Part shown: positions 1-64,000 of the stretch, piece after piece
Layout: each line of letters opens with the position of its first letter
How positions within the stretch are numbered: position 1 is the stretch's first letter
Assembly (NCBI RefSeq): GCF_003589595.1
Contig: NW_020653945.1
Location: 25,133,007-25,197,006, forward strand
Length of the DNA stretch: 64,000 bases
Direction of reading: 5' to 3'
Origin: Hyposmocoma kahamanoa
Taxonomy: Eukaryota > Arthropoda > Insecta > Lepidoptera > Cosmopterigidae
The notes under the pieces: model-generated
The model's database searches: none
What the model saw: only the letters and a program-made list of their open reading frames with translations
Told to the model about the DNA's origin: nothing
Translations under genes and position numbers: made by a program

Positions 1-191
1 TTCCATCAGGTGAAATGGAGGGCAAATGCGCACTTATTTTTTATATAAAAAAAATACTAATGTCGTATCAAGAGTTTTTGTGAGTTATGACAAAGCAGTG
101 AGATCTTACTCAGCTTTCAGAGACCAACGTTCTTTATATTAAAATATTGTAATACACTGACAAAAAGAGATTATTAGGACACGATTCAAAT

Positions 192-750
192 GTGAAGCAT
201 AAAACCATAAGTGATCTCATGTTAACAGCAGTGGTGCCAATCGTAAAAAACAAGACGGGTGATTCATCGGATCCATCTAATTATAGACCGATTTCTTTGG
301 CCACCGTGATTGCAAAAGTTCTGGACAGTCTGCTTGACGACCACCTGGGTAAGCACCTGAGTCTAAATGATGCACAATTTTGTTTTAGACCAGGCCTGTT
401 GACTGAGAGTGCTGTCTTGTGTCTCAAGCATACTGTCCAGTACAATACTGTCCACTATACTGCTAGAAAGACCCCGGTTTACGCGTGCTACCTAGACCTC
501 TCGAGCGCCTTTGATCTGGTTTCATATAATGTATTGTGGGACAAACTATATAATGAGACCAGTTTGCCGCGTGAAGTAACAGACTTGTTTAGGTATTGGT
601 ACAATAACCAAAGCTACTTTATCAGATAGGGAACTGCTATCTCGGACTGTTATGGATTGGAATGCAGGGCGAAGCAGGGGAGGCTGAGATCGCCCACGCT
701 TTTCAATTTATATATGAATAGACTCATTGAGCTGAGCAGCACAATGGTAA
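192..750 (+). pseudogene. Non-LTR retrotransposon reverse transcriptase fragment
   Basis: An open frame at 192-629 carries NYRPISLATVIAKV, LNDAQFCFRPGL, and YLDLSSAFDLV (RT motifs 1-3). After a stop it continues as GLEC-RAKQGRLRSPTLFNLYMN (630-750), a decayed RT motif 4. The YADD active site is absent. Truncated and dead. Confidence 0.85.
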
Positions 751-2111
751 AGCATGTAATTGTATTTAGTACATTCTAATGTACAGTCAATGTTCTAAGA
801 TACCTGATACCCTAGCCAAACTTTTGGTTCCGAGAGCGTTTAACAGAAAGTGTAAGTTAAATTGATTATCAAGTCATTCAGCAAATCGAGTCCGACACAA
901 AAATTTCTTAACGGTATAGGTTGTGTTTCTTGAAATTTCGCCCGTAAGTATTGTACGTCCTGTATTAGATTATTAAATATTTATCAAATGACTTACTAAG
1001 AGTGTTTAAGACGTAAGAAAGTCCCACATCGCCCTCGCAGTGAATTTTAAGGAAGTATCCTACTATAGCTCTGAATGTGACGTATATCATATTGGATGAT
1101 GCTATGGCAAAACTGTCCCAGCCTGGATTTACCTGTAGTTATTTAAAATAAACAATGAATAAAAAATATATTACTAGTAATATTTCTTTATTAAATAAGG
1201 TGGCAAAAGTGATATATGTACATATAATTGCCAAAGTTGAAGGAGACATGGAAAAAAATGGCCACGAAGGACGTTTTCAGACCAAATCGAGAATGTTCTT
1301 AAAAAAGCTGGATAGCGTAGTGAGAAGAATAGGCTAAAGCGAAGCAAGATAAATTTTCCAGGATCGTGTATAGGTAGTTACTACCTAACGTGACGGGAAT
1401 TCAAAGATATGAATTTACGTATGCATGTTTCTTATTACAATGACATAAGGACAATTTATATTCACACCGCCCGAACTGTATAACAAATCATTATGTCCAC
1501 ATACGTAATACGTTAGTATACACGATGCAACAAAAAGTTTACCAGCTTTTGGTACCCCATATTTTCAACTGATAATTATACTCCAATTATTAAAACCTTA
1601 AACATAAAATTTGACAGATGAAAGTGTCATTATGGATATCACTATCTTGGCAGCCATTTTGCCATCCAATTAGGTATTCCAAGCGCGTTAGTGGTTAAGA
1701 ATAACAATTATCACAATATAAAACAATACCGGTTCAGTGCTCCTGGCAGTCAGTACGTGAAGTATTGGAGGGCCACTTGTTGACTCTGATAGCAACGCAA
1801 AGTCGATTATCTGCAAACAAATTTTGTACACTATGGCATACGTTTTACTATTGGGAAAACCTCCAAGCAGAAAATTGGGCCTCATCCACTAAGCTGGCGC
1901 AATATGGGTCGGGGACATTGCACTACTATGAAGAGTTTAACGAACCGTTTACATTATTTATTTAAATGAAAAGTGGTGTCAAAATTACCTAATATTTTCA
2001 GTTAATTTCACGAGAGGTAAATTTAGACACATTTTCTAACTACATACTAACATTTAGAAACTATCAATTTATTCTATTTTTGGCACTGTGTTCTTTGACT
2101 GTAGTATATAA

Positions 2112-2205
2112 CTGCCTCGGTGGCCGAACGGTTACCGTGCTGCACTGTCATGAAGAACTCCCGGACGATTTCCGGACCGGCAGAAATATTTGTATGGCCT
2201 CCATG
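2112..2205 (+). repeat. SINE family S1 fragment (tRNA-headed)
   Basis: ACTGCCTCGGTGGCCGAACG followed by a decayed body and AATATTTGTATGGCC matches the head of the S1 SINE seen intact at 43258. It carries an A-box-like GTGGCCGAACGG. Confidence 0.7.
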
Positions 2206-2773
2206 GGTTATCGGTATAAAAATTAGAGCAGTAAAATTTGTGAATTCGTAACCGTAGTACCTACCTGAAATGGAGTGCAGGACGTAATTTTCTAAAAATT
2301 TTAATAAAAAGTCGTTTAACAAAAAACTCCGATTTTTTTATATACATATATTTTTTTAGAGTTGTTACAAACTGGGCAACATCCCGTTTCCTGTTTATCG
2401 ATAAGTTTTCGGGCACCTTGTATTTGTTATAAATTTATACAGCTTAACTAAAACCACAAACGAAGGCAAAATACTTTTTCATAGAATAAAGCCCATGCCA
2501 ATAATGGCACATAATTGTGAAAGATTACACTGCTTTTGGATATATTTAAATGTCGTCATATTGAGACTTCTTCCAATTTTTATATATATCTCACCCACCA
2601 CCCAAGACCCCATCACACTACTTTTTTCTTTCGGGTTTTTTACATTTCTTACAAAATGGATTGAAATGGACTACCTATAATAACATAGATGCGGCAAAAA
2701 CATGAAGAATTCGTGATTTCCGAATTTTCTCGATTATTATATCTACAGCCTAGTTACTGTAGGAAATTTTTTT

Positions 2774-3212
2774 TATCTACACACATATCATAAACCCTCT
2801 ATATTGTGTTCAAAAACCGCAAATTACGACCAGCATAAAGATAAACTGTTTTGTTAGAACAAATTTCTTATCTGTGAAAATGTTATTATTGCTTCATAAT
2901 AACATACAATTCAATGTTATTATTACATTCAAATTTGGAACATCTCTGAAAATCAAAACAATTTGTTTCGACCTCAATTCTAATATCAGTCGAGATGAAG
3001 TTTTATTCGAAATGAAATGTCAATAGCAAAAATATTTTGACAATTTCACACTTTATTTGATATCGAATGATATGATAGTAGGGGCCGACTCTACATTGTC
3101 TATGAATTAAAAAAACTACGGTTGTGTAACATGCTTGAGAAAAGTTTTTATTTGACTCCATTTCGCCAGTCGGAACATGCAGTTCCTGAACACATCATAG
3201 AGAGCTTAATAT
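2774..3212. repeat. Direct duplicate, copy 1 (about 430 bp)
   Basis: Runs from ACACACATATCATAAACCCT to CATAGAGAGCTTAATATT and matches 3978-4413 in the same order and orientation with scattered substitutions and small indels. Shared landmarks are AACCGCAAATTACGACCA, TCAGTCGAGATGAAG and CATTTCGCCAGTCG. No coding potential. Confidence 0.85.
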
Positions 3213-3813
3213 TTTCATTTCATTTTTTTTAAATTTTATTTATGCGCGCGTGGAAGTCTACGATACTAATTTTGAAATCGGCCAATAGTTTGCCAACGGG
3301 TCAGTTTTCTGGCAATGGAGAAAACATTAAAACTTAGTTATCGACTGATACCGAATCGTTATGGATATGCGCACCTCTATACGTGCATCTGTGAAAGTCT
3401 GCAGGAGTTGATGCTAAGAAACTCAAAATGACGTCACAGGAATGAACAGTTTTGATATTTTCCTAATAAAAATGTTACGTAATTACATCATAATTGTTAA
3501 TATTTTCAATATCACATCCCTGTCGACAATTTATTACATGTGTTTAGGCCATAGCCGCCACACAGACTCAATACTTCACACGTTTGAAGGTTCTAAATGT
3601 CGCCGTACAGGTTAATAAATATATAACAGAAAACACCGATAAATTTATCGCTTTTCAATTGAATTCCATTATATTGAAATCTATATTTCTATAACAGTCG
3701 GATTGCCAAAGCCAAAAGCCAAACAATCAAGCTGAAATCTTTTCAATTATTATTATACACCCGAGTAAGGTTCATAAAACTTTATTGTTATTGGAACAAT
3801 AACATTATTCGCT

Positions 3814-3868
3814 AACCGAGGCCTGCCTGCCTGAGTGTATGTGACACTCAGGCAGGCACGCCTCGGTT
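3814..3868. repeat. Hairpin-forming inverted repeat
   Basis: Two 25-nt arms, AACCGAGGC(C/G)TGCC..., differ by one base and flank a 5-nt loop. It is GC-rich within AT-rich DNA and lies between the two copies of the direct duplicate. Confidence 0.85.
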
Positions 3869-3977
3869 CAAAACGAAAGATTCAAAAACGAACTTTGTAA
3901 CTTGTTAAGTACGTTTGTAATTTTTAAGTGTATTGAATTTCACGATGTTTTACTATCACGATTTTCAATTATTTTTT

Positions 3978-4413
3978 ATATACACACATATCATAAACCC
4001 TCCATGATGTGTTCAAAAACCGCAAATTACGACCACCACAAAGATACACTGTTTTGTTACAACAACGTTCTTACTTCTTAACTGTGAAAATGTTATTAAT
4101 AACATCAAATTCAATTTTATTATTACTTTCAAATTTCGAACATCTCTGAACAACAAAACAATTTGATTCGACCTCAATTCTAATATCAGTCGAGATGAAG
4201 TTTTATTCGAAATGAAATGTCAATAGCAAACAATCTTGACAAATTTCACACGTTACTTATATGTTACTTATATATTATATAGTTGGGTCCAGCTCTAGTT
4301 TGTCTATGAATTAAATAAAAACGCTTGTTTGACATGCGTGAGAAAAGTTTTTATTTGCCGCCATTTCGCCAGTCGTAACATGCGGTTCTTGAACACAGCA
4401 TAGAGAGCTTATA
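3978..4413. repeat. Direct duplicate, copy 2
   Basis: Second copy of the block at 2774-3212, about 1.2 kb away, followed at once by a SINE. Either a local duplication or two insertions of one element of unknown type. Confidence 0.85.
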
Positions 4414-4489
4414 TTACGTGTAATAGATAAAACAGTGTATAATTAGGCATTAAATCACTCGTGTGATGTATTTAAACCCACAGTCGTAT

Positions 4490-4702
4490 TGTATAACGCA
4501 CACACTCAACATAGCCCCGCACTAGGGAAACCCTGTGTCGCGGGTGCCATGGACACACACATAGACAATCACAAATTACACCCAAACTCACGAGAGAAAT
4601 AAATGTAAGCCATACAAACATTTCTCCCGGCCCGGGAATCGAACCTTGGACCTCTGCGTGGCAGTCCGGCATGGTAACCCTTCGGCCACGGAGGCAGTTG
4701 CC
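4490..4702 (-). repeat. SINE family S1 copy
   Basis: Minus-strand copy: CCTCCGTGGCCGAA...GGTTCGATTCCCGGGCCGGG head with tRNA A and B boxes, then the S1 body ending GTGTGCGTTATA. Nearly identical to 7456-7661 and 43258-43470. Confidence 0.85.
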
Positions 4703-4734
4703 TTGCTATTTTGTAACAGTCACATAAACTTAGT

Positions 4735-4915
4735 AGTTTGTTAAAATAATTATAACAAACTAGTGGAGTAATTGCACAAACTATTGTGCAATTAATAAGA
4801 TCGAATAATAAAATCGAAACACTAAGAAAAATTAATTCGATCCGGTTGGATTCGAACCAGCACACTCAGGCAATCCGTGTCAGGTGCACTGTCAATTAAG
4901 CCACGGACCGAACTA
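4735..4915 (-). repeat. SINE family S3 copy (tRNA-headed)
   Basis: Reverse complement starts GTTCGGTCCGTGGCTTAATT and has a GGTTCGAATCC B box, then a body reaching CTCCACTAGTTTGTTA on the plus strand. S3 is the third SINE family here, distinct in body from S1 and S2. Confidence 0.75.
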
Positions 4916-5014
4916 AAAAATGTCTTCTTGTTTTTGGTAATTAACGACTTTTTTGCTGTAGAATTTTAATAATCAGGGCTAGGGTATATAGTAATTATGG
5001 CTTTATTTATTTTT

Positions 5015-6035
5015 AACCGTTTCCAAAAAAAGGAGGATTTTCTCAATTCGACTGTATGTTTTTTTTGTATATATGTTACGTGATAACTCCAGTATTTGTG
5101 AACCGATTTTCATGATTCTTTTTTGTTAGAAGAAGTGCACCTCCATAGTGGTCCCATTTAATTTTGAAGAAAATCATTCCCCTCTAAGGATGGCTGTTCA
5201 CGCATGAAGATTCATTTTTATAAATAGCGCCTAAATTTTATTAAAAGGAGCAATTATTTTAATGGTAGATTTTGCTATTCTCCAATTCAAGGCGTTTTTC
5301 ACTCTCAATCACGGACTTGTATTGTAAACTGGACCGCTCACTAAGTTAACAAAACGAGCCGAGTGAGAGGCTTCAAAGTAGTAATGCGTCTCTTTCTAAC
5401 AGGGTGTCCATTCATGTTTCAGCCAGCCATATTGTTTTTAACTTTTTAATTTTTACAGAAAATATGGCCGCTTACAGATGACCAAAACTAATAATATTAT
5501 TTCAGAATATAAATTAGAATACTTATTTGATATGCTACTTCTTAGATGAAGGTTTCATTGCTGGCATATTTTTTTGTATTATTACAGTAAAAGCATATTA
5601 CCTTCAAGCTAATTTTATTTAACCAAAATTTAAAAAGTTACTAGAACTAGATACTGCCTAAGATGATTTTATTTAGCGTTGGCAACATGTTAGACAAGGA
5701 CAGACCACTACAGCTATCTTGCGTGACTCGGTTTTTTTACTTTTACTTAAAATAAACCTTAACATAACTCAATAAGGTGTAAATTTTTAATATTGGTATA
5801 TCGAAGTGCGCGATCCAGTTTATGAAATATATAAATCCATGCTCTCAATATATTTTGAGTAGTGAGAACCGATTTTTGTTATCTTCTGTGTCAAGTCCCG
5901 TATAGTGGCGAACTAGGGGATGAATCCGTGTTTGGTCACTTACCGATAATCGATTTCAATAAAACTTGGTGATTATATATAATTCCACGTACTTTTGAGG
6001 TCGGGTTTTTTAGTACTCTGTACTAAGATTATCCT
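5015..6035 (+). repeat. TIR-type repeat family P, interrupted by about 540 bp
   Basis: 5015-5318 (AAAAGGAGGATTTTCTCAA to CGTTTTTCACTCTCAA) and 5862-6030 (GAGTAGTGAGAACCG to GGTCGGGTTTTTTAGTACTC) are the two halves of one element that is continuous at 18145-18560. The intervening 5319-5861 is unrelated insert. Full ends elsewhere read ACCGACTTCAAAAAAAGGA. Confidence 0.7.
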
Positions 6036-6066
6036 AAGTTTACTTAATAACAGCTTTACTGGTAAC

Positions 6067-6158
6067 CTAACAGTTTGACCTATCGCCTCTCAAGCAGAGG
6101 GTCGTGGGTTTGAATCCAGGTTTGTGCCTCTGAATTTTTTGGAATTTATGTGCGTAAT
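6067..6158 (+). repeat. SINE family S2, cut by the assembly gap
   Basis: CTAACAGTTTGACCTATCGC, CTCTCAAGCAGAGGGTCGTG, GGTTTGAATCCAGG: a tRNA-like A/B-box head of the SINE that elsewhere ends in TGATGATGATG. Confidence 0.75.
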
Positions 6159-6558
6159 NNNNNNNNNNNNNNNNNNNNNNNNNNNNNNNNNNNNNNNNNN
6201 NNNNNNNNNNNNNNNNNNNNNNNNNNNNNNNNNNNNNNNNNNNNNNNNNNNNNNNNNNNNNNNNNNNNNNNNNNNNNNNNNNNNNNNNNNNNNNNNNNNN
6301 NNNNNNNNNNNNNNNNNNNNNNNNNNNNNNNNNNNNNNNNNNNNNNNNNNNNNNNNNNNNNNNNNNNNNNNNNNNNNNNNNNNNNNNNNNNNNNNNNNNN
6401 NNNNNNNNNNNNNNNNNNNNNNNNNNNNNNNNNNNNNNNNNNNNNNNNNNNNNNNNNNNNNNNNNNNNNNNNNNNNNNNNNNNNNNNNNNNNNNNNNNNN
6501 NNNNNNNNNNNNNNNNNNNNNNNNNNNNNNNNNNNNNNNNNNNNNNNNNNNNNNNNNN
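6159..6558. other. Assembly gap, 400 N
   Basis: Run of N; nothing can be said. Open frames across it are artefacts. Confidence 1.
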
Positions 6559-7455
6559 GATTAAAATAAACACAGAAAAATGTCCTGTGTTTAAAAATTT
6601 TCCGATCACTACAAACGATGCCCCACGATGTGTTGCATCGGGGCGTTGCGATGCCTCAGCGGAGACGCGACGTTGTACTACATATAAATTAGAACCACGT
6701 GGGTTGCCTATCAGAAGAACCACGAAAGTAATTTTGAGAGGAAAATGTTTTTTCTAAACATAATCTAACCAAACCTAATCGTGAGTTTGCGATAAACATC
6801 CAATATATCCTGAAAGAACAACGGTTTTGTTACAATTCTGTTTTCGGGGTAATGAAAATTATTTAATTATTTATATATTATTACGTTATTTCGAAAAAAA
6901 AAATTCGTCTTTGTGATAGGTTATCCACCACGTTTTTTCTAGACAAACAAATGTCAACAAGACTAGCATACCTATTAAAGCGAATAAATTAAAAATATTT
7001 ACATCGTTTATTATCATTTTTATTTACTACGTTTTTTACTTGTAAGCATCAAACAGTACCTTCCAAAACATTTTTGAAAATACAAATCGGACGCAGTAAG
7101 CAGCAATGGCCCATAAAGTACCTCGAATGATGACGTCAACGATTGTTACTTCACTCGAGAAGTACAGGAGGCGACGTTTTCTGAAAAAATGTAAATAAAG
7201 TAAGTTTGAAAACGTAAAGTCGTCGTTAGACCTTGGTGACGACTGCGGCGTGACCATTTTGTGTGATAAATTTGTACAGTACCCTTAGGGACTTGTATAA
7301 TAAGCAATGGTCGGAAAAAGGTGTTCCACATACATAGACACATGTGTAGATATAGCTACAAGGAGTCACATTATCACAAATCTGTTGCCTCTTTTAAATT
7401 AGCCTATAAGAAGTTTTTATTATAATAATAATAATAATAAATAAATAATAAATAA

Positions 7456-7661
7456 TAACGCACACACTCAACATAGCCCCGCACTAGGGAAACCCTGTGT
7501 CGCGGGTGCCATGGACACACATATAGACAACCACAAATTACGCCCAAACTCACGAGAGAAATAAATGTAGGCCATACAAACATTTCTCCCGACCCGGGAA
7601 TCGAACCTGGGACCTCTGCGTGGCAGTCCGGCATGGTAACCGTTCGGCCACGGAGGCAGTT
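7456..7661 (-). repeat. SINE family S1 copy
   Basis: Near-identical to the minus-strand copy at 4490, with a (TAA)n-like tail at 7425-7455, so a recent retroposition is likely. Confidence 0.85.
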
Positions 7662-7751
7662 ATCAACTCAATTATAATCTCATTACATAAGGTAGTCGTG
7701 CATTGCTTGCAAAGTTCTTAAAAAGTGATCAGAGCCAATTTGTACAATGTG

Positions 7752-7848
7752 TTAACACTAATCACCTCACTTACACTACATATACTCACCTCACTTACAC
7801 TACATATACTCACCTCACTCACACTACGTATACTCACCTCACTTACAC
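7752..7848. repeat. Tandem repeat, about 27-bp unit, four copies
   Basis: CACCTCACTTACACTACATA-TACT repeats four times with few changes. It sits just inside a LINE-like 3' region. Confidence 0.85.
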
Positions 7849-7849
7849 T

Positions 7850-8247
7850 ACATTATAATCACATTTTTGGTATTTATTTCATTTTTATTATTATGTATCT
7901 ATGTTAGGATTAGTTTATGGTTTTGTTTAATATTTTAAGTTTTGATTTATATTTGTAATTAAGTTTTATACCTAATCTTTATATTTCTTTTTTGTTTTAT
8001 TTTTATCTTACCGCCTGCTTGGACGAGGCGCCATCTTTCTTTTTGTCCATATATGGCGCCATCTTTCTTTTTGTCCATATATGGCGCCACTGAAAACCAG
8101 CGTAATGAGGCGTTCTTCAACGTGTCATTACAAAAAGCTGAGTGGTGACCGTTTTGGTAATATATAATGTATGATTGTGTTTGTTTTGTATTATTTATTG
8201 TAAAATGTTGCCAAATAAATTATTTTTCTTTCTTTCTTTCTTTCATT
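7850..8247 (+). repeat. Probable 3' end of a non-LTR retrotransposon
   Basis: GC-richer block with a 28-bp direct duplicate (GGCGCCATCTTTCTTTTTGT) at 8028-8086, followed by CCAAATAAATT and a (TTTC)n tail, the layout of a LINE 3' UTR with polyadenylation signal and simple-repeat tail. Confidence 0.6.
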
Positions 8248-8559
8248 AAGTTGTTAAAACCACCAAATTTTAATTAATTATTTTTTTAATTCCGGATTTC
8301 CGGAAATGGTTTTACTTCACTGACCTAGGAAGTCGAAGTTGGATTTTAAAGTAATTCTAATGGTGCCATGTGAAAAATACAGTAGATAACTGACTTTACC
8401 AAAACAGAGCATAAAAAGTAACGCGAATGGTCACTCTCCGCCCCTCTCTAGCTTAAGATACCGCATATTGACGGTCACATTGGCGGAACGGCGACATTTG
8501 CTAATAGAATTTAAGAAAAAATAACAATTAAAAATTTTATTTACAAGGGGAATGTTAGG

Positions 8560-9075
8560 ACATTTTAGTTTGCATTAGTTCAACGTTGCATAAATTCAAA
8601 AACACAGTATAACAGATGTTCCTAAATTCAAACCAATAGCAGAAATGTCGTATTTTAAAAGGAAAACATTCACGCTGGGTTATTTTTTTATACTTCATGT
8701 TCCTTTGACGAAAGTAAATTACAGACGAAATTCATACTTCATTAGGGCGAGTGAATACTATAACAAAATAGCAAAACAGCACGATATTGACTTATTTTGT
8801 ACCACACCTGACCAACTTAAACGACTTCTTAGTAATAAGTTTTTTAATTCTTCTTATTAGAGTGTAATTCTTTTCTTTTTCTTTGGACGAATTTCTCCTT
8901 TTAATCATATTGTTTTCTAAATTCTTTCCTCATTAATTGTGCACCGACCAAACATAAAGCTTATTTATTATCTGTGGAAGCTTGTAATTGGCCGTCTGTA
9001 TTTATTTTTTTGTATGTACTTGTACCTAGCTGTTAGTTTCCCTACAAATGTAAAATAAAAGACTTTTATATAAAA
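8560..9075 (+). pseudogene. Non-LTR retrotransposon C-terminal and 3' UTR fragment
   Basis: The frame at 8645-8860 reads VNYRRNSYFIRASEYYNKIA then a tail ending LKRLLSNKFF, like the post-RT C-terminus of Jockey/CR1-type elements (NSF..RA...YN.L). An AATAAA-bearing tail ends near 9070. Confidence 0.6.
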
Positions 9076-9564
9076 ACAACTGCTGATTGCTTAAACAAGA
9101 CAAAAAAAGTGCCATTTTTAATGGCCTTACCCATGTACGGCTAATAATATTCATAAATAGAAAATAAAGAGAGAAATTTCTTTCATCCGGAATTCGAAAA
9201 AGTAATTAATTAATATTTGGTAATTTTACCAACTCTATGTCGCTCCTTATAGCTATATCTATACATGTATCTATATATGTGGTTAACCTTTTTCCGACCA
9301 CTGATAATAAGACAAGTAATGTAATTGGTTTATTCCCTGTAGTTCCATGTACTCTGTTCGGCGTGGAACAATTGTAACCCAAAAGTAAACGACTGCATAA
9401 GTAGTAGTACACCTTGCATTAGTACACACCCGCTGCACTCCGTGTACGGAGGCACACATTAGCACAATTTGGCGCGGCACTCGCGTTGCACAACGCGGGT
9501 CATCGCACACAACATTCATTATACAAACGTTCGCTCAGTGTTCAAAAACGACTACAAAAGTACC

Positions 9565-9900
9565 TACTAAATTTTATTGAAATATCCCCTAGTTCGCCAA
9601 TATACAGGACTTGACACTGGAGATAATAAAAATCGGTTCTCACTACTCGAAGCCTTGAATTGGAGAAATAGCAAAATCAAACATTAAAGTAATTGCTCCT
9701 AAATTAAAGTTAGGCGCTATTTATAAAAATTAATTCATGCGTGAACAGCCAACCTTCGAGGTGATTGACTTTCTTGAAAATGAAATGGGACCACTATGGA
9801 AGTACCGCCTTTCCAACAAAAAGAGAATCATGAAAATCGGTTCACAAATACCGGAGTTATCGCGTAACATACATACAAAAAAAACATGCAGTCTGTAAAG
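9565..9900. repeat. Repeat family P, partial copy
   Basis: Contains CCCCTAGTTCGCCA, GAGATAATAAAAATCGGTTC, CATGCGTGAACAGCC and GGTTCACAAATACCGGAGTT, shared in order with 18230-18540 and, inverted, with 5015-6035. Confidence 0.8.
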
Positions 9901-10188
9901 TACTGCATTTGACAAAGGTTATTTCAAAACAGCACGAGAATACTGTGATGAATAACGGACTATATTTTTTCATATTATGATTACAACCTGTTTTCTTTTA
10001 CTTGTTTTCAACCTCTATTTACCCAATACTGAGTGAAGGTCTATTCCAATGCCCACTATTCCTTTCAGTCTTGCGCCTTTCTTATCCAATTTTTCCCAGT
10101 CACAGGCCAGTCCAGTCAGTCTAGCGCATTGTTTGCCTACCTATGCTTATGTACCCTTCTTTGGATCTCCACTCACCCCTCTTGTACC

Positions 10189-10653
10189 CAGAGATGGGCT
10201 AATTCCCGGGTTTTGACCCGGCGCTTTGTTAAAGCCCAAAATCGAGGGCAAAAATTATTTACAAGTAATTGTAAAATAATAGGTTTGTAAACCGAGTTTT
10301 GATCAAAATGAATGATATTATTACAAAGGTTTATTGCTTTCTGATCCAGACGATTCGCTTTTATATTAAATCGATTCGCTTTAAAAATCACATTGAAATA
10401 AATCGTTACAAAAAAATCGATTTTCATAAAATTGGAATTGTAATGTGCATCCATATTAGTGTAATAGTGGATTGCAAGGTGGTTATTATGTGTATCTCCT
10501 TCGTCTAAAAAAGATTTTCTACATCGAAATTTGTAATAACTGTGGAATTATTCTGCCTACGATTATGGGTAGAAATGGGTTAAAATGGCTTGTGGTAAAA
10601 ACCCGGTTAAAACCCGGGCGGGTTGGTTTGATTTAACCCAATGCCCATCTCTG
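10189..10653. mobile_element. hAT-type MITE, 465 bp
   Basis: Exact 11-bp terminal inverted repeats CAGAGATGGGC/GCCCATCTCTG, subterminal GGGTTTTGACCCGG-type repeats, and flanks CTTGTACC / CTTGTAGT that share six of eight bases, consistent with a decayed 8-bp target duplication. CAGAG ends are typical of hAT elements. Confidence 0.8.
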
Positions 10654-10924
10654 CTTGTAGTTCATCTGTGTTTTTCTTTACACGGCAAGCAAGGTCCTAA
10701 CAGTATATGTAGCCAGATGAACGTCATGATGGCAGCCGTAATCTTTCCCTCGAGGATTCTTAGCACAACTTACCACCTACTGTACCGTAGGATCAACTAA
10801 AATAACATTGTGACAACCCTACGCTCCAAGAGACGTGTAAATTGACGCAATGATCAGGCAGGAGTTGGACTACTTTTCTTGAATCCGAACAGCATGTGTA
10901 AATTTTTTTATCTAAGTTTAGCTC

Positions 10925-11230
10925 CACGCGTTGCTGTCTTTTATGTATGACCTAAACCAACTCAGTGCTATGTCCCTATTAGCATACTTCTCTATGTTTA
11001 TCAGCAATCTATCATGTGCCGCGAAATCAAATGCTGGAGACATGTCCAGAAACAATACTGTGTGTAGTTTTTGTTTCAAGAGCTTTAATCAGTATTTCGA
11101 CAATATTGAAAACACCCTCAGCAGTCGGTTTTCCCTTTTGGAAGCCGAATTGTTCTGGTTTTATAATGTAAAATTGTGTGCAATAGTCCATTAATCGAAT
11201 GTATACATGCATTTTTCGAAAATTTTCGTC
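10925..11230 (-). pseudogene. Non-LTR reverse transcriptase fragment
   Basis: Minus-strand frame (11027-11212) reads EQFGFQKGKPTAEGVFNIVE then ILIKALETKT, the RT motif around FGF.KG.ST; further decayed codons resemble the next RT block. Truncated at both ends. Confidence 0.7.
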
Positions 11231-11245
11231 GCTATTCGCTGTATT

Positions 11246-11400
11246 TTAAATTTAATTCCTCAATCCGGCCGGATCGAAGGAATTTTTTCTGAGTGTTCGA
11301 TCTTTGTATTAATAATTATAATACACTAGTGGAGTAATTTCACAAAAAATAATTGAATATCAATTCATTAAAAATTTAAAATTGCAATAATACGTATTGA
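11246..11400 (+). repeat. SINE family S3 partial copy
   Basis: CCGGCCGGATCGAAGGAATT, then GTTCGATCTTTGTATTAATA and ACTAGTGGAGTAATTTCAC: S3 body without the tRNA head. Confidence 0.75.
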
Positions 11401-11793
11401 TGGTATTCAACTTTCAACGATATGCCAACAGAGTAAAGTTCAAATTATATTAACAGTCCAGAATTTGTTATTTCTTTTGAAATTTGAAACTACGACCAAT
11501 TATTATGAAGATTTCATTGTGTTTCAAATTATAAATGTGTGAGTTTTCGCGGGAGTAGTGGTTCTGATAGTAATCGAGACTTAAGCCACTTCCATTTGTT
11601 TTTATTGCACAGACATGCTACTGCAGCGTAAAAAAGCGACTGTCTAATTTGAACGCGTCTTTACTCTAAATAAGATTTATTTGGCCATTATTATATTGAT
11701 GTGGTTTAAATATCAGAGTAATATAATTACAAATTCAAATTTGTTTGCCAAATAATCCATTAAGTAAGAAACATACACATACAAGTACTGTAC

Positions 11794-11968
11794 TAACGCA
11801 TAAAAGTCCTGTTGTGCCGTCCAAAAATATTGTGGCCCCTTGGTATCATTTGTCTTAAACCAAAAGAAGTCGTTTGAAACATTTTCCGTGCGAACTTTTT
11901 CCTTGAACTTCTCCATAGTAAGGCAAACAATTTTTCTTCCAAAAAATTGTGTATTATTGGCGGCACAT
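11794..11968 (-). CDS. Candidate exon, extracellular-loop-like (possible SLC6 relative)
   Basis: On the minus strand the acceptor GCATTTCTTTTAG is followed in phase 2 by CAANNTQFFGRKIVCLTMEK, FKEKVRTENVSNDFFWFKTN and DTKGPQYFWTAQQDFYAL, open throughout. As in the loop-2 exon of the plus-strand gene, the intron falls in phase 2 just before a Cys, there are N-glycosylation sequons (NNT, NVS, NDT), a second Cys, and an aromatic YFW near the end. No donor is convincing. It may be an exon of a second SLC6-like gene, or chance. Confidence 0.3.
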
Positions 11969-12183
11969 CTAAAAGAAATGCTAGCAATACTGTTCACCGT
12001 AAAACCAGGATACTCGCCTCAGAACAAAGTTCCAATATGAAATTGTATAGAAAAGTATTGTTTGTTACAATACAAAAACAATACATAATATTATATGACT
12101 AAATATATACTCATATAACCAATCTATATACACATAAATACATAATACTTAATTCATACACATATATATTTAATATATACAAC

Positions 12184-12385
12184 AATGTCAAACAAATGGG
12201 ATGTAGATTGAGACTCGAATATGAAATCGCTGACTAATTGCTTGAAAGCTAGCTTATTCGGCGCTTTTTGAATAGGAGACGGTAGAGAGTTCCAGAGTCG
12301 TATTGCCTGAAGAGTAAATGAGTTAGAAAGAAAACCAGTATTTAGTAGTATTAGAGCCCTTTGTGAAAGAGTTCAGGATAGTACT
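12184..12385 (-). pseudogene. Non-LTR retrotransposon C-terminal fragment
   Basis: Minus-strand codons read SNSFTLQAIRLWNSLPSPIQ then KAPNKLAFKQL, a classic Jockey-like C-terminus (F...A.RLWN.LP..I). It is broken by stops upstream. Confidence 0.7.
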
Positions 12386-12386
12386 T

Positions 12387-12908
12387 GGTACTGCAATCTT
12401 ACCTTTTTCTGCAGTAATGTGTGCATTACTACGTTTCGGTTACGAATAGAAAGCGCCCAGACACACGAGGAGAAAGTTTTCGCGCGGCCGCCCCGCGGTC
12501 GAAGAGCGGAATCCACGGCGGCCGCCGAGCGGTTGAAGAGCGGACTCCGCTCGGCGACCGCGTAGAAAAAAGACAAGCTAGTGCCTTCAAGCTAAGAGCT
12601 AAATAAATAGAGCATATTTTGCCATGGCAGTTCGGTCTCTGAACACGTGCACGCGGTCGCTGGGCGGCGGCCGCCGCAGACTCCGCTCTTCGACCACGCG
12701 GGGAGAACGCGATGAAATTCGTGTCATATAAACGCGCCCTAAGCGTGCTGGTGATATTCCGGGCACATGGGATTTTTCAACTCATGTCAGTGCCCCTCAG
12801 ATCTTTGCGATATAAAACGCTGAGTAGCACGGCAACTGTTCTAGACAACGCAACGTGTCGCTTACCACCAGGTTCACGACTTGTTCGTCCTGTCCTGCCA
12901 CTTGGTAC
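12387..12908 (+). repeat. Repeat family R copy split by a nested GC-rich element
   Basis: Family R halves at 12387-12457 (ACCTTTTTCTGCAGTAATG) and 12740-12908 (GGTGATATTCCGGGCACATG ... CACGACTTGTTCGTCC) are continuous in the copy at 48945. Between them lies the element listed at 12458. Confidence 0.75.
12458..12739. mobile_element. GC-rich MITE nested in repeat R
   Basis: About 280 bp, rich in CGGCCGCC and GACCGCG blocks. Ends GACACACGAGGAGAAAGTTT and the inverse of GCGATGAAATTCGTGTCAT form imperfect TIRs. GCGCCC occurs at both borders as a possible target duplication. An internal palindrome (GAAGAGCGGACTCCGCTC) is present. Confidence 0.6.
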
Positions 12909-12909
12909 T

Positions 12910-13850
12910 ACATAAAACTGTAATAATCCTTAAATTGTTTAATAAATAAGTAAGCGCTGTAAAAGAGCTACATTGTAAACAATTGAACACAAAACTACAT
13001 AATTAGGCACTTATTGCTATTGACGAAGTGTTACTTAACGGGACACTGAATAACAACGACATTAAAAATGCTAGTCTACCAAGATACTTGAGTGATACTG
13101 TGAATTTTGCCCTAATTATCAATTTAGAGGAAATCGTGCCCAGCAGAGGAATTTATAGTGGCTGGGTGGTGATGATGATGAAGATAAAATTTCTTTACTA
13201 CCTGTTATAGAAAGAAACCAACATAAAAATGCAAAAGGTTATATATTCCTAGTATTAAAAGGATTGTTAAGTTAGCAGAACAGGAAGTCGACTACGAAAT
13301 ACGATACTACGTGACTGCGTCCGCAACGACGCTCATATATTATGTACTACGTATGTCAGTCTTACGATGAAAGTAATGTCAAAATTCGATACGAAAGCTG
13401 TCATTCGACGTTTCGGAGTAAAGGACTCAATATGTCAAATCACGATCTCGTACGCGTTTCGTGGTAGCCTCCGGTCCGATACGAAGATAAAATGATGATC
13501 GTTGTGTCGTGATAGTCCTCCTGGTTCTTATGCAAATGTTTTAAATTCATCAGACGACAGAGGGGGCTTCAGAACGTTTAATGCCACAAAAGGAAAAGCT
13601 TACTTATTCCAAGGGTGTAGATACATGAATCCATTGAAGACGTAATCAAATAATATAACGAGAACATCTGAGCTTGTAAGTAATTCCGTAAAGCTGGCGA
13701 TCAAAACTTGAATTTTACAACCTTAAAACAAAGCAATATGTTTAACAAGTTGTTTTACACGATATTTACATCATATATTTTCATATATTCATAATACCCG
13801 CCTATGTAGATACACCCTCGTTCCTCTCTTCATAAGTTTTGATTACAGTA
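12910..13850. other. No recognised feature
   Basis: AT-rich sequence. One short open frame (13028-13210) has no family resemblance and no splice context. Confidence 0.5.
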
Positions 13851-13854
13851 ACCC

Positions 13855-14542
13855 TCTCTACCGACCCTTAGGGTATACCAGAAGGGCACTATAGCCTGTG
13901 CAACCACATGGACCTTCTCAGTCTGGTCATGACCCCAGATCAGTCTGTTTGCACAGAATTCATCCAGTTCTCAAAAGGCAAATGTCTTGGGTGAGCTGAC
14001 CCGGGTGCTCGTAGGGCACCCTCCGTATTTTCCAGATAGGTACCGGAACTGTAAGGATGTTTACTTCCCGTTGCGCACTGCGCAACTAATGCTTGCCACC
14101 GCTAAGCCATTGTTTCTAAAATCCACTACCAAATCTCCACTTTGGTAGTGGAGCTGTAGGCATGCTCACCTCCCGACGCCGAAGCGTCTCGCCAGGTCCC
14201 AGAAACCTACGCGGCTGGCGGGACCGGAGGATGTCTAGTTTATCATCTACTAGCTCTTCGGGCTATTGCCGGAGATCGCAGTGTCCTGCGATATAGCTTC
14301 CGACTTATATGGCGACTTACATGCCCTGCGGTCTAAGTCCGTGTCTAGACCGCTACTAAGACAGGTTTACTGCTCGCGGGATGAACGCCCCGACCACATG
14401 CTACCGAGGCAGACGAACGTGTCCATCCCCAAAGCTAACTCTACATCACTGGCAGAAGGTTGGGCCCAGACGCCCGCCGTACCCTGGTCCTACTGGGGAA
14501 CCCATAGTCTCCCCGGAACTCTCTATCTTTAGGGTCGGTAGA
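13855..14542. mobile_element. GC-rich element with terminal inverted repeats, unclassified
   Basis: Left CTCTACCGACCCTTAGGG and the inverse of CTTTAGGGTCGGTAGAC at the right form about 15-bp inverted ends around 690 bp of GC-richer DNA. An inner palindrome ATCCACTACCAAATC/TTTGGTAGTGGA is at 14120-14152. No transposase is visible; possibly a non-autonomous DNA transposon. Confidence 0.5.
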
Positions 14543-14544
14543 CG

Positions 14545-15640
14545 TGACGAGCAGTGACGGAAAAAGAAAATCATTACAATTTATTACTTTTCAAAAAGCA
14601 TAACTGCTGTGTACTTTTGCTGTCCTAAGCTACCAACGACGACATCCTAGCTCAAATCTAAAATATACTTACCCCAAAACAGAGGGATCATTTTAGAAAC
14701 AAATAAATGTTCTTCGGGAGAGTAAATACTTAAGAACATCACTATGTACGAGTATGGAAGAGTTTTGAACAACGTGCTTAGCAGAATATTCCAGATGAAC
14801 CTGAAAGAAAGTAATTTTGTCATCAATTATGCATTCGTTGTCACTGCATCAGACGTGTTGCATTTGAAAGGCGTTAGGCAAGAAGTCTGACAAGGTCCAC
14901 TGACAGCAGGTGAAGCGAGAGCATGCGCTACTGACATTCACGACCAAAACTCAAGTCACCAAAACGACCGCAAAGACACTATTGGTAAGACGTGTCAACA
15001 AGGTACCGAAATAAACATAGACGTGACTTGGTTACAGACGAGGGCCAATGGCATAAGCTAACTAAGTAGTAGTATAATGAATATTATTTCTACTGTGCAA
15101 AGCAAACTAGATACGAGCCTGAAAACAAGTTGCGTCAGACAGAAATTTTTCGCGCAATCTCGGATCTCACGTTACACAATCAACATAAAGTTAATTATGC
15201 TCTGTACATACAAAAAAAATGCTCCCATACCATTCCAGGACAATTTACATTGAGCCATAAAATTCAGGAGAACAAATTTGATATCACGGTCATTCTCGGA
15301 CTAGTGTTCGCTACCTAATTCCGGTGGCAATTTTTATTATTTAAGAATTCGATTTTTCATCTTCTAATATTAAATTTAAATATTCGAGTATTGTATCGTG
15401 AAATATAATTTAGTAATTACACGATAATATATTAACAATAATAAAATTGCCAAATACGTAGTGTATGTGGAATAAAAATATTTAAAAACGTATTTTTATT
15501 TAATAAATCAGATGCTATATAAATGACGCTATATAAAGATCAAAATTGAGATAGTACCGATTGCCAGTTTACAGTCCTATATCACTTTTCAAAATTTTTA
15601 CATGTATGTAATGAATGAACTTCGAATAAAGACTTATAAT
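14545..15640. other. No recognised feature
   Basis: No coding frame with family resemblance, no tRNA-like head and no paired terminal repeat was seen here. Confidence 0.5.
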
Positions 15641-15803
15641 ATTGTTATTATTTAATTACACTTGATTTTTCTCCCACTGTGTGAGATTATGAAGACTATT
15701 GCGTTTGGCTCACATTCAAACTGGTATTTTTTGATACCAGAAAAGAAGTGTGTAGTGATATTAGTGAGAGCTCGGCATTGTACATGTAGTGGTGTACCGT
15801 TAC

Positions 15804-15971
15804 AGTATAAAAATATTTTAAAAAATCACAAAGCATTACTAACGGATTGAATTCTATTTGCAAAATTGTACACATTTCTATTTTAAAGGACGAAGTGTAG
15901 TACATTCTATAAAACGACAGACGTTGCCTGAATGTGGCTGGTATACTCCGGCGGTCCGTTGTTATTTCTTT
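15804..15971 (-). CDS. Candidate internal exon of an unidentified minus-strand gene
   Basis: Acceptor GTTTCAATTTCAG, donor ACT|GTAACG; 56 codons, phase 0 on both sides: KEITTDRRSIPATFRQRLSF, then YRMYYTSSFKIEMCTILQIE and FNPLVMLCDFLKYFYT. Basic first half, hydrophobic second half. I do not recognise it. It could follow the candidate at 17402-17587, which also ends in phase 0. Confidence 0.25.
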
Positions 15972-16559
15972 CTGAAATTGAAACAAAACCTGAAGGTGAA
16001 AATGTATCTAAATAGAATGTTACTACTAAAAGATACCTATTACTAGTGAAAAAAAAATGTGGAATTCATTCATAATAATGTCGTTGATGTTTTGTAGAAA
16101 CGACGTAAACGACATTTGGTAATATTTTTCAGGTGGATCATGTTTTAGGTTTTAACGACTGAGATAAAAAGAAACTATAGTATTTCTTCGGATCTAAATC
16201 ACGTTTATAAGTTTTCCAGACAAACCAACATTCTGGGCTCTTGATTATATTAATGACCGATTTAGATCCGAAAAAATGGTTTTACTTTTAAAATAAACAA
16301 ATAAAAAATAAAATAATAATCATTTATTTCGGGTAGCAATGACGCATATCAAAATTACATGGAAATTGAATTAATAATTAATACATACAGTTGAGAACTA
16401 CTATAATACAGGCTGTATATTTGAAAGTGGGACATACTTATAGAGTGCGTTATATTCCTGATTCTGAACCCAAAGAAATAATAAACTAATGAACTTAAAC
16501 TTTACAAAAAATATTTTTAATTTTTTTTATCGACTACTACTTGAAAACGACATTAGTTA

Positions 16560-16726
16560 TCGAAATCTACGCACATCACTATTATTGCTCTGACGCGGCG
16601 GCGAAAAACAAAGCACATGTCGGCGGGTACGCGGGTGCGAACGCGAAATTGCTCAGTGCACGCGCGACCTTGATCTAACGAAGCCACGTAAATTATTTGT
16701 ACTTCCGCTCGCCCGATCGCCGCAAA
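16560..16726 (+). promoter_or_regulatory. GC-rich probable promoter and 5' UTR of the SLC6-like gene
   Basis: This stretch is rich in CpG (GCGGCGGCG, GCGGGTACGCGGG) inside AT-rich surroundings and lies directly before the proposed first ATG. TCAGTG at 16653-16658 resembles the arthropod initiator TCAGTY; if used, the leader would be about 70 nt. The ATG context is AAAATGG. No clear TATA box. This is a suggestion from composition and position only. Confidence 0.35.
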
Positions 16727-16828
16727 ATGGATATTTATTCTAACGTCGAATTGACTGAAATGGTGCGACTTTATGCAATAAGTGTCATTGTCATTGTTAT
16801 TGTTGCTGTCTCACTCGGCGCTCGCTTG
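16727..16828 (+). CDS. SLC6-like gene exon 1: start codon and TM1 first half
   Basis: 34 codons from ATG with context AAAATGG. After MDIYSNVELTEMVRLY comes a strongly hydrophobic run ending AVSLGARL, which aligns with the family TM1 motif AVGLGN. The Asn that binds Na1 in LeuT (N27) is replaced by Ala, and the following Gly-rich turn is changed. The chosen donor is TTG|GTAGTA (phase 0). A second phase-0 donor at 16858 (AGC|GTAAAG) would add ten residues that include FP. The amino terminus before TM1 is very short for the family. Confidence 0.6.
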
Positions 16829-19800
16829 GTAGTATTCCCAATGCACTCGAAATCAAGCGTAAAGGGAAACGGTTTATTCCTATGTATACTTCAAAACACA
16901 TTTTGTTGATATTTTTTGTTCTATCCCATATTCTAATTTTATTTTAGTCTATGTTAAGTTGTAACATGATTTACTATGACAGATATGAATATGTCTCACT
17001 TTCAAATATACAGCCTCTATAATCAAAATTAAAAAGACAATAAAAGGTTATAAAGATTAATTAAAATAAAATAAAATTAATAAATACAATTAAATTAAAT
17101 AAAAGCCAAAATTTGAATTAAAATTACACGTACTACATAATTTATTAATGTCTAAATCGATTGCCTCCATAATCGGCACCATAGCAGGCATGCTTATCAC
17201 TGCAGTGCCGAATATAGGGGGCAATCTAACCTGTCAGCTACGGTAGCCGGGACGATATTGGGGCTGGCCCGCACTCTGCGCACCAGTGATACACACCTTT
17301 TGCGCACAGTTGTTCCTAACTGTAATAACCGAGGCGCTGCAGGAGCGGGGCAGCCCCAATAACAATCAAGAAAATTTAAGAACACGAAGATAGGAGGTTA
17401 CCTTCTGCAATAGTTGAAGCTGGTGGTCTTTATGTTGTATGTATGACCAAGATTCTAGTTCAAAAGATCTAGAAAGGTTACCAGCGCTCATATTCCACTG
17501 CCTGTCTCTTAACTCTTGCAGGGGTTCCGTTAACGATGATCCACTGTCAGACTCTTCTAATTCTAATGATTGCGTTGAAATATTCATTGCTGTTGCAAAA
17601 CGTAATCTTCGAATTGAAATAAAATGAGATATGTTATAAAGCGCGATTGTTAAAATCACTTTCACAATGACAGTCAATGATATTGCTATTTTTTTTTTCT
17701 ATTCTCTAAGCTATTCCAGAGTGTAGGACCAAAAAAAAGTTCAAGCCGTCCATAGAGAATTCGAGAACGTATTATTTCTTTCTCCTAAAAAGAACATTAA
17801 AAACGTGTAAGACAAAAATGAAAATGAAAGCAGCTGCACGGGTGTGGCGTTGAATATAATTCGGATTCAAGTAATATTTTTTCTTATTAACGAAACTTTT
17901 TCCACAACCTTTTTCTATTACCAAATGTTTATTTCAAAATTATACTCGGGAGATTTATTTATTTTGCTTTGGCGTTCTTTATACTTTCCACAGGTTCTTT
18001 TTGTGGAATTTACTTTCTTTGTAAGTACTTTATGCTTTGAAGACATACGAGTAATAGGTATTTACTGTATCATTATAGTCAATCAGTACAATACAAATAC
18101 AAGTGATTGAATGAATAATAAATTATTGTGTAAAATAATCTCAGTACAGAGTATTAAAAACCCGACCTCAAAATTACGTGGAATTGCATATAATTACCAA
18201 GTTTGATTGAAATCGGTTACCGGAAAGTGCACAAACCCGGATTCATCCCCTAGTTCGCCACTACAAGGGGTTTGACACAGGAGATAATAAAAACCGGTTC
18301 TCACTACTCAGAGCGAAAAACGCCTTGAATTGGAGAATAGCAAAATCAACCATTAAAATAATTACTCCTTATAATAAAATTTAGCAGCTATTTATAAAAA
18401 TGAATCTTCATGCGTGAACGTGAAATAATTTTCTTCAAAATTAAATGGGACCACTATGGAGGTACCCTCTTTCCAACAAGAAAAGAATCATGAAAATCGG
18501 TTCACAAATACCGGAGTTATCGCGTAACATACATATAAAAAAAAACACTGTGGAATTGAGAACCTCTTCCTTTTTTGAATAAATTGTTGTTTAAAATAAT
18601 ACATAAGTGAAATTGATGAGTACCCGTTGCAACATGGCATTAATGGGTATGCCGCTAGATGGCGTTGATGCGTTTTGCTTGATTTTTGCATCGCAGTGTT
18701 GAGATTTTTGCTTGAGTTTGTGACTCCTATCGACCGATTTCAACTAACCCCGCCAGATTCTGGCGAAAGTGTCCAATACCACCTACTTTTGTTTTTCTTT
18801 CCGTCATACTAATTCCCTGTATTCTTATCCAGTACCACATCGTTAAGCATCTTACACAAAATTCGAATTTCATTGCATCGCTTTACAGTGACGCGGAATG
18901 CTCCGTACGACAGGCATGTGACTTACCATGAGATTCGGGCATCTTTAGGCATAGGCATGAGTCAAATACAATCAATACTTCACAAACATTTGGGTGTGAA
19001 AACACTGTGCTCTCGGTGGATACCACACAATTTGACTGAGGCTCAAAAAACGGATCGCGTCACTTGGTGCAATGCCATGCATACCAAATTCAACGAAGGG
19101 GCGTCAAATTTGGTGTGGGACATAGTAACAGGTGACGAAACATGGATTTATAATTATGATCCCAAAACAAAGCAGCATTTCGAGATGAGTCGAAACCGAC
19201 CAAAGTGGCGCGCGTGCAAAGTGCCTCTAAGCGAATGATTGCTTCTTTTTTAAATAAAACTGGATACGTGGTTACTATTGCTTTGAAGAATCGTTGTACT
19301 GTGAATAGTGATTGGTACACGACCATTTGTTTGCCGGAAGTTATTAACAACCTCCGTAAAATTAACCGTAAACCGGTTTATCATCTTGCACCACGATAAT
19401 GACAGTTCTCACACTGCCAGACACAAAAATGAATTCTTGAATTTTTTTTGCCTCTGCAAAAAAAGCTATTGTACCCACATTTAGCTGTCTATTCGAGTAA
19501 TAAAACCGCCACTTTGAAATTTTATCACAATAACGAACGTGTCAAGCAATGTGACGTCACATTTTTGACGCACCGCGTGCACATGTTTTCTTTACTCATG
19601 TGCCGCGACTAATGGCCGCGAAAGAATATCGCAATGCCAAGCATGGCCATGGCAAGACCACATCTGAGTTTAAAACATTTTGACAGCTCTGCACGGTAAT
19701 TTTATCAACGTAAAATTTGAGCGCCACAAACGAAATAAACAGATACAATAAACAAAAACAGGTTGTTACATATTGACTATTGGAAAAAGGTGAGGAGAAA

Positions 19801-22800
19801 TCGACTGCGATAAATATGTCACGGGGAGGTTTATCATTATCGCATGCGATATACCGCCATGCTACGCATGATGTCTTGAGCTTAGCCTCAGTTATCACCT
19901 AGCTACAGTGGCGTTAAACTATTCATTGTTATGTTAATATGAGGAACGACCGCTCCCTCTCGCTTACCTCTCATCGTTTTCTGTATGCTAAGTACTTAAT
20001 AAATTTCCTCAAAATTTGTTAGCAAATAAATCAAATAGTTTTCATCTTTTTTCAGGAAAATTTCTTTTGTAGTTTCACTAAATCTGGTGGAGTCGCAGCC
20101 TTACAATCTGAACAGATTGTTACAGGCGAATGTTCCCGGTGAAGGAGGCTACCGAATGTTACAAGTGTTGCGCAGCGAATGCTTGGCTCACTTCCCTCAC
20201 CGCCTGTAATGTTCGCTTTTGAACGTTATATTACAAGAGCATGTTCGCGGTGAAGGAGCGCCCTTAACTTATATCTTAGTGATCTCCATAGGTTACTTTT
20301 TAGAAGACTATAATGTATAATTGAAACAAGTAGACGCAGAGGTCCCGCGGGCCGGGATAAATATTTGTATATGCGGGGCTATAAAAATAACACTCACATT
20401 GTAACGCTCCAGTAAGTGAAATTTTTTCCATCCTCTAATGTGACATTTAACCTAAAGTTCTTTTTGCCGTTGTATATAAAAACACAATAGTTCCTTTTTA
20501 TAATATTAAGTGACGAACAAATCGTGCGTCTGATGATAAGCTACACGCCTGTCCATAACAGTTGCAGTGCCACTCAGAGCTTTAAACCGCAAAGATCATG
20601 CGCCTGTAATTTCACCAGCACCCTTACCCTTCTAAACCGGAACGCAATAATGCTAACATTACTACTTGGCGGCAGAAATAGGTAAGATGGCAGTACTTCC
20701 CTGGACGAACTCTTTCACAAGGAGCTACTGCTGCAAATGAGGATCCCGGTAATTAATTATATAGACCTGACTAAACACTTCTATCCAAGTCAAAAATAAT
20801 ATGAAACAATTAAAAAAGAGTTTTTAAAATCAAGTCCGCCTAAGATTTAAGGGACAAGAAGGTGCTTGAAAAACAGCGCTGTCAACAGTTCCCAGACTGC
20901 ACAAGACAGGTGTGTCAAAAGGAGGTATTTTGGCCTCTGACATGTTTGACATATCGTTTATTGTTTATGTTTTGGCTTAACATGTTATTAATGTCAAAAT
21001 GTGTCATTGTTCCAATAAAGGATATTTGTATTTGTATTCTTTTATTCTCGGTCTTTATATGGATTTTAGTTTCGTCGTTTTAATTTGATTCTCGATGTAT
21101 GTAAATGTATGTATAACGAAATGTACGTATTTTTTTAATTCGCTGGCTTAGAATAATAACGCATAGAATGATAGTTTCATATCAAACGAACTGTCACAAG
21201 TGAGGCAAAAATCAAATTCATGTAGGCTAGTTTTAGTAGTAGGTTAATTTTCGGTTTTAGTGAATATCATAATATATATATATTTTATATAAAAATACAA
21301 GTTGAAACGCGTTATTTCCTTGTGGAATGCGATGTTAGTATCTATTTTATGTTTGTCTGACGTATTTTTACACTCACTTACCGCACATTTCGTCATTTTT
21401 AGCTAAAATTCTTGATCTGTTCGCGGTGCAAGTTGACCTTGAGCACTGAAGGCCCGCCCGCTCGTGTAGGCCCTTTGGGCGCGCTTCAATTTACCTCACT
21501 TAGCGTGTGCGGACTAGGTTTCTATGCGTTATTATTCTAAGTTCGCAGGCTTAAAAACAACACAATTGTNNNNNNNNNNTGATAATATACAATCCTTTTT
21601 TTGCATTTCAGCAACTTTGTCTTTTAATTAAATTTTTATTGAATTGATATTCAATTATTTTTTGTGAAATTACTCCACTAGTTTGTTATAATTATTAATA
21701 CAAAGATCGAACACTCAGAAAAAACACTCAGAAAAAATTCCTTCAATCCGGTCGGATTCGAACCGACCGACGTCTTCTTTCATACCGTGCCAGACGCTAT
21801 ACCAACTAAGCCACGGAATGAACCAACGGACCTCACGAATTTTTCTATGTGCTCGCGTCGTGTCTTTGTACTTGGCCTTTCGACGACTTTTTAGTCGTAG
21901 CGCCATCTATAAGAAAGCTATGACAGATTTATCACCCAGTTAGTACCTTTACAGCTACCAGTCCTGGCGAGAGATGTCGCTATTCACTGTATTAATTAAA
22001 TTTTTATTGAATTGATATTCAATAAAATTTGTCTTTTATGATACGAATTTGAAAAAGTGAGGCGACGAATTGCTCTTCTGCATTAATCATATGTATCTCT
22101 CTTTTATTTGCGAATTATAATTAATTAACGGAGCTAGTTTGCCTCTATCGTGTATGGAGTACTGCAGCCACCATTGGGACGGCTCTGCCCATTACCTGTT
22201 AGCCGCTTTGGACTCGGTGGAGCGAAAAGCAACGAGACTTATTAACAACAATTCTCTTGTGGAGTCGAAGCTACAAAATCTCGACCATCGCAGAAAAGTA
22301 ACCTGCTTGGTTTTCTATCGGATACATTTCGGGGAGTGTGCGCAGGAACTTTTCAATTTAGTTCCACCCTCACCGTTCCTCCTTCGGTCGATTAGAAGGT
22401 CCGGAGCACTTCATTCTTATGTCGTTGATATTCCACGTATTCGCACTAAGCGCTTTGCTTCCTCCTTTCTGATGCGGCAAAGGAATGGAATGATCTACAC
22501 CTACATCTGTATTTCCCGAAAAGTACAATTTGGGACTATTCAGGGCTCTCTAGCCTTTCTAATAGGCATTTTTTGGCTAACGCGTCCCATCGTCGGTCAC
22601 ATCGTCGCTTAAAATCAGGTGCGATGGTGGCCAAGCGTGTGTTTATTATATATATAAAAAAAGATCTATATAGCTCAAGATGTAAAATGGTAAGAGATTA
22701 CCATTAGACAGTACACCATACTTATCGATGTTCTACCACACTCACGTCCTTATAATAAAAGCGAGAGTGAACCATGATAGCCTATTGCTTTGACTTACCA

Positions 22801-25800
22801 CCTCTCAAGCATAGGCCGTGGGTATGAATACGGGCTCGCACCTCTGAATTTCTCGGAATTTATGTGCAAAATTTATTTTTTGGTGTTAACCCTACACGGC
22901 GAGAGGTTCACAACTCTCAAAAGACGTGTAAAGTTTCCAACCCGCATTAACTAAATTTAAAACCTCGCCTGAGAGGAGACCCGTGCCCAGCTGTGGGTCG
23001 AACTGGGTTGATCATGATGACGATGATGCGATCCGAGTGAACTCGAAACGCTTTTTTTTTATTACATAAATATAAGTTAAATAAAAATTAACACGTAAAG
23101 AGATAACTTATTCTACACTTAAAATTTAGCACAAAATGTAGTATTTCATAATACGTGGAAAATTTTAGGCAAGGCGGAAATCGAATTATATGGGCGCCTC
23201 GCCACTGCTACAAATTTTCTCCAATGAATATATTTATTACGTTAAGTTTTAACATTATGTTTCATTGTTGTTCATAATATCACATGATGATAAGGGAAGA
23301 ATATAAACAAGGATGAAGACTCTCAGAAAATCTGCTTACATATTATTATGGACATTAAGCAGATGGTCACTGCGGCCTCGACTGCGCTACTGGACTCTAT
23401 AGTAAATTAAGTTTCAAGTCTGAGAATGCTCAACGACATGAGCTTTGGCTCGACAAGGCAGTTGGAATTTGCATTAAAAATATCCATTACCAGGAAATAC
23501 AGTACATATAATGTATAGTACAATACGCATAATCAACATAAAAGCAACATGTCTTATACGAACAGTTTGATCTGATTCTTTCATCAATATTTTCAGAAAG
23601 AGACGCAGTCGTTACGTAATCCAATACTTATGACCACAATTCAACGACTCGCTTTCTTCAGTGCCTATATTACTCTCACCTACAAAAGTGAAATTGTTAC
23701 TACATCACAAATTGATTTCTCTGTGTAAGTTTTAGCTTTATTTGACCTCATCGTTTCACCTCCACTAGAAAGATCCATCTATTTATACTCCAGCCAAATT
23801 TGGTATGGAATAAATATCATCAAACAAAAATATGAGTTTTAGGGTTTACATCTATTTTTCCCCGAATTTCCATTAAGCTATTGAAAATACCAATCTGAAG
23901 GTCATGTCTGTGTTGTTCAATAAAAGTTACGGATCACTAGTAAGTTAAAAATTACCAGCAATTTTATTTATAAAACTGTGCCATCCCTAATGATTTTTGG
24001 ACTTGAAGGGAGAGATGGCAAACATTCAAATTCGAGTAGTAATTCAAGTTCAAAATCTGAAATTGATGGTGGATAAAATGTGTAGCTAATTAACATAAAA
24101 TAAAATCTTACAATTTTTTTCCTTTTCATCTACTATTTCCTACTATCTAGCAGTAATTATTAATGGGATTCAAAAACTTAATTTCTTTGTATTCATGAAT
24201 AATAAGTATCAATAGGTATTGTGTAAACTTTAGAATGATTGACTTGGTAAATATTACTTTTGCATAATCCAGTTGTCTGCTCACAAATTATTTAATTTCC
24301 AATTAGGCGAGCAGGCTGTAGGCAGAGCTGACCTGATTAAAAAGCTTTAACAAAAAATGTTCTTTACACCTGCCATCATTGGTTGCCAAGCGACGTTTTG
24401 TCATTAAACTTTATTTATTTTTGAACGATTTACAGCATATTTTTAACAATATATTTATTTTTATAAATTAAATAATAGTGTTAAGTAACAGGTAAAAGTA
24501 CTAATTACAAATCTCCACTAGTAGCATAAAAATATTAAGGATTTAGTAAGCAAATCTAAACATTGTTATTAAAATATAAACAACACATTATTTTACACTT
24601 TGAGAAATCACAGGTACACGTGCCAATGCAGGGAAAAAAAGAAAAATATTTAACCACACACAGCCCAACCAACAACACGCAAATTTAAACACAGGAGACG
24701 AAGCAATGAGAGATAGGTACTTAAATAAAATATAGCTTAGTAAACATACGTCAGATCGAGAGTACCCTAGTACTAAACAGATCTATGTCAATAGAATAAA
24801 TAGTTCTATATCTAATTTGGCATAGATTTTAAAACATTGTGGTTATTCATAATAACTATTATCAGTGATTACAGGTTCTTTACCGCAGTGTGACTTAATT
24901 TTACTTTTCTGATATTTTGGAACGGTTTATGGTCATGGATTGACTGGCCAGCGGTTATATATTATTAGTTATATTATTGCGATTTAAAGCTCTCAGTGGC
25001 ACTGCAACTGTTTTGGATAGGCGTGTCTCCGGCCTCTTTCACCAATTTCTCATGCTTGTATTCAAGTTAATATTACCTTATTTTCAGATACATTGCTACA
25101 GTAACCATAGATATGATAATGAAGAACCTTCCACAATATTTTGTGATCATGTTTCTCAGTTGTTATTCATCGGAAGAGCATCTGTACGTTTCGAAAATGG
25201 TACCTCTATTTTGGGGTACGTAAATAAAGTCATATCTCATTATTTTTGTTATTATAATTTATGCATAATGCACTAATACAGGTTTCTTTCTCTTATAATG
25301 ATCTAGCACAATGTAAGTTGAAATCGAACATGGACCTTTTTTAAGATCAATATCATTGAGATTGGAAATAAATTATTATCATTGCATAATAAAAGCAAGA
25401 GGGCAACTCCTGCGTGTTCGGCGCGTTAATGCCCTAGACTCTAGACTTTGCTCGGAGTGTAAGGTTGTTACATTGTTATTTTAATTGTACCTATAGGTTG
25501 AAAACTAATTTGAAAAAATTAAGTTGTTCATCACTGTATTCTCGTGCTATATACATTACGTATTTATAATTTAGTAGCATTAGACCTCCTTGTGAATAAG
25601 TTCGTCCAGGGTAGTACTGCGACCTTACCTATTTCTGTTACCAAGCAGTAATGTTAGCATTACTACTATGTTCCGGTTTTGAACAGCAAGGGTGCTTTTG
25701 AAGTTACAGGCATATGAAATTTGTCAACTTATGTTACGGTTACGTTACAGGGTTACGGGCGCAGTAGTTAATAGCCTTAAAAATTTACTAGATCATACTG

Positions 25801-28800
25801 CCCTCGTATTCAAAGCTAGCTTATTCGTTATTTTAGCGAAATTGAGTTATTAACATATCTAGGATCAGAGAAACGAGATCTGTAACTCCTTCTAATCCGT
25901 CTTTTTAAATGTCATTTGGTTTTAGTTTTATTGTTTAGTGAAATCAGCGTAATTGGCACATCTTTTATCGTGCCCTGCGCGTCCCTACAGGACCTGTACA
26001 ACGCCACTGTTATGCGGTGTCAGTCGCTAAGTACTGCTTCTCACAAATATAAGGGTATGCACTAAGAACAATAGTAGGCATAAAAAAGGGTCAGACCTGC
26101 AGAAACCTTTTTAAGAAATACAATATAATGACCATATACTCACAATATATTTATGATATAATTGTTTATGCGCGTCAAAACTTGGCTACTTATGAGCGAC
26201 GTACGGGCGGAGGCCGAGCGTTACGAAACGCGGGAACACTAAAATCCGTTGCCCACCGTACCGAACTTGCAACTAGAAATCCGCGGGTAATAAGGTCGCC
26301 GATTCTACGAACATCTACCCACAGACCTGAAAAGTGTTAGAAACGATGAAACGTTTTGTACCCGACTAAAAAACCTTTTATTGGATATTGAATTGTACAG
26401 TGTCGATGAGTTTCTTTTGAATCAATTTTAATTTTATTTTATTCGACAAGCAGTAGCTATACTTTATTTTTGGTACTTGGTGTAACGGGCTGGTGTCCGC
26501 AACTCGACGACAAGGCGCCTATTTTATTTTATATTCATTATTATTATTATAATTTTATTACTGACGATCATAGTTATCCCACGACATTGTATTTCCAATT
26601 GCAATATTGTGACATTGATAACATGAATTAAACGATTCTATTCTATTCTATGGTCACATGACAAGCGCTCAACGCGCGTTACGTTTTTATATAGTGTACA
26701 CATGGCGGGCGCTTTTCGGGCGTTGAGCGCGCGTTGTCACCGTTTCAGTGCAAGTTCGGCATTAGTCGAAGATAGACGTGGAAACACCTATGTGCTTGTG
26801 GATTTTATATCGAAGACGGAGACTGCAACGCAACAGGAGACAGAAATATTGGGTTCCATCCTATTTTATTCTCCAGGCTCAGTGAAAGTCACTTCATAAC
26901 TTCACTACACACCTACAGCGACTTATAAAATTTGGTAAGTTTTAAGCGCGAATTATCGAAACGCCCGTTGAACGCTCTTCATGTGAACACGATAGACGCT
27001 AAGAAGAAGCATAATTGACATTTTTTACGAATAAAAAGCGACAGGTGTTACAGACAAGAATGGAAGGTTCCTCAAGCGTGTGTCTTTCGAAACCGATTTT
27101 AAGCCCTTGAGGAAGATTTCTCAGTACCTGAGACCAGTGAAATGTAACATCCCCTTACATGATGCAGGAGTTCACAACTGTGACTGCGAGCGCGGTCTCT
27201 CTTCTATTGGACAACCGAAACGAAGTATTTGTACCCGAGTTAAAGAACATATAGCTGATGTCGAATACCGTAAAATAAGTCTGCAGTCTGCGAGTATATC
27301 ATGGATTAATCTGCACATTTAATTAAGTTCGACAAACTCCAGATGGTTTCTCCGTACCACCAGTTTTGGGATTCGGTATTTCCTCTAATTTTCATTAGTC
27401 CTTAGTCCCAAGCAGACATAAGACTGCAATACTAAGTTTTGTTTTAATTTATTCCAATTACCATTAAAATTAATAATAAAAAATAATTTCAATTGCTAAA
27501 ATAAATTAATTTGTTAAACATAATTGTGTTGCATAAATCAGAATGTTCATTGGAAAAATTTAAAAATAAGGTAATTATAATTACTAACACATTCAGTATA
27601 ATTAATAATTTACTACTTAACAGATAGCTAACTGTATTATTCATAGTTTTCAAAAATGCTTAATAATACGAATCCTTTATCGCACTGCTATTTAAATAGT
27701 GTTGTAACTCAAAACATGTGAAATTCAAGATGATATCATTACTGAAAGTAAAAATTGATTATCTACACGTCAATAAAACCGTCGTTGGACTCGTATATTG
27801 TAAGAAACAATTAAAAGATATCTACTTAATTCAAAATGAGACAAACTTTATGTAAGCTAGTTCTGGCCAAAACGTTAAAGTTTAACCTATACATAAATTT
27901 TAATAATCTTTCACGGGAAGTCAGTAATGAAATTAAAATAAAAGTTTTTCATCACTTTTTGAGTTAATACGCTATTATATTACCAGTTAAAGTATGAAAT
28001 TACCGTTTTTAATTTTTTTGTAAGATAAAATATATTTGTTTAATCAAAGTATTTACCCTCGTTGTCTATACATTTCTGCCATCTAATCGGAAGGTCATTT
28101 AAACCTTTGCGATAGAACTCTGGATACCTGGACTCCTTAAGCTGTGTGAAGGCATTTTGTATTGCTTCATGCGTTATCGTGGAACAATAACGGTGAGCTG
28201 TTTTGCTGCGAGTTTCGCCGTCATTGTTCAAATGCAGTATATCATATTATGGGTAATTCCTTGGTAGTTTGATACGGGTAGGCTTACATCATCACTTTCA
28301 ATTCATCGTTATTTATCTTAGTGATTAGTTTTCCTCGTGGTTCATTCTTCACGTCAAAATTTCTCTCCAAATACAGAAAAGTTTAAGGAGACTGGTATCA
28401 TGACTGTGGCATCACAGTACATTTAATCAAACATTTTGTAAGCCCGTGAAAATATACATAATTTCATTAAGAAAGAAGATATCCATAATATTAACCTTAG
28501 TCTTAGAACTAAGTCCAAACTCATGGTACTACGTTTTCATTTAATTGCCAAGGTAAACGATTCTTCTATGGAGAACTGTATACGTTTTTACAATAAGATT
28601 CCGGAGAATATATTAAGATTGTCATTTCCTAAGTTTAAGACTTACATTAAAAGTATTTTAATTGAAAAGTCATATTACAAAATTGAAGATGAAGAAGTAT
28701 GGAAAGACAACAAGAGTCTAGATTCCACACAATTATGATTCAAAGTGTATTCCATAGTATTTAAGTTTATTTGAAAAGAGCAAACTCTAGAGTATCTTGC

Positions 28801-31800
28801 TCGTTCTTCTCAGGGATGTCAGCGTCAGTGAACGAGCGGTAGCTTAAAAAGTAGTTTAAAAAATGACGTTTTCAAGTGTAAAAAAATTTACCTAAGAATA
28901 AATGATTATTTGACTTTGACTCAGCATTGACATTACGAGCAGTTTCTGCTGTGGGAACTCATATTCGAAAATTACTCTGATTTTCGCTGTAGCCATCTTC
29001 ATATTAAAAGCTGAATGTAAAAACAGTTGAAAGTCAAACAATCAAATATTATGTTTTTGTTTTCAAATTGAGAATGTTTTTTTTTGTTTTCGTGTGAAAA
29101 AAACTTCACTCTGAAATCTGACACCATGCAAGGCTTAAATTTAATTTAAAGTGGCCAGTACGACAAATCGATAATTTCATATTTAAAGCCCTATTGTTAA
29201 CAGTGCTATTCATTGACTTACAATTATATGGACGTCGGGTCCGCGCTAAAAAGTGTCCGAATTTATAGGGCGTTAAAATCGTATACAGAGCGTCATTCAC
29301 GCTTTAGTCTTCGTTTGTTCGACTGACAGCGAAGCAAGCAAAATTAGACAGTACTGCGATGACATTACAATTTAAATTCAACGTTTTAGCTTTTTCATAT
29401 TTCTTTACATGTCACTACGTTTAAATAGGTTGACTTGGGACATTTTTTTCGTGGTTTTTGTATTAGACCCGTCGTCCATTTATTTGTAAGTCAATGGTGC
29501 TATTATTAATTGTATAATTTATTATCGAAGTTTATCACCTGTTTCAGGATTCAATTTACAGATTATACTAAGCTCATTGTTTTCTTTGAACTTCGGCATG
29601 GATGCAGCGGAATTGCAATGGTATCTAGTGCTCGATGGTTTTATATCGCAGCTACCTTGGACTCGGTAATTTTATATTATAATTTTGCATATCAATATCT
29701 CCAATGAACACTGAGCCAAGTTTATTTTTTTGGTCAGTTTCTGTTATTTTTGTAAACAGCCATATTTACTAATAATTATGCTCCCTGCAATTAGGCAGGG
29801 CCAACTTCGAGAAATAGGTCAATCGTCGAATCCGATTCGGTTGGGTAGCTTTCGGGGAGCTCCTGGACGTCTTCTCGTCCGCAATAGCCGAGTCCTTGAA
29901 GACAAAAGTCTTCGAGTAGTGCGTGTTGCCAGCGATGACCTACGGCTCTGAGACGTGGTCACTTACTATAGGCCCCATAAAAAAGTTCAAAGTCACTCCA
30001 CGAGCTATGGAGCGAGCAATGCTCGGCATTTCTCTACGTGATCAAATCAGAAACCAGGAGATCAGTAGAAGAACGAAAGTCACCGACATAGCTCGAAGGA
30101 TTAACAAGTTGAAGTGGCAGTACGCAGGGCACATAGATCGTAGAACTGACGGCTGTTGGGGCAGAAAGGTTCTTGAATGGAGACCACGAACCGAAAGGCG
30201 TTCTCCCACTGAACGCCTTGCTGTCCCCCTACTAGATGGACGGATGAACTGGTAAGGGCGGCCGGTAACCGATGGATGCACGTCGCGTACGATCGGCTAA
30301 TCCGGAAATCTTTGGGGAGGCCTATGTTCAGTAGTGGACGTCTTCCGGCTGATATGATGATAATGATGCGCCCTGAATTTTGTGAAAAAATAAAGTAACA
30401 AAACACAAGGCAGAACAGGTCCTAAAATTAAGTTTACGTAGTGTTCATTTATTTCGAACACGACAGTTCTGCTGTAAGTAAATGAGGAATTGGATAGTTT
30501 GCAGACAGTCCTGGTTGCAGCGTCAGATCAAGGTTACCATACTATTATAACTTTATTATAATTTAATTATTTCTCTGTATTCGGGTTACAAAGACCCGTA
30601 AATACAAACCTTATAAACCTTATACACGACAACATAATAAAATACTAATTAGTAATTATTTACACGTATTGTCTGCGACGTGTGACGCAACGTGGGTGTC
30701 CGACAGCCGGCCTTGAAAACGTCGGTACATAACACCCTTCGGTCAAAATTCGTCCTTCATTTAGGTCGACAATGTTGGGTTGGCACTCTCGCCACAAATG
30801 AATTAAAATTCACATTGTGGTGAGATCTTAAATACTCGACCCTCAAGGTAGCACTGGCTTTCACCAGTAATACGTAATACTCCACAATATCCGCAGACTT
30901 TGTGGAGTAATCAACCATGACACGTATACTGGACGCAATAAATTGTTCGGGCTAGCGTCCCCGTCGCACAGGTCAACTCTTCTCGGTGGTACTGACGACA
31001 GCGCTATAGTTTTTTTGTCCGCAACCATAGAAAACATAAGGAAACTGTGGATATGTGACCTCCAGGCTGTAAAATTTGATTTATAATAAGTTGTCGGTAT
31101 ACAGAGTGTTTTTTTTAATGGGACGGTATGGGGAAATCCTCAGCCATAGAAGATACAAGGAAACTGTCTTAGGAACCATTGAGTCTTTTTTGTGAAAACA
31201 ATTTTAACATAGTACATTTTTTGGTCAAACGTGAGTTGTCTATAAAACTGAATAAAATTAATCTATTTTTTTTAGTGTTGATCGACTCAGTTTTACGTAA
31301 GGATCATTTCATTGTCTACGATGAAAAAAAACAGGTCAGCAGAGAAGTTGGACAAATTTCGTAAAACATTTTTGTATACAAAATGAATACTATTTTTTTA
31401 AAGATTCACAGCTTCTTTTAGGCCGATTTCATTGTATGTGATGAAAAAATTCGGAACAACAGAATTTGGTCAAATTTATAACTCCCTCCTTGTTCCGTTG
31501 GGGTTTTAAAAGAGATCCAAATAATGATAAAAATCTTGTGCACAGTTATACTAAGAAATGTTTGGGTGTGCTCATTGTCCAAGCTGTGGTAGCCTAATAA
31601 AAAATAAAAAAATAGTTTAACTCACCGCCTCTCAAACAGAGGACGTGGATTCGAATTCAAGCTCGCGCCTTTGATTTTTTCGGAATTTTGTGCAAAATTT
31701 AATTTAAGCATTCCGGTGAAGAAAATCATCGTGATGAAATATAACAGGGTACGTCGCAGAAGGTTCGCAACCCTCGAAAATCGTTCGAAGTCCCCAACCC

Positions 31801-34800
31801 GCATTGGGCCAGCGTGGCGGACTGTCCTAAACCCTCGTCTGAAAGGAGACACGTGCCCAGCAGTGGGACGTATAAATGGGTTGATAGTTATGATGCTCAT
31901 TGTTAATTTGCAGGTGTCACGGAAATAAGACAATTAAATGTTTTGATTACCACGTGTTTAAGCAGAAGGTGCTGCTGCCTACTACTAAACTCATTTATGT
32001 CTCCTTTAAAACATTTGAGACAGTTAACAATCGAACTATATCTTATAATTTTGGAAATTCATTCATGGAATACTTTGGGTAAGTATTGAAAACTATATAA
32101 CTAAATAGTTTTATTTACAAAGGCCGAGGAATCGAGTTCTTATGTTTTCGCGAATGATACACTATAATAAATAAATATTGGACATCGCATACGTTGCACT
32201 GACCCCAAAGTAAGTTACGCGATAGGTGTCTACCGCTGAGTGTACCGATGTCGGTACAAGCGCGCCTACAAGTCTTTCATTTATGAACATTCGGCCCCGC
32301 ACGACTGCGCACGGCGGGCAATGTTATTTTTACCTCTCTAAGCACGTGCTTAGGTTCTTTTTTCCTCGTAGTGAGCGCCCGGTGTTATTAATAAGATTTA
32401 GTAGACTATGTATGTATAGTGAGGTATGTTTTCATGGTGTCACCATTTCTGAGGTCACGGGTCGATGTTGAAAGAATAACATTTCTATATTGTCTCTGGT
32501 TTGAGTGTTTGTAGCACCGTCATTGTTTCCGATTTCCATAACACAAGGGCTTTAGTTATTTACTTTGGGGTGTGGGCAACGTATGTGATACTGTCTATTA
32601 CTAATATTTATTACTTATTCTCGATTACGATTGTATTTCTAAATATAAAGGTTCGCTTTGTTAGTATTATTTGATTGTGGTCATAGCTAGGGAGTTCCCT
32701 ATTGCACGGCCTCACTCGCCTGGGGAGCGGGTCGGAGGGCAACCGACTCGTCCCTCCGTTGGCGCGGGAGCCCTGGCGCAAGCTAGGGCGGCCGGGCGGC
32801 GTCGTGGTGAATGTTCACTGACCCCACGGCGCCGACTCAACCGGCGAGAGGGAAACCCGGGGGGGTTTTAGTGTGGTAGGCCTTCCAGTGTGGAGGGAGG
32901 GTCCCCACACTAGGGAGAGTTCCCACATAACCCCTGAGTCTCCCTGGGCTCAGGGGTATCCATAAAGATTTCCCCCCCGTCAAAAAAAAGAAAAAAAGAA
33001 AAAAAGGGAGTTCTCTATGCTATGACCAGAGCAACGAAATTCACTCCAGGGCGTACCTAAATCATCCAGAATAGGACCAATTCAGGAAAATTTTTTTTCT
33101 TAAACATGCTCGGAAATTATGTCATTAATTACTTTCGAAAAACGAATGCGGAAAGTTTGTCATTTATGGACCATGCGACTTCTTCCTGTCCAAGGTCTGC
33201 AAAGTATGAAAATCCATTACTGTCCTCTTCTCTAAACTTTTAAATCTACCTACTAATAACGAACTATGCAAACAGACAAAAGAAAAACTCATACAGCCAA
33301 CTGCCCAGTGTTCGTAACTGCGAGAATTAAAAATACCTGTACTTAAAAAAAAGAAAATGGCGGTAACTCTTAAACTAAAGTGTTTTGGTATTCTTTTGTT
33401 TTTTCGTCTTTTTTGTATTTTGGTCGAAAATTAGTGCTAGTGAGAAAAGCGATAAGGAAAGTACAGTATTAGATATACTTTCAAACACATCATCAGAAGT
33501 TCTGCAGACTACTATTAAATGTGCCTAGGAAAACAATAACAGTTTCTTTTAGAAATTGTATTGTATAAATTTTAATGATAATGAATGAATGAAATAATTA
33601 ATTAATATTATTATTAATAAAAAAGATCGAAACAATTCTTTCGATCCGGCCGGATTCGAACCGACGTCCTCTAGCATACCGTGCCAGAAGCTACAAGACG
33701 CCGGTTCGAATCCGGCGAGATCTAAGGAATTTTTCTTTGTATTAATAATTATAACAAACTAGTGGAATAATTAAAAAAAAAAAATTGAATATCAATTCAA
33801 TAAAAAATTAAGATAATTAAAATTTCTTTACTTTTTCTATTATACATCTTACTTTCTTTAGTCTTTTATTTACTCGCATTGTTTGAGAAAAAATTCTATA
33901 CTTGCCTCGACGGGAACGGGAATTGCTTGACTCGTTCAGCAATCCCTTACTTCCCGGCCTCTGCTATAATGTACTATTACCAAATTGGTTGTACCAGGAA
34001 TCGAAACTTCTTATTTAGCACTAACTGTTGGGCCACCGAGTTCATCATAAACGTAAATAAAGTTATGCTAAGCCTAAATTACAATTATTCATAGCTGTAG
34101 TGTGACGTGACTTAACATAACCGCTCACGCGATGCGCTCCTCCTACCGCAAAATGGCGGCTATTTGGTTTCGCAAATTAGAAAAGCATTCAGTTTAAACA
34201 GAAATTTTTATAAATAAAAATTATTATTCTGCATTGCGAAATAAATACCCTCCGTACTACCAACAAAAACATCTCAAATAAAATGCAGTAATACACCGCA
34301 AATCCTGCACTTAAAAAGCACTAATGAAATTTTTGGTGTACTTGGATAAATATGATAATATTCCGTTTGAGTGGTTCTAACGTTTACCATGAAATTACTC
34401 CTTAAAGTATAGTTTATAAACATTTATATTCAGGGTAAACTTAAAAAANNNNNNNNNNNNNNNNNNNNNNNNNNNNNNNNNNNNNNNNNNNNNNNNNNNN
34501 NNNNNNNNNNNNNNNNNNNNNNNNNNNNNNNNNNNNNNNNNNNNNNNNTAAATAACTTCGATATCCGATAAATCGGTATAAAATCATCACCGGCACCTCT
34601 AGGTGTGGTATTCGTCTACGGCTGCATGTTTCCTGTGAGCGGATAATTGTGTACACATTGTCTCGTGTCCACGTGTGAGTATACCCAGTCAGTATTACGA
34701 GAGCCGTCCGCGAGAGTGGACGAGGTGTCACGTTATACATGTTCAAGACAGGCAGAAGCAAACATAGCAATGTCGATTTAAATAGAAATAGAAAACTTCG

Positions 34801-37800
34801 TAAGGGCCGCTAGTTCGTTCCGCGGCTTAATTGGTATAGCGTCTGACACGGTTTGCTTTTTCTTAGAATTTGATCTTTGTATTAAAAATATCGATTTCTT
34901 TACACGATTTAATTCCGTTTCTTTTTATCACCTAGTCAATATTTCGATTTGGTAAGACTTGTATCGCATTTGATTGGCTGATGAATCTGATGTGTCAAGT
35001 TTTGTGATTCGTGATTGGTTGACGTGAAATACGGCTAACCAATCGGCGAATTAGATTTTTCTAGCTTTGTAACGACGGGGATAGTGGAGTTTTTCGACCA
35101 GTTTGCAACATTTATTGCCGGTGATTGTCCAAAGTGAGATTAAACTTACGTAATGTGTACTTAAAACGAGTTTGCTTCCGAACCCTCGAGTCCGACAAAG
35201 CCACCATTAAGTAACAGACGTTTGGGGATATATAGTAGCAATACCATTATAATAAATATGTGAAGAAAGTCGTGCCTTTGAATACAAAAAACATCTATTG
35301 TCAGAGCAGATGTGTCTCGCTACATAGACATTTCCCTAATCCAATGCGTTTGATACCTGTAAACCTAGATTTCCGTACCTATACATACTAATATTTGGTG
35401 GCTATTGTTATAATTTAATATTATGTTTGTAAACTTACATTATTATTTATATTACTTACCTTCATTACTTACACTATTTACATTGTTTGCTTTACATCTT
35501 ACACTTTTGCTTGATATATATATATGTATAGTATTTAGAGTTAGGTATATATATTTGCGTGTGATGCACTTTGGTGGCATGGCTTACTGGGCTGCGATCG
35601 CTCACCATATGGTACTGGCAGAAAACCAGCACTGTTTGACTTCGCTCGGTCTACAGTATTTATGCCGAGTCAGGGCCATTTCAGCACAAACTGTAGTCAT
35701 AAGTACATTAAAATTTTATCAGTTGTTATAGTATTTGTTTGTTTTTCTCACAGTATTTGTTTTTCTCGCAATATGTGTTTTGTATAAATGTGTATAAAAT
35801 TAATAATGAATGTTCTATGTGCTTTTATGTTATACTCTGTGAAGTGATTGTAAATGTTTTGTTTCTGTTTGTATTTGTGCTGAATAAACGTGTTATCTAT
35901 CTATCTATCTATCTAAATAAGTAATATTCGACAAAATTAAAAGACAAGTATTAAGAATGAAGCTTCATTCGCATCACGCGTCTTTTCATTTGGTCAAGTA
36001 TTGCTTATTTGGCAGTAATTGTTTCGGACGGAGATCGAGAGTAGACCCCCAGATTCCGATTAGCTTGTATACCACTGCTAATGCTAACATCGTGCAAAAT
36101 TCTATCACGATGTCAACAGTGCGTGTGACTTATGTGCGTGTACTTAATTAATCTTAAGCTACGTGTTGTGGTTCTTGAGATTGAGAAATGGTGCAGCTGT
36201 AATAAGCGTAATCCAGCATGGACAGTAAAACAACCTTGTAACTTTTGAACGGCGGACCGTCTAAATCTAGTTTTTTGCGACTAGAACCGACTAAATAGCG
36301 ACTCTTTTCTGTCTAATTAAATTTCAAAAACTCGACCATGATCACGCTGGAACATCGAATATATAATCAGAAATAGAGACGAAATAAGGGCCATATATTC
36401 CTGGTAACACATTAGCGATACAGCTAAAAAAATTGTATATACATAATAAAAAATATTCTGTATTTATTGTAATAAAGATAATATCTCTAACAATGCCGTG
36501 CTGTTCTATTTGGTGGTGTGGAAAAAACAGCAAAACATCTAATTACAAAACAAACGGAATCATATTTCATCGGTAATAAAATATTAAATATATAATTTTG
36601 CAATTTTCGTCCATTATAGCAAAGCTCAAGTTAACTGGTCGATTTGAAGTGAAACAGTTGACGACAGCCGTCAATTGTTACGACAACACGGGCTAGCCAA
36701 TCGGAGCGCTGTCACAGTAATGATAAGGCAGAATAGTTTTCAAACAAATTAAATGTCATTTCGTCTCTATTTCTGGTTATGTACTCGATGCCCTGGAATG
36801 AGGCACGCCAACAGTGCATGCAAAAATTAACGTGTGTACGACCAAAGATTACCTAATTTACGTAACAGATACATCACAATCATACAAAATCGAAAGTACC
36901 TACTCTTTGTTAGCCTCGTAAATGTGACCAATAAAACTAGGCGCTCACAACGAGGAAAAAGGAACCTAAGCACGCGCACAGATATGTGAAAATAACGTTG
37001 CCCGCCGTGTGCAGTAGTGCGGAACCGAATGCTGGGGTTGTAAATGAAAAACTTGTCGCAACGTTTGCGCTGTCGGTGGCAGGCATTTGTCGCATAATCT
37101 GGTGCGAGTAATGGAGCCCTGGTGCGTCCACCACTGTCTACGTATGCTTTGACCTTGTCTTTCCTATTTACTTACCATATTCAAATTCAAATATGTATCT
37201 TTATTTCATAGGTTAACTAGCGCGGTAACAGTAGCGTGGTAGCCTAATGGTTTGACCTACTGCCTCTCAAGCAGAGGGTCGTGGGTTCTTGGAATTTATG
37301 TGCGAAATTTTATTTGAAATTTATCATGAGCTTTTCGGTGTTCACAACTATCGGAAAACGTGTTAAGCTCCAAACCCTCATCTGAAAGGAGTGCTCAGCA
37401 GTGGGACGTATAAATGGGTTGATGATGATGATAGGTTTACTAATTACGAGTACACTTCAAATCTCTTATTATTAACCGACTTCAAAAAAAGGAAGAGGTT
37501 CTCCATTCGACTGCATGTTTTTTTGTATGTGTGTTACGCGATAACTCCGGTATTTGTGAACCAAATTTCATGATTCGTTTTTTGTTGGAAAGAGGGTACC
37601 TCCATAGTGATCCGATTTCAATAAAACTTGGTAATTATATGTAATTCCACGTACTTTTGAGGTCGGTTTTTTTAGTACTCTATACTGAGATTATTACTGA
37701 TACGAATATCGAACAACAAAGAATTCCTTGGATCCTATTGGACTTGATCAGTGACTGTTGCTTCAACTTGACTTATTTAAAACTTGCTCAAAGTTGACAG

Positions 37801-40800
37801 AGCGGTAGCTTCTTTGATGCAACAGTCGCTGGTTCGAGCCCACACGGATCTAAAGAATTTTTCATTGTTTGTTCGTTCTTTGTATCAATAATAATAACAA
37901 AGTATTGGAGTATTTTTATAAATAATTGTAACAAATGTAAAAATTAAAAAAAACCCGACTTCAAAATTTTGCTTATCAGCTTTTCTATTCTATTCTATTC
38001 TGACTTCTTGGTGACATTGGTACTGTTACGGACTCCTTTTTAATTTTTTTTTTTTCGGGATGTCATGGTGACAATGATTTGTTGATTACATGTATAGTGT
38101 CTAGTGTAAAGTCAACTTTTATTTGCGGTAAAAGAACCCAGAACAGCATCAGAGACTACCTTGAGAGTATACCCTTTCAAACAAAAGAAGAATTTTCAAA
38201 ATCGGTGCACAATTGATGGAGAAATTGGTAAATACACTGACATTCCTATAAAATTTAAGGATTTTCATGGGATCCCATCAGATTCTGACTTGGTGATAAT
38301 GAGACCACCACGAGAGTGCACCCTTTCAAACAATAAAGAATTTTCAAAATTGGTCCACAATTGACGGAGATAGAGATAGATAGATATCTCCTATATCTGA
38401 AAACATGCATAAAACATACATACAGCCGTACAACGTATAACTTCCTCCTTTTTTTGAAGTCGGTTAAAAAAAGATGACTATCACGGTAATAAAAACATCA
38501 TGATATTCAATAAGAATAGAAATATTACATTTGATGTCGTCACACTGATCAAACATTCTCATTCCTAAGGTCGATTTTCCACAGAAAGATCGAAACTATA
38601 AGGGTTGCTCGTTGTAAATAGACATTGGTCAAAATTTTTATTTTCAACGATATTTGTTTTATATATAATAGATTTCTTAGATTTTCGCGATTGTTACACA
38701 TAGGAAATGAAACTATTTTTCCGGATTTAAATCGCGTATATTTGTTTTTTCAAACAAACCATTGAAATTAAAAAACATCCTAATTTCAACAGGGAAGATG
38801 GTTTCTCCGTACCACCAGTTTGGGATCCAGTATTTCCTCTAATGAAAAATCCCAAACAGACATAAGACTGGAGTACTAATTAATATGTTTTAGTTTATTC
38901 TAATTTCTATTAATAATTAATAATAAATTAAACTTAATAAAAATTCATTCAATAAAATAATTTGTAAAACTTAATGTAGCGTAAATTGGAATGTTTTCTT
39001 TGTAAAATTAAAAATAAGGTATTTAATTAATAACTACTGTAACTATAGTGAAAAAATAGGGTGGTTTGCATTAATATTAGACATGACTGGTTGAAGACTG
39101 TACCACCTCAGTCAACCGTGACCATGGGACCTGTAAAGGGCCCGAAACGTCGGTTTGTTTGAAAAAACAAATATACGCGATTTAAATCCGGAAAAATAGT
39201 TTCATTTCCTATATTATAGATTGTTATGCCAAATGAATCACTTATAGTCGCTGAAACTGTATAAATAAAATAACCTTTAATAGTCAATTTTTGTTTCACT
39301 ATAACTGTAGACTTTATAAATGTGCAATTTTTTATTATCAACCGGATAGTTTTTGAAGTGAGTTTATGAAGATAACTGAAACAAGTGCTAAGAGGTTGGT
39401 ATACCTAGACATTAATTCAATGTCAATTGAATGATAGCTTCACTCATGTCCATTTACAATTGGCAAATACGAGAAATTAATCGACCATCTTTCATATTGT
39501 TACAGAAATCTCAGACATCACAATATTATATCGACAAAAGATCTACTTACGCTATTGATAAGGTTTAGTTTGTTTCTGCTATGCGTTCTGTCTGGATTTA
39601 CTTTCTTCAAGAAGTGGTTTTGGAAGGTAAGGTGTTGTGTTATAAAACTTATGTTGTCGATTTATAGGACTATAACATATGACTATAACATATAAGAGCT
39701 TGTAGTCTGACCTATAACGTAATTTGTGTATCATTTAGTGGCGACATAAGCTGCCGACGACAGGATGTGCCGGTGCGGCTTTACTCTTTTGTTACTTTGC
39801 ATTCAAAGAAATGTATATAATCATTGACGTACAATTATATGGACGTCGGGTCCGCGCTAAAAAGTGCCGAACTTATAGGGCGTTAAAATCGTATACAGAG
39901 CTTCATTCACGCTTTAGTCTTCGTTTGTTCGACTGACAGCGAAGCAAGCAAAATTAGACAGTAGGTACTGCGATGACATTACAATTTAAATTCAACGTTT
40001 TAGCTTTTTCATATTCCTTTACACTACGTTTAAATAGGTTGACTTGGGACATTTTTTTCGTAGTTTTTGTATTAGACCCGTCGTCCATTTATTTGTAAGT
40101 CAGTGTATATAATGCAGAAAATATGTCCTGCATTAAATTGCATTGTATAAAGTGCACGCTGTGCTACACATCGCAGCGTGGAGCCGCTTGCTACATGTTG
40201 TTTGTTTGAAAAAAATTGAAAAGTCCCTATTGTGTTTGATTTCGCGGCACAGGGTTTTATTTTTGAAGTCCCAACAAAAAGGAAGCATACCGTTAGTGTA
40301 AAATAGAAATAAAATACTATTAGGTTATTATTAACACACAGTAGAAACCTGTATTAATATTATTATAATAATAATTATTTAAATTATTTTAATTAGGGTA
40401 TGTTGTGTGTGTGCGTTACACACAACATAGCCCAGGTTAGTACCTGAACCTCTTCGAACCTGGGACCTCTGCGTGGCAGTCCGGCATGGTAACCGTTCGG
40501 CCACGGAGTCAGTTTGTTTTGCCATGGATATCAGTGTTTTGTTCTACGTCCTAGTTAGTTATATACATGTATAGTTAGTTACTCTATTTCTGATGTACCA
40601 CTGATATATGTGTGTGTTGTGTTATACTATATATCTGTTGACCACAACAGCAGAGACAAGCTAAAAATCGGTGCTGTGTAAACGCGTATGCTCTACGCAG
40701 TGTGGGCTGAGCTTGATCGTTGTAAATTGTAATTTTTGTAGTTTTTATGTCATTGAATAAGTTAGGTTTAATGTTTTTTGTGTTGAACAGGTCTAAATGG

Positions 40801-43800
40801 TTTAATAATGTAACCTTATCCCTTAGACAATAATTGCATTGCACGGTTTAACTTATCGCGGCGTCACGTTTGCCTGGCTTGGTTTTTTTTTTCAGACAGA
40901 TACGATCCATAATCTAAAAATAGTTACACAATTATGTATGGAGTCTCTTCAGGATCTACCAAAATTAAAAAACAAAAAGAAATAAAGCAGTCTCATGCAA
41001 TGAAGCACGATCGGGCAGTCAACTCTACGAGGCAGCTCTCTTTCTAAGAATAGCATGATTGCTATCCGTGTGAGCTTTTGCGAACATGCCCCGCAATTCT
41101 CTATATGCGTTGTTGTACCGAATGTGCAGGGCGTTTTGCGAACAGTTGACCACAGATTACATGTATAAAAGGTTTGGCAGATTGCTTTGTATCACTTTAA
41201 TTTGCGCCGGCCCTAAACTGTATTGGAATAGGAGCGTAGAGTGGCACCTTACTGTGTTCCACCTCCTTGAGACGGCTGGTTCAAAATCTTGAAATCGTGT
41301 ATCTATAGGGGTTGTACTCACCGTGTCTATCATTTATTTGGGTATACTTACAAATCTATACTCGATGGAATTTACTTTACTTTGACATAGTATTAATAAT
41401 ATAATAATAACATTTATTTTCTCTTCCACAAAGTACATATTATAGCTAGGAACAGTTTACACGTTAGATTTTGGTAAGGATAATTTTGTGGGAGACTGAT
41501 GCCTAAACTAACCAAAAAAACCTGTGCGTCAGGTCACCAGATTCCCACCTCTCAGAAATACAAGTTCAAAAAATTTACACAAGATATTTTTAACACTACT
41601 AGCACCAACGAGAAATATTGAAATGTCGCTTCACAATCCACAGATAGAAACATATAGTAATGAGTTGAATCTTGCGAATTAGAGTCTCAAAAGGAATAAA
41701 AGCATTTACAGTCCTATGAAGTTTAATTTCCAGGGTCTATCATCATTATACCACTGTAAACATTTTAAATATTAATAATAATAATAACAATAATAATAGA
41801 ATAAGTGTTGTATTCAACAAGTCAGCATTGCCAGAACCGCGAATTGGTTTGAACAACATGCATAATAAATATATTATTTATGTGACAACGCTCAAAAGCT
41901 CTTCTGTTTCGTTATATGACAAAGTTAGGAGCCATCTTTTAAGAGTGCTTTTACATTTGTTAATGTTTAGTTTATATATTCCAATTATCTTGTTTGCTTT
42001 GTTATATAAATGTGGTCCCAGAAAGGCATATGATTTTTGTGCAAATGTGGCTCGAAATCGGCGAGATTGTGTACAAACTTTATAATTTCTGCGCTTGTCA
42101 TCAATTTTAGGATTATACACAAGTTCCTTATGCTGTTTGAGTAGAATTGAAAGTACAGCCAATTGCCTAACGGTCAACACTTCATATTTTTCATAGAGGG
42201 TTGTAGTCGAAAAATAGTTAGGACAAAAGGTGCTTACTTTAAGAACTGCACGTTGGGCTACTTCACTAGGCTTCAAAGTCGTTTTATTAACAGTTCCCCA
42301 AACAGAAATACAATGCGTTATCAATGACTGACATAGAGCAAAGTAGATTTGTTTTAGAATGTTATAATTTACAGCATGTCTTAAATTTTTCAATATGTAA
42401 ATAAGCTTTCGAATTTTTCCACTCAGATTTATTATATGATTTTTAAAACTCAAATTTTGATCAATAAGAATTTTCAATTATTTAACCACTTCAACCTGTT
42501 TCAGTACACTACAGGTACATTTTCCACTATTATCCTGCAGACATGTATGTGCCTTAATACACAGATCGTTAGGAATTTTGTTGGGATTACGAATGAAGAA
42601 ACAAATGTACTGTGTTTTATCGGCGTTCAGAGTTAACATATTATTGCGTAACCATTTTATAAGTTATAAAATGTTATAAAATATTATTTCGGCAATTTCT
42701 ATATTATTTAATTGACGATGTGTATGTTGTAAAAATATGCTATTCCTTGGAAATTAGTCTTTTTTTTAAATAGTAGCTTTGAATGTTCCGAAAGCTTTTT
42801 GATTGTTGATTATTGTTTTTGGTAGTTACTTCCCAATCTAGAATTACAATAAAAAATGTATCGATAAATGTATGTGGGATCAGGAGGACTTCAATTAGGA
42901 CCACGAATTGTTTAAAAAAAGAAACTTTTAATTTTTAGAACGTCTTTTACATAAAGAAAAAACAAGAAACTTATACCTTTTGCAATCAGATTAGCACCCG
43001 TCCTTCCTTTTCCGTCGTCTGGTTCTAACTACACATCTTCACTCATTCGAAACCCAATGGTAATAATACTTGTGTTCTTCCAATTCAGGTACTTACTCGT
43101 ATAGTACTCCCCAGTGAGTGAAATTACTTTACACACACACAAATAATCACAGTCACACATACAAACGCATACTAATACACACGCACACACAAACGCATAC
43201 ACACACCTGTATTTAGTTTTCACAGTTTACTTTTAATTTTTATTTTATTTGTATTGTACTGCCTCCGTGGCCGAACGGTTACCACGCCGGACTGTCACGC
43301 AGAGGTCCCAGGTTCGATTCCCGGGCCGGGATAAATATTTGTGTGGCCTACATTTATTTCTCTCGTGAGTTTGGGTGTAATTTGTGGTTGTCTATGTGTG
43401 TGTCCATGGCACCCGCGACACAGGGTTTCCCTAGTTCCTATGTTAAGTGTGTGCGTTATTATTATTATTATTTGTATTTATTTCACTTCATTGTAGTTGC
43501 TATTAGTTTTCTGTTTGACAATTACAATCTTGTATTATATTAACATTGTAATGCTGCCTTTCTAAACATCATAATTATCCGGTTGAGTGAGAGCCTGGAG
43601 ATCTGTCACACAGGTTAATTCTTCGTATGGACTCCAGTCTCTTACAAAGGTATCTAAATAATTAGGCACTTCAAGTAAACATTTTAACACTTTATAACCT
43701 TTAAAGAGAAAATATAAATTATTATTATTGATTCAAAGATTCACCCAAAACCATCTCACTCATTAGCCCGTTCGGATAGTACTTATGCAGATCATCTTAC

Positions 43801-46800
43801 TTCCCATCACATTGGGAAATCAATTCTTATCAATCCCGCATGTATATGACGGGAGACGCTCCGTTTACGAAGAAACCGTTTTCCATTAAAGCGCCGGTTT
43901 AGAAATGAAAACGTTGCTCGTGACCAATAATCAGTTTATTGCGTGTACCACACAAGGAACTGGGAAAATGTATCTCGATCGATGTAATTTTAATAAAATG
44001 ATCTTCAAGGCCATTCCAAATAATAAAGTTTCCTCATCTGCCTACACTCCACACAGCTGGTTAACCTGCAGAAAGCTATCACTCCTGTCATGCCTGGAGC
44101 GCAAACATTGCAAAATTTTGGTGGGTATTCATTACGTTCCATTAGTAGATACGTTCCCATGCAACGTTGCAAGCAGCGCAGCGCAATGTGTTCCAAAGAG
44201 TACTTCGTGTGTGTATGTGGACGCGAGCAAGCAAGACGTTTTCGGGTGTCACGCTCCGCGCTCCGCTAGGATTTTTTAAGTTACTGCGAATTTATCGCAA
44301 TGAAGTGGTCGGAAGAAAAATATTTAGCTCGTGAACAATATAATCAATTAAAATGTATGCCGCACTCTAACTACTAATTCTGGCGCCGACATGTTCGCTC
44401 AATGTTCAAATGAAAAATGAGGAGCAGTCGCATGCGCGAAGCAGAGTCGATGCGCGAAGCTAATGGACCACTCTGTTTTCTTCTTGGAGTGCAGCAGTTG
44501 CAGATGCACGAAGCATAGTTGGTGCGCGAACGTAATGGATACCCACCTTTAGGTGTTTTAATAATTACCCGGTAGTGACCTCCACAATTATCTCACGAAT
44601 TTATATTAACTCCTTCTATTTGTTAGATATAACAAGTCAGTGTAACATTCCATTTCAAATCAATAACTATCAAAACGAGGTTATAAATTAAACGTGTGGC
44701 GTACTATAAGTTTCCGGAATAAATAAGAAAAAATACTACAAATGAATTTATTGTTTCTCAAAATATTCTCCGATAGCGTTAGTGCACTTTTCCATACGAA
44801 TGAACTAATTTTGAAAACATTTATGCCACTCCTCCGTGACAATGTCTGAAATATATTTTTCATACACTTCGCAGCCTCTTCAGGTGATGGAAATATTTGA
44901 CCGCGTAACTGGTTTTGAATTTTTGGAAATAAATAAAAATCACAAGGTGCCAGGTCGGGACTGTACGCGGGATGGCTCATAAGGCCAACGTTGTTCACCT
45001 TCGAAAATTCATTTGTCTGTCTGGCCGTGTGAGAACTGGCATTATCGTGGTGCAAGATGATACGGCGTTTACGGTTATTTTTATGGAGTTTGTCAATAAC
45101 TTCCGGCAAACAATTGGTCGTGTAGCAATCACTATTCACTGTACAACGATTCTCCAAAGCAACAGTAGCCACGTGTCTAATTTTATTAAAAAAAGAAGTA
45201 ATCATCCGCTTAGAGGCACTTTGCATGCGCGCCACTTTGTTTGATTTCGGCTCATCTCGAAAAACCCATACGCTTGATTGCTGCTTTGTTTTGGGATCGT
45301 AACTATAAATCCATGTTTCGTTACCTGTTGCTATATCCCACACCAAATTTGACGCCCCTTCGTTGAATCTGGTAAGTATGGCATTGCACCAAGTGACGCG
45401 ATCCGTTTTTTGAGCCTCAGTCAAATTGTGTGGGATCCCCCGAGATCACAACTTTGTCACACCCAAATGTTTGTGTAGTATTAATTATATTTGACTCATG
45501 CCTATGCCTAAAGATGCCCGAATTTCATGATATGTGACATACCTGTCTGTTTTAATCATACGGCGCACAGCATCGATGTTTTTGTTGTTCACAGCAGTGG
45601 ACGACCATCACGAAATTCGTCACTAAGATTCACACGACCGCGTTTGTATTCTGAAACCTGTAAATAGTCGTCTTTCATGGTACTTTATCGCCAAAAGCAG
45701 TTTGAAGCCGAGCGAAGCTCCGCTGAGTTGTTAGATTACACTTAAAGTCGTAGTAAATCATACCACGAAAATTTTCATGAGTTAAACCCATGGTGAGACA
45801 ACCAATTTCTAAAATGACATCACAATGTAAAAACAAGTGACAGTCAGATGAAACAAACTGTGTTCTACAGCCAAAGAGTTCTATTTTGAAATGTTGTAAT
45901 TACATTTTAAATGTTGTTTATGTAAGTGGCCAGTTCCGGAAACTTATAGTGCGCCCTTTGTATCATCCGACATATAAAATTATCTCATTAAATTTTACAG
46001 GTGATGAGTGTTGCATATTGGACTATAAATTGTATTTACCTATTTTGTTTATTGTACGTATTGTTGAAGTATTTTGAAGATGGAGTACCGAACATAAAAA
46101 GGACAATAACGTATATTCCACACGAAATTATAGTGAGTTCAACTTAGTATTTACACATGTTATTGATATGTATTATTAGAGGCCCACTGCTTAAATGAGC
46201 ATCAGTTCATGTCATCGTGTCTTGTTATTACGACGCGCGACATCACTGTTATATCTACTGCCACCCCTCTCGCACCGCGCATCTATCTCAGGAACCAACT
46301 CTTTTTTTTTATAATATCAAATGTCGGGACGAACAAGTCGTACACCTGATGATAAGCTACACGCCTGTCTATAACAGTTGCAATGCCACTCAGAGCTTTA
46401 AATCGCAAAGATCTGAGGGGTACTGCCACTGCGCCCGTCACCCTGAGACATAAGTTAATAAGTCCATGTGCCTATAATTTCACCAGCACCCCCTACCCTT
46501 CAAAACCAGAACGCAGTAATCTTGACATTACTCTCTTGGCGGCATAAACAGATAAGGTAACAGTGCTCAGGTCAGCTGTTAGCCAGTAATAAAGTTTACC
46601 AGTAACTAGTTTTCACTGATAATATAAGAAATTTTTCTTATCGTATCGTAACGCTTGCCAACGTAGTGAAAGGATTTGGCAATGGGAGTACGTCATTCGC
46701 TGGTTATTGCTCAGGATGCGCCAATTATACAGGAAGGGAATACGTCGTGCAGGGAAGCTCCTTTCGTGCACCCGAATATAAGAAATGAAAAATCATCACC

Positions 46801-49800
46801 GGCACCTCTAGGTGTGATATGCTTCCAGAGACGCATGAATCGCGTGAGCGAATAATGTCATGTCAAGTCACATGTATTCTGAAAATGAAACAAATACGGA
46901 TTTAAAATCGTATATATAATTTTTTACAAACAAACCAACGTTTCGGGGTGTTTAGAGGCCCCATGGTTACGACTTTCGGCAATTTTAAATAATGAAAAAA
47001 TTGTTTTATGCCCAATGTTTAACACGTGAAATTGACATAAGTATATCTCCTGTTACAGGATGCTGCTTTCCCTTCTATAGGTTTGTCAATAACTGCTCCA
47101 CCAATACTACATGTGCTTTTTGCGCGAAGCGTTCATCCAGTAAGTATGAGCAAAAATTAACGTGTGTCTTCACATTAAAGTATTTTATTTGGTCCCTAAA
47201 GTAGTATACAGTTCCGATTTGCTCATTAATTCATATTTATAATGCTACCTAAACAGCTTGAGATCAATACGATCTGATATTCTGTTTCCAGGTTGACGCT
47301 GGCTGGGACAGCGGTGTTTTAGTTAGCTATTGCTTCATCTACGTTGTGTTCCGTGCAACCGTTGACTTTTGTGTGAAACTAAATGTTGAGGCTGACATTG
47401 GCTTCGCGTACAACCTTCCGCATTATAGTAAGTTTTGTTTGCTTGTGAAAGAGCTCGTTCAGGGAAGTACTGGTTCCCCAACCTATTTCTGCCGCCCAGC
47501 AGTATTACAATACAATACTGTGTTCCGGTTTGAAGGGTAAGGGTAAAATTACAGGGCGACAGGCGCAGTGGCAGTGCCACTAAGATCTTTGCGGTTTAAA
47601 CTTGATGGGCGTGACGCTTACTACCAGACGCACGACTTGTATTATAAAAAATGTTATAAGTCATGATCATAAATCATGGTCACCATCTCTATTAGCCGTT
47701 ATCGTTGTTCACATCCTTCATGTAGTATCACCCGTCACAATTTATTCATACATTTCTTTTTGGTGATTTTCTCCCCTATAACCATTGCATCACATTCATA
47801 TTAAACAACTTCCGTGTAATATGACTTCCAGGCCACAAGCACAAATTGTCAGTTATACCATAATATAATTAAGACACGTATGATAACTTCATACAACTTA
47901 GAAGCGCGGCTTGTACGCTTGCCGTGTACAGACGTACACATTCGCGGTGCACTTGTATTGCATAGCACGAGTAGTCATCACACGCGCTATTAGTTATAGA
48001 ATTGAAGCAGTCGTTCGATGTTTATAAAATTACATGAAATAGTAGACGCGTCTATTGTTTTTGTTTGTGGTAGATTGAACAACAGTGCTTGAAATTCAGC
48101 ATTGTTATTTCATTTCTATTTTATACTCCATAAACATGATACCAATCTGCGATACTGGTATTGGTATTAGAATATCAACACGTAAGTAGCTACTGTATTT
48201 AACAAAGTACTGTTAAACTAACGGATAACTCTAGTCTAATTTTAGTTTTTGCTCGACATTTTTGGAACCAGTCTGTAGTCCCCTTAATCATGAGAATCCG
48301 CGGCGGCGGTGACTCGACGGAAACTGCGCGCCAAAGCCTTGACAACCCGGTCACTCAGTTACAGTACCCTAATTTGCTTTATTTGTATTTAAGTCATATG
48401 CAGAATGTCACTTTCCAAACATGTTGATTAAAATTTCGACATAATGCTCTGGCCACCCAGAGACGGTAGCGGGTGCGGTCATTTGTAATGTTTCGAGTTC
48501 TTATACACCCTGGCACATTGAAATAGGTTGGTGGGGTGACGCGGCCGCGACCAAACGCTTTGTCAAACATGCGGACCAGGAGCGGGCCGGGTCCAGAGCG
48601 AATGCGGGGCGGGTCAGGCCCAAGTATTCCATTGAGTTCTATGCAATTGTCCACACGAGAGCGAGGCTTTACCGGGATTGTATGTTGTATTTTTTCACAA
48701 CTCTGGAATGTCTTTTTTTATTAAATTTCTTTTTCGTTGCTTCCGTAACGCTAATAAAAGCAGGAATTTTCTTGATCACTATCCGACATCGATGTGGCGC
48801 TCTCTTTACATGTATGTAGAAAATGAAATGCTCTTGGTGTCACACCGGCCGCCTTCGCGCCTCTGCTGTCCTGTTGCGAGCTTTAGTAGCAGTAGAGGTC
48901 CTTGTGAAATAATGTATTATCCAGTAATGTATCATCCAAATAATAATTCGTCCAGGGTACTGGTACCTAACCTATTTCTGCCGCCAAGCAGTAATGTCAG
49001 CATTACTGTGTTCCGGTTTTAAAGGATAAGGGTACTGGTGAAATTGCGGGCACATGGGACTTGTCAACTTATGTCTTAGGGTTACGGGCGCAGTGGCAGT
49101 GCCACTCAGATGTTTGCGATTTCAAGCTCTGAGGATACTGCAACTGTTATGGACAGGCCTGTAGCTCACCATCAGGCGCACGACTTGATGGTCCCGTCAC
49201 TTGATATTATAAAAAAAGGAACCGTGGTACTACTGTGTGACACGCCCCGGGTACTCGGACCGCTTTTCCCGCTGTACCGCGTCTATGTGGCCTGACCTTA
49301 CATACGTGACTTATTCGTTACTTTAGTTCATATGTTCGAGTCTCAGGTTTCCAACCTGTGGGTACAACTAAAATGTAACAACCCTACGTAGGCATTTACG
49401 CATTAAACAGGCAGGAGTTGCCCTACTGGCTCTAATTAAGTTGTGGGTATACGTTTATTATTTGTAATAAGTACTCAAACAAATAAATATGCCTAACAAT
49501 CATATCAATAGCATCATTTTTCAGTTAAATGGTGGGAAATTCCGGGTAGTCAGTGAACCAGACATTAGTTGTGAGTATCTGAGAACAATGACACTGTTAT
49601 GTCCAATATAAATGCTTCATAAATTGATTGAAAGCGAACGTGAAACCTCATTTAGTGGCCGAATTGTGATTCAGATAGTCATATGATCAGAATCAATACT
49701 GACAATAGTGTTAAATTGGTTGGATTGTTTTATTGTGATCATCATAAGATCGTTATTAGACGAGTCAATTGTGTGTTCATTATTTCAGATATGTACTCAT

Positions 49801-52800
49801 CATTTTTCTTCTATCCACTGTTCTTCTCTTTTTTGCCTATGGGGGATTTTATAACAATGACATTCTTATGCGCAAGAGCGTTTCTTGAATTGATGTTATT
49901 GGTAAGTGCTGATGCATTTTTTCCTAAAAAGATAAGTATTTTAGTTCCTAAACTTAGATGTTCTAAACTGGCTGTTTTTGGCTCCGATAACAAACAGTTG
50001 TTAGTAATTCATTACGTATTTTGTGTATAGTCAAGGGCAAATATATACATGTAACCAAGGAATTGTTTTCAAAATGTAATGCTTAGCTATGATTATTTTA
50101 GATATATTATTAGACAGGACAAGTCACCAATCAGTCCTTTTTCAGACGCGATTACATATTTTTAATAAGAAAATGTTTATGATACTCGTTTAAAACGTTT
50201 GAAGGTTTCATATTTAAATCCTTCAAAGGCCCATCTCTATAATCTATAAAAAGATATATTATCAAGATATTGTTTTGAAAATATTATGCTTAGCTAATAT
50301 TTCTTTTTAGTTACCCATCAATACTCGTTAGTTGCGATTACATATTTTCGATAAGAAAATGGTTATAGTAGTTGTTTGAATCCTTTGAAGGTTCCATTTT
50401 TGAATCCTTTTAACCGCTCACGCGATACATGCAGCCGTAGACGCATACCACACCTAGAGGTGCCGGTGATGATTTTATACCGATTTATCGGATATCGAAG
50501 TTATAACAGGTAAAAAAACTAATATTAATTGCTATTTCGGTAACTACTCTAGCAAACTATAAAGTTTTTAATGCCTGGGTCTGTCATTTAAAAAAAATAA
50601 ACAACTTCAAAAATACGTCACGACAATCGTGTGTGTTATTGTTTGGGCTGGTGACTTCGGTGTTTACTTATTGAAAACATACCGTAAGTAGCGTTTTTTA
50701 AGTATACCCTGAATATAAATGTTTATAAACTATACTTTAAGGAGTAATTTCATGGTAAACGTTAGAACCACTCAAACGGAATATTATCATATTTATCCAA
50801 ATACACCAAAAATTTCATTAGTGCTTTTTAAGTGCAGGATTGGTGGTGTATTACTGCATTTTATTTGAGATGTTTTTGTTGGTAGTACGGAGGGTATTTG
50901 TTTAGCAATGCAGAATAATAATTTTGATTTATAAAAACATGTATTTAAACTGAATCCTTTTCTATTTTGCGAAACCAAATAGCCGCCATTTTGCGGTAGG
51001 AGGAGCGCATCGCGTGAGCGGTTAAAGGTTTATCTCTATCGGGAACAATTGCTTATGACGAGATTTTATAGGGACATTCAATTAGTAAGGACGTAGAGCC
51101 AGTCAATAGCGAGCAATTGGTTGGCACAAAAATAATCATCCCAATGAGAATTTCACCATGCTCATGAAGCAGTGAGCCCAAAGCTCTAAAGCTTTCAGGA
51201 AAAGCACGACAAACGATAATCGTCGGTCTGAGAGACCAATACGATGGTTAAGATCGATATTTGCAAACAATTTTTTTTCCTTATTAAAAGCTAGTCTCTT
51301 GTTCAGCGCTCTAACTTTGATTTCCTGATACGAGAAGACATAAAGTTACTCCTTATCTGATCCTTCCAAGAAAACTGTTGTGACGTATCAGATGCCGAAA
51401 CATCTTTCCCATTCAGTTCTTTATTGCCTTTAGCAAGCTTCTGTTTTTCTGGTCTATTGTCAACAAATTCTTATTGGAAATGAAACTTTTTTTTGGATCT
51501 AAATCGCGAATATTCGTTTTTTTTTAAACCGACGTTTTGGGTTATTCCCATCCGATCCCCTATAATGAATCCGCTGCCAATTTTAAATCCCAACTGATTC
51601 CCTCTATATTTTGCAACTCCCAACGAATCTCCTATTTATATTTGTAAGGTAAGTACAATCAAGGGAAAAATAAGTTTTAAAATCAAATATTCATTTATTG
51701 AAAAATGTTATAATTATCACGAACAATAAAATTTTCTTGTGACGCCATAAATATTTACATTTTGTAAATCACAATAACAAAAAATCAGTTGTAAGTAATA
51801 TTTAAAATATAACTTTAATGTTATAATTATCACAGAATCAATTTATTTTGTGACATGTTTATTTGAGATCCGAAAAAAAATGTTTTGAATAATTTATGTG
51901 CAACAATCACGAAAACGTTACTCTTTCCATCCAACTGATACTGATTATTTACTATGTACCTTAATATCAAAAAATTCATTGCAGGCTGCCACATTTCAAT
52001 GTTTGGTAGAAGTATTGTACTGTGAATGGCCATGGCGATTTAAAAAATTTCGAGTGAGAAAATGGATAATATCTATAATAATTTCAGTAATTATATTAGG
52101 GCTATACTTCGTAACACCATTTTATGTAAGTTTGACTTTAATACAGAAAATGTAAATGACTCATTTTGGATCGTCCTTTTTACCATAAATGGGAGTAACT
52201 TGGCTTTGTGACGGAGAAAAGTTATATACACTATTCAGAAATTCTTATCCTAAATTATACGTAAAAAATAAATGTACATAATATTAGTGCTCTAAGATAC
52301 AGATGTAGTGAAATAAACATGGTATCATTTAGTCAATGTCTAACGTGGTCAAATAAATGCATGTGTTATTATTAAGAGGGAGCATTCCAAAAAAGTTTTG
52401 ACGTTGGCTGCGCCCAAATTTGTGAAACAAATATATGCCTGAAGTTCGCGTGACACGCGACAGGAGATGTTGAATTTTGCGCATTAAAAGTACCAAATTC
52501 GTTTTAGCGGAATAATTCTAAAACTAAAGGGATTAAAAAACAATCCGTAGTGACAGTTCTCGATCATGCCTAAAATAATTATCTAATTTTTGTCCTAATA
52601 ACCTGTAGCATTTCGAGGATGAATCGAAAAAATGTGAAAATTAGAGGTCATTTCGTGATTTTTATCTATCGAGGTTTCTGATTAGTGTCTATGTTTGAAT
52701 ATATCGTGTAGTTACTCATACAATATTTTATTTTTAACTTTAAAGTGGATATACCCCTCTAAAATCAAATCGAAGATTAGGAAGTTTTCCTCTGCTCCCT

Positions 52801-55800
52801 CTTAACTTAAAGAAGTGGCAATAATGTTCGAAAATATTCGGAATTTCCGAGTTTTCCCGATTTTATTCACCACACTTGAACGACACAGGTTATTCTTAGA
52901 GCGGTTACCTACACCAGGCGACATTTAGCAGCAATGCAAACGCGATGTCGTAGTCTACCTTTACACACACGCGCGATTTTAAGAAGCAATGCAAGCTCGC
53001 GACTGCATCGCTGCTTATATTAAGTCTTAATTCGCCTATAATTTTGACAGAAATTAAAACATTTTTTAAATATTTCCTATATTAAAAGTGACGATACAGC
53101 TAATGCAGTATTTTTAAAAAAACGTGCACATATCTACGCGAGAAATGAAAAATCTACCGTTTTGGAGTCGGTTATATAAATTGTTTTTTTTTTTCAGGCG
53201 CGAATGTATCTTTATGGAGTCAGTCAGGTACTGTCGTGCCTATTAGAAATACTCATAATAACACTTTTCTACCCAATTGGTAGATTAATGGACGACATTA
53301 CCTTCCACCATGGTTCTCCACCGGCGAAATTAAGATTCTATACATTATTAATTTTTCCTGTCTATTACACCGTAAGTAGATTATTACAGGGACCGGGAAG
53401 TCAGTGATTGCTTGACGAGTATGAGTGAGTGAGGCCTTGTATAGACTAGTCAGGCAATTCTCTTTTCCGCCTTGGCACATAACGTGGGTGTAACACGGAC
53501 GGAAAATATTTTAAATATTGTAGATAGTATATTTAGCTTAATAGAGACCATTGACTTACAATTATATGGACGTCGGGTCCGCGCTAAAAAGTGTCCGAAC
53601 TTATGGGGCGTTAAAATCGTATACAGAGCGTCATTCACGCTTTAGTCTTCGTTTGTTCGACTGACAGCGAAGCAAGCAAAATTAGACAGTACTGCGATGA
53701 CATTACAATTTAAATTCAACGTTCTAGCTTTTTCATATTCCTTTACATGTCACTACGTTTAAATACTTGGGACATTTTTTTCGTGGTTTTTGTATTAGAC
53801 CCGTCGTCCATTTATTTATAAGTCAATGATAGAGACGTTATTTTTAATTTAAAAGTAAGTAATAGTGCATACAAAGATTTAAAAAAAGTCGCTTGCCTCT
53901 CCTGAGAATCGAACTAACAAAGTGTGAAAAATAAACATTCTGTAATTTTATGATGCCGATCTTAGAGGGTTTGCGCATTACGTATTGTGTATCTGGGGTC
54001 TACACTCGATCTCCGTCCGACATCCGTCCGAAACAATTACTGTCAAATAAGTAATATTCGACAAAATTAAAAGACAAATATCCAGTATGAAGCTTCATTC
54101 GCATCACGCGTCTTTTCATTTGGTCAAGTATTGCTTATTTGGCAGTAATTGTTTCGGACGTAGTCGATTGGGCAATCGACATCCGAAATGGGTCCGAGTT
54201 TTCTAGATGTCTATGGTCTCGGATTCGGAACGACTAAGTATCGGATGCAGTACGCAATGCGCTAAGAGTCAATTATGAGGATAAATTACTGCCAAGTAAC
54301 ATATTATTATAAATGAAAAGAATACCATGAAATTCAAGAAAATGATGTATATAACTCATTTTACTGATGATATTCGCACTTCAAGATGGCGCTTCGGCTC
54401 AATAATCGAAGAACGGCCGAGCCTGTATAAAACACAGGGTTATTTTTAAAATAAGTAACATCATAAATGATAACTTTTTGTTCAATTTTGACAAAATAAT
54501 AAATTTTCCAAAAATAAACTTTAAGTTTTTTTGTACATTCTGACACGCGAGGTTCTTAGTATTTTACAAACAACGCTTTTATTATCACAACGATGCATGC
54601 GAGGTGATAATAAAAGACGAAAGAATGAAGAAGAAGATGTAGGTATAAACAGAAAAAAATAAAAAGTTTATTTTACCACCTCTTTCTTTGAAAAATAAAG
54701 TGTGTAGTGTGGTGTGGTAATTATCGATATATTAAAGGCATTATAGTAAAAAATTATAAACCAGTTATATAAATTATAAACAAGCAGCCTGTATGACAGT
54801 TTTTCCTTAATTTGTTTACATAGTTCGTTGTTAAGAATGACTACTTTTCTGGCCTAGGCCGGTAAAGATTTGCATAGATAAATAACAAACGTTTTCTTTT
54901 TTTTTAAATACGTATATACACACACCAGCATATTTAGTGGAACATTAGTAATACGATGGTAAAGATGTTCAATAAAATAGTAAATATTACTGTGCTATAA
55001 TGCAGTGTTTGTTCAAAAGTCTGGTCGGTTATTTTGCTTTTTGTCTTAAGTCTAATTTAAAAATAAAGAAATTTAGTCGACTGATTTTTTTTTCATTTAT
55101 TTGTTACTAATACAGGGTTTGTCCAGTGATTCGAGGTTGAAAAATTTGGTAACTTAGTTGAATTATGTTTTATTTTATTTGAATTTTGTTTGTTGAATTT
55201 TTATTTTATTTACGTACTAAAATTTGTTTTAATCAATGCGTGTGTGTTTTAAATTTAAATTTTCAGTTATTTTTGCCTGGTCACAAAATCCAAAAAATTT
55301 AGTTAGTTTAATTTCGATTTAATAAAAATAGAGGTTAAATAATAAGTCGATGTTAATGTAGTTACTTGCTGCTTTATGTTTAATTCTTATTTATTTAAAT
55401 ATTAACACGTTATTTTATTTTTATGCTAATTGTTTTGTTTTGTGCAGAACTTGGCAGAATTTAGTATAGTTTTGGGGAGATAAAAAATATATATAATATT
55501 TCTAATTCGTCTTTCGACAAAGGTGTGATAACGATAAGTGTGTGATATAGTGAAAACAATAACAAAAATTTACCAGACAATCACACTACTCTGCTTTCAA
55601 ACAATGTTAAGGGTTTCGCAAAAGATTCCAAAGTTACGAAGTTAACTCTAATATCAAAATCACAGTCAATTTAGCAAAGTTAGCTTCTTAAATTAGTCCT
55701 ACTGGGTAAGGAGTCTGGGTCGTTCAAAATGTTATCCACTATTGGGACAGCCTGGAGCCTATTTTTCCAAAATCACAATATTACACGCTCAAAGCAAATC

Positions 55801-57971
55801 TTTTTTTTTCCCAAAAGTCATAGTTACACAACTATAGTAACCTAATAGAATGACGGTTGCTTCTAAATTAAAATTGATGGTTCAAATCTTTGAGACGACA
55901 TATGCATATGATTGTAATTTCTAACTTTGTTTTCACAACTTTTGGGAAACGTGTGAAATTCGGCCAGAAGTGGACTATTATGGCCATAGCTATGGCCTAA
56001 ACCCTTCGAAGAACATTAATTATTGATACAAAGATCGAACACTAAGAAAAATTCCTTCGATCGGGCTGAATTCGGACTAGCGCCTTACCATACCTGACCA
56101 TAGCGCATACCGTTCCTGACCGTCTCCCAACTGAGCTACGGAACGAACGGGCAGACCTTACGAATGTTTCTGTGTAATTGTTGTTTTTGCCGTAGCGCCA
56201 TCTGTGAGAAATCTATGAGTCATTCTTTACTAGCCAAGTACCTTTACAGGTACCAGCGCAGCGGCTGACTAGAGATGTCGCCATAATAATTTAAATATTA
56301 AGGTCATTGAATATTACCTGGTTTTACTACCACGATATTAAATTTTTTTGTTGTGAATTGTTTCCATTAGTTTGTTATAATTATGAATACAACGACCGAA
56401 CACTAAAAAGTGTACATTGCGTTGCGACGATGGCGATTAAAAGCAATTCTTTAGAATATAAAATGACAGATCTAGTGTCTGTTTTTGACATTTCAAAACA
56501 CCAAACGTCGTCACAAATTGTGTTGTGTATAATTTAATTCAGTTTTTAATGTAATCCGCCTATATTTAATTTAATAATTATATACTCCCCGAATTTTGTG
56601 AAAAAAAATAAATAAAAAAATAAAAATCCAAATTGAAAACAGAGATGACCGAAATATGAAGTTGGCGTGTTCATCGGAGCCAATAATATTATATTTCTGA
56701 TCGGAGGTATCAAAATGGCATCTATATAGCTACAAGTTTCGAGGAATTCATATACATTTAGACGCAACTCAATTACTGGCGCAGAGTTGAACCGTCGAGA
56801 TGCATCATGTTTTTCGCCTATAGCATATTCATCTTTATTTTCCCGTTATTAAGGTACAAATTTGTGTTATGCAAATATAGAATCACCGCACGTTGCCGTG
56901 CGTTACTTGCGAGAGACGCTTCGACTCTGCGCCAGTGTGTCTTAAAGTTTAATTTTGCAAACCCAGGTAATAGCATTCCTTTCTTCACTTAATGTAGTAC
57001 ATGGCATTTTTGTGGCAACTAAGTAAGATGGTCTTATCAGTTTTCAAAAGAATACATTTTCTACTAATCATCGTATAACTACCACTTCTTCTTATTGTAT
57101 CGATGGCATACACTGTAGTGTATGCCATCATGGTGAAAGGATTTGTCAATCGGCGTAAGGTACTGGCCGATTGATTTCCAGTTGCGCCAGACGTACAGGA
57201 AAGGAATGGTACGTCGTTCGGGGAGGCTTCTTTCGTGCACCCCTTTGTAGAATTATATTAACATGACCTATAATTTAAAACAGTGAAGTCAGGCCATTTA
57301 ATAATGATGATAAACTGAAACAACCTTAGTAACTTTTTATTCGATAGTTTTAAAAGTAAGAATGAATGAATGAACGAGGGCAGCGATATGGCAGCCGTAT
57401 TAATTGTCTATTAAATTTAGTTTAGACTAGGTATTATTTCAGACGTTGCACTGACTTAGGTTGGAAAAGAAAATAATTTTATAAAGTATTGTTATTTCTG
57501 AATACTATTACATTATACTAGTTGTAATGTTTTGAGAAAATGTATGTGTATCTATATGTAATATACCTTACTTATATTGTAAAAAAGCCGCTATCTACTA
57601 AATGCAAGCGAGTAGAGCAACATACATTAATGTAGCGCTGCGTAGCGTTTCGTAGCAGTTCTACGAAACCTATTGTAGCGCTACGTTGCAATGGTATAAA
57701 AAATGTTCAACAACGGTTTATTTTGTCTTTTCAGTTCAAATCGTATAAAATTTTGCGCTCCCTGATAACATTTCCTTCTATGGATTTTTACAAACTGCAA
57801 TCTTTTAAAACGTTGCAAAGTCAATTGGGTTCATTCATCCATATATATTGGCTAATAAGTATTATTCCTTTAGCATTGGGCTTTGTCTATGCTATTGTCA
57901 AACACGTCTTTATAAATAAAAAGGTAAGGTTTACTATTAGTAGATTTTTTAAATACTATTTATCTTATTGA
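16727..57971 (+). CDS. Divergent SLC6-family (neurotransmitter:sodium symporter-like) membrane protein, 13-exon model
   Basis: Proposed join: 16727-16828, 20056-20138, 25088-25215, 29548-29665, 31914-32078, 39506-39626, 46001-46132, 47059-47139, 47292-47427, 49789-49901, 51985-52125, 53198-53371, 57735-57971. This totals 1731 nt, about 576 residues plus stop; SLC6 proteins are usually 550-700. Every junction is GT/AG and phases agree throughout (0,2,1,2,2,0,0,0,1,0,0,0). Order of family landmarks: TM1-like helix, K-S-G-G, YSSEE..VSKMVPLFWG, QLPWTRC, extracellular loop 2 with two N-glycosylation sequons, TM4-TM8, CLVEVLYCEWPW, IGRLMDDITFHHGSPP, last helix. SLC6 proteins are 12-TM plasma-membrane symporters for amines or amino acids. 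Here core ion-binding motifs are lost, so transport function is uncertain. Family membership is strongly supported; exon 2 and the 3' end are the weak points. Substrate and subfamily are unknown. Confidence 0.85.
17180..17365. repeat. GC-rich insert of unknown type
   Basis: GCACCATAGCAGGCATGC to GAGCGGGGCAGCCCC is far richer in GC than its flanks. On the minus strand it encodes TTVRKRCVSLVRRVRASPNI, which resembles retroelement-derived sequence but no named domain. Confidence 0.35.
17402..17587 (-). CDS. Candidate first coding exon of an unidentified minus-strand gene
   Basis: ATG at 17587 opens 62 codons to a GTAACC donor: MNISTQSLELEESDSGSSLT, then EPLQELRDRQWNMSAGNLSR and SFELESWSYIQHKDHQLQLL-QK. 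The acidic, Ser-rich, Gln-rich composition differs from the translated AT-rich noise around it and looks like a soluble amino-terminal domain. No family is recognised. If real, its gene would run leftwards across the first exon of the SLC6-like gene. Confidence 0.3.
18145..18560. repeat. Repeat family P, longest continuous copy
   Basis: Starts AAAAACCCGACCTCAAAATT and runs through CGGATTCATCCCCTAGTTCG, GCCTTGAATTGGAG, TTCATGCGTGAACG to CGCGTAACATACATATAAAA. It serves as the reference for the interrupted copy at 5015-6035. Confidence 0.85.
18860..19460 (+). pseudogene. mariner transposase fragment
   Basis: Codons from 18873 read YHEIRASLGIGMSQIQSILH (helix-turn-helix), LTEAQKTDRVTWCNAM, and the first catalytic motif TGDETWIYNYDPKTKQ with its Asp intact. 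A deletion or frameshift near 19190 and loss of the region after the HDN motif inactivate it. Same family as the copy at 44696. Confidence 0.9.
19590..19800. repeat. Repeat V copy 1
   Basis: AATGGCCGCGAAAGAATATC, ACATTTTGACAGCTCTGCAC, TTATCAACGTAAAA and GGAAAAAGGTGAGGAG recur in order at 58205-58395. Class unknown. Confidence 0.75.
20056..20138 (+). CDS. SLC6-like gene exon 2 (tentative): end of TM1 and loop 1
   Basis: The acceptor CTTTTTTCAG leads in phase 0 to ENFFCSFTKSGGVAAL, which lines up with the family segment R-F-P-Y-L-C-Y-K-N-G-G-G-A-F-L: K-S-G-G matches K-N-G-G. An open frame runs on to CG|GTGAAG (phase 2), which fits exon 3. The last dozen residues, and the donor, overlap a repeat-like palindromic sequence (20102-20270), so a transposon may have changed the exon end. 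It was chosen because the phase and the missing motif both fit. No better exon was noticed between 16.9 and 25.0 kb. Confidence 0.4.
20102..20270. repeat. Palindrome-rich repeat abutting the tentative SLC6 exon 2
   Basis: ACAATCTGAACAGATTGT at its start is a near-perfect palindrome. GTTACAGGCGAATGTTCCCG and GGTGAAGGAG recur inverted and direct (CCTGTAATGTTCGC, GCATGTTCGCGGTGAAGGAG). Probably a small transposon that overlaps the end of the exon candidate. Confidence 0.55.
20336..20388 (+). repeat. SINE family S1 short fragment
   Basis: CGCAGAGGTCCCGCGGGCCG GGATAAATATTTGTATA corresponds to the B-box region of S1. Confidence 0.5.
20515..20735 (-). repeat. Repeat family R copy
   Basis: Holds CAGTGCCACTCAGAGC, GCGCCTGTAATTTCACCAG, CTTGGCGGCAGAAATAGG. 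Further copies are near 25605, 46320, 47450, 48945, 61345 and 62695. Confidence 0.8.
20850..21045 (+). repeat. Possible LINE 3' tail
   Basis: Ends TGTGTCATTGTTCCAATAAA followed by a T-rich run, the look of a polyadenylated 3' end. No coding part is attached. Confidence 0.35.
21137..21556. mobile_element. MITE with 22-bp terminal inverted repeats
   Basis: CTTAGAATAATAACGCATAG-AA (from 21148) and its exact inverse TTCTATGCGTTATTATTCTA-AG (ending 21541) bound a roughly 420-bp non-coding element; outer bases CGCTGG / CGCAGG continue the match imperfectly. It ends 14 bp before a 10-N gap. Confidence 0.75.
21570..21579. other. Assembly gap, 10 N
   Basis: Ten N between the MITE and a SINE. Confidence 1.
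21600..21830 (-). repeat. SINE family S3, fullest copy
   Basis: On the minus strand: GTTCATTCCGTGGCTTAGTT, GGTATAGCGTCTGGCACGG, a GGTTCGAATCCGACC B box, then body GAGTGTTCGATCTTTGTATT and a tail TTGAATATCAATTCAATAAA. A tRNA-like head with both boxes makes a Pol III promoter. Confidence 0.85.
22139..22612 (+). pseudogene. Non-LTR retrotransposon, C-terminal part of ORF2
   Basis: Reads MEYCSHHWDGSAHYLLAALD, SVERKATRLINNN, HRRKVTCLVFYRIHFGECAQ, RRSGALHSYVVDIPRIRTKR and FASSFL, the post-RT region of a lepidopteran LINE. A frameshift after FASSFLMRQ breaks the remainder. Confidence 0.85.
22765..23030 (+). repeat. SINE family S2 copy
   Basis: Head GCCTATTGCTTTGACTTACC ACCTCTCAAGCATAGGCCGT with A and B boxes; middle GGTTCACAACTCTCAAAAGA; end CCCAGCTGTGGGTCG..GGTTGATCATGATGACGATG. 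Confidence 0.85.
23030..24830. other. No recognised feature (intron 2)
   Basis: AT-rich intronic sequence of the SLC6-like gene. No domain or paired repeat ends recognised. Confidence 0.5.
24840..24965 (+). repeat. Penelope-like terminal-repeat fragment
   Basis: GATTACAGGTTCTTTACCGC, then CTGATATTTTGGAACGGTTT and GGTCATGGATTGACTGG match the block at 63455-63552 (ATATTTCGGAACGGTT, GGTCACGGGTTGACTGG). This style of sequence is common near Penelope-like element ends. Confidence 0.5.
25088..25215 (+). CDS. SLC6-like gene exon 3: TM2 and first intracellular loop
   Basis: Acceptor TTATTTTCAG, donor GGG|GTACGT. The frame beginning one base into the exon reads YIATVTIDMIM, then KNLPQYFVIMFLSCYSS, then EEHLYVSKMVPLFWG. 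It aligns without gaps to the family pattern FLIPY...GIPLFFLELALGQYSS.GP...W..MVPLFKG. The Gly-Gln before YSS became Ser-Cys. A longer open frame over the same bases (24977-25276) is a shadow in another frame. Phase 2 in, phase 1 out. Confidence 0.85.
25605..25780 (+). repeat. Repeat family R copy
   Basis: GTCCAGGGTAGTACTGCGAC, CAAGCAGTAATGTTAGCATT and GTTACGGGCGCAGTAG are shared with 48950-49095. Confidence 0.75.
26128..26651 (+). pseudogene. Non-LTR retrotransposon C-terminus and 3' tail
   Basis: Reads RQNLATYERRTGGGRALRNA then GTLKSVAHRTELATRNPRVI, a CR1-like LINE C-terminus. Codons for LYSVDEFLLNQF follow after decay. Ends with a (TTCTA)n microsatellite tail at 26636. Confidence 0.7.
26652..26992. 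mobile_element. MITE with about 27-bp inverted ends
   Basis: TCACATGACAAGCGCTCAAC-GCGCGTT at the left pairs with the inverse of AACGCCCGTTGAACGCTCTT-CATGTGAA at the right. Non-coding, about 340 bp. Confidence 0.65.
27071..27430 (+). pseudogene. Penelope-like element: GIY-YIG endonuclease fragment and 3' region
   Basis: The frame around 27150-27290 reads GVHNCDCERGLSSIGQPKRS then ICTRVKEHIADV, which matches the GIY-YIG domain of Penelope-like elements (GVY...C.CG..YIGQTKRSI..R..EH). GIY-YIG catalytic spacing is decayed. The following GATGGTTTCTCCGTACCACC block recurs at 38800. Confidence 0.8.
27430..28030. other. No recognised feature (intron 3)
   Basis: Strongly AT-rich, without recognisable domains. 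Confidence 0.5.
28035..28232 (-). pseudogene. mariner transposase C-terminal fragment
   Basis: Minus-strand codons read YPEFYRKGLNDLPIRWQKCI then DNEGKYFD and a stop, the usual mariner C-terminus. The catalytic domain is missing. Confidence 0.8.
28455..28921 (+). pseudogene. Non-LTR retrotransposon 3' end
   Basis: ENCIRFYNKIPENILRLSFP then KFKTYIKSILIEKSYYKIED is a very common lepidopteran LINE C-terminus. The 3' UTR ends GAATAAATGATTATTTGACT-TTGACTC, a polyadenylation signal plus short tail. Confidence 0.85.
29211..29496. mobile_element. MITE family A copy 1, hAT-type
   Basis: TIRs CATTGACTTACAATTATATG-GACGTCGGGTC and the inverse of GACCCGTCGTCCATTTATTT-GTAAGTCAATG. Perfect 8-bp target duplication GTGCTATT on both sides. 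Ends 51 bp upstream of SLC6 exon 4. Short open frames within it are not genes. Confidence 0.95.
29548..29665 (+). CDS. SLC6-like gene exon 4: TM3 up to LPWT
   Basis: Acceptor CACCTGTTTCAG, donor CTCG|GTAATT. In phase 1 it reads FNLQIILSSLFSLNFGMDAA, ELQWYLVLDGFISQLPWT, ending exactly with the family hallmark LPWT. The first split codon restores the Gly of PLF.G. The conserved IYYNVI of TM3, whose Tyr contacts substrate, is replaced by a stretch with Asp and Glu (GMDAAELQW). The exon was found by requiring phase 1 in and phase 2 out between exons 3 and 5, so the LPWT match is an independent confirmation. Confidence 0.88.
29880..30370 (+). pseudogene. RTE-type LINE C-terminal fragment
   Basis: Reads MTYGSETWSLTIGPIKKFKV, TPRAMERAMLGISLRDQIRN, INKLKWQYAGHIDRRTDGCW and GRKVLEWRPRTERRS, the end of RTE reverse transcriptase, closing with the RTE-style ATGATGATAATGATG tail. 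Confidence 0.9.
30370..31600. other. No recognised feature (intron 4)
   Basis: Mixed composition with a moderately GC-rich patch at 30680-31000 (GTCTGCGACGTGTGACGCAA). No domain identified. Confidence 0.5.
31606..31893 (+). repeat. SINE family S2 copy next to SLC6 exon 5
   Basis: Head CTCACCGCCTCTCAAACAGA, B box GGATTCGAATTCAAG, body GGTTCGCAACCCTCGAAAAT, end CCCAGCAGTGGGACGTATAA-ATGGGTTGATAGTTATGATG. The acceptor of exon 5 begins right after this tail. Confidence 0.9.
31914..32078 (+). CDS. SLC6-like gene exon 5: extracellular loop 2
   Basis: Acceptor TTAATTTGCAG, donor TTTGG|GTAAGT; phase 2 in and out. The split codon gives R, so the join reads LPWTRCHGNKTIKC, matching the family LPWT.C(N)8C. 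The two cysteines correspond to the loop-2 disulfide. Two N-glycosylation sequons are present (NKT, NRT), as expected for this loop. The exon ends NSFMEYFG, matching the conserved EYF/EFW before TM4. A tRNA-type SINE ends about 20 bp upstream of the exon. Confidence 0.88.
32184..32589. mobile_element. MITE family D, about 406 bp
   Basis: ATCGCATACGTTGCACTGAC-CCCAAAGTAA at the left pairs with the inverse of TTACTTTGGGGTGTGGGCAA-CGTATGTGAT at the right. It starts 106 bp after SLC6 exon 5. A rearranged relative lies inverted at 36905-37130. Confidence 0.85.
32703..33005 (+). mobile_element. 5'-truncated GC-rich non-LTR element with poly(A) and target duplication
   Basis: GC-rich 3' region (GCGGCCGGGCGGCGTCGTGG, TTTCCCCCCCGTC) closing in A-rich AAAAAAAAGAAAAAAAGAAA. 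It is flanked by 13-bp repeats GGGAGTTCCCTAT (32690) and GGGAGTTCTCTAT (33006). The translated frame RAAGRRRGECSLTPRRRLNR resembles R1-clade 3' sequence, a guess. Confidence 0.7.
33020..33600. other. No recognised feature
   Basis: AT-rich intron 5 sequence without recognised elements. Confidence 0.5.
33620..33830. repeat. Two S3 SINE pieces fused head to head
   Basis: 33620-33694 reads as minus-strand S3 (GGCCGGATTCGAACCGACGT), then 33695-33830 as plus-strand S3 (CGCCGGTTCGAATCCGGCGA, ACTAGTGGAATAATT). The two B boxes face each other, forming an inverted repeat. Confidence 0.75.
34121..34642 (-). mobile_element. piggyBac-like MITE family B, copy with assembly gap
   Basis: Begins CCGCTCACGCGAT and ends CTGTGAGCGG, with ATAA on both flanks. 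Internal sequence is the reverse complement of the complete copy at 50414-51021, and the 100-N gap falls inside it. Confidence 0.85.
34449..34548. other. Assembly gap, 100 N
   Basis: Round-number gap within a family B MITE; the missing piece is probably repeat sequence like 50515-50710. Confidence 1.
34812..34900 (+). repeat. SINE family S3 fragment
   Basis: GTTCCGCGGCTTAATTGGTA TAGCGTCTGACACGG is the S3 tRNA-like head, joined to a short piece of body. Confidence 0.7.
35425..35925 (+). repeat. LINE 3' untranslated region with (TCTA)n tail
   Basis: Contains GGCATGGCTTACTGGGCTGC, CAGTATTTATGCCGAGTCAG, then GCTGAATAAACGTGTTATC and (TATC)n. Polyadenylation-like signal plus microsatellite tail is the pattern of lepidopteran LINE ends. 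Confidence 0.6.
35917..36030. mobile_element. MITE family F, left-truncated copy
   Basis: From AAATAAGTAATATTCGACAA to GCAGTAATTGTTTCGGACG, near-identical to 54042-54160. Confidence 0.8.
36347..36795. mobile_element. MITE family C, about 450 bp
   Basis: CAGAAATAGAGACGAAAT (36369) pairs with the inverse ATTTCGTCTCTATTTCTG (36757). The match extends outward imperfectly to CTGGAACATCGAATATATAA and its counterpart. Non-coding. Confidence 0.85.
36905..37130 (-). repeat. MITE family D relative
   Basis: AGGCGCTCACAACGAGGAAA, GGAACCTAAGCACG and GTTGCCCGCCGTGTGC are the reverse complement of parts of 32300-32390. Confidence 0.75.
37223..37433 (+). repeat. SINE family S2, internally deleted
   Basis: AGCCTAATGGTTTGACCTAC TGCCTCTCAAGCAGAGGG head, deletion after GTGGGTTC, and end CAGCAGTGGGACGTATAAAT-GGGTTGATGATGATGA. 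Confidence 0.85.
37471..37690 (+). repeat. Repeat family P, internally deleted
   Basis: Starts ACCGACTTCAAAAAAAGGAA, includes TCCATTCGACTGCATG and GATAACTCCGGTATTTGTGA, then jumps to GATTTCAATAAAACTTGGTA and GAGGTCGGTTTTTTTAGTAC. Both termini are retained. Confidence 0.8.
37735..37935 (+). repeat. SINE family S3, divergent copy
   Basis: CAGTCGCTGGTTCGAGCC B box, then GATCTAAAGAATTTTTC and TTCGTTCTTTGTATCAATA. The head is altered. Confidence 0.6.
37950..38475. mobile_element. TIR element related to family P
   Basis: AAACCCGACTTCAAAATTTT at the left pairs with TTTTTTTGAAGTCGGTTAAA at the right. Internal duplicate: ACCCTTTCAAACAAAAGAAG.../ACCCTTTCAAACAATAAAGA. Non-coding. Confidence 0.7.
38670..39222. 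repeat. Penelope-like fragments, inverted end sequences
   Basis: GAAATGAAACTATTTTTCCG-GATTTAAATCGCGTATATTT (38706) recurs inverted at 39174-39212. Between them are GATGGTTTCTCCGTACCACC and GGGCCCGAAACGTCGGTTTG. The last phrase is characteristic of Penelope-like element ends. Confidence 0.6.
39506..39626 (+). CDS. SLC6-like gene exon 6: TM4
   Basis: Acceptor CATATTGTTACAG, donor TGGAAG|GTAAGG; phase 2 in, phase 0 out. Reads NLRHHNIISTKDLLTLLIRF then SLFLLCVLSGFTFFKKWFWK. It corresponds to the family stretch S.GI.DLG.I.W.L.LCL...W...Y....KG, i.e. the end of loop 2, TM4 and the start of intracellular loop 2. The other frames contain stops. Confidence 0.85.
39822..40105. mobile_element. MITE family A copy 2
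   Basis: Same element as at 29211 with an 8-bp target duplication TATATAAT at both ends. It lies about 195 bp after SLC6 exon 6. Confidence 0.95.
40415..40514 (-). repeat. SINE family S1 truncated copy
   Basis: CGAACCTGGGACCTCTGCGT and GGTAACCGTTCGGCCACGGA give the tRNA-like head on the minus strand; the body is mostly lost. Confidence 0.8.
40520..41395. other. No recognised feature (intron 6)
   Basis: No family resemblance or paired termini were found. Confidence 0.5.
41395..42650 (-). pseudogene. Non-LTR retrotransposon ORF2 C-terminal half
   Basis: Open minus-strand frame 41878-42477 reads LIDQNLSFKNHIINLSGKIR, YFALCQSLITHCISVWGTVN and FLGPHLYNKANKI, typical post-RT LINE domains. Upstream codons give WLRNNMLTLNADKTQYICFF, the motif after YADD. 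An (ATT)n-rich 3' end lies near 41395. The first half is missing. Confidence 0.88.
43128..43208. repeat. Imperfect CA microsatellite
   Basis: Runs of ACACACACAAATAATCACAG and CACACGCACACACAAACGCA. Confidence 0.85.
43258..43472 (+). repeat. SINE family S1, complete copy
   Basis: Head ACTGCCTCCGTGGCCGAACG GTTACCACG with A box, B box CAGGTTCGATTCCCGGG, body GTGGTTGTCTATGTGTGTGT and an (TTA)n tail. Reference for the family. Confidence 0.9.
43472..44118. other. No recognised feature
   Basis: A 124-codon open frame from 43905 overlaps the MITE at 44120 and has no family resemblance. Confidence 0.5.
44120..44547. mobile_element. MITE family E, 428 bp
   Basis: GGTGGGTATTCATTACGTTC and the inverse of GAACGTAATGGATACCCACC are 20-bp TIRs with one mismatch. 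Internal GCGCGAAGC repeats. Non-coding. Confidence 0.85.
44696..45957 (-). mobile_element. mariner element, nearly full length but inactive
   Basis: TIR core ACTATAAGTTTCCGGAA (44703-44719) is matched exactly by TTCCGGAAACTTATAGT (45934-45950), and the match runs outward imperfectly. The minus-strand frame 44681-45424 holds LTEAQKTDRVTWCNA-type, TGNETWIYSYDPKTKQ, RIILHHDNASSHTARQ and YSPDLAPCDFYLFP. The first catalytic Asp (TGDETW) is Asn, and the DNA-binding part upstream (to 45790) is broken by frameshifts and stops. Confidence 0.92.
46001..46132 (+). CDS. SLC6-like gene exon 7: TM5 and the loop to TM6
   Basis: Acceptor TAAATTTTACAG, donor ATTATA|GTGAGT; phase 0 on both sides, 44 codons. 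Reads VMSVAYWTINCIYLFCLLYV then LLKYFEDGVPNIKRTITYIP and HEII. It aligns with GKVVY.TA..PY..L..LL.RG..LPGA..GI..YL.PDF. The DGV..I...ITYIP part preserves the loop pattern. The right inverted repeat of a mariner copy ends about 43 bp upstream of the exon. Confidence 0.85.
46320..46580 (-). repeat. Repeat family R copy
   Basis: AACAAGTCGTACACCTGATG, CAATGCCACTCAGAGC, TCTTGGCGGCATAAACAG as in 20515-20735. It begins about 190 bp after SLC6 exon 7. Confidence 0.8.
46655..46785. repeat. Repeat U copy 1
   Basis: GTGAAAGGATTTGGCAATGG, CGCCAATTATACAGGAAGGG and TCCTTTCGTGCACCC recur in order at 57133-57242. Class unknown. Confidence 0.75.
46788..46855. repeat. MITE family B end fragment
   Basis: ATCATCACCGGCACCTCTAG GTGTGATATGC, then GCATGAATCGCGTGAGCG: terminal part of the family seen at 50414. 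Confidence 0.75.
47059..47139 (+). CDS. SLC6-like gene exon 8: TM6
   Basis: Acceptor ATCTCCTGTTACAG, donor CATCCA|GTAAGT; phase 0, 27 codons beginning DAAFPSIGLSITAPPILHVL. It corresponds to the family V-DAA-TQIFFSLGPGFGSLIA. DAA is kept. The unwound SLGPGFG centre, which lines the Na1, chloride and substrate sites, is replaced by GLSITAPPIL. The open reading frame is clean but the catalytic core is not conserved. Confidence 0.83.
47292..47427 (+). CDS. SLC6-like gene exon 9: TM7 and extracellular loop 4
   Basis: Acceptor TTCTGTTTCCAG, donor CATTATA|GTAAGT; phase 0 in, phase 1 out. Reads VDAGWDSGVLVSYCFIYVVF, then RATVDFCVKLNVEADIGFAY and NLPHY. TM7 aligns with D.LIVSFINC.TSF..GFVIFSVLG, and ADIGFAYNLP with the loop-4 pattern GPGLAFI.YPEA. 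The intron to exon 8 is only 152 bp, unlike the multi-kilobase introns elsewhere. Confidence 0.82.
47450..47640 (+). repeat. Repeat family R copy, 23 bp after SLC6 exon 9
   Basis: CTCGTTCAGGGAAGTACTGG, CCTATTTCTGCCGCCCAGCA and GACAGGCGCAGTGGCAGTGC. Confidence 0.8.
48945..49210 (+). repeat. Repeat family R, fullest copy
   Basis: TCGTCCAGGGTACTGGTACC, GCCGCCAAGCAGTAATGTCA, GGTTACGGGCGCAGTGGCAG, AGGCGCACGACTTGATGGTC. Reference copy for this unclassified 265-bp family. Confidence 0.8.
49789..49901 (+). CDS. SLC6-like gene exon 10: TM8
   Basis: Acceptor TTCATTATTTCAG, donor TTATTG|GTAAGT; phase 1 in, phase 0 out. The split codon gives N, followed by MYSSFFFYPLFFSFLPMGDF and ITMTFLCARAFLELMLL. 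It fits TM8 (FW.ILFFLML.TLGLDSQF..VE). The Na2-binding Thr-Ser/Asp-Ser region becomes MGDFIT, so the sodium site is probably altered. A longer open frame around it (49683-50030) includes intron sequence. Confidence 0.83.
50414..51021 (+). mobile_element. piggyBac-like MITE family B, complete, 608 bp
   Basis: Perfect 13-bp TIRs CCGCTCACGCGAT/ATCGCGTGAGCGG, flanked by TTAA on both sides, the piggyBac target site. No transposase inside, so non-autonomous. Confidence 0.9.
51985..52125 (+). CDS. SLC6-like gene exon 11: loop and TM9
   Basis: Acceptor AATTCATTGCAG, donor TTTTAT|GTAAGT; phase 0, 47 codons: AATFQCLVEVLYCEWPWRFK, then KFRVRKWIISIIISVIILGL, then YFVTPFY. This is one of the clearest family matches: VE.L...CEWPW matches VE.L.TALCDEWP.L, followed by a basic stretch and a hydrophobic TM9. 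The acidic residue before W-P is kept. Confidence 0.9.
53198..53371 (+). CDS. SLC6-like gene exon 12: TM10 and TM11 start
   Basis: A 13-nt pyrimidine tract and CAG precede phase 0 ARMYLYGVSQVLSCLLEILI, then ITLFYPIGRLMDDITFHHGS and PPAKLRFYTLLIFPVYYT; donor ACC|GTAAGT. GRLMDDITFHHGSPP matches the near-invariant SLC6 signature (N-R-F-x-D-D-I-x-x-M-x-G-x-x-P), and the K...Y.....FPV part matches W...W.F..P. This exon alone makes an SLC6 assignment very likely. Confidence 0.92.
53549..53828. mobile_element. MITE family A copy 3
   Basis: Same element as at 29211; 8-bp target duplication ATAGAGAC perfect on both sides. A few bases are missing internally. Confidence 0.95.
54025..54160. mobile_element. 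MITE family F, complete 136-bp copy
   Basis: CGTCCGAAACAATTACTGTC AAATAAG pairs with the inverse of CTTATTTGGCAGTAATTGTT-TCGGACG; one mismatch in about 27. Confidence 0.85.
54170..55835. other. No recognised feature (intron 12)
   Basis: Very AT-rich; no domain or terminal repeat pair was recognised. Confidence 0.5.
55838..56010 (+). repeat. SINE family S2, old copy
   Basis: AACCTAATAGAATGACGG head, GATGGTTCAAATCTTTGAGA B box and GGAAACGTGTGAAATTCGGC body, much decayed. Confidence 0.55.
56018..56165 (-). repeat. SINE family S3 copy
   Basis: GATCGAACACTAAGAAAAAT TCCTTCGATCGG, and CCAACTGAGCTACGGAACGA, the reverse complement of the tRNA-like head. Confidence 0.75.
57102..57129. repeat. Perfect short palindrome
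   Basis: GATGGCATACACT and its inverse AGTGTATGCCATC with a 2-nt loop. It sits directly before repeat U copy 2 (57133-57242). Confidence 0.9.
57133..57242. repeat. Repeat U copy 2
   Basis: GTGAAAGGATTTGTCAATCG, GTTGCGCCAGACGTACAGGA, CTTCTTTCGTGCACCCC; see 46655. Confidence 0.75.
57735..57971 (+). CDS. SLC6-like gene exon 13: TM11-TM12 region and C-terminus
   Basis: Acceptor TTGTCTTTTCAG, phase 0, open to TGA at 57969-57971. The helix YWLISIIPLALGFVYAIV matches TM12 (GW.....SM..IP..A). It ends HVFINKKVRFTISRFFKYYL-SY, a short basic tail. AATAAA at 57982 follows the stop by 11 nt, with GT-rich sequence downstream, which favours a terminal exon. An alternative is splicing at AAAAAG|GTAAGG (57923), but no credible further exon was found. 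Confidence 0.75.
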   Translation, partial: FKSYKILRSLITFPSMDFYKLQSFKTLQSQLGSFIHIYWLISIIPLALGFVYAIVKHVFINKKVRFTISRFFKYYLSY

Positions 57972-57981
57972 CTAAAAGTAT

Positions 57982-57987
57982 AATAAA
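57982..57987 (+). terminator. Polyadenylation signal AATAAA
   Basis: AATAAA lies 11 nt after the stop of the SLC6-like gene, followed by GTGTAAGGCGTGT and TGTTGTC, a plausible GU-rich downstream element. It would give a very short 3' UTR. Confidence 0.45.
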
Positions 57988-58204
57988 GTGTAAGGCGTGT
58001 ACTTACTGTCGTTTTTGTCACCGATATTGTTACTGTTGTCTTTTTCATGTGCAAGGTTTTCATGTGTAAAAATTGTCTAAAAACAAACGACTATCAGCCA
58101 CATTTTAACTGTCAAATTCAAGTGATAAACCAGCATTTTAAAACATATATATTTTTTAACATTAGCTAACATGTCGTGCACCGTGGAGTCATATTTTTGT
58201 CGCA

Positions 58205-58395
58205 TCGCGAGCGCCGCGACCAATGGCTGCAAAAGAATATCACAGTAGCAAACATGGCCGCAAGGTCACAGCTGATTTTAAAACATTTTAACAGTACTGC
58301 ACAGAAATTATATCAACGTAAAAATTGAGCGCGACAAACGGGATAAAAATAAATAATTAAAACCAATAACTAGATACGAAAAAGGTGAGAAGAAC
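58205..58395. repeat. Repeat V copy 2
   Basis: CGCGACCAATGGCTGCAAAA, CAGTACTGCACAGAAATTAT and ACGAAAAAGGTGAGAAG; see 19590. Confidence 0.75.
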
Positions 58396-59159
58396 ATTTT
58401 TAATACAGTTCAATACATGAAAGTAATTAGAAATACGTAATAATACCTAACTTAATGTAAAACATGTAAAAACTAAAACTACATAAACCCGGGGTTTTTT
58501 GTTTTATCGGTTTCGTGGCGATGACTAACAGTAAAGATAGCTATATATATACGCCATTTCGAATCGTTATCCTTGTTCTTCAAAATGTATAACAATAGTT
58601 CATTACCAGATAAATGAAAGAAGAAATGACTCTAGTGCGGTATCTTACCGATTTGTATTGGCAGTGAAAAAAAAAATTATTTTATTTCTTCATTGTAAAT
58701 ATATATTTCTACGGTATTACAGTAAAGAACTAATGCACCGTGAAAAGTAAGCTAATTGTGAAAATAATGACAATAAGATATTTAAAAAATTGGTATAAAG
58801 TAAAATAATAATAACAATAAAAAAGATAAATACATTATAATTATACACTCGATTCTTGAACATCCATCACATCACAGAATCAAGCATTCACAACACACAG
58901 CAGCCCATCGCCACGCAAGCAGATCACGCGTCGGTGCTGATGTCAAGAGTTGGTTTAGCATTGTGAGGGCACGGAGCAGCGGCGAGTTCCTTTTAGTTGA
59001 CCCACAAGTTCAAGACAAACCGACTGGCTAGGGCCGCGTAAGACCTGAAAACAGACACAAGTAAAATGATGGATCGAAGGATTTTTTTCTAAATGTTCGA
59101 TCTTTTTATTAATAAATTATAAGTAAATTGTTGTTCCGCCTCGCCTTAAGAGAATTATA

Positions 59160-60600
59160 TTGACGAATTTTCAGAAAATACTTCGTCGGATACAGAAACG
59201 GGCCATAGCTGTACATTTTTTGTATAAAAATGTAAGGAAAGCTTTTTGGACCTTTTCTATTAATAATAAATACGTAGATTCATGCGGATGCCACACAAAC
59301 GACGAAGTCTCAAACTTGCTTCTTACCAAAGCATTACATGGATATGAAAAGTGAAGCGCGAGCCAAAGACTACACAAAGACCCTTTATAGAGAAGACACA
59401 GTTAATTGAATATATTCGTACATGTAACGAAGTACGCTCACGGCTGAAAGTGCAGACAAACTATTTTGCTGGATTGAAAAGGGGCTTGTTATCCACACTC
59501 CACTGGAACACCGCGTTGACGTCCTTTTGCAAGGTCTCAGCATCTGCTCTCTGCTCCTCACACTATAAATAATTTGAGGTCGTCAGCATAAAGACGACAA
59601 CGAGCGTCCTTAAGAACCAATTCCAGATCATTGATCATTAAATTAAACAACAGAGGTTCCTATTGAACCCTGACTGACACCGGATTGAATATAATATGGA
59701 CCCGACACGAAGCATTCATGCTGAATATACTGCTGCCGATCACGAAGATAGCTACCATAAAATTTAATCATCTTGCTTGCTTTGCTTGTTTAGTAGCACA
59801 TTGTTATCTACGCGAAGGCTTTCTTAAAGTCGATGACGTCAACCTGAATGTCCCTGTCTAGGATGTTCAGAAATTAAGTCAACCAAAATCAAAAGATTTG
59901 TGTTGACAGGGCAATTGGATCTGAAGCTATGCTGCGAGTCGCACAAAAATGGCCTAGTTTGTGAAGATAAGGCCTGATGAAGTACGGAGTCGAACAACTT
60001 GGCTAGAGTGGAAATGTAGCTCATGTAGAAGCTCAAAATTACCTTTGCCGAAATTCCAATCCTGCTACAGATCTATATTACTGGGATCAATTAGATCAGC
60101 GAGGAGTCGCCTCATATCGTAATCGAGAGGAACCAATATCTCCGGATGATATGCGTCTTGTCTTATACTTTAATATCCACATTACACTCTGATACACTAA
60201 ATCTTTTTGGGTGTTTGGGTCTAGTTCAACAGATTGAAACCATTGCATAGTGATGTCGTCTGTAACACTAGGGGGATTGTACACGACACACATATAGCAA
60301 GTGATACGATCTTATTGAGTTGAAGTTGAAGATTTCAAGCCACAACGGCGCCGCAGCTCGAATCCTAGCCGAAGTGCCGGAAGAACATCGCCTCTCCTCG
60401 CACTAGAAGCTCGATCCCAGCGTAGTACGCTCCACCCGTCACCTGTTAGCTCAGCGTCGTAAGGAAGGTCTCAGTCACCGCCACTACGTCGCATTCAAGA
60501 GACAGGAGATTTTGTTTGAAGTAGTTAAGCTTAGTGTTGAGGCATCTGACATCAATGACCATAATTAACGTCGGCCTTAGTTTACGTATGACGTTCTGAA
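59160..60600 (-). pseudogene. Non-LTR retrotransposon with endonuclease and RT pieces
   Basis: Reading the minus strand downward from 60600: CLNTKLNYFKQNLLSLECDV-VAVTETFL (endonuclease), STLAKLFDSVLHQALSSQTR (RT start, 60010), a GSIGT / NLMINDLELVLKDARCRLYADD block with the RT active site (59575-59650), then FQWSVDNKPLSIQQ and ALVRSKFETSSFVWHPHEST (59200-59320). Several frameshifts and deletions make it inactive. Confidence 0.88.
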
Positions 60601-61344
60601 TGACCTAAGAAGTTGCCATTGTTTTGCGGTTTCCGAAATAATCAAACCTTCACTCGCACATTTTCAAGGCAGATTTCGAACTGAAATTTATATATATATA
60701 ATTATTAATTAGAGGTTTAACAAAGGTTTATCACACATTGCATGTCATGTTACGGCCACTGAATTTTATAAAATATTATGCTTTATTCGTATAGAAATGT
60801 AGCAGTCTCCTACGACCGCGACCTACTTGGGGTCCTCGAGACCACGTTACAAGACAACTGAGGAAGCAGTACGACTCCAGAGATGTATGAATACCTATTC
60901 ATAAACTTTGTGATGTGAAGTTGTTCGGTTTTTAACTCTACCATTGATTTGTAGTACATCCCATCGCATGCTTCGCGGTACCTAGCGAGACACATGCTGG
61001 CAAAAGCAGAGGCGGCAACTTATCGCCTGGATATTCGATACGAGTCAGCGGCTGAACACAAACAATCTATTGTCAAGGACTCTTTTAAAATGGAACAAGA
61101 AAATAAATAATATAGATTTAAAAATCGCAAAGCACATTATATAATTCATATAAATCTAACAAACTCGTGGCAAAAAATAATAAAAATCAAGCAATCTCAA
61201 TCTGACATCCAATAATCTCTAATTTGGATTTTTTTATTGAATCTAAATCGCGTATATTTGTTTTTTCAAACAAATCTACGTTTCTTAATAGGTCGTATGG
61301 TCAGGACTGATTGAGACAGTAAAGTGATGACTTTACCCTTCAGT

Positions 61345-61460
61345 CTTTTTTTTATAATACCGCGTGACGGGTTGAACAAGTCGTGCGTCTGGTGGTAAGT
61401 GACTGGCATAACAGTAGAGCGCCACTCAGAGCTTTAAATCGCAAAGATCCCATTGAACAG
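61345..61460 (-). repeat. Repeat family R partial copy
   Basis: CAAGTCGTGCGTCTGGTGGT AAGTGAC and AGCGCCACTCAGAGCTTTAA. Confidence 0.75.
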
Positions 61461-61899
61461 TTATTGGCAACTATAGTCGCCAATGACGTTGTTGCACCAA
61501 ATGTTATGGGCAACTATGGTTGCCAAACAAAAACAATACCGCCGCTGTCCACTTTTTTTCTGCTTATTCTAATATGGTACCAAGCAAAGACAAAATAGAA
61601 AATAAATGTCAAAATTATAACTTGTGGCGCGATTGTTGACGTTGAGTGTTAGCTGAAGATTTCGACTGCAATGAATGCCAATACTATTTAAGTTTGCAAC
61701 AATTACCTATCAAAATGATAGTCAAGATGTGCTTTTTCTGATGGTGTTAAAACTTTAACATTTGATATCCTGCGGGAATCACAATTTTATTGAGAAAAAG
61801 GTCATCAAATTGAAGGTCATTGCACCTTGCGATTGTTTATTAGAAAAAAAAACTTATTCATTATAAAAAGACTTTTTGGAGTAAAATATCACTCAAACA

Positions 61900-62127
61900 C
61901 ATTGACTTACAAATAAATGGACGACGGGTCTAATACAAAAACAACGAAAAAAATGTCCCAAGTCAACCTATTCGAAATTTAAATTGTAATGTCATCGCAG
62001 TATCGCGCTGTCAGTACAACAAATGAAGACTAAAGCGGAGTGTCGCGCTCTGTATACGATTTTAACGTCTTACAAGTGCGGACACTTTTTAGCGCGGACC
62101 CGACGTCCATATAATTGTAAGTCAATG
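61900..62127. mobile_element. MITE family A copy 4, inverted and shortened
   Basis: CATTGACTTACAAATAAATG-GACGACGGGTC to the inverse of the other end, 228 bp; perfect 8-bp target duplication CTCAAACA. Confidence 0.95.
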
Positions 62128-62694
62128 CTCAAACACATAACTTTATTCAATATAGGTTGTGTTAAAACCTTTTTTCGGTAGTTACATTGTGAATTTTGGT
62201 AGGATTCGTAAATTTTCTTTCTCGCGACCTGTACTTTTATCAGGCCATTTTCGCAAATTTTCCGCGAATTCCGCAACTACCCGTGATTGTTTTTAATTTA
62301 AAAATAGTAAAAAAATATTTTCATATGATTCTAGTGTTAATCGATAGGTATTTAAAAGCTCGTCACTTTTAAATATGTTTTGTTTCCTAATAAAATGAAT
62401 GTACAAAGTAGTTAAGCGTTAAATCGTAAAACACTATGAAAATTTCTCAGAAGTATTCAGAGTACTCGGAAGTTAGCAAATAAAGTCGTCGTATTACAAT
62501 CATAACTAGTCCAAACAAGCTACTTAAGTGCTTTTATCGTTCATGTTATTTTTTTGCCGTAGCTTAATTGGTTCTCGAGATTCAAGTGTTTACATTACAT
62601 GCGCTTTATCGCGGCTCCTAATGTAAACAATAAAAAAACTGTGAACTTAGCGTGATGACGTAAGCTCGCGTCTGAGCTTACAAGTGGTTTCGAG

Positions 62695-62950
62695 GGACTG
62701 CCACTGCACCCTGAGTCATCCTGAAGGATAAGTTGACAAGTCCTATGTGCTCGTAATTTCACTAGCACCCTTACCCTTTCAAAACTGGAAAGCAGTAATG
62801 CTCACGTTTCTACTTGGTGGCAGAAATGGGTAATGTGGCAGTACTTAGTAATTGGATTACAGGAGCAGGAGAGCTTTGTGTCAGGGTGATTTAAAGCTTT
62901 GAGAGGCACTGCAATTATCATGGATCGCAGTCATACCACCAGACCCACGG
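62695..62950. repeat. Repeat family R copy, rearranged
   Basis: CACTGCACCCTGAGTCATCC, CGTAATTTCACTAGCACCC and CTTGGTGGCAGAAATGGG, followed by an opposite-strand R piece (GAGAGGCACTGCAATTATCA). Confidence 0.7.
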
Positions 62951-63113
62951 CTTGTTCGTCCCGTCATTTGTGCTATCATCAATTTTCTATTTGTCCATTT
63001 GTCATGAGATTGTTAAAGATCTGGTACATATTAGATAGTTTCGAATTTGGATATGATTAAACGTGGCTTCTTTTGTTTCTTCCTTAGTTTTGTACCTTTA
63101 TATGTGCATTGAT

Positions 63114-63341
63114 CATTGACTTACAAATAAATGGACGACGGGTCTAATACAAAAACCACGAAAAAAATGTCCCAAGTCAACCTATTCGATATTTAAATTG
63201 TAATGTCATCGCAGTATCGCGCTGTCAGTAGAACAAATGAAGACTAAAGCGGAGTTTGGCGCTCTGTATACGATTTTAGCGCCTTACAAGTGCGGACACT
63301 TTTTAGCGCGGACCCGACGTCCATATAATTGTAAGTCAATG
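63114..63341. mobile_element. MITE family A copy 5
   Basis: Same short form as copy 4; flanks GCATTGAT / GCATTGCT match in 7 of 8 bases. Confidence 0.95.
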
Positions 63342-63446
63342 GCATTGCTTGACACATTTAATATGAAATTTGCTTTAAAGAAATAAGGTTTAAAATTACA
63401 TAAATCAAATAAAAAGGTTTATACCGTCGTTTAGCAAACAAAACGG

Positions 63447-63590
63447 CTAAATGATTATCACTAGTAACAGGTTTCTTACCACGGTATAACTTCTTTTTAT
63501 TTTCCCGATATTTCGGAACGGTTGCACGCTCCATGGTCACGGGTTGACTGGGCCGTGGTAAGAAACCTGTTACTAGTGATAATCATTTAG
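63447..63590. repeat. Perfect 38-bp inverted repeat around a Penelope-like end
   Basis: Arms 63447-63484 (CTAAATGATTATCACTAGTA...) and 63553-63590 are exact inverses, separated by 68 bp that include CGATATTTCGGAACGGTTGC and GGTCACGGGTTGACTGG. Confidence 0.9.
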
Positions 63591-63978
63591 TGAATAACCA
63601 CGAAAGTCTTAAAATCTATAAAACGGCTAAAGTTGAAAATTGCCGGTATTGGTATTTACATTCGAATTTTACTCAAGTCAATATAAAACTTGAATACTCG
63701 TATCTATAAAAAGGATAATTTATTATTCGTAAATTAAGCTCTTATTATTAACAATACATTATGAATCTTTTATATTTTTTTCACTCTCCAATAAAATGAG
63801 TGGAAATTACTTGAGCGGCGTTGTTTGCGATGCGATTGTGATGAAATGAATTATTAAAATTATTGTTTATTTTATTTATTATTTGTGGTCATTTTGTTTT
63901 TGTGATGTTCGTTTTATTTTGCTTATTAAACTTCCCGTTTCTGAACATTTTGTATCATTGATAAACAGTACCTTGACT

Positions 63979-64000
63979 CATTGACTTACAAATAAATGGA
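63979..64000. mobile_element. MITE family A copy 6, start only
   Basis: CATTGACTTACAAATAAATG-GA is the terminal repeat; the copy runs beyond the window. Confidence 0.85.

Follow-up and report, generated by a model that had tools for sequence, protein, structure and literature searches.

The window analysed here (64,000 bp; contig C733, positions 25133007-25197006) and the DNA to its left carry two genes, A and B, on opposite strands with their 5' ends turned towards one another. For gene A, on the plus strand, 12 exons were recovered between 23597 and 57971; all introns are GT-AG with compatible phases (phase chain 0>2>1>2>2>0>0>0>1>0>0>0), and the joined reading of 557 amino acids terminates at the stop at 57971. 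A preliminary description of this DNA had proposed a single 13-exon gene at 16727..57971 for a very divergent SLC6-like transporter. Twelve exons with proper borders and phases and the same final stop were recovered, but not the first exon at 16727, and the gene, real in itself, proved to be one of a pair. The exons of gene A are as follows.

23597..23724, plus strand: exon 2 (TM1 region), 128 bp, phase 0>2; pairs with gene B 15971-15844
25088..25215, plus strand: exon 3 (TM2 region, VPLFWG at its end), 128 bp, phase 2>1; pairs with gene B 14800-14673
29548..29665, plus strand: exon 4 (TM3, LPWT), 118 bp, phase 1>2
31914..32078, plus strand: exon 5 (extracellular loop 2, cysteine pair), 165 bp, phase 2>2; called by splice and phase rules
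39506..39626, plus strand: exon 6 (TM4), 121 bp, phase 2>0; called by splice and phase rules
46001..46132, plus strand: exon 7 (TM5), 132 bp, phase 0>0; the weakest call, without a partner in gene B
47059..47139, plus strand: exon 8 (TM6), 81 bp, phase 0>0; pairs with gene B 1810-1730
47292..47427, plus strand: exon 9 (TM7), 136 bp, phase 0>1; pairs with gene B 1132-997
49789..49901, plus strand: exon 10 (TM8, FYP), 113 bp, phase 1>0
51985..52125, plus strand: exon 11 (TM9, CEWP), 141 bp; 13.4 bits against the SLC6 HMM jointly with exon 12
53198..53371, plus strand: exon 12 (TM10-TM11, YPIGRLMDDI), 174 bp; 13.4 bits against the SLC6 HMM jointly with exon 11
57735..57971, plus strand: exon 13 (TM12 and stop), 237 bp

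The landmarks of an SLC6 protein were found in the joined reading in the order first described, namely VPLFWG, LPWT/RC (which spans a junction), CEWP (previously given as C.EWP) and RLMDDITFHHGSPP. It was likewise correct that no frame exceeds about 80 codons of coding sequence, the longest exon of the gene, exon 13, comprising 78 codons and the stop.

Gene B was located by comparing the translated window with itself, which gave minus-strand segments colinear with the gene A exons, and flanking DNA was added. The gene extends on the minus strand from 17587 to a point 3361 bases beyond the left edge of the window, and its reading without exon 7 is 571 residues long.

17402..17587, minus strand: exon 1 (hydrophilic N-terminus, ATG start), 186 bp; no evidence other than an open frame with a phase-0 donor, and no partner in gene A
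15844..15971, minus strand: exon 2, 128 bp
14673..14800, minus strand: exon 3, 128 bp
13604..13721, minus strand: exon 4, 118 bp
11783..11968, minus strand: exon 5 (extracellular loop 2), 186 bp
7060..7180, minus strand: exon 6, 121 bp
6159..6558, minus strand: run of 400 N in the intron after exon 6
1730..1810, minus strand: exon 8, 81 bp
997..1132, minus strand: exon 9, 136 bp
C733:25132143-25132031, 25131249-25131121, 25130198-25130025 and 25129860-25129645, minus strand: exons 10-13, left of the window

The TM5 exon of gene B (exon 7) was looked for in the sequence of the locus and was not found; the intron expected to contain it holds the run of 400 N, which may conceal it.

Exons 2, 3, 4, 8, 9, 11, 12 and 13 could be recognised in one or both copies with no use of splice rules, and plain similarity paired them. 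The A-B pairs of exons 2, 3, 8 and 9 emerged from a plain comparison of open reading frames with one another, and exons 11, 12 and 13 of gene A were visible in the open reading frame lists, with pairing scores against gene B of 81, 154 and 96 (runners-up 38, 39 and 41). Exon 4, first spotted in gene A with an SLC6 consensus, paired with a score of 50 against 33 for the runner-up. Exon 10 was found first by a splice and phase scan and then paired by plain similarity (71 versus 43). Splice-based scans for A-B pairs, the first of which was dominated by repeat copies that were then masked, gave exon 5 with a score of 37 (next different pair, -2) and exon 6 with 32-36 (24 in a wrong-strand control). 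Exon 7 was picked from gene A alone, among 41 candidates, by splice scores, length and hydropathy. The exon model stands above chance, because its borders recur in gene B on the opposite strand.

Several other candidates were rejected. No exon 1 of gene A was recovered by similarity to exon 1 of gene B. In a scan for this exon restricted to ATG-started candidates, the start exon previously placed at 16727 fell below the donor cut-off and was not among the three candidates that passed it; it resembles nothing in gene B, whose exon 1 is hydrophilic, and lies inside the first intron of gene B on the opposite strand. An extra exon between exons 9 and 10 of gene A was dropped, as exon 9 corresponds to TM7 and its phase fits directly onto exon 10, and an assignment of exons 8 and 9 to TM5 and TM6 was replaced by TM6 and TM7 given exon 7 and the profile alignment. 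The apparent A-B pair 40443/2175 was discarded because the DNA itself looked alike there by eye, which suggests a repeat. A short open segment at 57079-57165 (plus strand) resembles gene A exon 13 (score 45) and may be a relic duplicate or a chance likeness; it was not accepted as an exon, since no acceptor lies between the upstream stop and the segment.

The two copies share an architecture and also a pattern of constraint. Eight of the 11 shared exons (2, 3, 4, 6, 8, 9, 10 and 12) are equal in length, with exons 5, 11 and 13 differing, and all shared phases agree. The proteins align by BLASTP with an E-value of 2e-87 and are 40% identical over 497 aligned codons, identity being high in exons 3, 8, 12 and 13 (22/43, 13/24, 29/58 and 32/68, respectively). 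Over the same 497 codons, identity at codon positions 1, 2 and 3 was 0.545, 0.604 and 0.380, compared with 0.267, 0.296 and 0.264 expected from composition, while the NG86 method applied to six of the exons (237 codons) gave a dN of 0.63 with dS saturated. No stop or frameshift was present in the 12 exons of either copy. Computation thus shows that A and B are constrained as proteins, with frames intact in both, and the shared architecture together with the codon-position pattern argues for purifying selection on both proteins and not for pseudogenes, in keeping with the original suggestion of a functional but fast-evolving gene. That both copies might nevertheless be pseudogenes, decaying from an SLC6 gene that once functioned, would fit the loss of core motifs described below and the failure to recover a first exon for A and a TM5 exon for B. 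This is extremely improbable, however, given that splice sites, phases and open frames are kept across 12 exons per copy, that codon positions 1 and 2 are far better conserved than position 3, and that the missing exon of B coincides with the intron holding the 400-N run.

Relationship to the SLC6 family, a group of strongly conserved membrane proteins that serve as drug targets, was examined at several levels of sensitivity. Neither A nor B matched PF00209 at E <= 10 with partial or full models, and none of the 89 listed PF00209 places in the moth's own genome lay on contig C733 (82 of 112 candidates scored). The preliminary description had named a missing SNF-profile hit for the joined protein as grounds for abandoning the SLC6 assignment, and taken formally the result is of that kind. 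An SLC6 HMM and profile were then built from 110 of 120 listed SLC6 proteins, 10 being left out by length. Against this model, exons 11-12 of A scored 13.4 bits and whole A 10.3 bits, values reached by none of 4000 class-shuffles and none of 3000 shuffles, respectively; a partial A (exons 2, 3, 4, 6, 8 and 9) scored 5.4 bits, a moderate excess, as 12 of 4000 shuffles scored as high. B alone did not rise above its shuffles (2134 of 3000 reached its score, as did 676 of 4000 plain shuffles for partial B). When A and B were combined, local hhalign alignment of the joint profile, which consists of two sequences only, with the 110 SLC6 proteins gave probabilities of 96.5 and 96.0 (E 9.5e-10 and 4.6e-9) and was colinear over 451 and 453 columns, whereas the best of 60 class-shuffled A+B alignments reached a probability of 8.2%; global mode gave one aligned column, so that only the local alignment is informative. 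Searched against PDB sequences, the A+B profile gave eight matches at E <= 10, seven of them dopamine transporters, the best being weak (E 0.086), and phmmer with partial A alone gave no match among PDB sequences.

Intron positions provided a line of evidence of a different kind. The introns of seven ordinary SLC6 genes from the same genome were mapped onto the SLC6 HMM, SLC6 junctions with large gaps between their sides being left out, and those of gene A were placed through the profile alignment. Six of the 11 gene A introns coincided exactly in position and phase with SLC6 introns: 113.33; 190.67 and 505, both using the donor side of junctions in gene g540 whose sides differ by 2 and 4 codons; 228, which depends on gene g648 alone; 356.33, mapped via a residue five positions away; and 394. 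Two further introns lay within 3 codons of SLC6 introns in the same phase, and three (69.67, 152.67 and 308) had no in-phase match. None of 200,000 random sets reached six matches, and 120 shifted versions reached at most one. When the junctions touching exons 5-7 were removed, four of seven introns still coincided, a number again reached by none of 200,000 random sets; this reduced test also took one poor g140 junction at 505, which left the union unchanged, as g540 has an intron at 505.

These results also bear on the view that A and B come from some other, unrelated family of multi-pass membrane proteins and resemble SLC6 through chance and hydrophobicity. It would account for the missing Pfam match and for the unremarkable score of B alone, but is very unlikely, because class-shuffles that keep the hydrophobic pattern fail to reach the scores of A or of A+B, the intron positions coincide with those of SLC6, and dopamine transporters top the PDB search. 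Greater weight was given to the profile-profile and intron tests, which outweigh the missing PF00209 match. Together with the nearest PDB sequences, they indicate on computational grounds that A and B descend from an SLC6 gene, so that the SLC6 membership first proposed appears sound as a statement of descent.

The residues retained and lost point to an altered protein on a retained scaffold. Of the SLC6 columns, 130 are at least 95% invariant; 96 of these could be mapped in A, which keeps 35, and 81 in B, which keeps 30. The 24 kept in both copies include the extracellular loop 2 (EL2) cysteine pair, PW, YP in TM8 and E in TM10. The two cysteines, C126 and C134 in A and likewise conserved in B, correspond in the alignment to C135 and C144 of DAT, and an EL2 disulfide is predicted in both proteins; EL2 also carries sequons in both. 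The TM1 columns of SLC6, by comparison, found no alignment in A or B, and the two copies have in common a K-x-E in the TM1 exon. TM6 reads FPSIG..PPILHVL in one copy and FALLS..PPILHVL in the other, with PPILHVL around the TM6 break in both, and the LGLDS of SLC6 TM8 reads LELML in one copy and TDFMI in the other. The ion and substrate motifs of TM1, TM6 and TM8 were not recognisable as those of SLC6 in either copy. In SLC6 proteins, the motifs lost here coordinate ions and substrate, as PMC8310414 describes in part. A crude hydropathy scan called 10 segments in A and seven in B, none of them in exon 2, and overcalled a 12-TM DAT control at 14, so that the topology given here is provisional.

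As the TM1 and TM8 motifs are absent, ordinary transporter function is not supported, and of the SLC6 transporter originally proposed it is the descent that finds support. We consider it unlikely that A and B are still ordinary ion-coupled symporters of the SLC6 type whose rebuilt core works with other residues. Such a core would suit the whole-length scaffold, with its cysteine pair and its TM2, TM8 and TM10-11 landmarks, and the high A-B identity in exons 3, 8, 12 and 13, and there is precedent in the lepidopteran SLC6 transporters KAAT1 and CAATCH1, which work with altered TM1 ion residues (PMC8310414). KAAT1 and CAATCH1 are, however, recognised SLC6 transporters, and A and B are far more diverged, with a TM1 that lacks any alignment and LGLDS lost in both copies. 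The reading preferred here, with a probability of roughly 70%, is that A and B are an old duplicated lepidopteran pair of SLC6-derived protein-coding genes whose products are probably no longer ordinary Na+/Cl- symporters. An SLC6 (neurotransmitter/amino-acid:sodium symporter) gene would have duplicated long ago to give A and B in opposite orientation, and their products would be membrane proteins in which the SLC6 scaffold persists but the standard Na+/Cl--coupled cycle is lost. From sequence we would infer, as their most likely role, that of a non-transporting or re-purposed carrier, acting as a partner or chaperone, in a receptor-like manner, or as a carrier that is coupled differently; the tissue would be a guess, perhaps one with fast gene evolution such as germline or gut. 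We give even odds to the broader proposal that A and B represent an SLC6-derived lepidopteran class in which the ion and substrate core has been replaced, comprising pseudo-transporters or proteins with other coupling (for example, K-x-E standing in for bound ions), and which SNF-domain surveys miss.

The known systems closest to the pair include the SLC6 family (PF00209), which the pair resembles in landmark order, the EL2 cysteine pair, intron positions and phases and a colinear alignment of about 450 columns, and from which it differs in lying below Pfam detection and in its missing TM1 and TM8 motifs. Drosophila Ntl offers an analogy as an insect SLC6 protein specialised to one tissue, the male germline, although every residue regarded as critical to transport is reported to be present in Ntl (PMC3029318). 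The aphid bicycle genes, for which it is established that gene structure can outlast sequence likeness (PMC9168663), evolve fast and are identified by their structure when sequence searches do not find them; they share only this detection principle, being an unrelated family of putative gall effectors. A silkworm survey that counted 16 SLC6 genes required an SNF domain (PMC5085708), and genes like A and B would thus have been excluded. Two further reports describe transporter novelty in early Lepidoptera for SLC2 and SLC22 (PMC11837612) and a pipeline that overlooked one highly divergent SLC7 gene of a fly (PMC7487162). No report of such SLC6-derived genes was found in the open-access literature searched. 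Surveys by SNF domain can overlook family members that are still within reach of profile-profile comparison and gene structure, and a pair held under selection with unrecognisable ion and substrate motifs would amount to a natural experiment on what the scaffold does without ordinary transport.

Further copies were sought at three scales. A search of the genome (728 Mb) with a 380-residue model of A gave 12 matches, nine on gene A and three on gene B. The A/B profile, run over the window with 50 kb of left and 40 kb of right flank (154 kb in all), recovered 12 exons per copy, which match by construction. Among 5.77 billion database proteins, no relative of A+B was found: 4316 word-sharing candidates for the partial models gave none at E <= 1, and 6778 for the full models gave none at E <= 10. 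As this search needs shared 5-residue words and similar lengths, relatives may exist. With neither a PF00209 match nor a database relative, the earlier expectation that ordinary annotation may miss the gene seems well founded.

Some additional features were noted in the genome and at the locus. The dopamine transporter gene of this genome, set against 17 named SLC6 proteins, came out nearest to the lepidopteran ones, in agreement with the lepidopteran origin assumed in the preliminary description. A segment at 17898 (plus strand) scored 9.5 bits against TM8-TM9 in the A/B profile, probably by chance. Open frames of about 590-620 amino acids at L004 (C8:12357543-12358991), L006 (C1579:7465653-7467107) and C645:4226828-4228141 match PF00209 over most of the profile with no internal stop and appear to be further divergent SLC6 genes, intronless in the matched part; L004 and L006 are about 22% identical to DATs. 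Two transposase remnants, at 18813-19235 (plus strand) and 45445-44681 (minus strand), both contain ETWIY.YDPKTKQ and are presumably mariner-like. Fragments at 153-629 and 22121-22612 (plus strand) and at 42477-41878 (minus strand) are taken to be reverse-transcriptase-like, of LINE type, and L010, an open frame of 157 amino acids lying about 19.5 kb beyond the left edge of the window, is assumed to be integrase-like. Segments at 43259-43438 (plus strand), 7659-7480 (minus strand) and 4715-4499 (minus strand) represent a single repeat, perhaps SINE-like, with similarity in several frames at once.
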